From an uncultured bacterium (GTDB taxonomy: Bacteria; Auribacterota; Erginobacteria; Erginobacterales; Erginobacteraceae), in assembly GCA_937885075.1 (NCBI GenBank), contig CAKZYZ010000361.1, positions 1-43,368 on the forward strand: a stretch of 43,368 bases of DNA, written 5' to 3'. The notes beneath the pieces were generated by a model. It did not search any database and was not told where the DNA came from. It saw nothing but the letters and a program-made list of their open reading frames with translations. The translations under genes were made by a program, and so were the position numbers. Shown here piece after piece: positions 1 through 43,368 of the stretch (its first letter is position 1; each line of letters starts with the position of its first letter).

Positions 1-1
1 T

Positions 2-484
2 AATCTAGCCCCTATTGAGATTATTCGAATCTACAGCCTACGCTTCAAAATTGAGCTGTCTTTCAAGCAAGCTCTCCGCACTATCGGCACCTATGGATAT
101 CACTTCTGGATGTCTACCATGACCCCTATCCGCGGAGTCAGCGGCAATCAACACCTGCATAAGAAATCACAGAGCTATCGGAATGCGGCACGCCGCAAGA
201 TAGGCGCTTATCATTGCCATATTCAACTCGGTATCATCGCACAGGGGTTACTTCAGTATCTCTCTTCAGCCTTCCCTAAATTGGTTTGGTCGTCCTTCGG
301 TTCGTGGATTCGCACGATTCGTCCCGGTCTCTGTCCCTCGGAGCAGATTACCGCCTCTGCCATGCGAAACTCGCTACCGGTATTCTTGGTCGACTCCTCC
401 GAGAATACGGACCTCACAGACTTTTTACGCAAACGGATTGATCTAAACAGGGCCGAAGGTTTGCGTCTTACTTTGGCCGCATAG
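2..484 (+). CDS. DDE transposase, C-terminal fragment
   Basis: The reading frame is open from the first bases, so this is the tail (about 160 residues) of a longer gene whose start lies outside the window. It begins NLAPIEIIRIYSLRFKIELS and continues with TIGTYGYHFWM, a pattern I associate with DDE-type (IS4-superfamily-like) transposases. In these the glutamate of the catalytic triad sits in a Y..R...E stretch, here YSLRFKIE. The end is a basic, arginine-rich region closing at TAG. The enzyme would cut and join insertion-sequence ends. No terminal inverted repeat could be fixed downstream, so it is unclear whether the element is intact. The family assignment is by motif memory only. Confidence 0.7.
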   Translation, partial: NLAPIEIIRIYSLRFKIELSFKQALRTIGTYGYHFWMSTMTPIRGVSGNQHLHKKSQSYRNAARRKIGAYHCHIQLGIIAQGLLQYLSSAFPKLVWSSFGSWIRTIRPGLCPSEQITASAMRNSLPVFLVDSSENTDLTDFLRKRIDLNRAEGLRLTLAA

Positions 485-868
485 CTCCGTCTCGTCCGCG
501 ACTGTCAACCGACCACCACATCATGTAATCGCTCTGCGCATTCCCCGTGCTCCGGCGTCCCATTCAGCGTTTTTAACACTCCTGCAGCCTATTTTGTGCC
601 ACCTGGGCCTGATTCATTCCGCATAAATCCAATGTCGGAACCATATTCGGCAAACCTGTGTTCATATTTTATCGCGGTTATCATCACGAGGGCAATCCGC
701 ACATAATTCCGGAGTCGAGTCTGTACCTGAATACCTCTTCAGCAACGCGCGACACAGATCGTTCCCCCTAAAATGACTTAAGATAAAGGCTCGCTTGTAA
801 TTCGACTGTAATTGGACTTGCAATAGAAAGCTCCACCGCATAGTATTAACTCTTAGAACAAAGAGGAT
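485..868. other. intergenic stretch after transposase
   Basis: No convincing gene, RNA or repeat was seen in these 384 bases. The left part is probably the non-coding end of the insertion sequence and the right part the leader of the nucleotidyltransferase gene. Confidence 0.4.
818..846 (+). promoter_or_regulatory. possible sigma70-type promoter for the MNT/HEPN pair
   Basis: TTGCAA at 818-823 and TAGTAT at 841-846 are separated by 17 bases, with four of six consensus bases in each box. They lie just upstream of the nucleotidyltransferase start. This is weak evidence based on spacing only. Confidence 0.3.
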
Positions 869-1294
869 ATGATGAGATGGAACTCGTCACTCACAAGCTA
901 TATGTACATGGATAATATCCATACTATTATGAAAACTATCATTAAGAAAAGAAAGCAGCTCCTGGAAAAAGAATTGCAGAGAATTCTAACGACATTGGAG
1001 GATAATTATTCGCCGGAAAAAATTATACTTTTTGGGTCTCTGGCAAATAATATGATTCACGAATGGAGCGATATAGACCTGGTAATTATTAAGGAAACCG
1101 ACAATCGATTCCTGGATAGATTACATGAGGTGCGTCTTTTGACTGTGCCTAAAGTTGGCGTAAATTTTATAATCTATACCCCTTCAGAGATAAATAATAT
1201 GATCAAAGACGGAAATTATTTCCTACTTCATGAGATCCTCATGAAAGGAAAGACACTTTATGAGAAAGACCAACAACTGGTATCTTTTTGCTGA
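869..1294 (+). CDS. MNT-type nucleotidyltransferase, probable antitoxin
   Basis: This is a minimal nucleotidyltransferase of the DNA polymerase beta superfamily (MntA-like, COG1708). The signature GS-x10-DxD is visible at residues 56-70 (GSLANNMIHEWSDIDL), with Asp68 and Asp70 as metal ligands. In characterised MntA/HepT pairs this enzyme AMPylates or otherwise neutralises the HEPN toxin. The start is uncertain: tandem ATGs at 869 and 872 follow an AGAGG, the second with better spacing, and in-frame ATGs at 905, 911 and 929 would give a protein closer to family length. It overlaps the next gene by 35 bases in a different frame, indicating co-translation with the HEPN partner. Confidence 0.8.
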   Translation: MMRWNSSLTSYMYMDNIHTIMKTIIKKRKQLLEKELQRILTTLEDNYSPEKIILFGSLANNMIHEWSDIDLVIIKETDNRFLDRLHEVRLLTVPKVGVNFIIYTPSEINNMIKDGNYFLLHEILMKGKTLYEKDQQLVSFC

Positions 1295-1652
1295 GGAAGA
1301 TCTCCTGATGGCTGAAATCGCTCTGGAGAATAATATCTATAATCAGGTTTGTTTTCATTCTCAACAGGGTGGCGAAAAGATCCTGAAAGGTTATTTGTTG
1401 GAACAGGAGAAGATTGTACCCCGCACTCACTTCTTGTCTGAATTGGTCCAGATATGTATCAAGGTGGATTCTGACTTTCAGACAATTACAAAAGAATGTT
1501 CTATCCTTGATGATTATTACATACCGACCAGATACCCCGACGCCCTCCCGGGCATGCTCCCGGATGGACTCCCCACTGACTCTGATGCCTTTCAAGCAAT
1601 ATTATATTCCAAAAAGATATATGATTTTGTGACTAAGAAGCGAACCATTTAA
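1260..1652 (+). CDS. HEPN-domain protein, probable toxin partner
   Basis: A 130-residue helical HEPN protein (COG2250/PF05168-like). Family landmarks include AEEDLLMAEIAL near the N-terminus, CFHSQQGGEKILKGYL at 31-46 and TRYPD at 90-94. HEPN partners of MNT nucleotidyltransferases are often ribonucleases that use an R-x4-6-H motif. I find no such spacing here: the arginines at 55 and 91 are not followed by a suitable histidine. It may therefore be an inactive or non-canonical member. The start ATG lies inside the upstream gene, with AAAGGA about 11 bases before it. A hairpin follows 20 bases after the stop. Confidence 0.8.
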   Translation: MRKTNNWYLFAEEDLLMAEIALENNIYNQVCFHSQQGGEKILKGYLLEQEKIVPRTHFLSELVQICIKVDSDFQTITKECSILDDYYIPTRYPDALPGMLPDGLPTDSDAFQAILYSKKIYDFVTKKRTI

Positions 1653-1672
1653 GAGAATAATCGCCTCAGTAT

Positions 1673-1699
1673 TAACCGGTCACGGAGTGTGACCGGTTA
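1673..1699 (+). terminator. hairpin between convergent genes
   Basis: An 11-bp perfect stem (TAACCGGTCAC and its complement) with loop GGAGT lies between the ends of the HEPN gene and the convergent PIN gene. The T-run on the + strand is weak (TTATTTCC), so termination is plausible but not certain. Confidence 0.45.
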
Positions 1700-1728
1700 T
1701 TTCCGTCTTGCCCCTCCCCAAGAATTAT

Positions 1729-2133
1729 TTAAGATTTATTACTCTCAACTATCCAAAAACGATTAGGAGGAATGATCTGAATACCGGAAACCTGATTAAG
1801 AACAAGCAAATCCTTATCCCCGGTGACAATGCAATCACATAAACCGGCAATTGCCGCGGCAATAATATTATCGTCATCCGGATCCCGCGAGACCGGGAAA
1901 GGTAGAACTTCCGTCTGGACAATAGTACATCGTGATTTCAAAATGCGTATAACACTGTTTATTTCACGCTTTGAGAATCCAAACTTCCCTGTCAACTTCT
2001 CTTCCAGTTCGCCAAGAATGAACTCCGAGAGAATTATTTCATGATTAAGCGCACAATATTCGAGGAGTTCGTTACATACTCCGTGCGAAATGAATGCGGA
2101 AATAAGGACGTTTGTATCGAGGACAACCTTCAT
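1729..2133 (-). CDS. PIN-domain toxin (VapC-like, COG1569 type)
   Basis: A 134-residue PIN-domain protein. It starts MKVVLDTNVLISAF, with Asp6 the first metal ligand. It continues with an acidic helix (SEFILGELEEKL, about 36-47), SRDPDDDNIIAAA at 82-94 and TGDKDLL at 104-110, which supply the remaining carboxylates. PIN toxins of this type are Mg-dependent RNases held inactive by a DNA-binding antitoxin. The ATG overlaps the stop of the upstream ribbon-helix-helix gene by four bases (ATGA), the usual order and coupling for antitoxin then toxin. All four acidic positions look intact, so the toxin is probably functional. Confidence 0.85.
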   Translation of the reverse strand: MKVVLDTNVLISAFISHGVCNELLEYCALNHEIILSEFILGELEEKLTGKFGFSKREINSVIRILKSRCTIVQTEVLPFPVSRDPDDDNIIAAAIAGLCDCIVTGDKDLLVLNQVSGIQIIPPNRFWIVESNKS

Positions 2134-2348
2134 GACACCCGATCAAAAACGTCTTGATCGGTAAATATCCCCTGTTTAGATGCTTTTTCGACCATCTTCT
2201 TGCGCGTGGAACGGAATCGACGAATAAACATATAATCACGAAGACATTCTCGCACAATATCACTGCGAGAGATCCCGTCTGACTGAGAAAGACTGTCCAG
2301 TTCGGATCGCATTTCCTGCGGAAGGCTTATTGTAATAGTGCTTCTCAT
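2130..2348 (-). CDS. ribbon-helix-helix antitoxin
   Basis: A 72-residue protein whose first about 45 residues form a ribbon-helix-helix DNA-binding fold: beta strand STITISLP, then helices around EMRSELDSLS and SRSDIVRECLRDYM. The basic tail (RRFRSTRKKMVEKASKQG) would wrap the PIN toxin. GGAG precedes the ATG by eight bases. It probably represses its own operon, as is usual for such antitoxins, but no operator was identified in the short AT-rich upstream region. It is the partner of the PIN protein, whose start it overlaps. Confidence 0.85.
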   Translation of the reverse strand: MRSTITISLPQEMRSELDSLSQSDGISRSDIVRECLRDYMFIRRFRSTRKKMVEKASKQGIFTDQDVFDRVS

Positions 2349-2432
2349 GATATTAACTCCGTTTTGAAAATATTAATGTTGTAATAAAATATCTTACAGC
2401 CCTCTTGAAATCAAGCGTTTTTCCGGAGGATA

Positions 2433-3227
2433 TTAATCCGCATCAATATCCTTCGCCCGACACCGAAATATCTTATACGACAAATAAGCAATAAATCCAT
2501 CAGTTGTCACTTCCAGGACACCATCGATCTCACCAAAATCTCTCATTACCCTCTCGCGTATCTTACTGACGGTATTGTCACTCAGTCGGTATCGTTCCTT
2601 CAGTTCATCGGAGGCCAATCGCAGTCCGGGGGCATCGGTGACGCGTATAACCTCCCAGTCGGTCGCCTTCAGAATAGGCATTAATACCTCAACCGTTGGA
2701 TACCACTTTGTTGTTCCCATACCGTCGTAGATAGTGTTCAGACAATCGGCGGATATCTGAGAAGTAAAGCAGGCGGTCTGGTGGACAAAATATTCTCCCG
2801 CCTTCATCTGCGCCCGCAGGTGCCGCAGAACTGTCACCAAACCACTCTCCCCGAAGTAGTGAAGCGCGGACCGCATAAGAAAGAGAACCCGATCACCATC
2901 CGAAGCAAGCTGAGCTCGTTTGAATTCGGAGAGCGACTCCCTGATGGTGGTTATCCGATCCGATCCGGTCCGCTTGAGCTGCTGAAGCGACAGATCAAGA
3001 TTGACCAGACGGATCTCCGGATCTATCTTCTCCTTCATTAACTCAGAGAGCAGATACCCGGTCCCCCCTCCCAGATCGACCAGAACCGCAGGATCGGCTT
3101 CATCCACCGCCGAAATAATCTCCTCCGTCAGATGCCGGGATATAACCGGATCAGAGAAATACCCCTGATGAAATCCTTCCCATCGACTCCCATGAATCCC
3201 GATCTCTTTTTCGATCTCTTCATTCAT
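2433..3227 (-). CDS. class I SAM-dependent methyltransferase
   Basis: A 264-residue protein with a Rossmann-type SAM-binding motif I, VLVDLGGGTGYLLSEL, around residues 48-63. An acidic motif II region (LVNLDLS) follows, then a motif near VLFLMRSALHYFG. The substrate is not recognisable; the fold suits a small-molecule or quinone-type O-methyltransferase. It is a lone gene. The Shine-Dalgarno is weak (AAGAAA), and a perfect 19-bp stem-loop lies 21 bases upstream of the start in what would be its 5' leader. Confidence 0.75.
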   Translation of the reverse strand: MNEEIEKEIGIHGSRWEGFHQGYFSDPVISRHLTEEIISAVDEADPAVLVDLGGGTGYLLSELMKEKIDPEIRLVNLDLSLQQLKRTGSDRITTIRESLSEFKRAQLASDGDRVLFLMRSALHYFGESGLVTVLRHLRAQMKAGEYFVHQTACFTSQISADCLNTIYDGMGTTKWYPTVEVLMPILKATDWEVIRVTDAPGLRLASDELKERYRLSDNTVSKIRERVMRDFGEIDGVLEVTTDGFIAYLSYKIFRCRAKDIDAD

Positions 3228-3247
3228 AATTATTTCTTTCTAAAATA

Positions 3248-3294
3248 ATCCTTATTTGACAGAACACGCTTGACTTGTTCTGTCAAATAAGGAT
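3248..3294. repeat. perfect 19-bp inverted repeat upstream of methyltransferase
   Basis: Arms at 3248-3266 and 3276-3294 are perfectly complementary around a nine-base loop. No T-run follows on either strand, so this is not a classic intrinsic terminator. It could be an operator, an RNA hairpin in the methyltransferase leader, or a dispersed palindromic unit. Confidence 0.8.
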
Positions 3295-3490
3295 GGAGAC
3301 AGACCTACCAATTCCTTCGGATTAAGCAGATTCCTAGATCACCAATAATAGACAGTTGAGGTAATACTTGAAGAAATTTCCGGTTCGGCCCCTAAGGATA
3401 ACATTCTTTTCTCTTCGTTTTTCCTCGGCAAGTGAATGTTTCCGGATCAGACAAATTGGCACGTTGGGGTCTTATAAGAGTGGGGCACTT

Positions 3491-3601
3491 TTATGTCTTC
3501 CATATCTCTTCTGGTAATAATTGTGCGCAGTGTATTAAAGCCAAGACATCTATTTGGTTTGGCTTTATGAGATATTCCTGTTTGATATCTACAGTTTTCA
3601 T
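3491..3601 (-). CDS. small ORF, 36 aa, function unknown
   Basis: I do not recognise this protein. It starts MKTVDIKQEYLIKPNQ and ends LLPEEIWKT, acidic and soluble. What supports it is its start: GGAGGT sits seven bases before the ATG, a near-perfect Shine-Dalgarno, behind a second mini-ORF and a good promoter. It could be a true miniprotein, a leader peptide, or the N-terminal remnant of a longer gene, since downstream frames contain several stops. Confidence 0.4.
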   Translation of the reverse strand: MKTVDIKQEYLIKPNQIDVLALIHCAQLLPEEIWKT

Positions 3602-3616
3602 TATTTAAACCTCCAA

Positions 3617-3652
3617 TCAAGCAATCTTAAACTTAAAGTACTCATTACTCAT
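3617..3652 (-). CDS. leader mini-ORF, 11 aa
   Basis: A start-to-stop ORF reading MSNEYFKFKIA has AGGAGA eight bases upstream of its ATG. Its TGA ends three bases before the GGAGGT of the following 36-aa ORF, an arrangement typical of a leader peptide coupled to a downstream gene. The short length keeps confidence low. Confidence 0.25.
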   Translation of the reverse strand: MSNEYFKFKIA

Positions 3653-3673
3653 TATATATTTCTCCTAATAGGT

Positions 3674-3701
3674 ATTATATGTCATGCCTAATAAAATGCA
3701 A
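3674..3701 (-). promoter_or_regulatory. sigma70-type promoter for the mini-ORFs
   Basis: On the minus strand TTGCAT (3696-3701) and a perfect TATAAT (3674-3679) are 16 bases apart, about 22 bases upstream of the first mini-ORF start. This is one of the cleaner promoter-like sequences in the window. Confidence 0.5.
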
Positions 3702-3715
3702 ACTTTTTTCAAACT

Positions 3716-3742
3716 GAAAAGGCGGCTCCGAATGGAACCGCC
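3716..3742 (-). terminator. intrinsic terminator after VCBS pseudogene
   Basis: Read on the minus strand: a nine-bp GC-rich stem with one mismatch, loop ATTC, then TTTT. It lies 30 bases past the stop of the VCBS-repeat remnant, so it is the natural transcript end for that gene. Confidence 0.6.
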
Positions 3743-3771
3743 CTTCCTTCTCGTCGTTGATTAAACTGGTT

Positions 3772-4272
3772 TTACCTGGTTACCGGAATATCGCCGTTGG
3801 ATCCAAAATATACTCTCGATATTCCCCTCACCGCCCAGAGGCCAGCGGAGGGTCGGAAGATCCCGAACTCATCAAGCATGTCGCCGGCAAAATTCCCTGT
3901 CACCGGGCTATCGCCATTGCTCCCGAAATATATCCGGGTGAGCCCCTTGATTGCCCAGAGGCCGTTTGAGGACCGGAAGATGGAGACATCGGTAATCCCG
4001 TCACCGTCGTAATCACCCGAGTCGAGAACCAGGTACTCCGGCGTGGGATAAAGACTCGGTGTGGACACCGGCGACGGTGTAGGCGTGGTTTGAGGAGGGT
4101 TGAGGAGGGTCGGACCTGCGTAACCTTGGTAATTTCAATTGGTTAGATCCCAGAAGTAGCTGTTTTTGGGGCTTAGCGGTCCAGTTTTAGGGTCAAAACT
4201 GACACTGTAAGGAATATTTGGCACCCCAAATCAGAAAATCCATCCTTTTCGACTACCTCTCGGGATATATCC
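3772..4272 (-). pseudogene. decayed secreted protein with VCBS/FG-GAP-type repeats
   Basis: The intact 3' part (3772-4137) encodes a Pro/Thr-rich linker (PPQTTPTPSPVSTPS) and two repeats of the pattern DYDGDGITDVSIFRSSNGLW...IYFG, ending in VTR. The same repeat and the same ending occur six times in the arylsulfotransferase-like protein at 8333-10468. Upstream the frame stays protein-like (GVPNIPYSVSFDPKTG, NSYFWDLTN) but is broken by two in-frame TGA codons at 4135-4137 and 4231-4233, then TAA at 4273-4275. TGG fits both TGA positions well, suggesting point mutation of Trp codons. A GTG at 4068 could still start a 98-residue remnant. A terminator follows. Confidence 0.65.
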
Positions 4273-4400
4273 TTATTCCCAGCCTTTCCATTGCATCTTT
4301 CACGAAGGATGATTACTTGTTGAGGAGATCGATGTAGGCAGGGTATGCGAATATCCGGTTCCTCTTTTTGTATCTGCATATTTAAAATATTAAGTATGAC

Positions 4401-4540
4401 TTAGTGCCTGAACGGAAACCTCAATTTTGGTAGCCGCCCCGCATTCCGCGGGGCGTTTACTGATATAACGATTACGCAACTTAAAAGTTGCGGCTACCAA
4501 GAACATCCCAAATAATCTGGGTTTTCGTTCAGACACCAAC
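4401..4540. repeat. nested palindromic element abutting mfd stop
   Basis: The ends are imperfect inverted repeats: TTAGTGCCTGAACGGAAACC at the left and, reading inward on the other strand from 4540, TTGGTGTCTGAACGAAAACC. Inside is a second inverted pair, TTGGTAGCCGC (4427-4437) and GCGGCTACCAA (4490-4500). It encloses two more hairpins (CGCCCCGC/GCGGGGCG and GCAACTT/AAGTTGC). The right end touches the mfd stop codon. The structure resembles a MITE-like or REP-like non-coding element and may also shape the 3' end of the mfd transcript. Confidence 0.7.
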
Positions 4541-7500
4541 TATAGGTCGCGGCATTTTTTCATCGCTGCTCGGGCGAACCGGGAGAGGGTGGCGGGGGAG
4601 TCGGGAAGGTTGCCGGGCCGGGCCAGGAGGACCTTCTCTTTACGAAAGAAGGCGAATCTTCCCTGAATCCACCGGATCGAGTCTATTCCTTTTTTGGCCG
4701 CGGTTAGTTTCAGTTTGCTTATCTCCGCCAGGGCCTTCGCCTCTTCCGGGAGAGGGCCGAAGCGGTCCCGGAGTTCGGTGAGCCAGAGATCGGCTTCCTT
4801 TCGGGATGCAATCCCGGACCAGTTCCGATATATCTCCATCCGCTGGCTTTCGGTCCCGACATAGTCGAGCGGTATTGTCACCGGGAGGTCGAAGTCGATC
4901 GTGGATCTGGGCGGTGCTTTCGGCTCTTCGCCACGGAGACGGGTGACGCTCTCTCTTAAGAGCCGGCAGTAGAGGTCGAAACCGACCGCGGCGATATGGC
5001 CGTGCTGCTCTCTCCCCAGGATATTGCCGGCCCCCCGGATCTCCAGGTCACGGAGCGCCAGTCCGTAGCCCGCCCCGAGATGGGAGAACTCCTCGATCGC
5101 CCGAAGGCGTTTGCGGGCGCCATCTTCCAAATAGATCGCCGGGGGGTAGAAGAAGTAGGCATAGGCCCGGTGTTTATACCGCCCTACCCTCCCCCGGAGC
5201 TGATAGAGATCGGCCAATCCAAACCTGTGGGCGTTCTCAATGATGATGGTATTGGCGTTGGGGATATCGAGTCCCGACTCGATGATAGTGGTGCAGACCA
5301 GGAGGTCTATCGTTCCCGCGGCGAACTCTTCCATCGCTCCGGCCAATTCTTTATCATCCATCTGTCCGTGACCGACCGCGATCTTTAGATCCGGGAACCG
5401 GATCTCCAGTTTACTCCGGACTGTCTCGATATCCTTAACCCGGTTATGGAGATAAAAGATCTGGCCGCCGCGGTCAACTTCTCTCCGGACCGCGGTCTTC
5501 ACCACCTCCGGATTATACGGCATCACCCGGGTCTCCACCGCCAGTCGATCCTGGGGAGGGGTCGTGATGGAACTCAAATCCCGGGCCCCGGTAAGAGAAA
5601 GATAGAGTGTCCGGGGGATGGGGGTGGCGGTCAGGGTGAGTACATCGACCAGCTTCTTCATCCGCTTCAGTTTCTCCTTATGGCGGACACCGAACCGCTG
5701 CTCCTCATCGATAATTACCAGCCCCAGACTCTTAAAAGCAATATCGTTCTGAAGGAGCCTATGGGTACCGATCACGATATCGACGGTTCCGGCCGCCAGA
5801 TCGTCGATAATCTTCGCCTGCTCTTTCGAGGAAACCAGACGGGAGAGGGCCTCCACCCGGACTGGATAGTCGGAGATCCGATCCCGGAAGGTCCGAAGAT
5901 GCTGCTGGGCCAGAACCGTGGTGGGGACCAGGATCGCCGTCTGCTTCCCGTCCATCACCGCTTTGAACGCGGCCCGGATGGCGACCTCGGTCTTCCCGTA
6001 ACCGACATCACCGCAGAGGAGACGATCCATCGGACGGCTCGCTTCCATATCCTCCTTGACTTCAATGATAGCCCGGGCCTGTTCATCGGTCTCCTGATAG
6101 ATAAAGGCCGCCTCAAACTCCTTCTGCCAGGCGTTATCGGGAGGGAAAGAATGGCCCCGGGTCGCGGCCCGATGGGCCTGGAGTTCCAGCAGATCACCCG
6201 CCAGATCTTTAACCGCCCGCTCGGCCCCTATCTTTACCCGGAGCCATCTGTTCCCTCCCAGCCGGTCCAGTTTCGGATTTGCCTTCCCCGCGCCAAGGTA
6301 ACGGGAGACCAGGTGGGACTGGGTCAGATTCAGATAGAGCTTGGCCCCTTCCGCGTACCCGATGACCAGCATCTCCCGCTCCCGCCCTTCACTACTGATA
6401 CTCCTGATCCCTAAAAACTTTCCGACACCATGGTCGAGATGAACAACGTAATCACCCGGATGATAGTCGGCCCGGGGGAGTGACGGTATGGTCGCGGTAT
6501 ATCTGCGCCGGGGCCGGGGGATCCGGTAACGGGAGAATATCTCGCTGTCCCCCAATACCACCAACCGTGGTTCATCCCAGATGAATCCCTGATCCAGTTC
6601 TCCCATCATCAACTGAAGGTTTTTATGGGGGTAGAATCCCTTTTCAGAGAGGATCTCCTCCAGACGCTCGATCTCTCCGGGATTGTGTCCGTAAATCAGG
6701 ACCCGGTATCCCGAGGGGAGCCACTCCTTAATCATATCCAGGAGAGGGTACTTGATCCCGGGATCCCTATACTTGAATCTTTCCAGAGTGGTGATGGATA
6801 ATCTAATCTCGGAACCATCGGTCGTTTTGTCCGGATGTGCCATATCCGATCCAAAGATGAAGGCGGGCTTACCATCCCGGGCCAGATCAAATTTCTCCCC
6901 CGCTTCCGGGGAGAATGATCCTATCCGGAATAAACGGCAATCATCGGTAAGATAGTCGAATATGGTCGAGCTCCCCTCCCCGACCGGAGAATAGATATTC
7001 AGGCTCTCCAGCGGCCCGCGGGATATCTGGGTCGAGGGGTCGAACTGCCGGAGTGAATCGACCCGATCTCCATCAAACTCGATCCGGGCCGGATAATCCA
7101 GATTCCCCGGATAGATATCAACAATCCCGCCACGCCGGGTAAACCGTCCCCGCTCCATAACCGGATTCTGATTCTCATAGCCCTGATCAACCAGACGCTT
7201 AATCAGTTTCACCGGTGCGATCTCAACCCCGGTCGTTATCTTCAGGATTGATTTCGCGTACTCTTTCGGGGAGGGCAGATCTGCTGTCAGAGCGGATATA
7301 GTTGTAATCAGGAGCGGCGGAGACCGATCAATAACCAACCGCGCCAGAATCGCCTGGCGTTCCCCCTGAACCACGGGGTTCTGGATTTCTTCAGCACCTG
7401 ACAATAGCTCACAGGCGGGGAAGATTAAGATGGGAAGATCGAGGAAGCCTTTCAGTTCCCTCTGGAGCCGTTCCGCGTCCCTATCTTCGTGGACAACCAC

Positions 7501-7659
7501 CAGGAACGGACGGGGGGAATGATGGTAGGACTCGGCGACAAGAAATCCGGGGGCGGAGCCCGGAACCCGGAGTACCCATACATCCTCTCCGGATTCCCAC
7601 GCGGCCAGAAAGAGACGGAACTCCAATGATCTGTTAAGTATTCCTGACAACTCTTTCAT
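4540..7659 (-). CDS. mfd: transcription-repair coupling factor Mfd
   Basis: Mfd removes RNA polymerase stalled at DNA lesions and recruits UvrA. Domains in order: a UvrB-like N-terminal part (to about 340), the CarD-like RNA polymerase interaction domain starting near residue 400 (HPGDYVVHLDHGVGKFLGI), a superfamily 2 translocase, and a C-terminal TRCF domain. Translocase motifs include Walker A GDVGYGKTE with Lys556, DEEQ at 651-654, LTATPIPRTL, and the late motif QLRGRVGR. At 1039 residues it is shorter than E. coli Mfd (1148), with the N-terminal part about 80 residues shorter. All helicase motifs are intact. It is monocistronic; a partial relic of the same gene lies at 10548-10629. Confidence 0.97.
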   Translation of the reverse strand: MKELSGILNRSLEFRLFLAAWESGEDVWVLRVPGSAPGFLVAESYHHSPRPFLVVVHEDRDAERLQRELKGFLDLPILIFPACELLSGAEEIQNPVVQGERQAILARLVIDRSPPLLITTISALTADLPSPKEYAKSILKITTGVEIAPVKLIKRLVDQGYENQNPVMERGRFTRRGGIVDIYPGNLDYPARIEFDGDRVDSLRQFDPSTQISRGPLESLNIYSPVGEGSSTIFDYLTDDCRLFRIGSFSPEAGEKFDLARDGKPAFIFGSDMAHPDKTTDGSEIRLSITTLERFKYRDPGIKYPLLDMIKEWLPSGYRVLIYGHNPGEIERLEEILSEKGFYPHKNLQLMMGELDQGFIWDEPRLVVLGDSEIFSRYRIPRPRRRYTATIPSLPRADYHPGDYVVHLDHGVGKFLGIRSISSEGREREMLVIGYAEGAKLYLNLTQSHLVSRYLGAGKANPKLDRLGGNRWLRVKIGAERAVKDLAGDLLELQAHRAATRGHSFPPDNAWQKEFEAAFIYQETDEQARAIIEVKEDMEASRPMDRLLCGDVGYGKTEVAIRAAFKAVMDGKQTAILVPTTVLAQQHLRTFRDRISDYPVRVEALSRLVSSKEQAKIIDDLAAGTVDIVIGTHRLLQNDIAFKSLGLVIIDEEQRFGVRHKEKLKRMKKLVDVLTLTATPIPRTLYLSLTGARDLSSITTPPQDRLAVETRVMPYNPEVVKTAVRREVDRGGQIFYLHNRVKDIETVRSKLEIRFPDLKIAVGHGQMDDKELAGAMEEFAAGTIDLLVCTTIIESGLDIPNANTIIIENAHRFGLADLYQLRGRVGRYKHRAYAYFFYPPAIYLEDGARKRLRAIEEFSHLGAGYGLALRDLEIRGAGNILGREQHGHIAAVGFDLYCRLLRESVTRLRGEEPKAPPRSTIDFDLPVTIPLDYVGTESQRMEIYRNWSGIASRKEADLWLTELRDRFGPLPEEAKALAEISKLKLTAAKKGIDSIRWIQGRFAFFRKEKVLLARPGNLPDSPATLSRFARAAMKKCRDL

Positions 7660-7672
7660 TTCTAATATACCA

Positions 7673-7787
7673 GAACTTAGCCCTCGCTTCGTTCGGGCAA
7701 CTTTACCTCTAAGGAAAGCATGAAAGCAGGAAAATTTAAAATACTCCCCCCTCCTGCCTTCCTGCTTTCCTTATGGGTTATTGTCCC
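7673..7787. repeat. dispersed repeat family A, copy 1
   Basis: It begins GAACTTAGCCCTCG and ends GGGTTATTGTCCC. The same order of blocks recurs at 19091-19198 with small indels. It contains an internal inverted repeat, TAAGGAAAGCA... and CCTGCTTTCCTTA. It lies 13 bases upstream of the mfd start. Confidence 0.8.
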
Positions 7788-7987
7788 GGTAATATCAATT
7801 AAGATAACCGGGATCCCGAAGGATTTCGGGACCCGAGACTTAATGTGGAACCACTCGGGAGATGAAGATTACCGAAACAGTGACTTCCAAAGTACACTTT
7901 GCCTCAATTGGATGGAATTATATCATGCCCGGCATATTTAAATACAGGGTATATCGATGGGCAAATAGGATCGCCGTTCCATTCTGA

Positions 7988-8033
7988 ATTTGTGTACACT
8001 TCTTGCTCGTACGAGCAAGAAGTGTACACAAAT
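7988..8033. repeat. perfect 46-bp palindrome
   Basis: Arms 7988-8010 and 8011-8033 are exact complements with no loop; the centre reads CTCGT|ACGAG. No T-run follows. Loopless palindromes of this length are unstable, so its survival is notable. The outer part contains TGTGTACACTTCTTG. Function unknown; possibilities are a strong operator, a cruciform or a mobile-element relic. Confidence 0.9.
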
Positions 8034-8332
8034 AAGGTGAAGTTGTATACGCTGCCAATGATTGGAGATGTTGCAGATCTTCATGCTTGGTCAATGACAG
8101 AGGGGGTTACAGAATCCAAATCTACCCTGATGAAACGATAGACACGCACAAGTAAAATGGGTTTACTGAATGCTTCCCTCATATGAATGTTAAACTTTTT
8201 CTCAATTCCATCGTTTATATATTATTATAGATAAAAATATGAGATTAAGATGGTAGAATTATTTGTGGTGTTGCAGCAATCTAATTATAATAATAATTTT
8301 TCAACACTAATTTATTCCAAAGGAAGAAATTA

Positions 8333-10468
8333 ATGAATTATTACCGAATGGCTATCCGGAACCTTATAATCTGCTTTCCCCTTCTGTTTCTTCAATCAAT
8401 ACAAGCGGAGACGAATATCGGACTGATTCAGGATGAACCATCCGCTTTTGAGGGCTATACACTCTTCGCGCCGATATCTTACACCACCACCTATCTAGTC
8501 AACAATGACGGGAACCTGGTCAATTCCTGGCCGAGCAGCTACCAGCCGGGGAATGTCGTCTATCTTCTCGAAGACGGCCTCCTCCTCCGAACCGGAACAA
8601 TCGGCAATCCGATCTTTTCTGCCGGCGGCGCCGGGGGAAAGATACAGAAGATAGCCTGGGATGGCGGCCTGGAGTGGGATTATACTTACTCAAATACAGA
8701 GCATCTCCAGCATCATGACGTTGAAATTCTTCCCAACGGAAATATCCTCATGATAGTCTGGGAATACAAAACAAAGCTCGAGGCTATCCAGGCCGGACGG
8801 GACCCCGCCCTCATTAACGCGGAAAAACTCTGGCCGGATACCGTGATCGAAGTCGAACCATCCGGTCTGACCGGAGGGAATATTGTCTGGGAATGGCATC
8901 TCTGGGACCACCTGATCCAGGACTATGACCCGGCCCGGAATTCCTACGGAGTGGTGGCCGATAACCCTCAACTGGTAGATATCAATTATACCGGCAACCC
9001 GGGATCGGGGCCGGCCGACTGGACCCACGTCAACTCTATCGACTACAACGAAGATTTCGACCAGATCCTGCTCAGTGTCCACGAGTTCGATGAGATCTGG
9101 GTGATCGATCACAGTACCACCACCACCGAATCCGCTTCCCATTCCGGCGGGAACAGCGGCCGGGGCGGTGACATCCTCTACCGGTGGGGGAACCCCCAAA
9201 CCTATGATAGCGGTGACGCGAGCGATCAGAAATTCTTCGGGCAGCATGACGCCCAGTGGATCGAGAGCAGTATGCCGGGAGAAGGGAATATCATGGTATT
9301 CAATAACGGGGACTCCCGGCCCGGAAATTATTCATCGGTTGAAGAGATCGAACCCCCGATCGATGAATTCGGGACCTACTACCTGGCCCCCGGCTCCGCC
9401 TACGGGCCGGTGTCGCAAACCTGGATCTATACCGCCGATAATCCTTCCGACTTTTATTCCAGCCATATCTCCGGCGCCCATCGTCTGGAAGACGGCCACA
9501 CCATGATCTGTGAGGGAGAGACCGGGCGCTTGTTCGAGATCGATACCAATGAAGATATCGTCTGGCAGTATGTCAACCCGGTAGATATCCAGGGTCCTCA
9601 CCGCCAGGGTACCGATGATCTCAATAATAATCAGGTCTTCCGCTGTTACCGATACGGACCGGATTATCCCGGTCTGGCCGGGAAAGATCTAACACCCGGA
9701 GGGCCGATTGAACTTCCCGAGCCGCGTTCTCTTATCAGTGGAGGAGATTATAACGGTGACGGGACCCGTGATCCCGCCGTCTTTCGTCCGTCCACGGGAC
9801 TGTGGGCGGTGAGGGGAATCACCCGGGTTTATTTCGGGACCGAGGGAGACGTTCCGGTCTGCGGGGATTACCGCGGCGACGGGACCGACCGGATCGGGAT
9901 ATTCCGGCCCGGTGCCGGACTCTGGGCCATCCGCGGTCTGACCCGGATCTATTTCGGGAGGCCGGACGATACCGCCGTCCCCGGAGATTATAACGGTGAT
10001 GGCTCCTGTGCTCTCGGGATATTCCGGGATATCAGCGGGCTCTGGGCTCTGCGAGGAATCACCCGCGCCTACTTTGGAGGATTGGGAGATAGTCCGGTCC
10101 CGCAAGACTTTGACGGCGATTCGACAACGGAGATCTCCATCTTCCGGGATGATAACGGCCTCTGGGCAATCCGTGAACTGAGCCGGATTTACTTCGGAAC
10201 CGGGGGTGATAACCCGCTTGCCGGAGATTATGACGGGGATGGTACCGCCGAGACGGCTATCTTCCGTCCGGATTCCGGGCTATGGGCGTTCCGGGGACTG
10301 ACGAGAGCATATTTCGGCCAGGCAACCGACTGGGTGGCACCGGCCGATTATGACGGCGATACTGCCGATGATATCGGGATCTTCCGGGATTCATCGGGGC
10401 TGTGGGCGGCCCGCGGGATTACCCGTCTTTATTACGGAGGAGAAGAAGATCAGCCGGCAACCCGATGA
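8333..10468 (+). CDS. secreted arylsulfotransferase-like protein with VCBS-type repeats
   Basis: The 711-residue protein starts with a signal peptide (about 1-25, hydrophobic core LIICFPLLFL). Residues about 35-450 look like an arylsulfotransferase-type (ASST) beta-propeller: histidine motifs LQHHDVEILPNG, DWTHVNSIDYN, GQHDAQW and GAHRLEDGHT, followed by GETGRLFEID. Known ASST enzymes transfer sulfate between phenols by a histidine intermediate. From about 468 there are six repeats of about 41 residues with Ca-binding-like DxDGDG loops, each containing GLWA.RG.TR.YFG. The start follows AAAGGAAGAAATTA. The repeats match the pseudogene at 3772-4137. It is probably exported and surface-attached; enzymatic activity is inferred only. 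Confidence 0.75.
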   Translation: MNYYRMAIRNLIICFPLLFLQSIQAETNIGLIQDEPSAFEGYTLFAPISYTTTYLVNNDGNLVNSWPSSYQPGNVVYLLEDGLLLRTGTIGNPIFSAGGAGGKIQKIAWDGGLEWDYTYSNTEHLQHHDVEILPNGNILMIVWEYKTKLEAIQAGRDPALINAEKLWPDTVIEVEPSGLTGGNIVWEWHLWDHLIQDYDPARNSYGVVADNPQLVDINYTGNPGSGPADWTHVNSIDYNEDFDQILLSVHEFDEIWVIDHSTTTTESASHSGGNSGRGGDILYRWGNPQTYDSGDASDQKFFGQHDAQWIESSMPGEGNIMVFNNGDSRPGNYSSVEEIEPPIDEFGTYYLAPGSAYGPVSQTWIYTADNPSDFYSSHISGAHRLEDGHTMICEGETGRLFEIDTNEDIVWQYVNPVDIQGPHRQGTDDLNNNQVFRCYRYGPDYPGLAGKDLTPGGPIELPEPRSLISGGDYNGDGTRDPAVFRPSTGLWAVRGITRVYFGTEGDVPVCGDYRGDGTDRIGIFRPGAGLWAIRGLTRIYFGRPDDTAVPGDYNGDGSCALGIFRDISGLWALRGITRAYFGGLGDSPVPQDFDGDSTTEISIFRDDNGLWAIRELSRIYFGTGGDNPLAGDYDGDGTAETAIFRPDSGLWAFRGLTRAYFGQATDWVAPADYDGDTADDIGIFRDSSGLWAARGITRLYYGGEEDQPATR

Positions 10469-10547
10469 CTTAAATATTCGGCAAACCCGTATATACGGAT
10501 TGTGGGAGGAAAATCTTGCCACTATAATCGCGGTTGGAAGCCGTGCC

Positions 10548-10629
10548 CGCTGAATGACCGTGATCCGGAACTTCTTCATCCCCTGCCAATAGTTCACAGA
10601 CGGGGAAGATCGAGGAAGCCTGACAGTTC
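10548..10629 (-). pseudogene. relic of an mfd N-terminal segment
   Basis: The segment aligns by eye to mfd around 7360-7460. On the minus strand one frame reads ELSGFLDLP (mfd: ELKGFLDLP). After a deletion of about 14 bases another frame reads FPVCELLAGDEE (mfd: FPACELLSGAEE). It is therefore a frameshifted, diverged fragment of an mfd copy, not a functional gene. Flanking sequence shows no further clear similarity. Confidence 0.6.
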
Positions 10630-10730
10630 ACTATATTTCAAAGTGACCCTTTCTGCGCCGGGACGTTTTCATTCATTTTATCTCTGCTCCATCTTATTCT
10701 CAGGGGGAGAGGCAGCGACTCTGTCCCCGA

Positions 10731-11558
10731 TCAGACTTCTCCATATACCACTTTGTTCGCCCTCAAGGCCTTTAATGAAAATATCAGTGAGATCAAGTAT
10801 AAAAAAGTAGTTAGTAAACCAGGAATCCATAATCCGCCTAAAAGTACTATGCCTAACGGTGCAAATACATTCGCGCCATAAAGGGCTATAAAAAGCCAGG
10901 GTGATATTCGATTGATCCATTTATTTACTTTCATGAGTTCATAAATGGTCAGAATAGTAAAAGAGGTTAAAAACCAACCCGCGTAATTCTGTGCAGGGAT
11001 GTCATAATAAGGGCCACTATGAAACCATTCCCAAACTGGTAGTAAGTGAGACAATGCTGGATCTAAGATTAAATCAATGTTTAAAATTAGTAAGACGCCA
11101 GTAAACATTCTGATCCATCTCTGTTTTTCTCCAGCAAAAATTAGCGCTGAAATTCCATAGGATGACAGAGAAATACAAAACCAGCTGATCGGGATGGAAA
11201 TTGGAACCAGATTAAACCATTTGGGCCCAAGTAATGCGGAAAATTTATAGTCCCCGAATGGAAAGCCTGTCACTGTACCACAAACCTCAATCCCGAGCGT
11301 TGTGAGGTAGACTAAGAAAAAGACAAGTAGCCACTTTTTCCCTACTCTCAAACTAAGTGCTACGATAAGTATTCCAAATGACAACCATATCTGACCTTGC
11401 GCCCCTATTATAATTGACAAGTATAGAATTAGATCAATTTCTGTGTTTGATAAGGAGGGAAAATGATAACCGGAATGAATACCAATTGTCGCGTAACCAA
11501 TATGGGCAAATAAGGTGAATACGAAAAGACCAATGATTAATATCCTGACATACTTCAT
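10731..11558 (-). CDS. carotenoid biosynthesis (CruF/DUF422-like) membrane protein
   Basis: A 275-residue polytopic membrane protein with about seven or eight hydrophobic segments. The region EVCGTVTGFPFGDYKF and the later DPALSHLLPVWEWFHSGPYY resemble the DUF422 family. Known DUF422 members include CruF and the bisanhydrobacterioruberin hydratase, which add water to carotenoid end groups. No other carotenoid gene is nearby, so the substrate is open. AGGAAG lies nine bases before the ATG. Codon use is more AT-rich than in neighbours (Ile ATT, many TTT), hinting at recent acquisition. Confidence 0.65.
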   Translation of the reverse strand: MKYVRILIIGLFVFTLFAHIGYATIGIHSGYHFPSLSNTEIDLILYLSIIIGAQGQIWLSFGILIVALSLRVGKKWLLVFFLVYLTTLGIEVCGTVTGFPFGDYKFSALLGPKWFNLVPISIPISWFCISLSSYGISALIFAGEKQRWIRMFTGVLLILNIDLILDPALSHLLPVWEWFHSGPYYDIPAQNYAGWFLTSFTILTIYELMKVNKWINRISPWLFIALYGANVFAPLGIVLLGGLWIPGLLTTFLYLISLIFSLKALRANKVVYGEV

Positions 11559-11730
11559 AAATTACTACTTCCTGGATTTCAAATAGAACATATAAGTAAA
11601 GTTATAATTAGTATACTTAAATAAGCTGCGCCGGATAGGAGATTTTCAGGAAAGGAAAAGGGGGGAAGGTATGGATAGGATACGAGGCAATCCTTGATCA
11701 TCAAAGATAACCGGGTTGGATAAAATATAA

Positions 11731-13680
11731 CTATTCGGACTGCGAAGCGGTCTGAATAATCCAGTTTAGAAGGCCACCCTGAAGGAGGATGCTTCTCTCC
11801 CGGTCGGTGACAGAGAGGTCGAGCTGATATTCCCGGTCGTGAGCCGTATCATACGCTGTGACCGAAGAGCCATTCTTAACTTCCCGGCGGAGAGCGGGGA
11901 AATCCAGCTTGAGCCCCGATTCAAGATTATCTCCCGATTCTTCTTCCCGGAAAGTCAGGGGGATAATGCCAAAGTTGATCAGGTTCGATTTATGGATCCG
12001 GGCGAAGGATCGGGCGATAACCACCCGTACTCCAAGAAACCGGGGAGCGAGAGCGGCGTGTTCACGGGAAGACCCCTGCCCGTAATTATCACCGCCGACA
12101 ATTACCCCCCCTACCCCGGACTCCCGCCCCCGATCCGCCCGATCGACAAAACCGGGATCGATAGCGGTATAAACAAACCGAGAGATCTTCTCAATATTTG
12201 ACCGATAAGGAAGAATCTTAGCTCCGGCAGGCATTATATCATCAGTGGTAATATTATCTCCCACCCGGAGCCAGACTTCCGCGGAAATAGATTCGGTGAG
12301 CTCTTCCCCCCGGGGGATTGATGAGATGTTCGGACCTTTGACAACCGATATCTTATCCGGTTCAGTGGAAGGCGCCATGATCATGGAATCATCGACCATG
12401 AATTGCAGGGGGATAAAGGCCTCCGGTGCCGAGCCCAGATCGCGGGGATCGGTTATCTTGCCGGTAAACGCGGCGGCGGCGGCGGTCTCGGGAGAGACCA
12501 GGTAGATCCCGGCATCGGCGGTGCCGCTCCGTCCTTTGAAATTCCGATTGTAGGTCCGGAGACTTACCGCTCCGGACGAAGGGGATTGTCCCATCCCGAT
12601 ACAGGGCCCGCAGGCGGTCTCCAGAACCCGGGCACCGGCCGCGATCAGGTCTGCCAGAGCTCCGTTCTCCGCCAGCATGGTCAGCACCTGGCGGGAACCA
12701 GGCGAGAGGACCAGACTCACCTCGTGATTGACGGTCTTACCCCGGAGGATTGCCGCCACCCTCATCAAGTCCCGGAGTGATGAGTTGGTACAGCTTCCGA
12801 TACAGACCTGGTCGACTTTCTTTCCGGCCAACTCCCGCACCGGTCTGATCCGATCCGGAGAATCAGGACAGGCAATCAACGGCTCCAGGGTGGAGAGATC
12901 GATCGTCAATTCATCTGCGTAAAGAGCGTCGGAATCAGCACACAGTTCCCGGAAATGATCCTCCCTCTGCTGAAGTGCCAGGAAAGCCCGGGTCTCAACA
13001 TCTGAGGGGAATATCGAGGTGGTAGCGCCGGTCTCGGCACCCATATTGGTGATTGTCGCCCTCTCAGGGACAGTCAGCGAGGCAACTCCATCCCCGAAAT
13101 ATTCCAGAATCTTCCCAACTCCTCCTTTTACCGAGATCAGGGAGAGGAGATGGAGAATCACATCTTTGGCGCTCACCCAGGGGGGAAGGCTGCCGGTGAG
13201 ATGGATACCCAGGATATCGGGCATCCGAAGATGAAAGGGGTTCCCGGCCAGGGAAGAAGCGATATCCAACCCCCCTACCCCGATCGCCAGCATCCCCAGG
13301 CCGCCGCCGGTCGGGGTATGACTGTCGGAGCCGAGCAGGGTCTCACCGGGACGGCCGAACCGCTCCAGGTGAACCTGATGACAGATACCGTTTCCGGGCT
13401 TGGAGAAATATATTCCGTACTTAGACGCGAAAGACTGGAGGAAGCGGTGGTCATCGGCATTCTCAAACCCGGCCTGGAGAGTATTATGATCGACATAGCT
13501 GACCGAGAGATCGGTCTTGATCCGGGGTATCCCCAGAGCCTCGAACTCAAGATAGGCCAGCGTACCGGTGGCATCCTGGGTCAGGGTCTGATCAACCCTG
13601 ATCGCGATCTCTTCTCCAGAAATCATCTTTCCGGAGACAAGATGGCTCTGAATTATTTTTTCTGCAACGGTCAAACCCAT
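11731..13680 (-). CDS. acn: aconitate hydratase
   Basis: Aconitase interconverts citrate and isocitrate in the TCA cycle. The 649-residue chain fits the single-chain type with the swivel domain at the C-terminus. [4Fe-4S] ligands are visible as the cysteine in CIGSCTNSS (about 295) and the CxxC in TACGPCIGMG (about 356-359). Substrate loops GSDSHTPTGGGLG and NRNFKGRSG (with the typical arginine) and the C-terminal GGDNYGQGSSREHAA swivel motif are all present, so it should be active. It is monocistronic here. No other TCA genes are adjacent. A related isopropylmalate or homoaconitase role is less likely given length and motifs. Confidence 0.92.
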   Translation of the reverse strand: MGLTVAEKIIQSHLVSGKMISGEEIAIRVDQTLTQDATGTLAYLEFEALGIPRIKTDLSVSYVDHNTLQAGFENADDHRFLQSFASKYGIYFSKPGNGICHQVHLERFGRPGETLLGSDSHTPTGGGLGMLAIGVGGLDIASSLAGNPFHLRMPDILGIHLTGSLPPWVSAKDVILHLLSLISVKGGVGKILEYFGDGVASLTVPERATITNMGAETGATTSIFPSDVETRAFLALQQREDHFRELCADSDALYADELTIDLSTLEPLIACPDSPDRIRPVRELAGKKVDQVCIGSCTNSSLRDLMRVAAILRGKTVNHEVSLVLSPGSRQVLTMLAENGALADLIAAGARVLETACGPCIGMGQSPSSGAVSLRTYNRNFKGRSGTADAGIYLVSPETAAAAAFTGKITDPRDLGSAPEAFIPLQFMVDDSMIMAPSTEPDKISVVKGPNISSIPRGEELTESISAEVWLRVGDNITTDDIMPAGAKILPYRSNIEKISRFVYTAIDPGFVDRADRGRESGVGGVIVGGDNYGQGSSREHAALAPRFLGVRVVIARSFARIHKSNLINFGIIPLTFREEESGDNLESGLKLDFPALRREVKNGSSVTAYDTAHDREYQLDLSVTDRERSILLQGGLLNWIIQTASQSE

Positions 13681-13734
13681 TATCTGTCACGTCCTGATTT
13701 AACTATGTCACTTTCCCTGACAAAAACTCCATCT

Positions 13735-13850
13735 CCCCCCTACCTCTCCCCCTTTTTTGTCCACGGATTGCACAGATTACTCTGATTGTTTCGCCTCGGC
13801 TTGGCGGCTTTGCTGTCCACTAATTACACTAATTCACACTAATTGTTTCG
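13735..13850. repeat. dispersed repeat family C, copy 1
   Basis: It begins with the C-rich leader CCCCCCTACCTCTCCCCC, continues GTCCACGGATTGCACAGAT and ends CACTAATTGTTTCGCC. Nearly the same sequence occurs at 38627-38740, and a diverged copy at 37678-37790. Confidence 0.85.
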
Positions 13851-13910
13851 CCCCGCATCTTGTATCCTGTATCCCCGCATCTGACTTTGATCGTTGAAAG
13901 TTGAGCGCAC

Positions 13911-13940
13911 TGCCCGCCGTAGCCATGGCGAAGGCTGGTT
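13911..13940 (+). repeat. dispersed 30-bp repeat family D, copy 1
   Basis: The sequence around GCCGTAGCCATGGCGAAGG matches the reverse complement of 37880-37909 at 27 of 30 positions. It sits just past the stop of the aminotransferase gene. Confidence 0.75.
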
Positions 13941-13946
13941 CGGCGT

Positions 13947-15110
13947 TCAGTTTTTCCTAACGAACTCCGCAAGCCGGTCCAGGCCCTTATTCAGGTTCTC
14001 GATCGAATCCGCGTAGGACATCCGGATATTACCATCCGCGCCGAAAGCTATCCCGGGGACAACCGCTATCCGGGCCTGGTCCAGAAGATTGGCAGCCAGT
14101 TCCAGCGAAGGCTTTCCCAGAGCGGATATATTGGGGAAGGCGTAAAAAGCTCCCTTCGGCATAGTGCAGCTGATCCCTTCGATCCGATTCAGACGCTCAA
14201 TCATCAGGACTCTCCTCTCCTCAAAAGCCCGGCGCATCTCTTCCACGCAGCTCTGATCACCGGTCAAAGCCTCCAGGGCGGCATACTGGGAGGGAGTAGC
14301 GGGGCCGGAGGTGCTGTGGGACTGAAAACTGCTGATCGCCTGGGCCACATTTTCCGGTGCCGCCATGTAACCAATCCTCCAGCCGGTCATCGCGTATGAT
14401 TTCGATACCCCGTTGATGACAATGGTACGATCCTGAATATCCCGGCTCAATGATGCGATACTTATAGCTTCAAAACCGTCATAGACCAGCTTCTCATAGA
14501 TCTCATCACTTATCAGATAAAAATCGTTCTCTACGGCCAGTCCGGCAAGAAACTCCAGGTCATCACGGCTGTAACCGCTCCCGGATGGGTTAGCAGGGCT
14601 GGAGACGATCATCGCCCGGGTCCGGGGGGTGATCAGCGAGACCAGCCGGTCCCGATCAATCGGGAATCCGTCTTCTTCCACACTATCGAGAAAGACCGGT
14701 TCCGCGCCGGCTAACCGCACCTGTTCGGGATAGGTAACCCAGTAGGGAGAAGGTATAATTACTTCATCCCCTTCCCGGCAGATGGCCTGAAAGACATTAT
14801 AAAGAGAGTGCTTGGCCCCGCAGGATATAATTATCGATGAGGCTGGATAGTCGAGATTGTTGTCGCGCTGAAACTTTTCCCGCACCGCTGCGATCAGCTC
14901 CGGCATCCCTTTGGCCGGAGTATATCGGGTCTTGCCGCGATCGATTGCGTCCCGGGCGGCGGCACAGATATGGGCCGGAGTATCAAAATCCGGTTCTCCG
15001 GCCGCGAAACTTATAATATCAATCCCTTCTTTCTTTAACGCTTTAGCTTTACCGGTAATCTCCAGGGTCAAAGAAGGGCTGATCTGACTTAATCGTGGGG
15101 ATATATTCAT
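13947..15110 (-). CDS. aspC: aspartate aminotransferase (class I, PLP-dependent)
   Basis: A 387-residue fold-type I aminotransferase. It shows FAAGEPDFDTP near the N-terminus, the Y-TPAKGMPEL stretch, the PLP-phosphate region around GAKHSLYN, SPANPSGSGYS, SDEIYEKL, and the Schiff-base Lys237 in VSKSYAMTGWRIGY. The C-terminal arginine that binds the alpha-carboxylate lies in GNIRMSYA. It transfers an amino group from aspartate to 2-oxoglutarate; prephenate or other substrates are possible in this subgroup. It overlaps the upstream NDK-like gene by four bases (ATGA), so the two are one operon. Confidence 0.9.
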   Translation of the reverse strand: MNISPRLSQISPSLTLEITGKAKALKKEGIDIISFAAGEPDFDTPAHICAAARDAIDRGKTRYTPAKGMPELIAAVREKFQRDNNLDYPASSIIISCGAKHSLYNVFQAICREGDEVIIPSPYWVTYPEQVRLAGAEPVFLDSVEEDGFPIDRDRLVSLITPRTRAMIVSSPANPSGSGYSRDDLEFLAGLAVENDFYLISDEIYEKLVYDGFEAISIASLSRDIQDRTIVINGVSKSYAMTGWRIGYMAAPENVAQAISSFQSHSTSGPATPSQYAALEALTGDQSCVEEMRRAFEERRVLMIERLNRIEGISCTMPKGAFYAFPNISALGKPSLELAANLLDQARIAVVPGIAFGADGNIRMSYADSIENLNKGLDRLAEFVRKN

Positions 15111-16282
15111 TTTTTATAAAACCTATTTATTATTGTTTTTAAGTCATTATCTTCCATCTTTAATATTTTCATCTCTCGGGTAACATTCCGTCCGGAATCT
15201 GAAGCGTGGGCAACATTTTTACTGATGCTGTGAGCATAGATCCGCCGAATAGTCGCCCATTCCGCTTTGTCAGGGTCGGTTGCCCCGAGAACCCCTCTGA
15301 TCCGGGAGATAGCCCGGTCCCCCTGGTAGATCAGGGCCAGGCATTTTTCCGTCCCGGGAGCACGAAGTGCCCGTACTCCCGTAACTTCATCGGGATCAAT
15401 GCCGGTCATGGTCTTGATAATGCCATTGAACTCCTGGCGGCCCTTCAAATTCTTTAACTGGTCGGCCAGGTTGTCATAATCAGAATCCTGGATTGAGAAG
15501 TCGAGGATATCCGGCAGAGCTTTCTTCAACTGCTCGACCAACCGGGGTTTCAGCCTCTCCGGCAATGCCCGGGCAACCGGACCATAAAACTCCTGAGCCT
15601 GTTCAACGCTCATATGAACAATCTTCGCCCCGATGATTCTCAAACCTGTCCGGGAGATGATATCGATTACATTCCCGGCCAGACTCGACTGCCCCTTAAA
15701 ATTCTCCGGCTTCATCATAACCAGAGTTTTTTCCGGGCAGGAAGTGCCGGGATATTGACAGGAATCAAGGAGAATCCCCCCGTCCCGATCGGAATACCGG
15801 GCCCAGAGCTTAAGGGTCGCCTCAGCTTCTGACACTTCGGGAATAATAAATACCGCTGGCTCAAAATATGTAACCTCTCCCCGGTCGTTCTTGATATAAT
15901 CCCCGTAGGTATCACGCACAGTCTCACCGAAGATAGAGTCCTTATGGATATGCCCGACAACCTGACGGCGTAACATCCGGATAACGTTCTCGCCCTTGAA
16001 TAGAAGCATCATTACCCGTGGTCTATCTTTCGCTCCTCTGGCTGAGACCCAATTATTAAGCATGTAGGAATGAATCTCCTCCCGGACCATCTTTGACTCT
16101 CTGTCACCTTTAACAGGGATAAGCCGACAATACTTCTCCACTAACTCCCGGCTGGGAGTAAACATCCGGGCCGCCACAAGTTCTCCCGAGCAGAGAGAAA
16201 GCAGACGGGCGATTACTCCTCCGGTCCGTGATTTTTCAATTGTGTATGGGTTAATCCATACCGCCGCAAGTTCAACCGACAT
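15107..16282 (-). CDS. nucleoside-diphosphate-kinase-like protein with duplicated NDK domain
   Basis: The protein has two NDK-like halves. The first starts VELAAVWINPYTIEKSR and resembles the NDK N-terminal strand and helix, but its active-site segment (ETVRDTYGDY) lacks the catalytic histidine. The second starts about residue 180 (TLVMMKPENFKGQSS), carries a long helical insert, and ends with GVLGATDPDKAEWATIRRIY and NVAHASDSGRN, which retains the His of the NDK active site. Ordinary NDK is about 140 residues, so this is a fusion or expansion. I chose the ATG at 16282: GGGAG sits eight bases upstream, and the extra 13 residues of the longer frame are unlike the family. It forms an operon with the aminotransferase. 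Confidence 0.75.
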   Translation of the reverse strand: MSVELAAVWINPYTIEKSRTGGVIARLLSLCSGELVAARMFTPSRELVEKYCRLIPVKGDRESKMVREEIHSYMLNNWVSARGAKDRPRVMMLLFKGENVIRMLRRQVVGHIHKDSIFGETVRDTYGDYIKNDRGEVTYFEPAVFIIPEVSEAEATLKLWARYSDRDGGILLDSCQYPGTSCPEKTLVMMKPENFKGQSSLAGNVIDIISRTGLRIIGAKIVHMSVEQAQEFYGPVARALPERLKPRLVEQLKKALPDILDFSIQDSDYDNLADQLKNLKGRQEFNGIIKTMTGIDPDEVTGVRALRAPGTEKCLALIYQGDRAISRIRGVLGATDPDKAEWATIRRIYAHSISKNVAHASDSGRNVTREMKILKMEDNDLKTIINRFYKK

Positions 16283-16310
16283 AAAATAGCTCCCTTCGGT
16301 CGCTATTTTA
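16280..16310 (-). promoter_or_regulatory. hairpin that places the Shine-Dalgarno in its loop
   Basis: On the minus strand TAAAATAGC (16302-16310) pairs perfectly with GCTATTTTA (16282-16290). The loop GACCGAAGGGA holds most of the ribosome-binding site, and the last paired base is the A of the ATG start codon. It could modulate translation of the NDK-like gene, or be a coincidence of a short AT-rich stem. Confidence 0.4.
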
Positions 16311-16412
16311 GTTTCGAACAACGACCATTATTAATCTGTTAAGGCTATAGCATAAAAAGTATTAACAATAACATTTACATCTTTATTCCGAATTGATCAA
16401 CTCTGAATAATC

Positions 16413-16444
16413 AGCAAGCAGGATAGTTTCCTATCCTGCTTGCT
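16413..16444. repeat. 14-bp inverted repeat
   Basis: AGCAAGCAGGATAG and its exact complement flank the tetraloop TTTC. There is no T-run on either strand. It lies between the NDK-like gene and the DUF5679 gene. Confidence 0.75.
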
Positions 16445-16579
16445 TGATAGTTTCTCTATATTCACCGGGCATAAATCAAGATAACGATAAACCCCGGCAA
16501 AAACCTTTCGCCCCATTACGGGAAAAAAGTGGACCTTTCCTGAGGAGAAAAGGGGATCCGAAATAACAGAATACCGGAT

Positions 16580-16723
16580 CTATGCTTTTCCCAGGATTCT
16601 GAACATCCCGGTTCCGCATACCGGACAGGTGCCTTTCATGGCTTTCCGGCCGTTCTTCATGATAACTTCATTCCCGTCTTTAATCTCTCTCTTGGCCTTA
16701 CACTTAACACAATAACCTTCCAT
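16580..16723 (-). CDS. DUF5679-type zinc-ribbon miniprotein, 47 aa
   Basis: The protein starts MEGYCVKCKAKREI and continues with VIMKNGRKAMKGTCPVCGTGM. Two CxxC pairs (Cys5/Cys8 and Cys33/Cys36) would bind one zinc. It resembles the DUF5679 family, short proteins similar to a single topoisomerase I zinc ribbon, with no established function. AGGAGG lies six bases before the ATG, a strong start. A hairpin (16739-16765) directly precedes that Shine-Dalgarno. The gene stands alone. Confidence 0.85.
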   Translation of the reverse strand: MEGYCVKCKAKREIKDGNEVIMKNGRKAMKGTCPVCGTGMFRILGKA

Positions 16724-16738
16724 ATTCTTCCTCCTTTT

Positions 16739-16765
16739 TTAATTAGCGCCGGTGGCGTTAATTAA
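16739..16765. repeat. GCGCC-type hairpin, copy 1
   Basis: TTAATTAGCGCC and GGCGTTAATTAA flank GGT, pairing except for one G-U. A similar unit lies at 23318-23342, also right upstream of a minus-strand start. Confidence 0.7.
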
Positions 16766-16942
16766 GTTTAGTTCTATAAAAACAACACTGGTAAAAATTC
16801 AAATCTTATACAAAGATTAAATCTAAAACCCGAGCTATCTTCGTTATACTACCAGAGAACCGGTTTTGATCAATATATTTTTTGCGCCGTAAAAAATATA
16901 ATATAAGTTGCTTACCAAAGTGTTAATAATCATACTACTGGT

Positions 16943-19090
16943 GTGAATAACAAAACGGACAATCATGGGATTTTCCGCCGGACATATTTCATCCTGGCGG
17001 GGATACTTCTGCTGGCCTTTACGCTCCGGTTTATCTTCTTCTATCAGATGGCAAATAGTCCGATCGCGGAGATGGTGATTGAGGACTCCAAGACTTATCA
17101 TGACTGGGCGTTAAGGATCGCGGGAGGGGACTGGATGGGGACCGATGTCTTCTACGCCCTCCCCCTCTACCCCTATCTCCTCGGCCTGATCTATACGATA
17201 TTCGGCTCCTATCTTCAGGTCGCGAAATTCATCCAGATCCTGATCGGAACCATGAGCTGCGGGCTGATCTTTCTCCTCGGCCGCAGACTCTTCAATGTCT
17301 CGGTCGGGCTTATGGCCGCATTCCTGATGGCTATCTATGGCTGGCTGATCGTCTATGATTCAGCTATCCTCTCCCCGGTCCTGATTATCTTCCTGGACGC
17401 GCTGGTTCTCCTCTACCTCCTCCGCCTGGAGAAGAGATCATCGGGCTGGGTCGGATGGTTCGGCGGGGGACTTTTAATCGGAATCACTACCGCGGCCAGC
17501 GCTCACATCCTTCCCTTTATTCCATTGGTAGTAGTCTGGCTCTTCGTAAATCCCGCCTTCCGGACCAATCGGCCGAGATGGATCTCCGCCGCGGTATATC
17601 TCCTGGGAGTGATCATAGCTCTCGCGCCCATCACGATCCACAACTGGCAGGTGGGAGACGACTTCGTCCCGCTGACCGCCCACGGAGGGATTAACTTTTT
17701 TATCGGGAATAATCCCCACTCCCGGGGGGTCTTCGAACCGCCCCCGATCCTCCGTTCCGGCGGAGCTACCCTCCGGCATGACGCGGAGAAGATCGCCCGG
17801 AAAGCGCTCGGGAGAGAACTAAAGCCTTCCGAGGTTTCAGCTTACTGGTTCAACCAGGGCTTTACCTTCATCAGAGAGCAACCCTTAAAATTCTGTGGTC
17901 TATTCTATCGAAAATTCACCATCTTCTGGGACAACCTGGAGATCGCGGACGTGATCCACCCTTATTTCTTTATCAAAGTCGCTCCAATCCTCAAGATTCC
18001 TTTCCTGGTCTTTGGGTGGATCGCGCCCTTCGCCCTGCTTGGTCTGGCTCTGAGCTGGAAGAGACGGGCCCGAATATTTTTAATATATTTTTTTATTGGA
18101 GGTTACATCTTCTCCATCGTTCTCTACTTCATCAACTCCCGTTACCGTCTGCCGCTGGTCCCATTTCTCCTGATCTTTGCCGCCTATAGCTTCTACTGGT
18201 GGTGGGAGAAGATCAAGGCCGGCAGGTGGATCTCAATAGCCATCTCGATCGGGGTCCTGGCCGGATTTATCCTCTGGGTCAATCCCCAGTTGATTACCAA
18301 GCCCCGTTTTGTCCTGAATATGGGTGCCGGATACAACCATCTCGGGGCTTACTACTCCCAAAAAGGAGATATGGAGCGCGCGCTGGTGGAGTTTAAAGAG
18401 GCCCTCCGCCTGGAGCCCTACCGGGCGGAAGCCCACTATAACCTGGCTAATATCCAGTTTAAGATGGGGAATCTCGACGAGGCTGAGGAGGGCTACCGTA
18501 ACGCTATCAAACGCAATCCCTACTATGACTCCGCTCACCTGGCCCTGGCCATGGTCTATGAACGCAAAGGGGAGACGGAGAAAGCCCGATATAAGTATCT
18601 GGAGATTATAAAGAACCTACCCTCCAATACCCGGGCTTACCTCGGGTTAGTCCGCCTGCTCCTGACCACGGATCGCCCGGATGAAGCGATCCGGATACTC
18701 AATCAAGCTATCTCAATCCAGCCCAACTACCCGGAGTTCTACCTCTATCTGGGGGCCGCGCTGGAGAAGAAAGGAGACCGAAAAGCGTCCGTCTCTGCCT
18801 TGAAACAGGGGCTGACTATCTTCCCCCAGTACGGTCGTCTCCACCTGGAACTGGGCCGGATGCTCAGCTCCACTCCGGAAGACCAGGCCCAGGGAATGAA
18901 TCATCTCAACCACGCTGTTAAAATAATGCCCGGAAGTTATCTGGCCCACCTTTACCTGGGAGATGCCTACTACCGCCAGCGAAATATCAAAGAGGCCCGA
19001 AGGGAATGGCTGATAGCCCAACGTATCCGTCCTGATGACCGATTGGTGTCCGAAAGATTAAAAGCCATCACCGGATCATCCCCTCGATAG
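16943..19090 (+). CDS. membrane glycosyltransferase (PMT/ArnT-like) fused to TPR repeats
   Basis: Residues about 1-430 contain ten or more hydrophobic segments. The first extracytoplasmic loop carries an acidic motif (VIEDSKTYHDW), as in GT-C glycosyltransferases that use polyprenyl-phosphate sugars. Residues about 450-710 form six or seven TPR repeats (for example ALVEFKEALRLEPYRAEAHYN split over two helices). Such fusions are thought to glycosylate extracytoplasmic proteins or lipids, with the TPR part binding partners. The start is GTG at 16943 with a poor Shine-Dalgarno; it is chosen because the first transmembrane segment begins soon after. It is one of the few + strand genes here. A dispersed repeat starts one base past its stop. 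Confidence 0.8.
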   Translation: MNNKTDNHGIFRRTYFILAGILLLAFTLRFIFFYQMANSPIAEMVIEDSKTYHDWALRIAGGDWMGTDVFYALPLYPYLLGLIYTIFGSYLQVAKFIQILIGTMSCGLIFLLGRRLFNVSVGLMAAFLMAIYGWLIVYDSAILSPVLIIFLDALVLLYLLRLEKRSSGWVGWFGGGLLIGITTAASAHILPFIPLVVVWLFVNPAFRTNRPRWISAAVYLLGVIIALAPITIHNWQVGDDFVPLTAHGGINFFIGNNPHSRGVFEPPPILRSGGATLRHDAEKIARKALGRELKPSEVSAYWFNQGFTFIREQPLKFCGLFYRKFTIFWDNLEIADVIHPYFFIKVAPILKIPFLVFGWIAPFALLGLALSWKRRARIFLIYFFIGGYIFSIVLYFINSRYRLPLVPFLLIFAAYSFYWWWEKIKAGRWISIAISIGVLAGFILWVNPQLITKPRFVLNMGAGYNHLGAYYSQKGDMERALVEFKEALRLEPYRAEAHYNLANIQFKMGNLDEAEEGYRNAIKRNPYYDSAHLALAMVYERKGETEKARYKYLEIIKNLPSNTRAYLGLVRLLLTTDRPDEAIRILNQAISIQPNYPEFYLYLGAALEKKGDRKASVSALKQGLTIFPQYGRLHLELGRMLSSTPEDQAQGMNHLNHAVKIMPGSYLAHLYLGDAYYRQRNIKEARREWLIAQRIRPDDRLVSERLKAITGSSPR

Positions 19091-19198
19091 GAACTTAGCC
19101 CTCGGCCCTGCCTCGGGAAACTTTTCCTCTAAGGAAAGCAGGAAAATTAAAATCCTCTTTCCTCCTGCCTTCCTGCTTTCCTTAGGGGTTATTGTCCC
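19091..19198. repeat. dispersed repeat family A, copy 2
   Basis: It has the same blocks as 7673-7787: GAACTTAGCCCTCG, CCTCTAAGGAAAGCAGG, then CTCCTGCCTTCCTGC and TTATTGTCCC. The copies differ by a seven-base deletion and scattered changes. It starts immediately after the TAG of the glycosyltransferase/TPR gene. Confidence 0.8.
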
Positions 19199-19296
19199 CC
19201 GAAGCAGGAACTTAGCTCCGCAACTAATTAGTGTCTGAACTACGAATTCTTGTCCCGAAGTAAGCGGGGACACGAGTTTATTTAAACATCCGGCTG

Positions 19297-19326
19297 TAAT
19301 GTTGGTTCAATGCTTGCATCCTCTTA
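19297..19326. repeat. dispersed 30-bp repeat family E, copy 1
   Basis: TAATGTTGGTTCAA then GCTTGC then CTCTTA. It matches 42387-42416 at 26 of 30 positions. Both copies lie at the 3' end of a minus-strand gene. Confidence 0.65.
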
Positions 19327-19348
19327 ATTTTTTCCCCACCCCGAAGTA

Positions 19349-20737
19349 TTAATCGGGGGGAGAAAAATTGAGATTGGCCATGTGTTTTTGTCTGAGCCAC
19401 CCACCCCGCCGGAACCAGTATAGTATCAACAGGCTATTGAGGATACTGGCGGCCAGTATCCCCTGCCATACTCCTTCCAGGCCCCGGAGTTCGCTCCCGG
19501 CCCAGGCCAGTCCCCACATGACGAGCATGGAGATCAGGGTGATAAACATCGGCCCCCGGGTATCGCCCGCGCCCTGAAGAGATTTCCCCAGAACCAGCAC
19601 AAATGATAAAAAGATTAATATAATCGCGGTATATTCCAGGTATTCTTTCCCGATCAGGAGAACCTGATGATCCCGGTTAAAAAAGCCAACCACATTTTCA
19701 GAAAAAAGCAGCAGGAGCAGTATAACCGGCAGAAGAAGAATCCCATATATTTTCCAGGCCAGCCAGGCGCTCCGCCGAGCTCGATCCGGAAGACCCGCGC
19801 CCAGGCTCTGTCCGACCATGGTTCCAGCCGCGTAGCCCATCCCGATCCCCGGCATCATCCCGATCATCCGGATCCGGACCCCGATCCCGTAGGCAGCCAG
19901 GGCCGCGGTGCCAAAAGGGGAGACTATTCTTAAGAGACCGATCACAGCCAGCGAACGGATCAGCATCTCCACCGAACTGAAGAATCCGATCCGGATAATC
20001 TTCCCCATCAGGGGCAGATTAATCCGCCGGAAAACTCCGGTCAGATTGAGATGAGTTCTATCTCTTCCGATTAAGAAGATGATTAGCCCGGTGGTAACCA
20101 GACGGGAAAATACCGTGGCCAGGGCGGAACCGGGAACTCCCAGGGGAGGGATTTTTCCCCAGCCGAAGATCAGAATCGGGTCAAGAATACAGTTTAAGAC
20201 CACACCCAGCGCCATCACCTTGAACGGGGTCCAGGCATCCCCGGCGCCGCGAAGAGCGGAACTGAAGGTTACAAAGATAAAGATGGTCCAGGCGCCGGCG
20301 CTGATTATTCGGAAATACACTACCGCCAGTTCCAGGACCTCCCCCCTCCCCCCGAGAAAGCACAGCAGGGGGCGGCACCCGAACCATCCGCCGATCCCAA
20401 AGAAGATTGAGAGCAGCAGGCTGATATAAAAGGACTGACCGACCACCAGTGCCGCCTGCCGGTAACTCTTTGCGCCCCAGAACCGGGCCACCAGGGAGAG
20501 GGTGCCGATCGAGATACCAACTGCTAACGTAATCAGCAACGCGATGACTATCCCGCTGATCGTGACCGCGGCCAGAGCGGTGGGGCCGAGTTTGCCGACA
20601 AAGAACATATCCACCAGGTTAAATCCGCTCTGGAGCAGACTGATAGCTATTGTGGGGATGCCGAGATAGATGACGGAACGGAAGATACTCCCTTCGGTTA
20701 GATCTCTGGTTGGTTTCAGAAGTTTTTTTGGTATCAT
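19349..20737 (-). CDS. MATE-family multidrug/sodium antiporter
   Basis: A 462-residue protein with about 12 transmembrane segments in two homologous halves. The first half opens TEGSIFRSVIYLGIPTIAI and FNLVDMFFVGKLGPTALAAV, typical MatE signatures. The second half includes GIGMGYAAGTMVGQSLGAG and QGAGDTRGP. Such proteins export organic cations using Na or H gradients. No Shine-Dalgarno is clear before the ATG. It is monocistronic; the tandem repeat at 20751-20833 lies upstream. The exported compound cannot be predicted. Confidence 0.92.
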   Translation of the reverse strand: MIPKKLLKPTRDLTEGSIFRSVIYLGIPTIAISLLQSGFNLVDMFFVGKLGPTALAAVTISGIVIALLITLAVGISIGTLSLVARFWGAKSYRQAALVVGQSFYISLLLSIFFGIGGWFGCRPLLCFLGGRGEVLELAVVYFRIISAGAWTIFIFVTFSSALRGAGDAWTPFKVMALGVVLNCILDPILIFGWGKIPPLGVPGSALATVFSRLVTTGLIIFLIGRDRTHLNLTGVFRRINLPLMGKIIRIGFFSSVEMLIRSLAVIGLLRIVSPFGTAALAAYGIGVRIRMIGMMPGIGMGYAAGTMVGQSLGAGLPDRARRSAWLAWKIYGILLLPVILLLLLFSENVVGFFNRDHQVLLIGKEYLEYTAIILIFLSFVLVLGKSLQGAGDTRGPMFITLISMLVMWGLAWAGSELRGLEGVWQGILAASILNSLLILYWFRRGGWLRQKHMANLNFSPPD

Positions 20738-20750
20738 TGATGGTAACCGG

Positions 20751-20833
20751 TAATCAGTTATCAGTAATCAGTTATCAGTACGCCTCTCTCGGCAAGCCGG
20801 GCCAACTGATTACGGATTACTGCTTACTGATCA
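20751..20833. repeat. ATCAGTTATCAG tandem and inverted repeat
   Basis: The 14-mer TAATCAGTTATCAG occurs twice in exact tandem (20751-20764, 20765-20778). It is followed, after a spacer, by inverted relatives ACTGATTACGGATTAC and TTACTGATCA. This is a non-coding palindromic element of a kind common in repeat-rich uncultured genomes. Confidence 0.75.
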
Positions 20834-20889
20834 CTTTCTTCTCTAATCGTTCTGCCCTCAATCATTCTGCCTTGTCAATTGTCCTGCTA

Positions 20890-23310
20890 TTAAAGGTTAA
20901 TTCTCAGCAGGTCTCCCAGTTTCCGGAAATGGCTAACCCAGCGTCCGGCCGCCCGGTCACCCTCATCCTTCCTCTTAACCATCTCCCCCATCAGCTTCTT
21001 TCCGATCGTGAAATATCTGTTCTGTCCGTGCCAGAGGGAGATATTCAGACGGAGAGGAGCGAGAACTTTGAGGAATGACTCTACCCGGCTCAGACGGGAT
21101 CTCTCTTCCGGAGAATCGCAAAATCTGTCGATAAGCTCATTGAGACGGGTGGCCGCTAGCCGGCTTAGAATACTGTTCTCGGGTGTAAAATTCCACTTGC
21201 CCGCTTCATGGACTGCTTCTCTCAATCGGGTGAGGTTAAGCTTTTCCGCCTTCAGGGCCTCACGAAGATCGGCATTGATCGTACATTCCACGATCGCCGC
21301 CAGAGCCGGCGGCATAGGCAATCCAACCTCACGCAGCATACGGGTAACGGGATAATTATGCCTGGTTAATTCGCGCATTGATGTCTCAATCTCTCCGATT
21401 GTCCCTTCCAGGATCCGGCGCGCCATCCTTCTCTGCTGATCTGAGAGCAGCTGCCCTAAACCATAAACCCGATTAGGGAAATGATTGTCCATCAATCGAA
21501 TCATGGATGAGAGATCACCCTTCAGAAAAGATTCCTTGAATGGGATATTAAAGTCCGGCGTGACGGTTCCATCAGTCGAATCCCTGACCCCCGTCATCAG
21601 GGTATTATCCCCTAAATAGAGAGCGAGATAATCCACCTCGCACTTCTGCCGGGTAATCGACGAACTAAGATTAATCTTACCCAGGGCCATGACTCTCTTC
21701 CCTTCCCGGAGCCTATCCCCTGATTCTCTGCGCACCAGATAGCAGTAAAGTTCTGATTCATCGGAAAAATCGTTGAAGAGGGAGAGAACCGCGTACTGAA
21801 CGCCTATCTCCGGAAGATCGACCCGGCAGGGCAGAACCATCTCCCGGAAGATCTTTGCCCCGTTCTCAAATTCCCTGATATTACTGGGCGCGCGGGCAAG
21901 ACGGGATATAAACTCCTCTTCCAGGTCTCCCCCTCCCAGGTCGCGAGCCAGCTGTAGGGCGCGGGCCGCGTACTTTAATATCTGGACTGTCTCAATCCCG
22001 GATATCTCATCAAAAAACCATCCACAACTGGTATACATCAGCATCGCCTGGCGCTCCATCTCCAGGAACTTTAAGAACTTCACCTCTTCGGGGGGAGAAA
22101 GCTCCCTTCCGGTCCGACGGAGGATAAATTGATCTACATTGCCCGCGCTTCGATCCAGAACAACATCAATATATTCGTCCCGGGTCGGCCAGGGATCAGC
22201 GTTCAATTCCTTCATTCCCGCCTCATAGATCGGGATCAAACTGTCCCGCAGCCAGTCCAGCGATTCTCTCAGCGGCTGCCGCCAGGCCTGGGTCCACCCC
22301 TGGTGCATACCCGAATTACAGCCGCAGTTCCCTCGCCAGCGCTCCACCCCATGAGCACAACTCCAGGAAGAGTTTTCCACAATCTCTGCTTCATAGGTGG
22401 GAGGATACTTCTCCAGGTATTCGCCGTATATAGACAATCCCACGCCGGGATTCGCTTCAATAGTGCGAAGGCAGAAGGCCAGTGCCATATCCCCGTGACG
22501 GCGGTGATGACCGTAAGTCTCACCATCGGTGGCGATATTTGCCAGCTGGGGATTGGGAGAGTCCGGAGAGAGCGTGCCGATCAGCCGCTGGGCCAGCCAT
22601 TCTCCATTCTCCAGGAGATTGGAGAAAGCAATCTCCTGGGCCGGGTATCCATCATAGAAGAAGATATCAATGCTCCGACCGGAAGGGAGACTGCACCGAT
22701 AGGGCTGCCGGGGATCGACTCTCGCCCCCTCAACATTCTCCCATTTTTCTCCCCCGATCGGGCGGACACGCCGGGCCTGGCGGGGGGCCAGAATGGTAAA
22801 CTTAATTCCATACTCCGCCAGCAGATCAAGGGTCTCACTATTGACCGCCGTCTCGGCCAGCCACATCCCCTCCGGCATCCTCTCAAACCTCCGCTGAAAA
22901 TCCCTTATCCCCCAGATAATCTGGGTCCGCTGGTCCCGGAGATTGGCCAGAGGCATTATGATGTGATTATAGACCTGGGCCAGGGCGGACCCGTGCCCGG
23001 AAAACCGGATCTGACTCTCTTTATCCGCTTTTATTATAGACTTATAGATCTCCGGCTTATTCTTCTCCATCCAGGCCAGCAGGGTGGGACCAAAATTAAA
23101 ACTTATCCGGGAATAATTATTAACTATATCTATAATCTGATATTTCCCATTGAGAATCCGGGAGGCGGTATTAGGCCCATAGCACTCCATGGTAACCCGC
23201 TCATCCCAGTCGTGGTAGGGATAAGCCGATTCCTGGGCCTCCACCATTTCCAGCCAGGGGTTATCCCGGGGCGGCTGATAAAAATGTCCGTGTATGCAGA
23301 TATACTTCAT
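20890..23310 (-). CDS. glycoside hydrolase family 57 protein with DUF3536
   Basis: An 806-residue cytoplasmic protein with no signal peptide. The N-terminal GH57 barrel begins ICIHGHFYQPPRDNPWL and shows NFGPTLLAW, the nucleophile-type motif GMWLAETAVN (glutamate in WLAE), and IATDGETYGHHRRHGD. The C-terminal half matches the DUF3536 extension in arrangement. GH57 enzymes act on alpha-glucans (amylase, branching enzyme, glucanotransferase); the exact reaction of the DUF3536 type is not established. The Shine-Dalgarno is poor, and a GCGCC-type hairpin sits eight bases upstream of the ATG. A role in glycogen or glucan turnover is likely. Confidence 0.88.
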   Translation of the reverse strand: MKYICIHGHFYQPPRDNPWLEMVEAQESAYPYHDWDERVTMECYGPNTASRILNGKYQIIDIVNNYSRISFNFGPTLLAWMEKNKPEIYKSIIKADKESQIRFSGHGSALAQVYNHIIMPLANLRDQRTQIIWGIRDFQRRFERMPEGMWLAETAVNSETLDLLAEYGIKFTILAPRQARRVRPIGGEKWENVEGARVDPRQPYRCSLPSGRSIDIFFYDGYPAQEIAFSNLLENGEWLAQRLIGTLSPDSPNPQLANIATDGETYGHHRRHGDMALAFCLRTIEANPGVGLSIYGEYLEKYPPTYEAEIVENSSWSCAHGVERWRGNCGCNSGMHQGWTQAWRQPLRESLDWLRDSLIPIYEAGMKELNADPWPTRDEYIDVVLDRSAGNVDQFILRRTGRELSPPEEVKFLKFLEMERQAMLMYTSCGWFFDEISGIETVQILKYAARALQLARDLGGGDLEEEFISRLARAPSNIREFENGAKIFREMVLPCRVDLPEIGVQYAVLSLFNDFSDESELYCYLVRRESGDRLREGKRVMALGKINLSSSITRQKCEVDYLALYLGDNTLMTGVRDSTDGTVTPDFNIPFKESFLKGDLSSMIRLMDNHFPNRVYGLGQLLSDQQRRMARRILEGTIGEIETSMRELTRHNYPVTRMLREVGLPMPPALAAIVECTINADLREALKAEKLNLTRLREAVHEAGKWNFTPENSILSRLAATRLNELIDRFCDSPEERSRLSRVESFLKVLAPLRLNISLWHGQNRYFTIGKKLMGEMVKRKDEGDRAAGRWVSHFRKLGDLLRINL

Positions 23311-23317
23311 GAATTAT

Positions 23318-23342
23318 AAGTTATCGCCTTTGGCGCTAACTT
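23318..23342. repeat. GCGCC-type hairpin, copy 2
   Basis: AAGTTATCGCC and GGCGCTAACTT flank TTT, with one non-canonical pair. It sits eight bases before the GH57 start codon. Compare 16739-16765. Confidence 0.65.
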
Positions 23343-23492
23343 AATGGAAGTACATTGAAGTTAAAGCCATTTGGCTGTTTTTTATTCTATTGAGTTGCAG
23401 TATTAATTGCTGATTATTTTTTCTATCCTGAAGCATGAAGCTTCTTTTATAACTATTATTTTCCTGATCATTCGAACGGGACGGTTTAATGC

Positions 23493-24356
23493 TCAGGAAA
23501 ATAATAGCATGGAGAGTTCGCGCTCATACTTCTTTCCCTCCGAACTCAACCGTCCAATAATCTCAATTATCTTCAGATATGCCTCCCGGGCGACGCCGTC
23601 TTCAAAGTCTCTTTCTATCTTCATCACCTGGAGCAGTGTGTCCAGAGCCCGCTCATATTCCCCACCTTTCGCGTAAAGAATTGCCAGGGAGAAGAGTGCC
23701 GAGCAATCATCCGGGTTATCTTTTAAAGTGCTGGTTATCTCATTAAGATCGGGTGTCTGATGTTTCTCAAAATAAATCCGGGCCAGCATGGGCGGAACCT
23801 CTTCATATCCGGGGGTATCGCTTGAAACTTGCTTTAAATACCCTTCCGCTTCATCAAATCTTCCCTGGTGATAAGCGATCATCCCCATCCCCAGATTGGC
23901 TGACGGCTGACCGGAGTCCTCCGCTAAAATCCTGGAATAAATCTTCTCCGCATCTTCCCATCGGCCCCCGGCCAGAAAATGGTTGGCCTCTTCGATCAGG
24001 GGTGATTTCTCATCGGGCAGAATAGCCTCGATCTTCTCCCGGACCTGATCCGGGGGCAGCGCGCCCACGAATTCCCCCACAATCTCGCCACCGGAAAATA
24101 TTTTAACCGCCGGAATCCCCTGGATTCCATACCGGCCGGCCAGGGACTGGTTGCTATCCACATCCACTTTAGCTAGGGCTATCTTTCCTCCGTATTCCTG
24201 TACCATTTCCTCCAGTATCGGCCCCAGCATCCGGCAGGGAGCGCACCATTCCGCCCAGAAATCAACCACCACCGGAATAGTCCGGGATCTCTCCACCACA
24301 GTTTCGCTAAAGTCCGCTTCACTCGCTTCAAAGATGATATTGCTGGAATCTGTCAT
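23493..24356 (-). CDS. thioredoxin-TPR protein (YbbN/CnoX-like)
   Basis: Residues 1-110 are a thioredoxin domain with the active-site WCAPC at 37-41, the cis-proline loop GIPAVKIF and the usual VDVDSNQ strand. Residues about 115-287 are TPR-type helices (GRWEDAEKIYSRIL, GRFDEAEGYLKQV, GEYERALDTLLQV). E. coli YbbN/CnoX, which hands oxidised or unfolded proteins to chaperones, has the same layout but a degenerate active site; here both cysteines are kept, so redox activity is expected. GGAGAAAGAAGC precedes the ATG. No signal peptide, so cytoplasmic. Confidence 0.9.
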   Translation of the reverse strand: MTDSSNIIFEASEADFSETVVERSRTIPVVVDFWAEWCAPCRMLGPILEEMVQEYGGKIALAKVDVDSNQSLAGRYGIQGIPAVKIFSGGEIVGEFVGALPPDQVREKIEAILPDEKSPLIEEANHFLAGGRWEDAEKIYSRILAEDSGQPSANLGMGMIAYHQGRFDEAEGYLKQVSSDTPGYEEVPPMLARIYFEKHQTPDLNEITSTLKDNPDDCSALFSLAILYAKGGEYERALDTLLQVMKIERDFEDGVAREAYLKIIEIIGRLSSEGKKYERELSMLLFS

Positions 24357-24446
24357 GCTTCTTTCTCCATTATTTCGTAGTTTATTCAGTTCTTTTTGCG
24401 AAGGCTTCTCCGCCCCAAAGAATTAATCGACGGCAGGATTCGCGTT

Positions 24447-25655
24447 TTATTCAGTGGCAAAGCTCAATTCCTCAAGATATATCCCGGGCAGATGAGCATA
24501 GAAAAGATGGGCCGCGGTCAGGTCACTTATCCGAACCCGTTCATTGGGACGATGGGCCATCTCCTCTCGCCCCGGACCAAAACCGATGGTAGGGATCCCA
24601 TGCCTCCCCATCGTACTCACACCGTTAGTGCTGAATCTCCAGGTGCCGACCGGCGATTGTTTTCCCCGGGTTACCGCGGTCGTCTTCCGGGCCGCTATGA
24701 CCAGGGGGTCTTCTTCATCCACCAGCCAACCCGGGAAATACTTCTTCCCCTCAATCAGCACCCCGGTATGACTTTTCTGGCGGTAGATCGGCACCTTGAT
24801 TTTACAGTCAATCTCCCCGGCTATCCGGCGGATCTCAGCAATGAGCTCATCTTCCGTCTCCTGGGGGCAGAACCGCCTGTCAATCCTGATCCGGCAGAGG
24901 TCGGGGACGGAATTGTCACTGGCCTCCTCAGAACGGATATCGGTAACAGTGATTACCCCGCGACCGAAGGCTGGATGAGATGCCAGAAGCGGCGCCCCAC
25001 GGCGCAGGTTATCTATCAAGCCCATCATCTCATAGACCGCGTTCCTGCCCTTTTCCGGGCAGAAGGCATGGGCAGATTGTCCCGCCACCTCAACTATTAT
25101 ATCCATGTGCCCCAGTTGACCGCGCCGGATCTCCAGACTGGATGGTTCGGTTAAAATCACCCCTTCCGGACGAAACCCTTCCTCATCGATAATATACTCC
25201 CAGCTTAAACCCTCGCAGTTCTCTTCCTGAACTGAAACCACCAGGGAAAGAGTAAGATCATCCACCGGCCCGATCTCCCGGAAGAGCGCGCCAGCATATA
25301 CCGCCGCCGCCACCCCGCCTTTCTGGTCAACCGTTCCTCTCCCCCAGATCCATCCGTCCTTTACCATACCTCGATAAGGATCACATTCCCATTCTTCCCT
25401 CCGTCCGGGACCAACCGTATCCGCGTGGCCATCAATCACCAGAGAATGTCGGCCTTTCCCCACCTTCCCCCGCAGATTCCCCACCTGATCCAGGTGAACA
25501 TCCTCCCACCCCACCATCTCCATCTCTCGCTGGATCCGCCCCAGTACCTCCCCCTCTCTCCCCGACCCTGAAGGAATAGCCACAATCTCCCGCAAAAATT
25601 GACCGATTTTTGGGGTCAGGTCTTGCTTCATGCTCTTAGCCACATTATTTGACAT
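24447..25655 (-). CDS. M20 metallohydrolase, YgeY-like
   Basis: The 402-residue protein carries the M20 metal site: HADT at 77-80 (His77, Asp79), the bridging Asp110 in GRGTVDQKGG, and the Glu144-Glu145 pair in VQEENCEG, with a dimerisation domain in the middle. The end (HGIPTIGFGPGREEMAHRPNE) resembles YgeY, a hydrolase found beside selenium-linked xanthine dehydrogenase genes. The substrate is unknown; it could open an N-carbamoyl or amide bond. The first about 15 residues are encoded inside the left inverted repeat of the neighbouring RAYT element, and no Shine-Dalgarno precedes the ATG at 25655. Met9 (25631) is an alternative start. Confidence 0.85.
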   Translation of the reverse strand: MSNNVAKSMKQDLTPKIGQFLREIVAIPSGSGREGEVLGRIQREMEMVGWEDVHLDQVGNLRGKVGKGRHSLVIDGHADTVGPGRREEWECDPYRGMVKDGWIWGRGTVDQKGGVAAAVYAGALFREIGPVDDLTLSLVVSVQEENCEGLSWEYIIDEEGFRPEGVILTEPSSLEIRRGQLGHMDIIVEVAGQSAHAFCPEKGRNAVYEMMGLIDNLRRGAPLLASHPAFGRGVITVTDIRSEEASDNSVPDLCRIRIDRRFCPQETEDELIAEIRRIAGEIDCKIKVPIYRQKSHTGVLIEGKKYFPGWLVDEEDPLVIAARKTTAVTRGKQSPVGTWRFSTNGVSTMGRHGIPTIGFGPGREEMAHRPNERVRISDLTAAHLFYAHLPGIYLEELSFATE

Positions 25656-25683
25656 AATTTTGGGGTCAGACCTTGCTTTATGC
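25612..25683 (-). repeat. left end repeat of RAYT element
   Basis: Contains two direct REP-like units separated by a spacer with the M20 start codon. It is the inverted partner of 26841-26912. Confidence 0.85.
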
Positions 25684-25754
25684 TTAGAAAGTACATAGTA
25701 CCAGGTGCCAATATTGTTTATCCGGTTCGGTTATTCCTTTGTCTCATAATAATA

Positions 25755-26750
25755 TCAATAAACAGAACCCGTTGTTATCCCTGTTTCGTAGATCTTAATT
25801 ATCGCCTCTTCCGCAATCTCCTGAAGATCAGTATCGGTTTTGAGTTGTTCTGTAATCTTGCTGATATAACGAGAGACCCTGCTGTCACAAAGCCCGCCAA
25901 AAGCTTTCCCGATCTCCCGATGAGTCTTTTCCGTGAATATTCTGGCCAAGTATAATGATAGGTTCCTAGCTTCCAAAACCTCTTTACTCATATACCTATT
26001 CCCTTTCTGTGTCAAGCAGTCTGCTGCAATATTATATCTGGTAGCTACGATCTCCTGTATTCGATCAATTTTACCCTCTCTTCTTAAGATGCGAACCTCC
26101 GGAAGATTGTGAGATAATCTATCATTGATAAGATCCAGAATCTTGTCCTGAAATTCGGCGCTACCATAGACGACTCGTCTTTTCTCTTCGGCCATTACAT
26201 CCAACCCCAGTTCTCTCTCTACAAATCTACGATACCTCTTCCGCGCTTTATTGATGTCCTCACCATATAACCGCAGAACAATCTCGGGGGAAACAATCTG
26301 AGAAACCTGTGATGTAACAAAAAATCTATAACTACTCCACTGATATTCAATGGGAGTTGAACAGATCCCGGCACGAACTGCCTGATTATGAATGTAGCGG
26401 CTTAATTCTAAAAGATAACTGTCTTCCTCCACCAGGGGACTTTTAAATCTCCCCTGAAATAAATGTCCTCTACTCTTGTGGCGAAAATTGTAATAACCGG
26501 TATAGGCAGTATGTAAAGAGTGCATAAATTTACTTATATTTGCCAAAGGAGTTTTAACCTCCAGGTGGAGATGCGTATTCATCAAACAGTAGGCAATAAT
26601 TTCTACCCCCAACTCATTTCGATAGCGATGGAGGAATCGAATATATCGTTTAAAATCACGATTATCTCTAAAGAGGGGTTTGAGTTCATCACCGCGGGCT
26701 ATGACATGATAATGCGCATTTGCAAATTCAACTCTTAGCGGGCGCGCCAT
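25755..26750 (-). CDS. REP-associated tyrosine transposase (Y1_Tnp)
   Basis: A 331-residue single-strand DNA transposase of the HUH superfamily. HUH is seen as NTHLHLE (His60, His62), and a tyrosine candidate is in LSRYIHNQAVRAG (Tyr119). The N-terminus MARPLRVEFANAHYHV is typical of the group. The C-terminal third resembles the DnaA-type helix-turn-helix (HREIGKAFGGLCDSRVSRYI), as in a RAYT subgroup. I chose ATG at 26750, since AAGGAGG lies six bases upstream; a TTG one codon earlier is less likely. It cuts and joins REP-type hairpins and probably acts on its own flanking repeats. The frame is intact, so it may be active. Confidence 0.93.
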   Translation of the reverse strand: MARPLRVEFANAHYHVIARGDELKPLFRDNRDFKRYIRFLHRYRNELGVEIIAYCLMNTHLHLEVKTPLANISKFMHSLHTAYTGYYNFRHKSRGHLFQGRFKSPLVEEDSYLLELSRYIHNQAVRAGICSTPIEYQWSSYRFFVTSQVSQIVSPEIVLRLYGEDINKARKRYRRFVERELGLDVMAEEKRRVVYGSAEFQDKILDLINDRLSHNLPEVRILRREGKIDRIQEIVATRYNIAADCLTQKGNRYMSKEVLEARNLSLYLARIFTEKTHREIGKAFGGLCDSRVSRYISKITEQLKTDTDLQEIAEEAIIKIYETGITTGSVY

Positions 26751-26840
26751 CAATAACCTCCTTTTTTAAGTTTTCCGATATACCGTATGTTTTAGATCAA
26801 AATATAACTCAGGATTTACAGTAATCATACACTACTTGAG

Positions 26841-26912
26841 GCATAAAGCAAGACCTGACCCCAAAATTATGCCAAATAATGCGGCTAAGAGCAAGAAGCA
26901 AGGTCTGACCCC
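26841..26912 (+). repeat. right end repeat of RAYT element
   Basis: Starts GCATAAAGCAAGACCTGACC and ends AGCAAGGTCTGACCCC. It is the inverted partner of 25612-25683 with about seven differences, two of which swap GGTC and GACC between the paired units. Confidence 0.85.
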
Positions 26913-26913
26913 A

Positions 26914-28533
26914 TTACTGGGCCTGAAAAATGGTGATGCGGGGGCGGTTGTAGAGCATGTCGTGGGGGGGGAATTTTCCCCCCAGGCTGAACCAGAGGAA
27001 GATGGGGGGGGTATTAAACTCTTTTATCTTTTGGTAGCCGAGGTCTCCCACTAAAAATTTGTTCCAGCGGTCGCATCGCTTTTGATCGTAGAGTTCTTTT
27101 AGACGGAGAATCTGGCGATAATCGAAGTCGGTGGCGATGATGTATTGCGGATGGCGGTTAAGCGCCGGGAGCAATCGGTTGTACTGTTCTACTACCAATC
27201 CGGGTGAATTTCGGTCCAGGGGGGGGTCGTCCAGGAAGATCAGGCCGGTCTCGGTTTTGATCAAGCCGATCCGGCTGGGGCGGGGGAGATTTTCTTCCAG
27301 CCATATTTTAGCCTCGATACGGGGGTCGGTTCGGGCTAGAACCCCGGTAAAAGCTATTGCCTGAAGGAGAAGCCAGACGGAGGAAAGGATCCAGGCGGTC
27401 CGGAAGAGACGGGTTGGCAATGGGAGCTTGAATTTTATCTCCAGTAATCGCCCCGCCCAGAGCGATAGGAACGGGAGCATCGGGATGAAAAAGCGGGAGA
27501 ATTTCACTACCGGGATCGAGATCAGGATGAAGTATGGTATCACCCAGGATAGGATCAGCCAGTCGGAGTTCCGCCGGCGGCGGAGCCCGTAGATCAGGCC
27601 GGCTATCGCCATCACCCAGAATACCGCTCCTCCGGCGTAATAGAGAGTGTAACGAATTTGATAGAGAGCGCCCGGTTTGGTATCAATGAATATCGGACCA
27701 TGGCCGCTGCTGATGAGATAATGCGATTGGGTGGCGAGGTCCTGGAGAAAACGACTGAGTTCGATTATTGAATAGGGGGTGGCGACCACAAAGGTAAGCG
27801 CGGCCATACCCAGCCCGAAGAAGAGATAGGGGTCTCCGATCCGGCGGCCGAGCCCCTTCTCCCCTCCCCTCTCCCGGAGGAAGTGCGCGGCCAGAAATGG
27901 AAATATTGTGAATATCCCGTTATATTTTGTCGCGGCGGCCAGACCGGCCGCCCCGCCGGCCAGCAGGTAATATTTCAGCCTTCTCTTCCTGAGGAGCGAA
28001 GCGGAGAAGAAGAAGGAGAGAGTTATCAGGAAGGTGACCGGGACATCCACGGTAGCATAGTGAGAATGGATGAGATGGAGGGGGATGACCGCGATCAGGA
28101 AGGCGGCGGCAAGAGCCGCGATGGCAGAATAAAGCCTCTTCCCGGTTAGATATACGAGGAGAACAGTGCCGGTCCCGAGAAGCGCTGACCATATACGGCC
28201 AATGAGATAAAATGGAAGCCGGTCCGGCTGAAGATGGGGGAGGACCGGAGATAGACCGAGCAGAACTTCCGCTTTATAGTAGGCCAGATAGGAGAAATGA
28301 AGGAGGTAGAGATAGAAGGATGGCATCCCGAACCAGTGCGGATTAAGACCATCCCGGAAAAAAAGGAGCGCCCGCTTTACCGCGGTCGGTTCATCGGGAT
28401 GGAAGAGATAGGGGAAGCCGAACCGTAGCCCGATTATCCTGACCGCGAAGGCGAAGGCAACAATTAGAAGCAGACAGACAATTGGCCATTTAACTGAAGC
28501 AGTATTTCCTCCTGTTTTGGCCCGAGTTTGCAA
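26914..28533 (-). CDS. membrane glycosyltransferase, PMT/ArnT (GT-C) family
   Basis: A 539-residue polytopic protein. The N-terminal signal-anchor helix (VCLLLIVAFAFAVRIIG) is followed by RFGFPYLFHPDEPTA, where HPDE is the acidic motif of the first extracytoplasmic loop in GT-C transferases. About ten more hydrophobic segments follow, then a soluble C-terminal domain. It would move a sugar from a polyprenyl-phosphate carrier to lipid or protein outside the membrane. The stop codon lies two bases from the RAYT right end, so the C-terminus may have been altered by that insertion. No Shine-Dalgarno is obvious. Confidence 0.8.
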   Translation of the reverse strand: MQTRAKTGGNTASVKWPIVCLLLIVAFAFAVRIIGLRFGFPYLFHPDEPTAVKRALLFFRDGLNPHWFGMPSFYLYLLHFSYLAYYKAEVLLGLSPVLPHLQPDRLPFYLIGRIWSALLGTGTVLLVYLTGKRLYSAIAALAAAFLIAVIPLHLIHSHYATVDVPVTFLITLSFFFSASLLRKRRLKYYLLAGGAAGLAAATKYNGIFTIFPFLAAHFLRERGGEKGLGRRIGDPYLFFGLGMAALTFVVATPYSIIELSRFLQDLATQSHYLISSGHGPIFIDTKPGALYQIRYTLYYAGGAVFWVMAIAGLIYGLRRRRNSDWLILSWVIPYFILISIPVVKFSRFFIPMLPFLSLWAGRLLEIKFKLPLPTRLFRTAWILSSVWLLLQAIAFTGVLARTDPRIEAKIWLEENLPRPSRIGLIKTETGLIFLDDPPLDRNSPGLVVEQYNRLLPALNRHPQYIIATDFDYRQILRLKELYDQKRCDRWNKFLVGDLGYQKIKEFNTPPIFLWFSLGGKFPPHDMLYNRPRITIFQAQ

Positions 28534-28660
28534 ATCGAATTTAACTGATAATTAACCACAAAGGTCACGAAGATTTTCCAGGAATAAACACGATTTAACG
28601 TAAATATTCAGGAGACCCGGTGGTCTTCCTGAAGAGGGATCGGTGACACGTGCCGGGCTT

Positions 28661-28679
28661 CCGCGGTCAGCGACCGCGG
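28661..28679. repeat. CCGCGGTC hairpin
   Basis: An 8-bp perfect stem, CCGCGGTC and GACCGCGG, around AGC, followed by CTAC. It belongs with the GCGGCTAC-type palindromes seen near 4490 and 39720. It lies downstream of deoC and has no T-run. Confidence 0.6.
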
Positions 28680-28748
28680 CTACAACACCCCTCTACAAGA
28701 ATATGATTACCGGGCTTACCGAAAGTTTATAATTTAACCGGAATATAT

Positions 28749-29435
28749 TTAGTAACCTCCGGAGAAGGATTCTCCGGAGACCAACTCCACCGAGTGGCTG
28801 GTCCCGACCCGGCTGGCGCCGGCCTCCATCAACTGGTGGGCGAACTCCCGGGTTTTTATCCCTCCGCTGGCCTTGATCAGGAGTTCGTCTCCGACAACCT
28901 CCCGGATCAGCCTGATGTCTTCCACAGTCGCTCCTCCATCCACGGTCCCGGTTGAGGTCTTGATGAACCGGGCCCCGGCGGCTTTGGCCAGACAGCATCC
29001 GCAGATCTTCTCGACCTCATTCAGGCTGGCGGTCTCCAGGATCACCTTGACGGGCTTGTCTTCACAGGCCCGGACTACCTGCTGGATATCGTCGAGGACC
29101 ATGATGTAATGCTTACTTTTCAGCGCGCTGATGTTGATCACCATATCGATCTCCTGCGCGCCCCGGTTGACGATGGCGTCATGAGCCTCGAAAGCCTTGG
29201 CTACCGCGGTCATCTGCCCATGGGGGAAGCCGACCACCGCGATCGGGATCACATCGGAACCTTCCAAAAGTTTGGCCGCGTACTCCACATTGCTGGAGTG
29301 AACGCAGACCGAGCGAAAATGATATTCTTTCGCCTCTTCGACCAGTCGGTCGAAGTCTTCCCTGGTTGCTTCGGGATCTAAGAGGGTGTGATCTATGATT
29401 GCTGCTAATTCACGGTCGTAGTCATGTTCCGGCAT
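28749..29435 (-). CDS. deoC: deoxyribose-phosphate aldolase
   Basis: DeoC splits 2-deoxyribose 5-phosphate into glyceraldehyde 3-phosphate and acetaldehyde, the last step of deoxynucleoside breakdown. The 228-residue protein shows HTLLDPEA near the start, the proton-relay region EIDMVIN (Asp97), Schiff-base Lys159 in FIKTSTG and Lys188 in IKASGGI. I chose the ATG at 29435: GGAGAG lies six to seven bases upstream, and the 25 extra residues of the longer frame are encoded by a palindrome. It is the last gene of the nucleobase cluster. Confidence 0.94.
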   Translation of the reverse strand: MPEHDYDRELAAIIDHTLLDPEATREDFDRLVEEAKEYHFRSVCVHSSNVEYAAKLLEGSDVIPIAVVGFPHGQMTAVAKAFEAHDAIVNRGAQEIDMVINISALKSKHYIMVLDDIQQVVRACEDKPVKVILETASLNEVEKICGCCLAKAAGARFIKTSTGTVDGGATVEDIRLIREVVGDELLIKASGGIKTREFAHQLMEAGASRVGTSHSVELVSGESFSGGY

Positions 29436-29461
29436 TTGATTCTCTCCTTTTTTATTAATCG

Positions 29462-29491
29462 GACGGATCGGTCGGATCAGACCGATCCGTC
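29462..29491. repeat. 12-bp inverted repeat in deoC leader
   Basis: GACGGATCGGTC and GACCGATCCGTC flank GGATCA, 27 bases upstream of the deoC start. It could be a regulatory hairpin or operator, or a palindromic repeat. GATCGGTC motifs recur inside it. Confidence 0.65.
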
Positions 29492-29612
29492 TGATTCCCG
29501 CACTCCTCACTAAGGGTCATTTTTATCGTGGATTAGGTTTAAAAAATTATAATACCATGAAAGGAATAAAACATAATAGAGAATCTACAATTAAAAGATG
29601 AGAGAGTGCCAG

Positions 29613-29652
29613 AAAAAAAGGGCGGGCCCGTCCGTTAAACGGACGGGCCCGC
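29613..29652 (-). terminator. strong intrinsic terminator after NCS2 permease
   Basis: Read on the minus strand: a perfect 15-bp GC-rich stem (GCGGGCCCGTCCGTT) with a one-base loop, followed by CTTTTTTT. It lies 36 bases past the permease stop, so the permease transcript ends here and deoC probably has its own promoter. Confidence 0.88.
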
Positions 29653-29687
29653 TCCCGGTTTATAACAGATACCCGAAGAAATTCAGA

Positions 29688-31076
29688 CTATTTCCCGGGG
29701 CTCTTCAACCCGACCACAAAGATCAGGTTCAGAACAATAGCCACCACTACCGTCGATACAATCGGATTCTGTATGAAGAAACTGAAGAATAACGGCAGCG
29801 ATTTCGCTATCTCGGGCGGAAGAAATGAGAAAGAGATTCCGACGATGGTCGCGACGCTGACGATGAGTTTGTTGGTCTCCGTCATCTCCATCGACTTGAT
29901 AATCTGAATCCCTACCATCAGCAGCATACCCAGGATAATAAACATCGCTCCGCCATAGATCGCGTAGGGTATTACCGAAAAGAAGACCCCGACCTTAAAG
30001 ATCAGACCGATCAAGATCATGATAACTCCGCCGAAGATCATCATGCTCTTCGCGCCGACCCGGGTCAGGGAGAGAACTCCCAGGTTCTGGCCGGACGAGG
30101 TGCAGGGGATATTGCCGAAGAAGGAAGTAACCAGGGAGACCCCGGTTTCTACGAAGAGACCACGGTTGGTTCTCTCTGTGGTCAACTTCTGCCCTCCCAA
30201 TCCGGCGGTGCCCTGATAACATCCCACTGTATCCAGGACATTGGTCAGCTCAGCGACGAAAAGAATCAGAATCACCGGAATAAAATTCCAGGAGAGAGCA
30301 ACGGGCCGAGGCTGGCCAAAGACCATATTCCCGGCAAATAACTTTCCGAATGTCTTGGGTGCGACAAACCAGGGAGCGGAAGCTACCTGGGCAAAATCGA
30401 TCTTCCCCATTAACGCGGCGATGATTATCGCGACAAATATCCCCCAGAGAACGCAGGCATACCGCAGGATTCCTTTCGGAACTAAAAAGGAGATTACAAC
30501 CGGAATCAACATCGCGATCAAGGCCAGGACAATATTAGAAGTTGAGACAATAACCCCCCCATTGACATAGTCAGTGGGAAAGATCAGATCGATACTGGCC
30601 ACCTTTATCAGACTGGTGGCAATCACAATAAATAACGGCCCGATCACTACCGGGATGGCAATATAGGGGAGGAGCCGACCCAGTATTCCTTTCTTAAAGG
30701 GGATAACCAGTAGTACGGTAATGGCGCTGACAATAACCAAACCCCACCATACCATGACCGGTCCCACCGCGATGATCGATGGGATCATTACCGCGATAAA
30801 GATGATCGCCTGAGCCTGAGCTACAGGAAGTTTTAAAAATTTACACTGGATCGCCGTCTCCAATCCGGCGCCCACCAGCATGATCATCATCAGATAAGCT
30901 GTGATAGTGACATCCCATTTAAATACACTGGCAAAGATAATCGGAGTGATTATCGGTGTCAGGATCAAGACAAATACATGCTGAAATCCGTAGAGGATAT
31001 TCTCCCCGAATGACAGCTTGGCATCTATCCCGATCGCCAATGCGGCTCCACTATTAATACCTTGCTCTTCAGCCAT
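29688..31076 (-). CDS. NCS2-family purine/pyrimidine permease
   Basis: A 462-residue protein with about 13 hydrophobic segments. The NCS2 signature Q-N-x-G-x4-T-R-V-G is present as QNLGVLSLTRVG. NCS2 carriers take up xanthine, urate or uracil with protons. AAGGAGG lies six bases before the ATG. It is placed right after a PreA-like gene and ahead of a strong terminator. Context favours the substrate of the neighbouring molybdenum hydroxylase and PreA-like enzymes, that is, a purine or related heterocycle. The sequence alone does not separate purine from uracil carriers. Confidence 0.9.
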   Translation of the reverse strand: MAEEQGINSGAALAIGIDAKLSFGENILYGFQHVFVLILTPIITPIIFASVFKWDVTITAYLMMIMLVGAGLETAIQCKFLKLPVAQAQAIIFIAVMIPSIIAVGPVMVWWGLVIVSAITVLLVIPFKKGILGRLLPYIAIPVVIGPLFIVIATSLIKVASIDLIFPTDYVNGGVIVSTSNIVLALIAMLIPVVISFLVPKGILRYACVLWGIFVAIIIAALMGKIDFAQVASAPWFVAPKTFGKLFAGNMVFGQPRPVALSWNFIPVILILFVAELTNVLDTVGCYQGTAGLGGQKLTTERTNRGLFVETGVSLVTSFFGNIPCTSSGQNLGVLSLTRVGAKSMMIFGGVIMILIGLIFKVGVFFSVIPYAIYGGAMFIILGMLLMVGIQIIKSMEMTETNKLIVSVATIVGISFSFLPPEIAKSLPLFFSFFIQNPIVSTVVVAIVLNLIFVVGLKSPGK

Positions 31077-31249
31077 AACAAACCTCCTTACTTGGGTTGA
31101 TCAATTGCCTTCTCAATCTATCTATAATCGTTCCGGATCTTACCCTGATTCGTCTTCCCTTTGGGTAGCCGAAACGAGAACATTATGGTTCCGGGATAAC
31201 CGGAACAGTACAGCCATTTTTTAATTTTCTGCTTCGGAATTTCAATAAG

Positions 31250-31310
31250 CTCGTAGTGCAGGACTTCAGTCCTGCCTTCGTTGGGCAGGACTGAAGTCCT
31301 GCACTACGAG
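31250..31310. repeat. 27-bp perfect inverted repeat
   Basis: Arms 31250-31276 and 31284-31310 are exact complements around TTCGTTG. The core reads GTAGTGCAGGACTTCAGTCC, itself partly palindromic. It lies between the permease and the upstream PreA-like gene. A dispersed palindromic element is likely; it may also form an mRNA stem in the operon. Confidence 0.85.
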
Positions 31311-31331
31311 GTTGCGCCGAAGGCACTATGT

Positions 31332-32510
31332 TCAATTATAATATACCTGAGTGATCGCATCAACCGGGCAGACACTGAGACAGAGCCCGCAGCCGGAACA
31401 TCGGTCAGGATCAATCTTTGCTGCGCCATCTATCCGGATCGCTCCGAACGCGCATACCTGCTCACATCGGCCGCAGGAGGTACACCGCTCTTCATTGATG
31501 GTAGGGATTATCTTTTCGGTTACGGCTACCCGCCCCTTCTCCTCGCGCTCCTCGATCTTCTTAATGGTCAGACCCCTGACCTCTTCCGGACTGGAAACAT
31601 CCAGATCACGGAGAAGCTCCTCCAGATCATTGATTATTTCAGTATAACGATCCGGCCCCTTCAGATGACCGGCCGTGCAGACCCCTACCAGGGTAGCCCC
31701 GGCCATCATGTATTCAATCACATCCGAGGCGGTGGTAACTCCGCCAATCCCGATGATGGGAAGATCTACCGCCAGGGCGATATCGAGCACCATCCGGAGG
31801 GTGATCGGCATGATCGCGGGCCCGGTCAGACCACCGACTCCCCGAGGCCCGCCCAGAATGGGGCGGCCGGTTCTGGTATCAATCTTCAGAGCCGGGCCGA
31901 GGGCGTCGGAACAAGCGATTCCATCGGCTCCCGCCTCTTTTACACCCTCCGCCCACTCCCGGGTGATATGGGAGAAGGTCCCGGAGAGCTTGACCACTAC
32001 CGGGCAGGATACCGCTTCTTTTACCAGCCGAACGGATTCGATCATCGGCGCCAGATCGGTGAGTTTCGGTTCCTGATAGTTCATCCCCGGGAACATGGCA
32101 TTGAGAATCTCCCCCATGTGGGGACAGTGGGTCGGGAGGATGATCATCCGGGCTCCGGCCGCTTCGGCTTGGGCGGCCAGTTCCGCCGCCTGCGCCGGAT
32201 AAAATCCAGCCAGATTCGCGATTACCAAGGCATCCCCCTCCCCTGCCTCCTTGATCCCCTCGGTAAACCAGTACTCCGTGGTCTTATCGGAACCAAAGAC
32301 CGAGTTTATCATTCCCGCCGGAACCGTGGTTAAGCACGGCAGAACATCGCTGACCGGCTGGGCGACGATCGTCTTGGTACAGATCGCCGAGACCCCGGAA
32401 CGGGAGATATCTTTAATCGTCTTCCCGTCTCTCCCATGGATACCGGCGGGGACAATTATGGGGTTTTTAAAGGTCAGACCGCAAAATGACGTGGTGAGAT
32501 CGATACTCAT
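31332..32510 (-). CDS. dihydropyrimidine-dehydrogenase-like (PreA-like) iron-sulfur flavoprotein A
   Basis: Residues 1-300 form a dihydroorotate-dehydrogenase-type FMN barrel (NPIIVPAGIHG, GGVTTASDVIEYMMAGA). Residues 340-385 hold two 4Fe-4S clusters (Cys343/346/349/353 and Cys371/374/377/381). The loop LPTHCPHMGE puts Cys129 where dihydropyrimidine dehydrogenase has its catalytic Cys in LNLSCPH, but the substrate-binding Asn is replaced by Pro. The Asn-Thr pair of the later loop is replaced by Ser-Asp (ACSDALGP). The substrate may therefore differ from uracil. The second of two ATGs (32510) is chosen, five bases after GGAGG. It is a paralogue of 34190-35359. Confidence 0.85.
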   Translation of the reverse strand: MSIDLTTSFCGLTFKNPIIVPAGIHGRDGKTIKDISRSGVSAICTKTIVAQPVSDVLPCLTTVPAGMINSVFGSDKTTEYWFTEGIKEAGEGDALVIANLAGFYPAQAAELAAQAEAAGARMIILPTHCPHMGEILNAMFPGMNYQEPKLTDLAPMIESVRLVKEAVSCPVVVKLSGTFSHITREWAEGVKEAGADGIACSDALGPALKIDTRTGRPILGGPRGVGGLTGPAIMPITLRMVLDIALAVDLPIIGIGGVTTASDVIEYMMAGATLVGVCTAGHLKGPDRYTEIINDLEELLRDLDVSSPEEVRGLTIKKIEEREEKGRVAVTEKIIPTINEERCTSCGRCEQVCAFGAIRIDGAAKIDPDRCSGCGLCLSVCPVDAITQVYYN

Positions 32511-32658
32511 CATAGCCTCCGTAAAAATAGTTAGTTCTATCTTTTACTGTGCGGGTAAATAATCTTGATTCTTCCTTTGTTCTATGCACAAATAGCAATA
32601 AATCCCAAATTCCAAGCACCAAATATCAATTATCCCCCACCTCAGCCCCAATTAAAGG

Positions 32659-32747
32659 CGAATATCGGATGTCGAACACCGAACTCCGAATGTCGAAGTT
32701 GCTTCGCATTGGCTTCTTTTACTTCGACATTCGATATTCGATATTCT
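32659..32747. repeat. GAATATCGGATGTCGAA-type inverted repeats
   Basis: Short words such as CGAATATCG, ATGTCGAACACCGAA and CGAATGTCGAAG recur. They are mirrored on the other arm by CTTCGACATTCGATATTCGA, forming an imperfect palindrome around GCTTCGCATTGGC. It is preceded by a CCCCCACCTCAGCCCC leader like those near other repeats. Confidence 0.65.
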
Positions 32748-32776
32748 GCGGTTCGTTATTCGCTTCTTAATAATAC

Positions 32777-34162
32777 CTATACCTCAATCCCATTCTTCCT
32801 CCAGAGAATCCGAGCCTCTTCCAGGCAGGCTGCCGCCACTTCCTCTTCATTCACCGTGGTCATCTTTCCCTCATCAAGAACAAGCTGACCGTCAATTATC
32901 ACACTCTCCACATCCCGACCGAGAAAGGTCATGGTGAAATACGAGATCACCGATGAAGGGGTAACCGGGGACGGGGAATCCGGTTGGACAATTAAGATAT
33001 CGGCCTTCTTGCCCACCGCCAGACTCCCGATCCGGTCTCCCCATCCCATCGCCCGGGCGGCATTGCCGAGGACAAAGTCCAGGACCTGGAAGGGCGGTAT
33101 CAGCATCGGGTTGGCGTTGTGGGCTTTGTGAATAAGATAGGCGTACCGGATATATTCGGAGGTATCGAGAGTGAAGAAGCAGTCATGGCCGATTGTCATG
33201 TTGATCCCCTGCTCCAGCATCTCCGGGACGGGGGCGACGCCATTGCCTCCCAGCGAGTTGGTCATCGGGGTATGGGAGACGTTCACTCTGTTGCGCTGCA
33301 GGATCTCGATATCTTCGGCGGACAGATCGATACAGTGGGCGGCCACCACGTCGGGACCGAGTAATCCGGCATCTTCCAGGACCTGAGGGGCGGATCTCCC
33401 GAACTTCTCGACCAGGAAGGCGCGGGGGATCTCCGCCACATGGATCTGGATCCCGCAGCCGTATCGGTCGGCGATCTCCCGGGCCTTTTTAAGGGTCTCC
33501 GGTGAGTTGGTATAGGCGGTATGGACCCCCAGCCTCCCCTGGATCCGGTTATCTTGCCCGGCCGGGTAGCGGGCCAGAAAATCCAAGTTCTCTTTAAAGC
33601 CCTTCTCCGCCATCCCCGGATCAAGTTTCTCCCGGATCGAGACCCCCGGGATCCGTTCGGTTACCTCAAACCCGACCTGGGCCCGGATGCCGACCTCCTC
33701 GATCGCCCGCCCCCCGGCCGCCAGCGCTCCGGGAAGAGCATTGGGTCCTTCGATCAGATCACAGACCGTGGTAGTCCCGTTCTTAATCATCTTCATAGCC
33801 GCATAACGGGTGGCGGCATATATACCCTCTTCGGTCTGAAGATCTTCCAGCCATTCCCATCCCATCTTCTGGAGCATATCCCAGAAGCTTTTAAGCTGGG
33901 TGAAATCAACCGGCTGATTGTGTCCCAGCAGATAGGCCATATGGGTGTGAGTAATAATAAATCCGGGCATCACAATCTTGCCACTCGCGTCGATGACCCG
34001 GTCCGCTTCCCCGTATTCCGCTTCGATTTGGGCGGTATTTCCGATGGCTGCGATCTCGTTTCCGATGACCGCCACCGCCCCATCCTCGATGATCTCACCG
34101 GTCATGGCGTCTTTTTCAAATGTCACGACCAGGCCGTTTTTAATCAATATATCAGCCTTCAT
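32777..34162 (-). CDS. amidohydrolase, SsnA/TrzA-type deaminase
   Basis: A 461-residue metal-dependent hydrolase. The metal ligands are HTH (His72, His74), HVAE, HCIDL and HDC (Asp in IGHDCFF), as in the SsnA, guanine deaminase and chlorohydrolase group. E. coli SsnA is encoded beside the selenium-linked xdh/yge genes, and the gene here sits between two PreA-like paralogues in a molybdenum hydroxylase cluster. Deamination or ring opening of an aromatic N-heterocycle is the best guess. AAGGAGACCGGAG precedes the ATG; 27 bases separate it from the upstream gene. The name SsnA is by context and general similarity. Confidence 0.85.
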   Translation of the reverse strand: MKADILIKNGLVVTFEKDAMTGEIIEDGAVAVIGNEIAAIGNTAQIEAEYGEADRVIDASGKIVMPGFIITHTHMAYLLGHNQPVDFTQLKSFWDMLQKMGWEWLEDLQTEEGIYAATRYAAMKMIKNGTTTVCDLIEGPNALPGALAAGGRAIEEVGIRAQVGFEVTERIPGVSIREKLDPGMAEKGFKENLDFLARYPAGQDNRIQGRLGVHTAYTNSPETLKKAREIADRYGCGIQIHVAEIPRAFLVEKFGRSAPQVLEDAGLLGPDVVAAHCIDLSAEDIEILQRNRVNVSHTPMTNSLGGNGVAPVPEMLEQGINMTIGHDCFFTLDTSEYIRYAYLIHKAHNANPMLIPPFQVLDFVLGNAARAMGWGDRIGSLAVGKKADILIVQPDSPSPVTPSSVISYFTMTFLGRDVESVIIDGQLVLDEGKMTTVNEEEVAAACLEEARILWRKNGIEV

Positions 34163-34189
34163 CTCCGGTCTCCTTATTTATCGGTTATT

Positions 34190-35359
34190 TTAGACAAAGT
34201 ACCCGGATTTAATTGCATTCACCGGGCAGACCTCAACACAGAGGCCGCAGCCGTAGCATTTTTTCTCATCGATCCGGGCAATATCGTCTACGATAATGGC
34301 TTCATAGATGCAGGACGCAGCGCACTTGCCGCAGGCCGTGCATTTTTCTTCATCGATTTTGGGCATGACCGGTTTGGTAATCGCCTGGAGGCCCTTCTCC
34401 TTCCGCTCCCTTACCCGCTGCAAGGCCAGGCCCCGGATCTCTTCCAGGGTTACCCCCTCCTCTTCGAAATAGCGCTCTAGATCGCGAATCAGCCTGGTGT
34501 ACACTTCCATCCCCTGGAGATGCCCGGCCGTACAGACCCCGACCATGCCGGCCCCGGCCATGATGTACTCTACCGCATCCCGCCAGGTGGAGATTCCGCC
34601 CGAGGCGATGATGGGGATGTCAAGATTCCAGGCGATCTCAAAGACCATCCGGAGCGCAATCGGCTTTAACGCTCCCCCCGAGAGGTTGCCGAATCCGCGC
34701 GGACCGCCCAGCTTGGGCTGCCCGGTCTCGATGTCGATGCTCAAAACCGGTCCGAAGGTATCGGTGACTTCTATCACATCCAGCCCGGCCTCCATTCCAG
34801 CCTTGACCCAGTCAACCGCGTTCTGACTGAAGACCGCCGAGAGTTTTCCGATCAGGGGAACATCAACCGCTTCCCGGACCGCTTTAACGGTATCATAAAA
34901 TGGCTGGGGATCATAAATCTCCGGAGGAGGAAGTTTCAGGTCCGGGAACTGGGCCTCGAGATTCTCGGCCAGAATGGAGCAGTGCGTGGGCAACTCCACG
35001 ATATCGGCCCCGGCCGCGACCGCTTTTGCCGCCAGTTCAGCCGTCTCTGCCGGATGGGTGCCGGCCAGGTTAACAATAAGGGGAACCCCGGCGGTTTTAG
35101 CTTCGGGGATCTCCTTTGTAAACCACTGATCGGCCGGTTCAACCGCCGCCAGTACACAGTTGAGAAAACCGCCCGGGACCAGGGCATAGCAGGGCAGCGG
35201 ATCCGGGACCGGGAAGGGGACGATACTCTTGGTGGTGACAGCCCCCACCCCGGTTTTAGCTACTTCCTTAATGGTATCGGCATTCCGGCCGTGCTCGCCC
35301 GAGGTAACGATGACCGGGTTTTTTAGCTCAACGTCTCCAATCTTTACTGAAAGATCCAT
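34190..35359 (-). CDS. dihydropyrimidine-dehydrogenase-like (PreA-like) iron-sulfur flavoprotein B
   Basis: The 389-residue paralogue of the gene at 31332, with the same layout: FMN barrel (NPVIVTSGEHG, GGISTWRDAVEYIMAGA) and two C-terminal clusters (CTACGKCAASC, CYGCGLCVEVC). Cys127 in ELPTHCSILAEN aligns with the catalytic Cys, but the following Pro-His of paralogue A is also lost. The later loop reads EVTDTFGP instead of the NT pair. AGGAGG lies six bases before the ATG. It overlaps the 3' end of the Mo-subunit gene by 32 bases, so translation is probably coupled and the flavoprotein may pass electrons to or from the hydroxylase. Its substrate is unknown. Confidence 0.85.
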   Translation of the reverse strand: MDLSVKIGDVELKNPVIVTSGEHGRNADTIKEVAKTGVGAVTTKSIVPFPVPDPLPCYALVPGGFLNCVLAAVEPADQWFTKEIPEAKTAGVPLIVNLAGTHPAETAELAAKAVAAGADIVELPTHCSILAENLEAQFPDLKLPPPEIYDPQPFYDTVKAVREAVDVPLIGKLSAVFSQNAVDWVKAGMEAGLDVIEVTDTFGPVLSIDIETGQPKLGGPRGFGNLSGGALKPIALRMVFEIAWNLDIPIIASGGISTWRDAVEYIMAGAGMVGVCTAGHLQGMEVYTRLIRDLERYFEEEGVTLEEIRGLALQRVRERKEKGLQAITKPVMPKIDEEKCTACGKCAASCIYEAIIVDDIARIDEKKCYGCGLCVEVCPVNAIKSGYFV

Positions 35360-37646
35360 GGCTATCCTCCTGTTGTTTTTGCAGGGCTTTTACGATATCC
35401 TGCCGGGTAATGGGCAGGCGGGTAAAACGTATTCCGGTGGCATCGGCTACGGCATTGGCAAAGGCGGCCGCCGCGCCGGCGACCGGCGGTTCACCGATCC
35501 CCTTGACCCCGTAGGGGCCGGTCGGATTATAGTCTTCCACCGAGATGGTCTCGGTGGGGATACGATCCTTGATGGTGGGGACGGCATAATCGGCAAAGTT
35601 GGCATTCTGAATATGACCGTCCTTCATCTGTATCTTCTCCAGGTGAGCCAGTCCGAAACCGGTTAAAGATGCTCCCATAACCTGCCCTTCCACCCCCAGG
35701 GGGTTCACCACTTTACCCAGATCATGGGCCGCGACATGGCGGAGCACTTCGACCCGGCCGGTATACCGGTCGATCCGGATCTTCATCAGGTGGCAACCAT
35801 AATTATAGGCGATATAGATATTTCCCTGGGTGGTCTCCTCATCATAATCGGCGACCGGGGCTTTAGAGAAGACCAGGTCCATCAGGGGAAACCCGGTCCA
35901 GTAGGCCGCGGTAGCCACTGAAGCCAGAGGGATCCGGGCGGAATCGTCGACGGCAAGAATGGCAAAATTTTCTTTCAGGATTACCATCTCTTCCTCAGCC
36001 TTAAACATCAGCGCGGCCATTGAGACCAGTGACTTCTTCACATTCTGAGCCGCCTTCCAGACCGCCATCCCGCCGACCGTGGTGCTCCGGGAGGCGACGG
36101 TCGGGCCGGAGTCATGGACCGAGTCGGTGTCAACCGGACGGACGGTTACTTGATCTATAGTTACTCCCATCACCTCGGCGGCAATCTGAGCGAAGACTGT
36201 CCGTGACCCCTGGCCCAGTTCGGTCAGTCCGACGCCAACCAGGATACTACCGTCCTGCATAGCCTGGACCGAACCGCCCACCACGTCAATCCCTTCCGCG
36301 CCGTTAGAGATGCCCTGGATAACTCCGGAATAGCCGGTTCCGTAAAGCCAACGGTCCGGATCCGGTTCGGGCGCGTCCGCCATTTCTTTCCGGCAGTCGT
36401 CGACCCGGTCAATACAGGCCTGCATCCCAACCGACTCTTCGAATATCTGACCGGTTCCGGTAGAGTCACCAGGCTTCAGTCCGTTCTTCCTCCGCAATTC
36501 CAGAGGATCCATATTAAGCGCCAGAGCCAGTTCTTCTATCTGGCACTCCGATCCATATATCCCCTGAGGGACACCAAACCCCCGGAAAGCGCCGGAATAG
36601 GTTTTATTGGTATAGACCGCTGTGGATGATCCCCGAACATTCGGAACACTATACGGTCCGGTGGCATGAATCAGAGCCTTCATCACCACAAAGGGACTCT
36701 CCGAGGCGTAGGCGCCTCCATCGAGAATAATCTTGAACTCCCGGGCTGTGATAGTTCCGTCCTTCTTCGCCCCGGTCCGGTAATAAATCCGGGAAGGATG
36801 ACGGAGATTGGAACCGATGATAGATTCTTCCCGGTCGTGCGCGATCCGGACCGGACGGCCGGTACGGAGAGCGGCCACAGCGGCCAGGGCGCCGATCTCA
36901 CTGGCTACGTCATCTTTGCCTCCGAAGGATCCTCCGGTAAAAGCCTGAACCACTTTGACCCGGGAGGCCGGGAGGTTGAGATTGGCGGCAATATGACCGC
37001 GGAGATGATAGGGGGATTGACAGGAAGCGTAGACCGTCACCCGTCCATTACTTTCGGGAACGGCACAGACCGACTCCGGCTCCATATAGGCGTGTTCCTG
37101 GTGCGAGGTCCGATAGGTATTCTCCACTATCACATCAGCTTCCCGGAAGCCCTTATCGATATCACCCTTGATCAGATTCTTGGAGACGACAATATTACCA
37201 CCGGGATGGATCTTCCGGGACCCTTCCGCCATGGCCTCATCAATATCCAGGATCGGTTCAATCTCTTCCAGATCGATTTTGATCGCCCGGGCTCCCGCCC
37301 GGGCCGCGTCCCTCGATTCCGCCACTACCAGACAGATCGATTCCCCCTCGTAGCGGATATCCTCGGTGGCCAGGAGCGGCTGATCGTAAGGGGGCAGAAT
37401 CCCCATGATATTCGGGCCGGGGATATCTTCTCCCCGGAGAATATCGACCACACCGGGCACTTTCAGAGCCAGAGCTACATCCACCGATTTAATATATCCG
37501 GCCGGGATACCGGCGCGGCGAGCGTAGCCGTGAAGTAAACCCGGGAACTGGAGATCTCCGGCGAACTTAGCTTTTCCGGTGACCAGTTCAACCCCGTCTA
37601 CCTTCCTGACCGGCTTTCCGACTATGGTTAGTTGGTCTGCTGTCAT
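35328..37646 (-). CDS. molybdenum hydroxylase, large Mo-cofactor subunit (XdhA-like)
   Basis: A 772-residue aldehyde oxidase/xanthine dehydrogenase family subunit. The molybdopterin domain shows GGSFGGKDDVASE, SGAFRGFGVPQG, VGLTELGQGSRT and the catalytic Glu719 in GVKGIGEPP. These enzymes add oxygen from water to carbon in N-heterocycles or aldehydes. Together with the FAD and 2Fe-2S genes upstream it forms a three-part enzyme. Neighbours (carbamoyltransferase, SsnA-type deaminase, permease) favour a purine-like substrate and possibly a selenium-dependent form, which sequence cannot show. The start is chosen by family fit; its Shine-Dalgarno is weak, and repeats fill the 460 bases upstream. 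Confidence 0.92.
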   Translation of the reverse strand: MTADQLTIVGKPVRKVDGVELVTGKAKFAGDLQFPGLLHGYARRAGIPAGYIKSVDVALALKVPGVVDILRGEDIPGPNIMGILPPYDQPLLATEDIRYEGESICLVVAESRDAARAGARAIKIDLEEIEPILDIDEAMAEGSRKIHPGGNIVVSKNLIKGDIDKGFREADVIVENTYRTSHQEHAYMEPESVCAVPESNGRVTVYASCQSPYHLRGHIAANLNLPASRVKVVQAFTGGSFGGKDDVASEIGALAAVAALRTGRPVRIAHDREESIIGSNLRHPSRIYYRTGAKKDGTITAREFKIILDGGAYASESPFVVMKALIHATGPYSVPNVRGSSTAVYTNKTYSGAFRGFGVPQGIYGSECQIEELALALNMDPLELRRKNGLKPGDSTGTGQIFEESVGMQACIDRVDDCRKEMADAPEPDPDRWLYGTGYSGVIQGISNGAEGIDVVGGSVQAMQDGSILVGVGLTELGQGSRTVFAQIAAEVMGVTIDQVTVRPVDTDSVHDSGPTVASRSTTVGGMAVWKAAQNVKKSLVSMAALMFKAEEEMVILKENFAILAVDDSARIPLASVATAAYWTGFPLMDLVFSKAPVADYDEETTQGNIYIAYNYGCHLMKIRIDRYTGRVEVLRHVAAHDLGKVVNPLGVEGQVMGASLTGFGLAHLEKIQMKDGHIQNANFADYAVPTIKDRIPTETISVEDYNPTGPYGVKGIGEPPVAGAAAAFANAVADATGIRFTRLPITRQDIVKALQKQQEDSHGSFSKDWRR

Positions 37647-37677
37647 ATTCTATCTGGAACTTCTTCCCCCAACCTCC

Positions 37678-37790
37678 CCCCCCCTTTTTTTGTCCACGGA
37701 TTTCACGGATTAACACCGATTGATCCCCCTACCTCGGCCCCTTACGCAGTCCACTAATTACACGAATTTGCACTAATTGTCCCCCCCTAC
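37678..37790. repeat. dispersed repeat family C, diverged copy 3
   Basis: Shares GTCCACGGATTTCAC, CCGATTGAT, GTCCACTAATTACAC and CACTAATTGT with the copies at 13735 and 38627, but the middle differs. Confidence 0.7.
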
Positions 37791-37879
37791 CTCCCTCCCT
37801 TTAAATGAACTACGAATTTCGCGAATTACACGAATTAAAACAGAGACAACTAAGAAAAATATGATTGGTTTTCTCCGTC

Positions 37880-37909
37880 AACCAACCTTCGCCAAGGCTA
37901 CGGCAGGCA
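37880..37909 (-). repeat. dispersed 30-bp repeat family D, copy 2
   Basis: Reverse complement of 13911-13940 with three differences; the core on the minus strand reads GCCGTAGCCTTGGCGAAGG. Confidence 0.75.
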
Positions 37910-37963
37910 AGGCCGTCAACTGCCAACCGTCAACTTTCTTCCCCCCCTACCTCGGCCCCATAA

Positions 37964-38072
37964 TTAATTTCCAATGGCCAACTTCCAATATCCAATTTCC
38001 AAATTCAACCTCGACGTTGTCATTCGCATTTGGAGATTGGCTATTGGTCATTGGATATTGGACATTTCTGTC
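37964..38072. repeat. CCAATTTCC-type imperfect palindrome
   Basis: Left arm words TTCCAATGGCCAAC and CCAATATCCAATTTCC are mirrored on the right by GGAGATTGGCTATTGG and CATTGGATATTGG. This is a non-coding palindromic element. Confidence 0.7.
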
Positions 38073-38106
38073 CTGAATCCTGCATCCTGAGTTACACGTT
38101 CGATCT

Positions 38107-38586
38107 TTATCTTTTCCTCTCCCCCCGCAACACCTTCGCAGCTTGCAGAACAGCTCTTATTATCATCCCGTAACCGGTGCAGCGGCAGATATTTCCGGCC
38201 AGGGCCTCTTCAATCTCATTCTCAGTCGGGTCGGGATTGCTCTCCAGCAGGGCCCGGGCACTCATAATCATTCCCGGGGTGCAGTATCCGCACTGAACCG
38301 CACCCTGGTCAAGAAATGACTCCTGGATGGGGTGGAGGCCGCCGGATCCATCGGAGACTCCTTCGATGGTCATCACCTCACACCCCTGCAATTTAGCCGC
38401 CGGGAGGAGGCAGGCGTTGACCGGTCTGCCATCGAGCAGGATGGTGCAGGCCCCGCATTCCCCCCGGCCGCAGCCTTCCTTGGTCCCGGTCATTCCGAGC
38501 TGATCCCTGATCAGATCCAGGGCTCTGGTCTGGGGCGGTGCCTCTATACTGACATCCTTGCCGTTACAGTTAAATTCAATCAGCAT
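38107..38586 (-). CDS. molybdenum hydroxylase, 2Fe-2S subunit
   Basis: The 159-residue electron-transfer subunit of the xanthine dehydrogenase type. The N-terminal plant-type ferredoxin domain has Cys39, Cys44, Cys47 and Cys59 (GCGRGECGACT, NAC). The helical C-terminal domain has Cys99, Cys102, Cys134 and Cys136 (QCGYCTPGM, NICRCTGY). All eight ligands are intact. It passes electrons from the Mo site to FAD. GGAGAAGAAGGA directly precedes the ATG. A family C repeat separates it from the FAD gene upstream. Confidence 0.95.
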   Translation of the reverse strand: MLIEFNCNGKDVSIEAPPQTRALDLIRDQLGMTGTKEGCGRGECGACTILLDGRPVNACLLPAAKLQGCEVMTIEGVSDGSGGLHPIQESFLDQGAVQCGYCTPGMIMSARALLESNPDPTENEIEEALAGNICRCTGYGMIIRAVLQAAKVLRGERKR

Positions 38587-38626
38587 TCCTTCTTCTCCAC
38601 CAATTTTGCCTTGATTGATATGTGTT

Positions 38627-38740
38627 TCCCCCTACCTCTCCCCCTTTTTTGTCCACGGATTTCACAGATTACTCTGATTATTTCGCCTCGGATCGGCGGC
38701 TTTGCTGTCCACTAATTACACTGATTCACACTAATTGTTT
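38627..38740. repeat. dispersed repeat family C, copy 2
   Basis: Nearly identical to 13735-13850. Its right end contains the last codons and stop (Asn-Asn-stop) of the FAD subunit gene, so the repeat has replaced or extended that gene's 3' end. Confidence 0.85.
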
Positions 38741-39585
38741 CCCTCGGCCTCGGCCCATGCTTCTGCCAGAGCATCGGTGAGAAGCGTACCAATCACCGAT
38801 CGGCGGTAGTCGGCGGTAGCCCGTACGTCGGAGATGGGGCTGATCTCAATGCTGGCTAACCGGGCGGCGTCCGCGATTATCCCCGGAGTCATCCCGGACC
38901 CTTTGAGGGTCGCCGCGGCTTTGAGCAATGGGATGGGAACGGGCCCCACGGAGCCGGCGGCGGCGCGGATCTCTCCGACCTTCCGCCCGGCCTTCACCTT
39001 CACCCAAACCGCCACGTTAACCTGGGAGATAATCTGTCCGTTGCGCTGGCCGATCTTCTTAAATGATGATCCTCCGGAGAGATTTTTCCGGGGGATCTTT
39101 ATACCGGCCAGAAGTTCATCCTGATTCAGGACGGTTTTTTTGGGCCCGGTAAAAAATTCTGCCACCGCTACTTCCCGCCGACCGGCCGGTGAGATCAGAA
39201 CCAGTTCCCCTTCCAGCACAATCAATGGGGTGATGGTATCCCCACAGGGAGAAGCATTACAGATATTCCCCCCCACCGTAGCCAGATTTCGAATCTGGAG
39301 AGAGCCCACCGAAGCCGCCCCCTGAACCAGGACCGAAGGCAGCCGGGGATCGGAGGCCAGTTCCGCTAACGGCGTGGCCGCGCCAATTTCCAGACCCTCC
39401 TCCGTCTCCCTTATTCCCCGCAACTCCGGTATCCGGGAGATATCAATCAAGGGATCGGGTGAAAGCATGTCCGCGGCCATCAGGACCATCAAATCCGTCC
39501 CACCGCCGATAAACCGGCCCTCCGGAGCAGCGACTCTAGCCTGTAGAGCCTCTTCGATTGTGGAAGGAAATATATAGTCTGTCAT
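38731..39585 (-). CDS. molybdenum hydroxylase, FAD subunit
   Basis: The FAD-binding subunit of a xanthine dehydrogenase/CO dehydrogenase-type enzyme, 284 residues from the chosen ATG. FAD contacts are seen in FIGGGTDL (25-32) and LATVGGNICNASPCGDT, followed by the CO dehydrogenase flavoprotein C-terminal domain. I chose MTDYIFPSTIEEAL (start 39585), since family members begin close to this strand and AGGA lies nine bases upstream; an ATG at 39621 would add 12 unlike residues. The FAD, 2Fe-2S, Mo gene order gives one enzyme. The stop lies inside a family C repeat. Confidence 0.92.
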   Translation of the reverse strand: MTDYIFPSTIEEALQARVAAPEGRFIGGGTDLMVLMAADMLSPDPLIDISRIPELRGIRETEEGLEIGAATPLAELASDPRLPSVLVQGAASVGSLQIRNLATVGGNICNASPCGDTITPLIVLEGELVLISPAGRREVAVAEFFTGPKKTVLNQDELLAGIKIPRKNLSGGSSFKKIGQRNGQIISQVNVAVWVKVKAGRKVGEIRAAAGSVGPVPIPLLKAAATLKGSGMTPGIIADAARLASIEISPISDVRATADYRRSVIGTLLTDALAEAWAEAEGNN

Positions 39586-39719
39586 TATGCTCGATCCTGA
39601 AGTGTTTCGAGTAAGTTCCATTTTTTAAATTTGTAAACTTTAGCTCCCCTCTCTCCGCCGGCAAGCTTCAGTAAAACATATCCCCTCATAGCGTACTCAC
39701 CACAGCGGGCCCACACGAT

Positions 39720-39737
39720 GGCGACCTGAAGGTCGCC
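39720..39737. repeat. GGCGACC hairpin of the GTAGCGGC type
   Basis: GGCGACC, loop TGAA, GGTCGCC, followed by GCTACGAG. Related GCGGCTAC ends occur at 4490-4497 and 28675-28682. Confidence 0.65.
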
Positions 39738-39855
39738 GCTACGAGCACAAAGCTACTAACTCTCCGGCAGCTATGAATAGTTCTTTAACTTTTGGCACTT
39801 AAGGCACTTCCAACTTTTCTCATCCGCCATAGCTTTAGCGACGGAGGAAGGCACT

Positions 39856-39888
39856 TAAGAAAATGGCCCGCAGCGAAGTGCGGGCCAT
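39856..39888 (-). terminator. intrinsic terminator after carbamoyltransferase gene
   Basis: On the minus strand a perfect 10-bp stem ATGGCCCGCA with loop CTTCGC is followed by TTTTCTT. It begins about five bases after the stop codon, so the carbamoyltransferase transcript probably ends before the hydroxylase genes. Confidence 0.85.
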
Positions 39889-39892
39889 CTTC

Positions 39893-40894
39893 TTACCGGT
39901 ACCCTCCCATCAGAAGGGCCAGCATTGCCTTTTCCGTGTGGAGACGGTTCTCCGCTTCATCGAAGATAATCGAGGCCGGAGAGTTGAGAACTTCATCGGT
40001 CACCTCGGTATTCCGGGAGATCGGCATACAGTGCATCACCAGAGCATCTTTTTTCGCCATATCCACTACCTTCTGGTCGACACACCATTCATCCTTCAAT
40101 TTAGCCTTCATTTTCTGGAACTCGGGATCCCCGGCAAAGTGGGTCTCCAGTCCTTTGGCGAACTCTTCCGGAGAGACCCAGGAATAGACATTGATGAAAT
40201 CGGCATCCTTGACCGCCTCTTCATAGGACCGGACGATATTAATGCTTCCGCCCGACAGCTCCGCCGCCTCATCGGCCATAGCCTTGAAATTAAGATCCGG
40301 GTCAAAGCCCTCCGGGCAGGCTATGGAGAGATCAAAACCAAGTTTCCCCGCCATCAGCATGGTCGAGTTGGGCAACCCCGCCGGGGGGTTGGCGGTCCGG
40401 TATCCCCAGCAGATAGCCACCTTGAGATTCTGGATCGATCCTTTCTTCTCTATCATGGTCATCGCGTCGGCAAATGCCTGACAGGGATGCTCGACCGGAC
40501 AAGAGGCATTGATGAGCGGAATTGTGGTATATTCAGCCGCCGAATCCACCCGTTCCCGACGGAGAGCGCGATAGGCGATTCCATCCAGGTAACAGGATAA
40601 GGTCTTGATGGTATCATGCCAATCTTCCTCCGCGGCCTCACCTACCCAGAGGCGGTTCTGGTCCAGCCAGAGCATATGCCCCCCTAACTGGGTCATCGCC
40701 GTCTCAAAAGATATACTGGTCCGGGTGGAAGGGGTCTCAAAGACACCCCCCAGACTCTTTCCCTCCAGAAGACGATGAGGACGCCCCATTTTGAGTTCCA
40801 GTTTGAGCTCCCGGGCGACCTCCAGAATCAACTTAATCTCATCCGAATTAAGATCGGTTATCCCGGTAATATTCCTTCCTTTCAGTTCCGACAT
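39893..40894 (-). CDS. carbamoyltransferase of the OTC/ATC family (YgeW/AOTC-like)
   Basis: A 333-residue transcarbamylase. Carbamoyl-phosphate binding residues are clear: STRTS at 56-60 and HPCQ at 136-139, with the C-terminal EAENRLHTEKA. The amino-acceptor loops are not those of ornithine transcarbamylase: HCMPISRNTEV (289-299) replaces HCLPAxRG-E, and VYSWVSPEE replaces the usual D-x-SMG loop. YgeW and N-acetylornithine transcarbamylases also have tryptophan-containing loops there. In this cluster it may run in the catabolic direction, giving carbamoyl phosphate from a carbamoylated product such as oxamate or a ureido acid. AAGGAGGA lies six bases upstream. Substrate unproven. Confidence 0.87.
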   Translation of the reverse strand: MSELKGRNITGITDLNSDEIKLILEVARELKLELKMGRPHRLLEGKSLGGVFETPSTRTSISFETAMTQLGGHMLWLDQNRLWVGEAAEEDWHDTIKTLSCYLDGIAYRALRRERVDSAAEYTTIPLINASCPVEHPCQAFADAMTMIEKKGSIQNLKVAICWGYRTANPPAGLPNSTMLMAGKLGFDLSIACPEGFDPDLNFKAMADEAAELSGGSINIVRSYEEAVKDADFINVYSWVSPEEFAKGLETHFAGDPEFQKMKAKLKDEWCVDQKVVDMAKKDALVMHCMPISRNTEVTDEVLNSPASIIFDEAENRLHTEKAMLALLMGGYR

Positions 40895-40920
40895 TTTGCT
40901 TCCTCCTTACGAATAAATTC

Positions 40921-41017
40921 ACCACGAAGATCACGAAGGACACGAAGAACAGTTGAGAAACAAATAAAATTCAGCTCAAGTTTTAGAAATCTTCGTGATC
41001 TTCGTGTCCTTCGTGGT
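40921..41017. repeat. CACGAAG nonamer inverted repeat
   Basis: The left arm has three nonamer-like units, ACCACGAAG, ATCACGAAG and GACACGAAG. The right arm, read on the minus strand, has the same units with the last two exchanged (ACCACGAAG, GACACGAAG, ATCACGAAG). About 42 bases separate the arms. The element lies between the oxidoreductase and carbamoyltransferase genes. Confidence 0.85.
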
Positions 41018-41067
41018 TTCAATTTGTTTTATGTGCCAATTGATATCGGGAATGGTGGAATTAGATA

Positions 41068-42198
41068 TTATACTTCCCCTTCCGCCAGGTAGCGTTTCAG
41101 TTCCTCCACGGTCCAGTTGGGGTCGAAGCCCATGGTCTCTACCGTCCTTCCGATACTCCGGAAATCACGGTTCAGCAACCCCTCGGCCAGGGTGGTAATC
41201 GCGTCGGAGATCGGGGTCGGGACACCTAACATCTTCCCGAGTGAAGAAAATGTCACCAGGCCGTAAGGGATATCTTCGGTAAAGTGGCGGACATCCAGAG
41301 AGAAGGGACCTTCGCAGACTTCCAGAAAGGGGGTATGTATCGCCTCGTAGATCGGCAGGACATAATCCGCTCCGTCCCGGTTCCACTTCACCATCAGTAT
41401 CTCTTCTTCCAGAGTGTATTGCTTCATCCCCAGTTTCTCTCCGATCGCCATCCGCTCCCGGTCGAGCAGTTCGATCAGATGCACCACCGCCGGGGTATTC
41501 TCCTTCGGACCGAAGAGTTTAAAATCATCTTCTCCCAGTTCGATCCGGGCCGCGTTGCAGATCATGGGCGGGGTGTGAGTGATCGCGTTATAATCAACCA
41601 GGATTGAATCGATCGCGTTCTGACCTTTCCGGAGGGTATACCCGTGTTCCGGAGGGAAGACCTGCCCGGCCACTTCGATTACATAATCAATATCCTTTCC
41701 GGGGAAGGTAGCGATTATCAGGTTCTGGGTCCGATTCTCCAGGCGGACCTGGTAATCCCCGAATTTAGAGGCCCCGTAAGGGAGAGTATTACAATCAGCC
41801 AGGTAAATCTTCTTATCGATCCCCATCTCCTTTAACACCTTGCCCCAGGTGAGGGACGCTCCGCCTTTACCCAGATAGATCACCACCTGACCTTCTTCCA
41901 GGTGGGGAGCGATCAAGCGGGCGTACTCTTCACAGACAAAGTAAGGGACCGGGTTGAGAATAACCTGGGCGCCTTTTATCGCTTCCGCGATATCGCTGGT
42001 GGCACAGTCGACGCCGAAGAAACCGGTGGGATTAGAGTCTATATCCAGAACCTCAATCCCACCTTTCTCCCTGATCCCGACCACTTTTTCTTCGCTCCGG
42101 GAAAAGAGAGCGACTTCAAAGCCCAACTTAGCCATATCGGCCGCCGCCATCCTTCCTCCGCTACCGGCGCCTACTACCGCTACTTTCTTAATATTCAT
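41068..42198 (-). CDS. NAD(P)-dependent opine/octopine dehydrogenase family protein
   Basis: A 376-residue two-domain oxidoreductase. The Rossmann domain begins VAVVGAGSGGRMAAADMA (GAGSGG at 10-15) with FSR at the strand-2 end, a basic residue compatible with NADP. The C-terminal helical domain is the octopine dehydrogenase type, with the catalytic-type histidine in NAITHTPPMI. Known members reductively join or split an amino acid and a keto acid. Its role in the catabolic cluster is unclear; oxidation of an N-substituted amino acid product is possible. AAGGAGAAGAAGAG precedes the ATG. Confidence 0.87.
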   Translation of the reverse strand: MNIKKVAVVGAGSGGRMAAADMAKLGFEVALFSRSEEKVVGIREKGGIEVLDIDSNPTGFFGVDCATSDIAEAIKGAQVILNPVPYFVCEEYARLIAPHLEEGQVVIYLGKGGASLTWGKVLKEMGIDKKIYLADCNTLPYGASKFGDYQVRLENRTQNLIIATFPGKDIDYVIEVAGQVFPPEHGYTLRKGQNAIDSILVDYNAITHTPPMICNAARIELGEDDFKLFGPKENTPAVVHLIELLDRERMAIGEKLGMKQYTLEEEILMVKWNRDGADYVLPIYEAIHTPFLEVCEGPFSLDVRHFTEDIPYGLVTFSSLGKMLGVPTPISDAITTLAEGLLNRDFRSIGRTVETMGFDPNWTVEELKRYLAEGEV

Positions 42199-42386
42199 CT
42201 CTTCTTCTCCTTAATATTACTTATATTAGAACTTCGCCTCGCAACTTTTTGCCACTAAGACACCAGGACACAAAGAAAATACTTAAGATACGATAAATAT
42301 ATTTTTCTCTGATTTTATGATTGTTTCTTAGTGTCTTTGTGGAATATATATATTTTTAAGAATGAATTAACTTTAAAATATCCCTA

Positions 42387-42416
42387 TAATGTTGGTTCAA
42401 GGCTTGCCCACTCTTA
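42387..42416. repeat. dispersed 30-bp repeat family E, copy 2
   Basis: Matches 19297-19326 at 26 of 30 positions. It includes the TAA stop of the hydantoinase B gene. Just upstream (42248-42350) are CCACTAAGACACC and AGTGTCTTTGTGG words forming an imperfect inverted repeat. Confidence 0.65.
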
Positions 42417-43171
42417 TTTTTTCGAAGAAAAAATAAGATTACGCAGATCTTTGGTTGCTTCCGGATTGACTATCAGTTCCTCCCCTTCCAGGATCACGCC
42501 GTAGTCATCGCGGGCGCTGGCAAGAGAGATAATCTCGTTGCGGGCATCCTCCCTGACCAGCTCGGGGTCACGACTGAGGGGATTACCCCATCCCCCGCCC
42601 CCGGATGGGTAGGTGGAATAGGTGTCGCCCTTCTTCAGCGGAACCGCTTCCTTCGCCCTTAATTCCTTTTCCTCCGGGGTGCCTTCATTGATATAGGCGA
42701 TGTTCCGGCTGCCGGGTTGTCCATCATAGAGACCATAGGGAGGGATCTTCTTCCCATCGCCGAACATGACCAGGGTCGGGTTATCGTCATATAACCTGAT
42801 CTTATATTTCGCTCCGCAGCCGCCCCGGAACTCACCGGCGCCGCCGGAGTCGGTGGTAAACTCATTGAACTCGGTGATATGAGGATAATCGGCCTCATTG
42901 GTCTCGATATTGGGGGCGATCAACCCCCCCAGGTCGATCCCATCGCCGATATAATGACGGCCATCCAGACCCTGTATCCCTCCCGCGCCGCCGAATCCGT
43001 TGAAACCGAACATGACATAAAAATTGTCATTCCGCGGATCGACACCGGTAATGGTGGGTCCGTTCCATCGGTTCCAGCCGGCCGGGACCCGGTCGGGGAG
43101 GACCAGGGAGAGGGCCTTCCAGCAGGCCTCCAGGATAGCGCAGGCCGTATCCAGAGTGCAGGAGGCAACCG
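42414..43171 (-). CDS. hydantoinase B/oxoprolinase subunit, C-terminal part
   Basis: About 252 residues of the HyuB family (hydantoinase B, 5-oxoprolinase B, acetone carboxylase-like). It includes GWNRWNGPTITG, FGFNGFGGAGG, HITEFNEFTTDSGGAGEFRGG and the late PSGGGGWGNPLSRDP. The family performs ATP-dependent opening of hydantoins or 5-oxoproline together with an A subunit, not seen here. Only the C-terminal half or less is present: the 5' part is replaced by sequencing adapter from 43172 onward, so the missing codons are an assembly loss, not biology. It would be the first visible gene of the catabolic cluster. Confidence 0.9.
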
Positions 43172-43249
43172 AGATCGGAAGAGCACACGTCTGAACTCCA
43201 GTCACACTGATATATCTCGTATGCCGTCTTCTGCTTGAAAAAAAAAAAA
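43172..43249 (+). other. Illumina TruSeq-type adapter, index and poly-A (artefact)
   Basis: AGATCGGAAGAGCACACGTC begins at 43172. The adapter continues to 43205, followed by an eight-base index ACTGATAT (43206-43213), the P7 flow-cell part ATCTCGTATGCC...GCTTG (43214-43237) and 12 A's (43238-43249). This is read-through library adapter, not genomic DNA. On the minus strand it yields the artefact peptide SSRRRHTRYISVTGVQ. Confidence 0.98.
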
Positions 43250-43368
43250 GGCCATTAGCTGTACCATACCCAGGCACACAACAATACTGATAGCAGATAT
43301 CACCCAACGCCAGCAAGCTACTTTCTCTCCCATCCTCCTCCACCCATCCTCTCCCATCTATCTATCTC
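43250..43368. other. untrustworthy tail beyond the adapter
   Basis: Low-complexity C/T-rich sequence ending TCTATCTATCTC follows the adapter. It has no coding or repeat link to the rest of the window and is probably chimeric or error sequence. Confidence 0.85.

Follow-up and report, generated by a model that had tools for sequence, protein, structure and literature searches.

To our knowledge, the reductive anaerobic breakdown of purines was resolved biochemically only in 2025, and for uric acid alone. The described pathway comprises XdhD-YgfM, YgfK, SsnA, HyuA, YgeW, YqeA, YgeY and YgeX in E. coli and a UacX/UacY variant in C. difficile, in which UacX is a DHO_dh-type reductase (PMC12507026). 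Analysis of a 43,368-nucleotide stretch of DNA (the window), contig C361 of a metagenome-assembled genome (MAG) from the family Erginobacteraceae, confirmed the eleven same-strand genes of a preliminary description of the locus, all on the minus strand at 28749-43171. These genes share with the uric acid pathway a molybdenum hydroxylase, a DHO_dh and ferredoxin-type reductase of UacX architecture, an SsnA-superfamily amidohydrolase, a hydantoin-opening enzyme, a carbamoyltransferase and a purine permease. They differ from it in an SsnA-like protein from a separate clade, an OTC-like carbamoyltransferase with a WVSP loop rather than YgeW, an ATP-type HyuAB instead of the dihydropyrimidinase-type HyuA, a second PreA-like copy, and the presence of an opine-dehydrogenase-family enzyme (ODH) and absence of YgeX within the cluster. 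We consider it probable, though well short of certain, that these genes encode a reductive pathway for the anaerobic breakdown of a purine-type ring, parallel to, but distinct from, that of E. coli and C. difficile. The cluster appears to be a relative of the uric acid pathway that has not yet been described, possibly for N-methylated rings, and no description of the gene combination was found in the literature searched. The preliminary description had judged the combination to be unlike described pathways; this holds for the second PreA-like copy and the HyuAB-ODH part, which are new, but not for a PreA-like gene beside SsnA and Xdh, since UacX is a described counterpart (PMC12507026).

The putative ring-attacking enzymes lie together in the window. 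The molybdenum hydroxylase is encoded as an XdhB-like FAD subunit (38731..39621; PF00941, PF03450), an XdhC-like 2Fe-2S subunit (38107..38586; PF01799, E 1.8e-34) and an XdhA-like Mo subunit of 772 aa (35328..37646; PF02738, PF20256), which retains the YMEPE, AFRGFG and GEPP motifs and has nicotinate dehydrogenase (3hrd) as its best PDB sequence match; E. coli XdhD has AYQGYG, and C. difficile XdhD is itself divergent. Two DHO_dh flavoproteins carrying two 4Fe-4S motifs each (PF01180 and Fer4), PreA-like 1 with its UacX-like architecture (34190..35359) and PreA-like 2 (31332..32513), flank the gene for the SsnA-like amidohydrolase (32777..34162; cog0402 type). Intergenic gaps in the cluster are mostly loose, at 144-460 bp, with the exception of XdhA, PreA-like 1 and the SsnA-like gene, which are joined by a 32 bp overlap and then a 27 bp gap. 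The reductive pyrimidine pathway (PreAT/PydA, dihydropyrimidinase) also uses a PreA-like DHO_dh protein with 4Fe-4S clusters; however, the proteins described here belong to a clade far from E. coli PreA, carry PTHC or PTAC in place of the N(F/V)SC active-site motif, and lack a PreT partner. Orthology to E. coli PreA was rejected, with PRK08318 scores of 168 and 171 bits against a cut-off of 335 and a separate clade. The two copies are ancient paralogues. PreA-like 1 clades with L038 only, a relative locus (100/100), and shares 61% identity with a Caldisericota copy that adjoins HyuA, and PreA-like 2 has copies 60-72% identical in Spirochaetota and Bipolaricaulota loci. The SsnA-like proteins likewise form their own clade on a 100/100 branch, apart from true SsnA, and the window copy reaches 250 bits against the TIGR03314 cut-off of 455.5, and orthology with SsnA was rejected.

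The upstream part of the cluster is predicted to handle the opened ring. HyuB is present in the window as a C-terminal fragment (42414..43171; CapB model, 137 bits over 245 aa), followed by the ODH (41068..42198; 376 aa; PF02317, E 2.6e-30) and the carbamoyltransferase (39893..40894). Both HyuAB subunits belong to the oxoprolinase family (nearest PDB entries 6yra and 7hk5), and the structures closest to HyuA by sequence are those of oxoprolinase and N-methylhydantoinase. The carbamoyltransferase has an ornithine-carbamoyltransferase fold, its predicted structure matching 1a1s with a TM score of 0.83, and retains the carbamoyl-phosphate motifs STRT and HP(C/T)Q, with HPCQ in the window copy and the Cys replaced by Thr in Clostridia. 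The SMG loop of ArgF is replaced by WVSP in all of its orthologues, and it falls short of the TIGR00658 cut-off (265 versus 281 bits). Orthology with YgeW was also rejected, as the protein scores 97 bits to YgeW against a cut-off of 453 and is OTC-like with a different loop. CENDH of Arthrobacter, an opine dehydrogenase, makes and cleaves N-alkyl amino acids. The ODH, whose best PDB match in both sequence and fold is CENDH (1bg6), shares with this family its fold and Octopine_DH domain, and its H208 and D309 align with the catalytic H202 and D297 of CENDH and are invariant in 13 orthologues; by contrast, it is about 30% identical to CENDH and is located in a ring-catabolism cluster. The ODH model is of moderate confidence (mean pLDDT 76), and the ODH and carbamoyltransferase models confirm the folds, with pockets too uncertain for substrates to be read from them.

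A hydantoinase-type opening that yields an N-carbamoyl amino acid is shared with N-methylhydantoin degradation in Clostridium sp. FS41 (PMC4417704), and a pathway for creatinine or N-methylhydantoin is one alternative, to which we give little credence. Here the SsnA-like protein would deaminate creatinine, HyuAB would open N-methylhydantoin, and the carbamoyltransferase would phosphorolyse N-carbamoylsarcosine to sarcosine, which would pass to the ODH, giving glyoxylate and methylamine, or to a sarcosine reductase. The FS41 route from N-methylhydantoin through N-carbamoylsarcosine to sarcosine, with its sarcosine reductase (PMC4417704), and the sequence proximity of HyuA to N-methylhydantoinase and oxoprolinase are consistent with this, as are GrdF/GrdG-like proteins in relatives of the cluster, which score best to sarcosine models. 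FS41, however, hydrolyses N-carbamoylsarcosine and has an ATP-independent hydantoinase (PMC4417704), whereas this cluster has a carbamoyltransferase, ODH, Xdh, PreA-like and SsnA-like proteins, and the molybdenum hydroxylase and PreA-like reductase, the tightest partners of the SsnA-like gene, would be left without a role.

Gene-order conservation had been named beforehand as a test of the cluster, and its core order recurs in several phyla. Clusters with the same core, HyuA-HyuB-ODH-carbamoyltransferase followed by molybdenum hydroxylase-SsnA-like-PreA-like, occur in Spirochaetota, Bipolaricaulota, Caldisericota, Clostridia and others, the relatives being uncultured sediment, subsurface and gut lineages. 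HyuA-HyuB-ODH-carbamoyltransferase forms a syntenic block, and in nearly all complete relatives the SsnA-like, PreA-like and Xdh genes are contiguous, an arrangement that corresponds to the Xdh-UacX-SsnA triad known from reductive uric acid breakdown (PMC12507026). The window SsnA-like protein is 62-77% identical to copies in 30 loci, and clostridial relatives have a different Xdh (35-37% identity). An ODH relative of at least 53% identity was found in 25 of the 30 genomes with the SsnA-like clade (24 at 62% or more), in contrast to 0 of 97 host-centred comparison genomes, where none exceeded 34% (Fisher p 7e-22, without phylogenetic correction); of 18 linked contigs, 17 have it upstream and on the same strand. 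Chance falls far short of explaining the arrangement, given that several phyla share the core in this order. A chance neighbourhood or an artefact of assembly or binning, which the MAG origin, the adapter at the contig end and the loose gene spacing in the window might suggest, is therefore extremely improbable and already refuted by synteny. In addition, HyuB continues on contig C12 of the same bin, which begins with HyuA, the remainder of HyuB and a GntR regulator (L066:56-3966), with 87% (HyuB N-terminal part) and 75% (HyuA) identity to L038. The mfd of C361 matches same-family genomes at 63-72%, and the contig is thus not a contaminant; contamination or chimerism was accepted only for its last ~200 bases. 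An Illumina P7 indexed adapter occupies bases 43172-43237, and the biological sequence of HyuB therefore stops at 43171. Carbamate kinase and hydantoinase A had not been visible at first, and a cut contig had been suspected: HyuA is indeed on C12, the end of C361 is an adapter artefact, and a carbamate kinase above the curated cut-off, sought elsewhere in the bin, was found on contig C70 beside another carbamoyltransferase.

Several relatives carry additional genes that may process the products. Clusters from Spirochaetota contain GrdF/GrdG-like proteins with Sec, GrdA with Sec, Trx and GrdCD, and thus resemble FS41 in having sarcosine-reductase-like enzymes with fused GrdCD (PMC4417704), although the GrdF/GrdG-like proteins score far under the sarcosine reductase cut-offs. 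Those from Bipolaricaulota contain a corrinoid protein, MtmB, MttB and OCD, and those from Clostridia and Caldisericota contain IorAB (2-oxoacid oxidoreductase) and an ADP-forming CoA ligase. The MtmB-family and corrinoid genes of Bipolaricaulota have no in-frame stop, like non-pyrrolysine MtmB/MttB corrinoid methyltransferases (MtqB); tetramethylammonium and choline are the substrates known for non-Pyl MtmB, and a heterocycle substrate is not described (PMC13044021). An AFOR, reductase or methyltransferase module is lacking from the window copy, and searches of its own genome gave no match for MttB or, in a search without a positive control, GrdB. The selenium link suggested earlier did not hold for the window, where none is visible, selenium genes being found inside the cluster in some Spirochaetota relatives only.

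The initial proposal that the cluster breaks down a purine-type N-heterocycle, with carbamoyl phosphate as the likely energy product, is supported; the chemistry is inferred throughout. The molybdenum hydroxylase would adjust the oxygens on the ring, dearomatisation would fall to the ferredoxin-dependent PreA-like flavoproteins, and the SsnA-like amidohydrolase would open the six-membered ring to give a hydantoin. HyuAB, using ATP, would convert this to a ureido acid, from which the carbamoyltransferase would take off the carbamoyl group as carbamoyl phosphate, and the carbamate kinase on C70 could then yield ATP. Its location in a ring-catabolism cluster makes the oxidative direction likely for the ODH, which would split the remaining N-alkyl (secondary) amino acid into an amine and a 2-oxo acid, with formation of NADH. 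We infer a secondary-amine substrate from the ODH family only. As such an amine is needed, and relatives carry corrinoid methyltransferase and sarcosine-reductase-like modules, we rank, with low confidence, an N-methylated purine such as a 7-methylpurine first among the candidate substrates, with release of methylamine. More speculatively, anaerobes might ferment N-methylated purines by dearomatising the ring and opening it to an N-methylhydantoin and then an N-methyl ureido acid, gaining ATP from carbamoyl phosphate and methylamine from the ODH running backward, with methylamine or the N-methyl amino acid passed to corrinoid methyltransferases or sarcosine-type selenoreductases. The conserved neighbourhoods, the sequence kinship of HyuA and the ODH, the product modules of relatives, the adjacent purine-type permease or BMP-type ABC transporter and the genome's carbamate kinase speak for the proposed pathway. 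The divergence of the clostridial Xdh, the wide gene gaps in the window, the sub-threshold GrdF/GrdG-like scores, the lack of a product module in the window and the absence of MttB and GrdB matches in its genome count against it. The literature searched contained nothing relevant on anaerobic methylpurine breakdown, and anaerobic riboflavin degradation was rejected as a candidate, with none of the genes searched for found in the text of the paper describing it (PMC12934955).

The cog0402 amidohydrolases include pterin deaminases, and molybdenum hydroxylases act on pterins. A pterin or other pyrazine-fused uracil of the lumazine or flavin type would account for the secondary amine without a methyl group, since opening of the pyrimidine would give an amino acid with its alpha nitrogen in the pyrazine, a built-in opine. 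We regard such a substrate as quite improbable, as the methyltransferase and sarcosine-reductase-like modules would be left unexplained and the transporters beside the clusters, a purine-type permease or a BMP-type ABC transporter, are of nucleobase or nucleoside type; the window encodes an NCS2 xanthine/uracil-type permease (29688..31076; PF00860, E 2.1e-49) that does not reach the TIGR03173 cut-off. That several phyla conserve a sister cluster of this kind points to a wider range of substrates for reductive ring catabolism. Should methylated bases be the substrate, the pathway would account for what becomes of methylpurines released from RNA and DNA where oxygen is absent, and would give an opine dehydrogenase a catabolic use. 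Direct testing is feasible, given the small number of genes and the commercial availability of many candidate substrates.

The cluster ends with the deoxyribose-phosphate aldolase DeoC (28749..29510; TIGR00126, 247 bits, above the cut-off of 117), an enzyme for the use of nucleoside sugars, which was not seen at the corresponding place in relatives' loci; whether it belongs to the cluster is uncertain. A YgeY-family M20 hydrolase (24447..25655; PRK13004, 430 bits, above the cut-off of 321) lies 3.1 kb beyond DeoC on the same strand, with a glycosyltransferase-like gene and a transposase in between. This gene bears on the unlikely alternative of a divergent but ordinary uric acid (yanthine) pathway, in which the UacX-like and SsnA-like proteins would give ureidomethylhydantoin, HyuAB would stand in for HyuA and the carbamoyltransferase for YgeW, YgeY would remove the second ureido group, and the ODH would replace YgeX. 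Equal functional slots in a like neighbourhood and the many replacements reported among pathway variants (PMC12507026) are in keeping with this, as is the same-strand YgeY above its cut-off. In the window and the own-genome contigs examined no YgeX was found, the sole match, on C70, being threonine-synthase-like, and a separate ArgF carrying the SMG loop is encoded on contig C191. The 100/100 branch that sets the SsnA-like clade apart argues against a uric acid pathway at this locus, and a true SsnA above its cut-off is encoded on contig C196 of the same genome, where uric acid is thus plausibly handled. Furthermore, diaminopropionate has primary amines, and we know of no opine dehydrogenase that cleaves such substrates. 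Within the favoured pathway for a purine-type ring, distinct from that for uric acid, the YgeY-family protein is a possible ureido hydrolase, and in L038 an M20 hydrolase gene adjoins the carbamoyltransferase gene.

The cluster comprises eleven genes on the minus strand that run from 43171 down to 28749, as the preliminary description had observed, in the order HyuB fragment, opine-dehydrogenase-family enzyme (ODH), OTC-family carbamoyltransferase, three molybdenum hydroxylase subunits, PreA-like 1 (PreA1), SsnA-like amidohydrolase, PreA-like 2 (PreA2), NCS2 permease and DeoC. An Illumina P7 indexed adapter lies at the contig end (43172-43237) and is followed by ~130 bases of unexplained sequence up to 43368, so ORFs extending into 43172-43368 are false. 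C361, the contig that makes up the window, belongs to a bin of 4.4 Mb in 434 contigs (87% complete), in which contig C12 begins with HyuA, the N-terminal part of HyuB and a GntR regulator in matching orientation. Joined across the two contigs, the full unit therefore reads GntR-HyuA-HyuB-ODH-carbamoyltransferase-XdhB-XdhC-XdhA-PreA1-SsnA-like-PreA2-NCS2-DeoC, which extends the eleven genes and bears out the suspicion that HyuA had been lost to a contig break. The carbamate kinase sought elsewhere in the bin is present on contig C70, above the cut-off. Low-information intergenic stretches with short repeated phrases (for example GGCCGAGGTAGGGGG, twice) break up the cluster at 37647-38106 and 42199-42413.

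Searching one genome per species turned up 30 loci that encode the SsnA-like protein (62-77% identity), from Spirochaetota, Bipolaricaulota, Caldisericota, Coprothermobacterota, Clostridia and a few others, some of them fragmentary MAGs whose names may be wrong (one is labelled Rhodobacteraceae; another, labelled Atribacteria, groups with Bipolaricaulota). The gene-order conservation that had been asked for was evident, the core XdhB-C-A-SsnA-PreA surrounding the SsnA-like gene in the same order in most sufficiently long loci. ODH relatives occur in 25 of these 30 genomes at 53-78% identity (at least 62% in 24 of the 25), with an additional partial match at a contig end in one more genome. A comparison set of 97 genomes centred on the host, not individually checked for SsnA-like clade status, gave no match above 34% over the length of ODH; a few short motif matches in it reach higher identity. 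This co-occurrence gives a Fisher p of 7e-22, uncorrected for shared ancestry. Both genes share a contig in 18 genomes, 17 of which have ODH upstream of the SsnA-like gene and on its strand, at a distance of 2.3-14.5 kb. The window's SsnA-like protein is placed among Spirochaetota, but the contig's mfd gene is placed with the host family and no ODH was found in same-family genomes of the host-centred set, suggesting that the cluster was probably gained by transfer.

The reductive pathway for uric acid, described in 2025, relies on XdhD, YgfK or UacX, SsnA, HyuA, YgeW or UacY, YgeY and YgeX, with Clostridioides difficile UacX being a DHO_dh protein that lacks the FAD domain (PMC12507026). The two PreA-like proteins resemble it in architecture, and a YgeY-family hydrolase above the cut-off is encoded at 24447-25655. 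Unlike in that pathway, the SsnA-like protein falls in its own 31-row clade, set apart from 12 true SsnA rows with 100/100 support, and hydantoin opening would be carried out by an ATP-dependent HyuAB-type enzyme. The same genome encodes a true SsnA on contig C196 (514 bits) and several other SsnA-like paralogues. In the carbamoyltransferase the carbamoyl-phosphate motifs are retained, while the ArgF SMG loop reads WVSP in all orthologues; the genome's own ArgF, on contig C191, retains SMG. An ordinary variant of the uric acid pathway appears unlikely, and we consider it probable that the cluster encodes a new version of reductive purine-type catabolism. The preliminary description was right about the kind of pathway, and the conservation of the neighbourhood bears out its own check, but its homologies need correcting, the SsnA-like clade lying apart from true SsnA.

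In relatives, the carbamoyltransferase gene is separated from those of the molybdenum hydroxylase by exchangeable modules. Five Spirochaetota loci (L185, L186, L187, L190 and L191) carry a GrdF-like selenoprotein (TSTUGTC motif), a GrdG-like subunit, GrdA (CxxUTSAG motif), thioredoxin and a fused GrdCD, with thioredoxin reductase added in some. The best matches of the GrdF-like and GrdG-like substrate-binding subunits are sarcosine reductase models, at 379 and 263 bits, far below the cut-offs. The selenocysteine-containing GrdF-like and GrdA proteins lie far under the known sarcosine/glycine cut-offs and are possibly a selenoreductase of new specificity. The Bipolaricaulota module comprises a corrinoid protein, MtmB, in which no in-frame stop was found, MttB and an OCD/SbnB-type enzyme, while that of Clostridia and one Caldisericota genome consists of a 2-oxoacid:ferredoxin oxidoreductase and an ADP-forming CoA ligase. 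Two of the three modules would handle N-methyl compounds and the third a 2-oxo acid. A tungsten AFOR and its ferredoxin adjoin XdhB in many loci.

By our mapping of the published intermediates, the alpha nitrogen of the acid formed by ring opening in the uric acid pathway derives from N7 of the purine. An N7-methyl purine would accordingly yield an N-methylhydantoin through the SsnA-type step. HyuAB would open this to an N-methyl ureido acid, from which the carbamoyltransferase would produce an N-methyl amino acid. The latter is a secondary amine, with just the kind of C-N bond on which opine dehydrogenases act. The best match of ODH by sequence and by fold, using a predicted model of moderate quality, is the Arthrobacter opine-family dehydrogenase CENDH (structure 1bg6), and the aligned His/Asp pair is invariant. 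Cleavage by ODH would yield NADH together with methylamine, which would suit MtmB and the corrinoid protein, and a 2-oxo acid, which would suit IorAB and the CoA ligase. The N-methyl amino acid itself would suit a sarcosine-type reductase. A creatinine/N-methylhydantoin pathway is clearly unlikely, and a pterin-like substrate very unlikely; the N7-methyl purine scheme, which we infer as a whole and regard, at rather low confidence, as the leading candidate, would cover all three modules.

The window's own genome yielded no match to MttB or, in a search without a positive control, to GrdB; it encodes seven MtmB-family proteins without in-frame stops, on contigs C427 (L088:9904-14252), C194 (L092:1707-5670), C354 (L102:1165-16000), C328 (L104:233-7288), C272 (L198:3037-7862) and C257 (L199:4116-6729). 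Several adjoin genes for a corrinoid protein, SsnA-like deaminases, Xdh subunits, dihydropyrimidinase or BMP-type ABC transporters, and these proteins may serve to N-demethylate methylated heterocycles. Tetramethylammonium and choline are the substrates of the first non-Pyl MtmB to be described (PMC13044021). The bin has 16 molybdenum-hydroxylase matches and at least 10 SsnA-superfamily proteins, many of which belong to separate clusters that also contain PreA/YgfK-like, AFOR or BMP transporter genes, and the host thus seems to be specialised on N-heterocycles.

In the tree, PreA1 groups with the second copy of a Spirochaete locus (L038) and PreA2 with the common copy, indicating from their sequences that the two are old paralogues and not a recent duplication. 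A PreA1 relative (61%) adjoins HyuA in one Caldisericota genome, and both proteins keep, in a PTHC setting, the Cys aligned with the active-site Cys of the dihydroorotate/dihydropyrimidine dehydrogenase fold. Elsewhere in the window, 25755-26753 encodes an IS200/Y1-type transposase domain fused to a DnaA C-terminal helix-turn-helix, and the 404-aa protein of 15107-16321 matches the nucleoside diphosphate kinase domain in two separated stretches, suggesting an inserted or fused form.

Follow-up and report, generated by a model that had tools for sequence, protein, structure and literature searches.

The reductive degradation of urate was worked out only in 2025. One question then is whether ring reduction of this kind extends to other substrates, a question raised by a locus on contig CAKZYZ010000361.1 (assembly GCA_937885075.1) of an uncultured bacterium of the phylum Auribacterota; the whole stretch of DNA analysed, 43,368 nucleotides in length, is termed here the window. 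The locus encodes two PreA-like paralogues, copies A and B, and a search of the literature returned no paper on the gene cluster in which they lie. We consider it reasonably probable that A and B belong to the dihydropyrimidine dehydrogenase (DPD)/PreA/UacX superfamily as ferredoxin-dependent FMN reductases, and that the ring they reductively dearomatize is an N-heterocycle other than a pyrimidine, with a purine derivative as the likeliest candidate.

Two paralogues with an altered pocket

Copy A (positions 31332-32513, minus strand, 393 aa) and its paralogue copy B (34190-35359, minus strand, 389 aa) are 48% identical. Each consists of a DHO_dh barrel (PF01180) followed by a C-terminal two-cluster ferredoxin domain, which is kept in the absence of any FAD/NAD(P)H domain, and by sequence both are DHODH/PreA-type FMN proteins, A being a predicted PreA/UacX-like FMN + 2x[4Fe-4S] reductase.

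Residues are numbered here as in pig DPD and were assigned by sequence alignment at about 30% identity to that enzyme. In pig DPD C671 is the catalytic cysteine, and N668 and N736-T737 bind the base. The preliminary description of the locus, made from the sequence alone, had reported the loops LPTHCPH (A) and LPTHCSI (B), with the cysteine retained and the asparagines replaced by proline and acidic residues, and the alignment bears this out: in both copies N668 is replaced by Pro, S670 by His and N736 by Asp, and C671 is kept. For the later pair the loss of asparagine holds, but the register does not, since the SD or TD originally named falls on T735-N736; the true 736-737 pair is D-A in copy A, where T737 is replaced, and D-T in copy B, where the threonine stays. 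The change of S670 to His had gone unmentioned, as had the retention of N609, which is found in A, B and all 56 rows of the careful alignment described below.

These changes are neither chance nor a quirk of one genome. Across the 13 A/B sequences collected from other genomes and the window, Thr at 669, Cys at 671 and Asp at 736 are invariant, and Pro at 668 and His at 670 each occur in 12, the exception being L040_B. Among the other 43 rows of the careful alignment Pro is never found at 668, and position 736 is Asn in 41 rows and Asp in two, labelled 'Type3'. The CSI of the loop is peculiar to the window's copy B, both B orthologues reading CPH. Asparagines supplied from other positions are not clearly seen: besides N609, an Asn lies within the loop insertion in 8 of 10 A sequences and in no B sequence. 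A pseudogene or non-functional copy was considered and set aside on account of the cofactor residues, the FMN lysines (equivalents of K574 and K709) and all eight ferredoxin cysteines being invariant in the 13 sequences.

AlphaFold models, with a mean pLDDT of 79.7 for A (its active-site loops at low confidence) and 87.2 for B, both find pig DPD as best match in the PDB, residues 1-387 of model B aligning with pig DPD 531-1006 (Z 37.5, 2.8 Å, 358 residues) and so covering barrel and Fe-S domain. The models are ligand-free and were compared as whole folds; the match of these predicted structures speaks to fold and cofactor layout, not to substrate.

Position within the superfamily

Against the NCBIfam PreA equivalog (NF006183) the two copies score 168 and 170.7 bits, about half of the cut-off of 335. 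A PyrD identity was considered and rejected, the scores on TIGR01037 (191.2 and 180.1 bits) falling under the cut-off of 270 and the proteins lying outside the PyrD group (100/98). A superfamily profile gave 97 matches, the duplicate L180 and the partial or frameshifted L083, L049, L006, L063 and L066 being removed before counting. From these relatives a quick tree (93 rows, all columns) and a careful tree (56 rows, motif columns removed) were built, the latter omitting 37 of the 93 rows, namely fused and long-branch proteins, most PyrD and PreA near-copies; C53 and C358, both fused proteins, were excluded as long branches. E. coli YgfK was unmatched by the profile at 1e-15, and hence is absent from the trees.

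In the careful tree the A sequences (10) form one clade and the B sequences (3) another, the two uniting in a clade at 100/99, such that the LPTHC motif, itself removed from the columns, marks a clade in this sequence comparison, as a family tree had been proposed to decide. In both trees A+B lies outside the PreA clade and adjoins a group of SsnA-linked UacX-type reductases (94/88 in the careful tree, 99 in the quick tree), and in the careful tree it stands beside the UacX clade (99/97 on its own) and not within it, so that on these alignments the UacX-type group is the likely exact sister. The split between A and B predates the sampled lineages in both trees.

Could the two copies nevertheless be ordinary uracil/thymine dihydropyrimidine dehydrogenases in which the binding residues have drifted? 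The shared fold, the cysteine, N609 and the FMN lysines would suit this, and a tree constrained to unite A+B with PreA in a single clade, though worse by 23 log-likelihood units, survives the AU test (p-AU 0.0735). Yet the PreA scores are halved, N668P and N736D are kept across phyla, the genes around A and B (XdhABC, SsnA-like, HyuAB and carbamoyltransferase) are not those of the Pyd pathway, and C47 and C358 are further PreA-like proteins of the host. We judge drift to be very improbable, and the substrate of A and B is probably not uracil.

The gene cluster and its distribution

All genes of the cluster lie on the minus strand, in the order, from upstream to downstream, HyuB, opine dehydrogenase, carbamoyltransferase, XdhB, XdhC, XdhA, copy B, SsnA-like hydrolase, copy A, NCS2 permease and DeoC. 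The HyuB-type (Hydantoinase_B) frame (42414-43343) is missing its N-terminal part because of the contig's end and an adapter artefact. In sister clusters HyuA adjoins HyuB, a place that in the window would fall beyond the contig. There follow an octopine/nopaline dehydrogenase-family enzyme (41068-42198), an ornithine-carbamoyltransferase-family enzyme (OTC; 39893-40894) in a place analogous to YgeW, and the XdhB-type FAD (38731-39621), XdhC-type [2Fe-2S] (38107-38586) and XdhA-type molybdenum (35328-37646) subunits, the last sharing 32 bases with the start of copy B. Between B and A lies an SsnA-like amidohydrolase (32777-34162), which scores 249.9 bits on TIGR03314, below the cut-off of 455.5, and beyond A an NCS2 nucleobase permease (29688-31076), a probable importer with 67% identical orthologues in genomes G060 and G061. 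No PreT-type partner was found in the window. For the HyuA and HyuB proteins the top models are those of caprolactamase, below cut-off.

A single scan across 84,980 species genomes returned 35 loci. True relatives of A or B lie in 11 of them (L039-L047, L049 and L070, a fragment); L048, which is archaeal, and L050, which is clostridial, are related more remotely. Adding the window brings the number of carrier genomes to 12 (G000, the window's own, G059-G067, G069 and G071). This count includes G069, where a frameshift interrupts the copy, and G071, where it is spread over two contigs. They belong to the Spirochaetota (L039, L041, L044, L046, L049, L070), Cloacimonadota (L040), Atribacterota (L042), Bipolaricaulota (L043, L045, L047) and the window's phylum. 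The window's genome is the only carrier among 44 genomes of its phylum, and a sample of 392 Spirochaetota genomes holds three, all already among the 12.

The core order XdhB-XdhC-XdhA-SsnA-like-(B)-A is conserved in L040, L042, L043, L045-L047 and L049, the SsnA-like hydrolases of sister clusters being 64-77% identical. Nine other carriers have HyuA-HyuB-opine dehydrogenase-OTC. In seven of these (G059, G060, G062, G063, G065, G066, G067) it shares a contig with the core, and in G064 and G071 the two halves are on separate contigs; with the HyuB-opine dehydrogenase-OTC of the window the set is present in 10 of the 12. Besides the window, 11 carriers were compared for the opine dehydrogenase: nine have an orthologue (68-77% identity), and none was found in the draft genomes G061 and G069. 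The cluster is probably a conserved catabolic set for the breakdown of a purine-like ring without oxygen.

Why, then, are there two reductases? Copy B is confined to the window, L039 and L040, and since in nine of the 12 genomes the same core contains A without B, B is an accessory, extra paralogue. The suggestion of the preliminary description that the two copies act in successive steps, reducing successive intermediates of one substrate, could draw on the presence of both beside the SsnA-like gene in three genomes and on their divergence before the sampled lineages; against it stand the nine genomes with A alone, seven of which have the same HyuAB-opine dehydrogenase-OTC set. The suggestion is unsupported by these counts and we hold it to be improbable.

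Around the core the clusters vary. The importer is of the NCS2 type in the window, G060 and G061, and a BMP-type ABC system in L046, L227 and L228. Some clusters include an aldehyde:ferredoxin oxidoreductase and a YgfS-like ferredoxin, plausibly a source or sink of ferredoxin electrons. Genes for an SbnB-like dehydrogenase, a corrinoid protein and MtmB-like and MttB-like proteins occur in four clusters (G062, G063, G065, G067), the corrinoid Pfam having been checked in two of these and the MtmB Pfam in one. G066 has a selenoprotein reductase locus, the B component of which is best matched among NCBIfam models by sarcosine GrdF/GrdG, below cut-off.

Canonical yanthine reductases in the same genomes

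According to PMC12507026, UacX (C. difficile Q181U4) reduces yanthine (2,8-dioxopurine) in the reductive urate pathway, and YgfK and UacX do so in vitro only when coupled to SsnA. In 60 of 86 Bacillota genomes with an SsnA match the SsnA region was read, and six of these regions encode a UacX-type protein of 359-363 aa, 36-41% identical to B. The order in one of them, L145 (ygeX, M20, ssnA, uacT, UacX-type, hyuA, xdhA), is consistent with the C. difficile cluster in that paper. HyuA, HyuB and opine dehydrogenase of the present type appear as best matches in none of the 60 regions and in none of nine further SsnA/UacX regions.

On this background A and B could be divergent UacX proteins, reducing yanthine in a variant of the urate pathway in which the SsnA-like enzyme replaces SsnA. 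The UacX group is their nearest characterised relative, by the identities just given for B and in both trees; the SsnA-like and XdhABC genes adjoin; x-T-H at 668-670 and a G-P after the 736 pair are held in common; and the window genome has YgeX (C243) and, like G060, neither YgfK nor UacX over cut-off, its SsnA over cut-off lying in an unrelated setting. In G000 and G060, which lack the canonical enzymes, the cluster could therefore be the yanthine route. Elsewhere the canonical enzymes are at hand: YgfK over cut-off is present in 7 of the 12 carriers and a UacX-type gene adjoining SsnA in three more (G064, G066, G069), such that 10 of 12 have one or the other alongside the LPTHC set. Where a genome already holds a yanthine reductase beside SsnA, the LPTHC set would most simply serve something else, and hence the LPTHC enzymes are probably not another yanthine reductase. 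The residues, moreover, are reversed, the UacX type keeping N736 without the Cys loop, and HyuAB and opine dehydrogenase of the present type are never the best matches in the SsnA regions surveyed. The molybdenum subunit would point in the same direction, towards a substrate other than yanthine: the positions of E802 and R880 of bovine xanthine oxidase (XO) are D and K in all nine core clusters examined, and E and R in SsnA-linked clostridial molybdenum enzymes such as that of L145. Taken together, we regard a divergent UacX as unlikely, and yanthine is probably not the substrate. The excess of YgfK in carriers over the Spirochaetota sample (7/12 against 90/392, Fisher p 0.010) is modest and compares mixed phyla; within Spirochaetota alone it is 3 of 6 carriers (p 0.14).

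The distinct substrate class proposed in the preliminary description draws indirect support from the halved PreA scores, the separate clade, the purine-type neighbourhood and the canonical YgfK or UacX of most carriers, and is weakened in so far as a placement with PreA is not rejected.

Proposed pathway and substrate

The fold, cofactor residues, clade, gene order and co-existence with canonical systems are shown above; the reactions, the electron donor and the substrate are proposed as follows. The nucleobase importer would bring in the substrate and the XdhABC-type molybdenum hydroxylase would fix the ring's oxidation state. A (with B in three genomes) would then accept electrons from reduced ferredoxin, relay them over its two [4Fe-4S] clusters to FMN and saturate a ring bond, the kept cysteine serving as proton donor, perhaps together with the new histidine. 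Asp instead of Asn at 736 would suit N-H donors of the substrate, as in fully oxidised purines. The SsnA-like hydrolase would open the ring and so draw forward a reduction that is unfavourable in itself; HyuAB, with the carbamoyltransferase, would dismantle the ureide to carbamoyl phosphate, and the opine-type dehydrogenase would handle the remaining N-substituted amino acid. The ferredoxin/FMN and SsnA-like steps are drawn by analogy with the coupling of YgfK/UacX (PMC12507026) and the use of ferredoxin by PydAc (PMC7332683).

The downstream genes tend to suggest an N-substituted hydantoin. With the HyuAB-opine dehydrogenase-OTC set in 10 of 12 carriers, the corrinoid, MtmB-, MttB- and SbnB-like genes in four and the GrdF/GrdG-like locus in one, we put forward, tentatively and as an unlikely case, that the LPTHC reductases belong to an undescribed anaerobic route for an N-methylated or N-substituted purine, for example a 7-methylxanthine or 7-methylguanine derivative. 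Here the molybdenum enzyme, the dearomatizing reduction and ring opening by the SsnA-like hydrolase would lead to an N-methylhydantoin, which an ATP-dependent hydantoinase HyuAB and the carbamoyltransferase would convert to an N-methylamino acid and carbamoyl phosphate, the N-methyl group being treated by the opine-type dehydrogenase, a sarcosine-type reductase or corrinoid methyltransferases. Creatinine was also considered as substrate; it suits HyuAB and a sarcosine reductase, but leaves no role for XdhABC and the reductase.

If A and B do reduce such a purine-like ring, the logic of molybdenum enzyme, flavin dearomatase and SsnA-type hydrolase would have been applied again, to another substrate, in uncultivated anaerobes, and genomes could be searched for such systems by the LPTHC/D signature. 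A survey based on the SsnA family, as in PMC12507026, would probably have missed the cluster, since the hydrolase beside A and B scores too low for the family cut-off. A and B would also offer a direct test of how a DPD-type pocket chooses between pyrimidines and purines.

Comparison with known systems

With pig DPD and E. coli PreA the two copies share the fold, C671, N609 and the FMN lysines; they differ in N668P, S670H and N736D and in having neither the FAD/NADPH part nor a PreT partner in the cluster. PydAc, according to PMC7332683 a ferredoxin-dependent dihydropyrimidine dehydrogenase that acts on uracil and carries two ferredoxin domains, likewise combines an FMN barrel driven by reduced ferredoxin with the lack of an FAD domain, whereas in A and B there is a single ferredoxin domain and the pocket residues are changed.

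UacX is closer, joining PF01180 to a ferredoxin domain without an FAD domain and having an SsnA-type hydrolase and Xdh nearby. The pocket of the UacX type, as read from the proteins of the SsnA regions, has Ser at 668, no Cys loop and N-S at 736-737, in contrast to the Pro, the kept Cys, the Asp and the longer loop of A and B. Since the x-T-H is shared, the Cys stretch is missing from the UacX type and N736 is kept there, A and B can be described as mixing a DPD-like cysteine, a UacX-like histidine and an aspartate of their own. By the TIGR03314 cut-off, the hydrolase between A and B is not the SsnA that would be expected beside UacX, and the UacX cluster has HyuA, YgeY and YgeX where that of A and B has HyuAB and the opine dehydrogenase.

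The E. coli YgfK-SsnA-XdhD uricolytic cluster, finally, shares with the present one the combination of molybdenum enzyme, flavin reductase, SsnA-type hydrolase and carbamoyltransferase. The reductases of the A/B cluster, however, belong to another clade, its hydrolase scores under the SsnA cut-off, and HyuAB and the opine dehydrogenase stand in place of HyuA, YgeY and YgeX. Systems of the YgfK-SsnA-XdhD type and the A/B cluster are often found in one and the same genome.

The HyuB end and the XdhC-XdhA spacer of the window

Close to the contig end, an exact 33-base match to the TruSeq adapter lies within the HyuB open reading frame (window positions 43172-43204), and is followed, still within this frame, by an index-like sequence and then by poly-A. 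This composite stretch is an assembly artefact, and hence both the N-terminal part of HyuB and the last ~200 bases of the window are unreliable. The spacer between XdhC and XdhA comprises 460 bases (37647-38106), within which phrases such as AATTCGTGTAATTCG recur that resemble dispersed intergenic repeats.

Related modules in the window's genome and beyond

The window's own genome contains three further Xdh and PreA-like modules, on contigs C53 (locus L192), C47 (L193) and C358 (L194), one of which encodes a 724-aa protein composed of a UacX/YgfK-like barrel fused to a GltD-type part. In the same genome, the stretch L191:9904-14252 (contig C427) has an MtmB-family methyltransferase gene without an in-frame stop that adjoins genes for HyuA and an SsnA-like hydrolase, the latter 40% identical to that of the window. 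This genome also has an SsnA above the family cut-off (L189:1826-3166, contig C196), which stands apart from any reductase, its neighbours being TPR and polysaccharide-export genes.

A third kind of module is found in two other carriers of copy A, G066 (L202:4890-19901) and G064 (L203). It combines a YgfS-like ferredoxin, M20, SsnA-like genes and a fused Xdh with a 'Type3' reductase, which is very divergent and has Asp at the N736 position of pig dihydropyrimidine dehydrogenase (DPD); in G066 the module is shown with a BMP-ABC importer and an AFOR. The glycine/sarcosine-type reductase genes of a further locus (L222:10838-12170 and 13400-14700) carry in-frame TGA codons that probably specify selenocysteine; these occur both within a GrdA-like open reading frame and at a site resembling CxxC.

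Reductases compared with DPD and E. coli PreA

In the alignment, the UacX-type proteins of L124, L145, L170, L172, L173, L174, L201, L204, L048 and L011 have lost the stretch bearing the DPD catalytic Cys, their loop reading x-x-H-Y. PreA-type proteins with Ser at the N668 position are contained in several SsnA regions. Those of L125, L126, L128, L131, L133, L160, L162, L165 and L168 are 44-46% identical to E. coli PreA; those of L157 and L159 are 35-36% identical to it, and have Phe at the catalytic Cys position.
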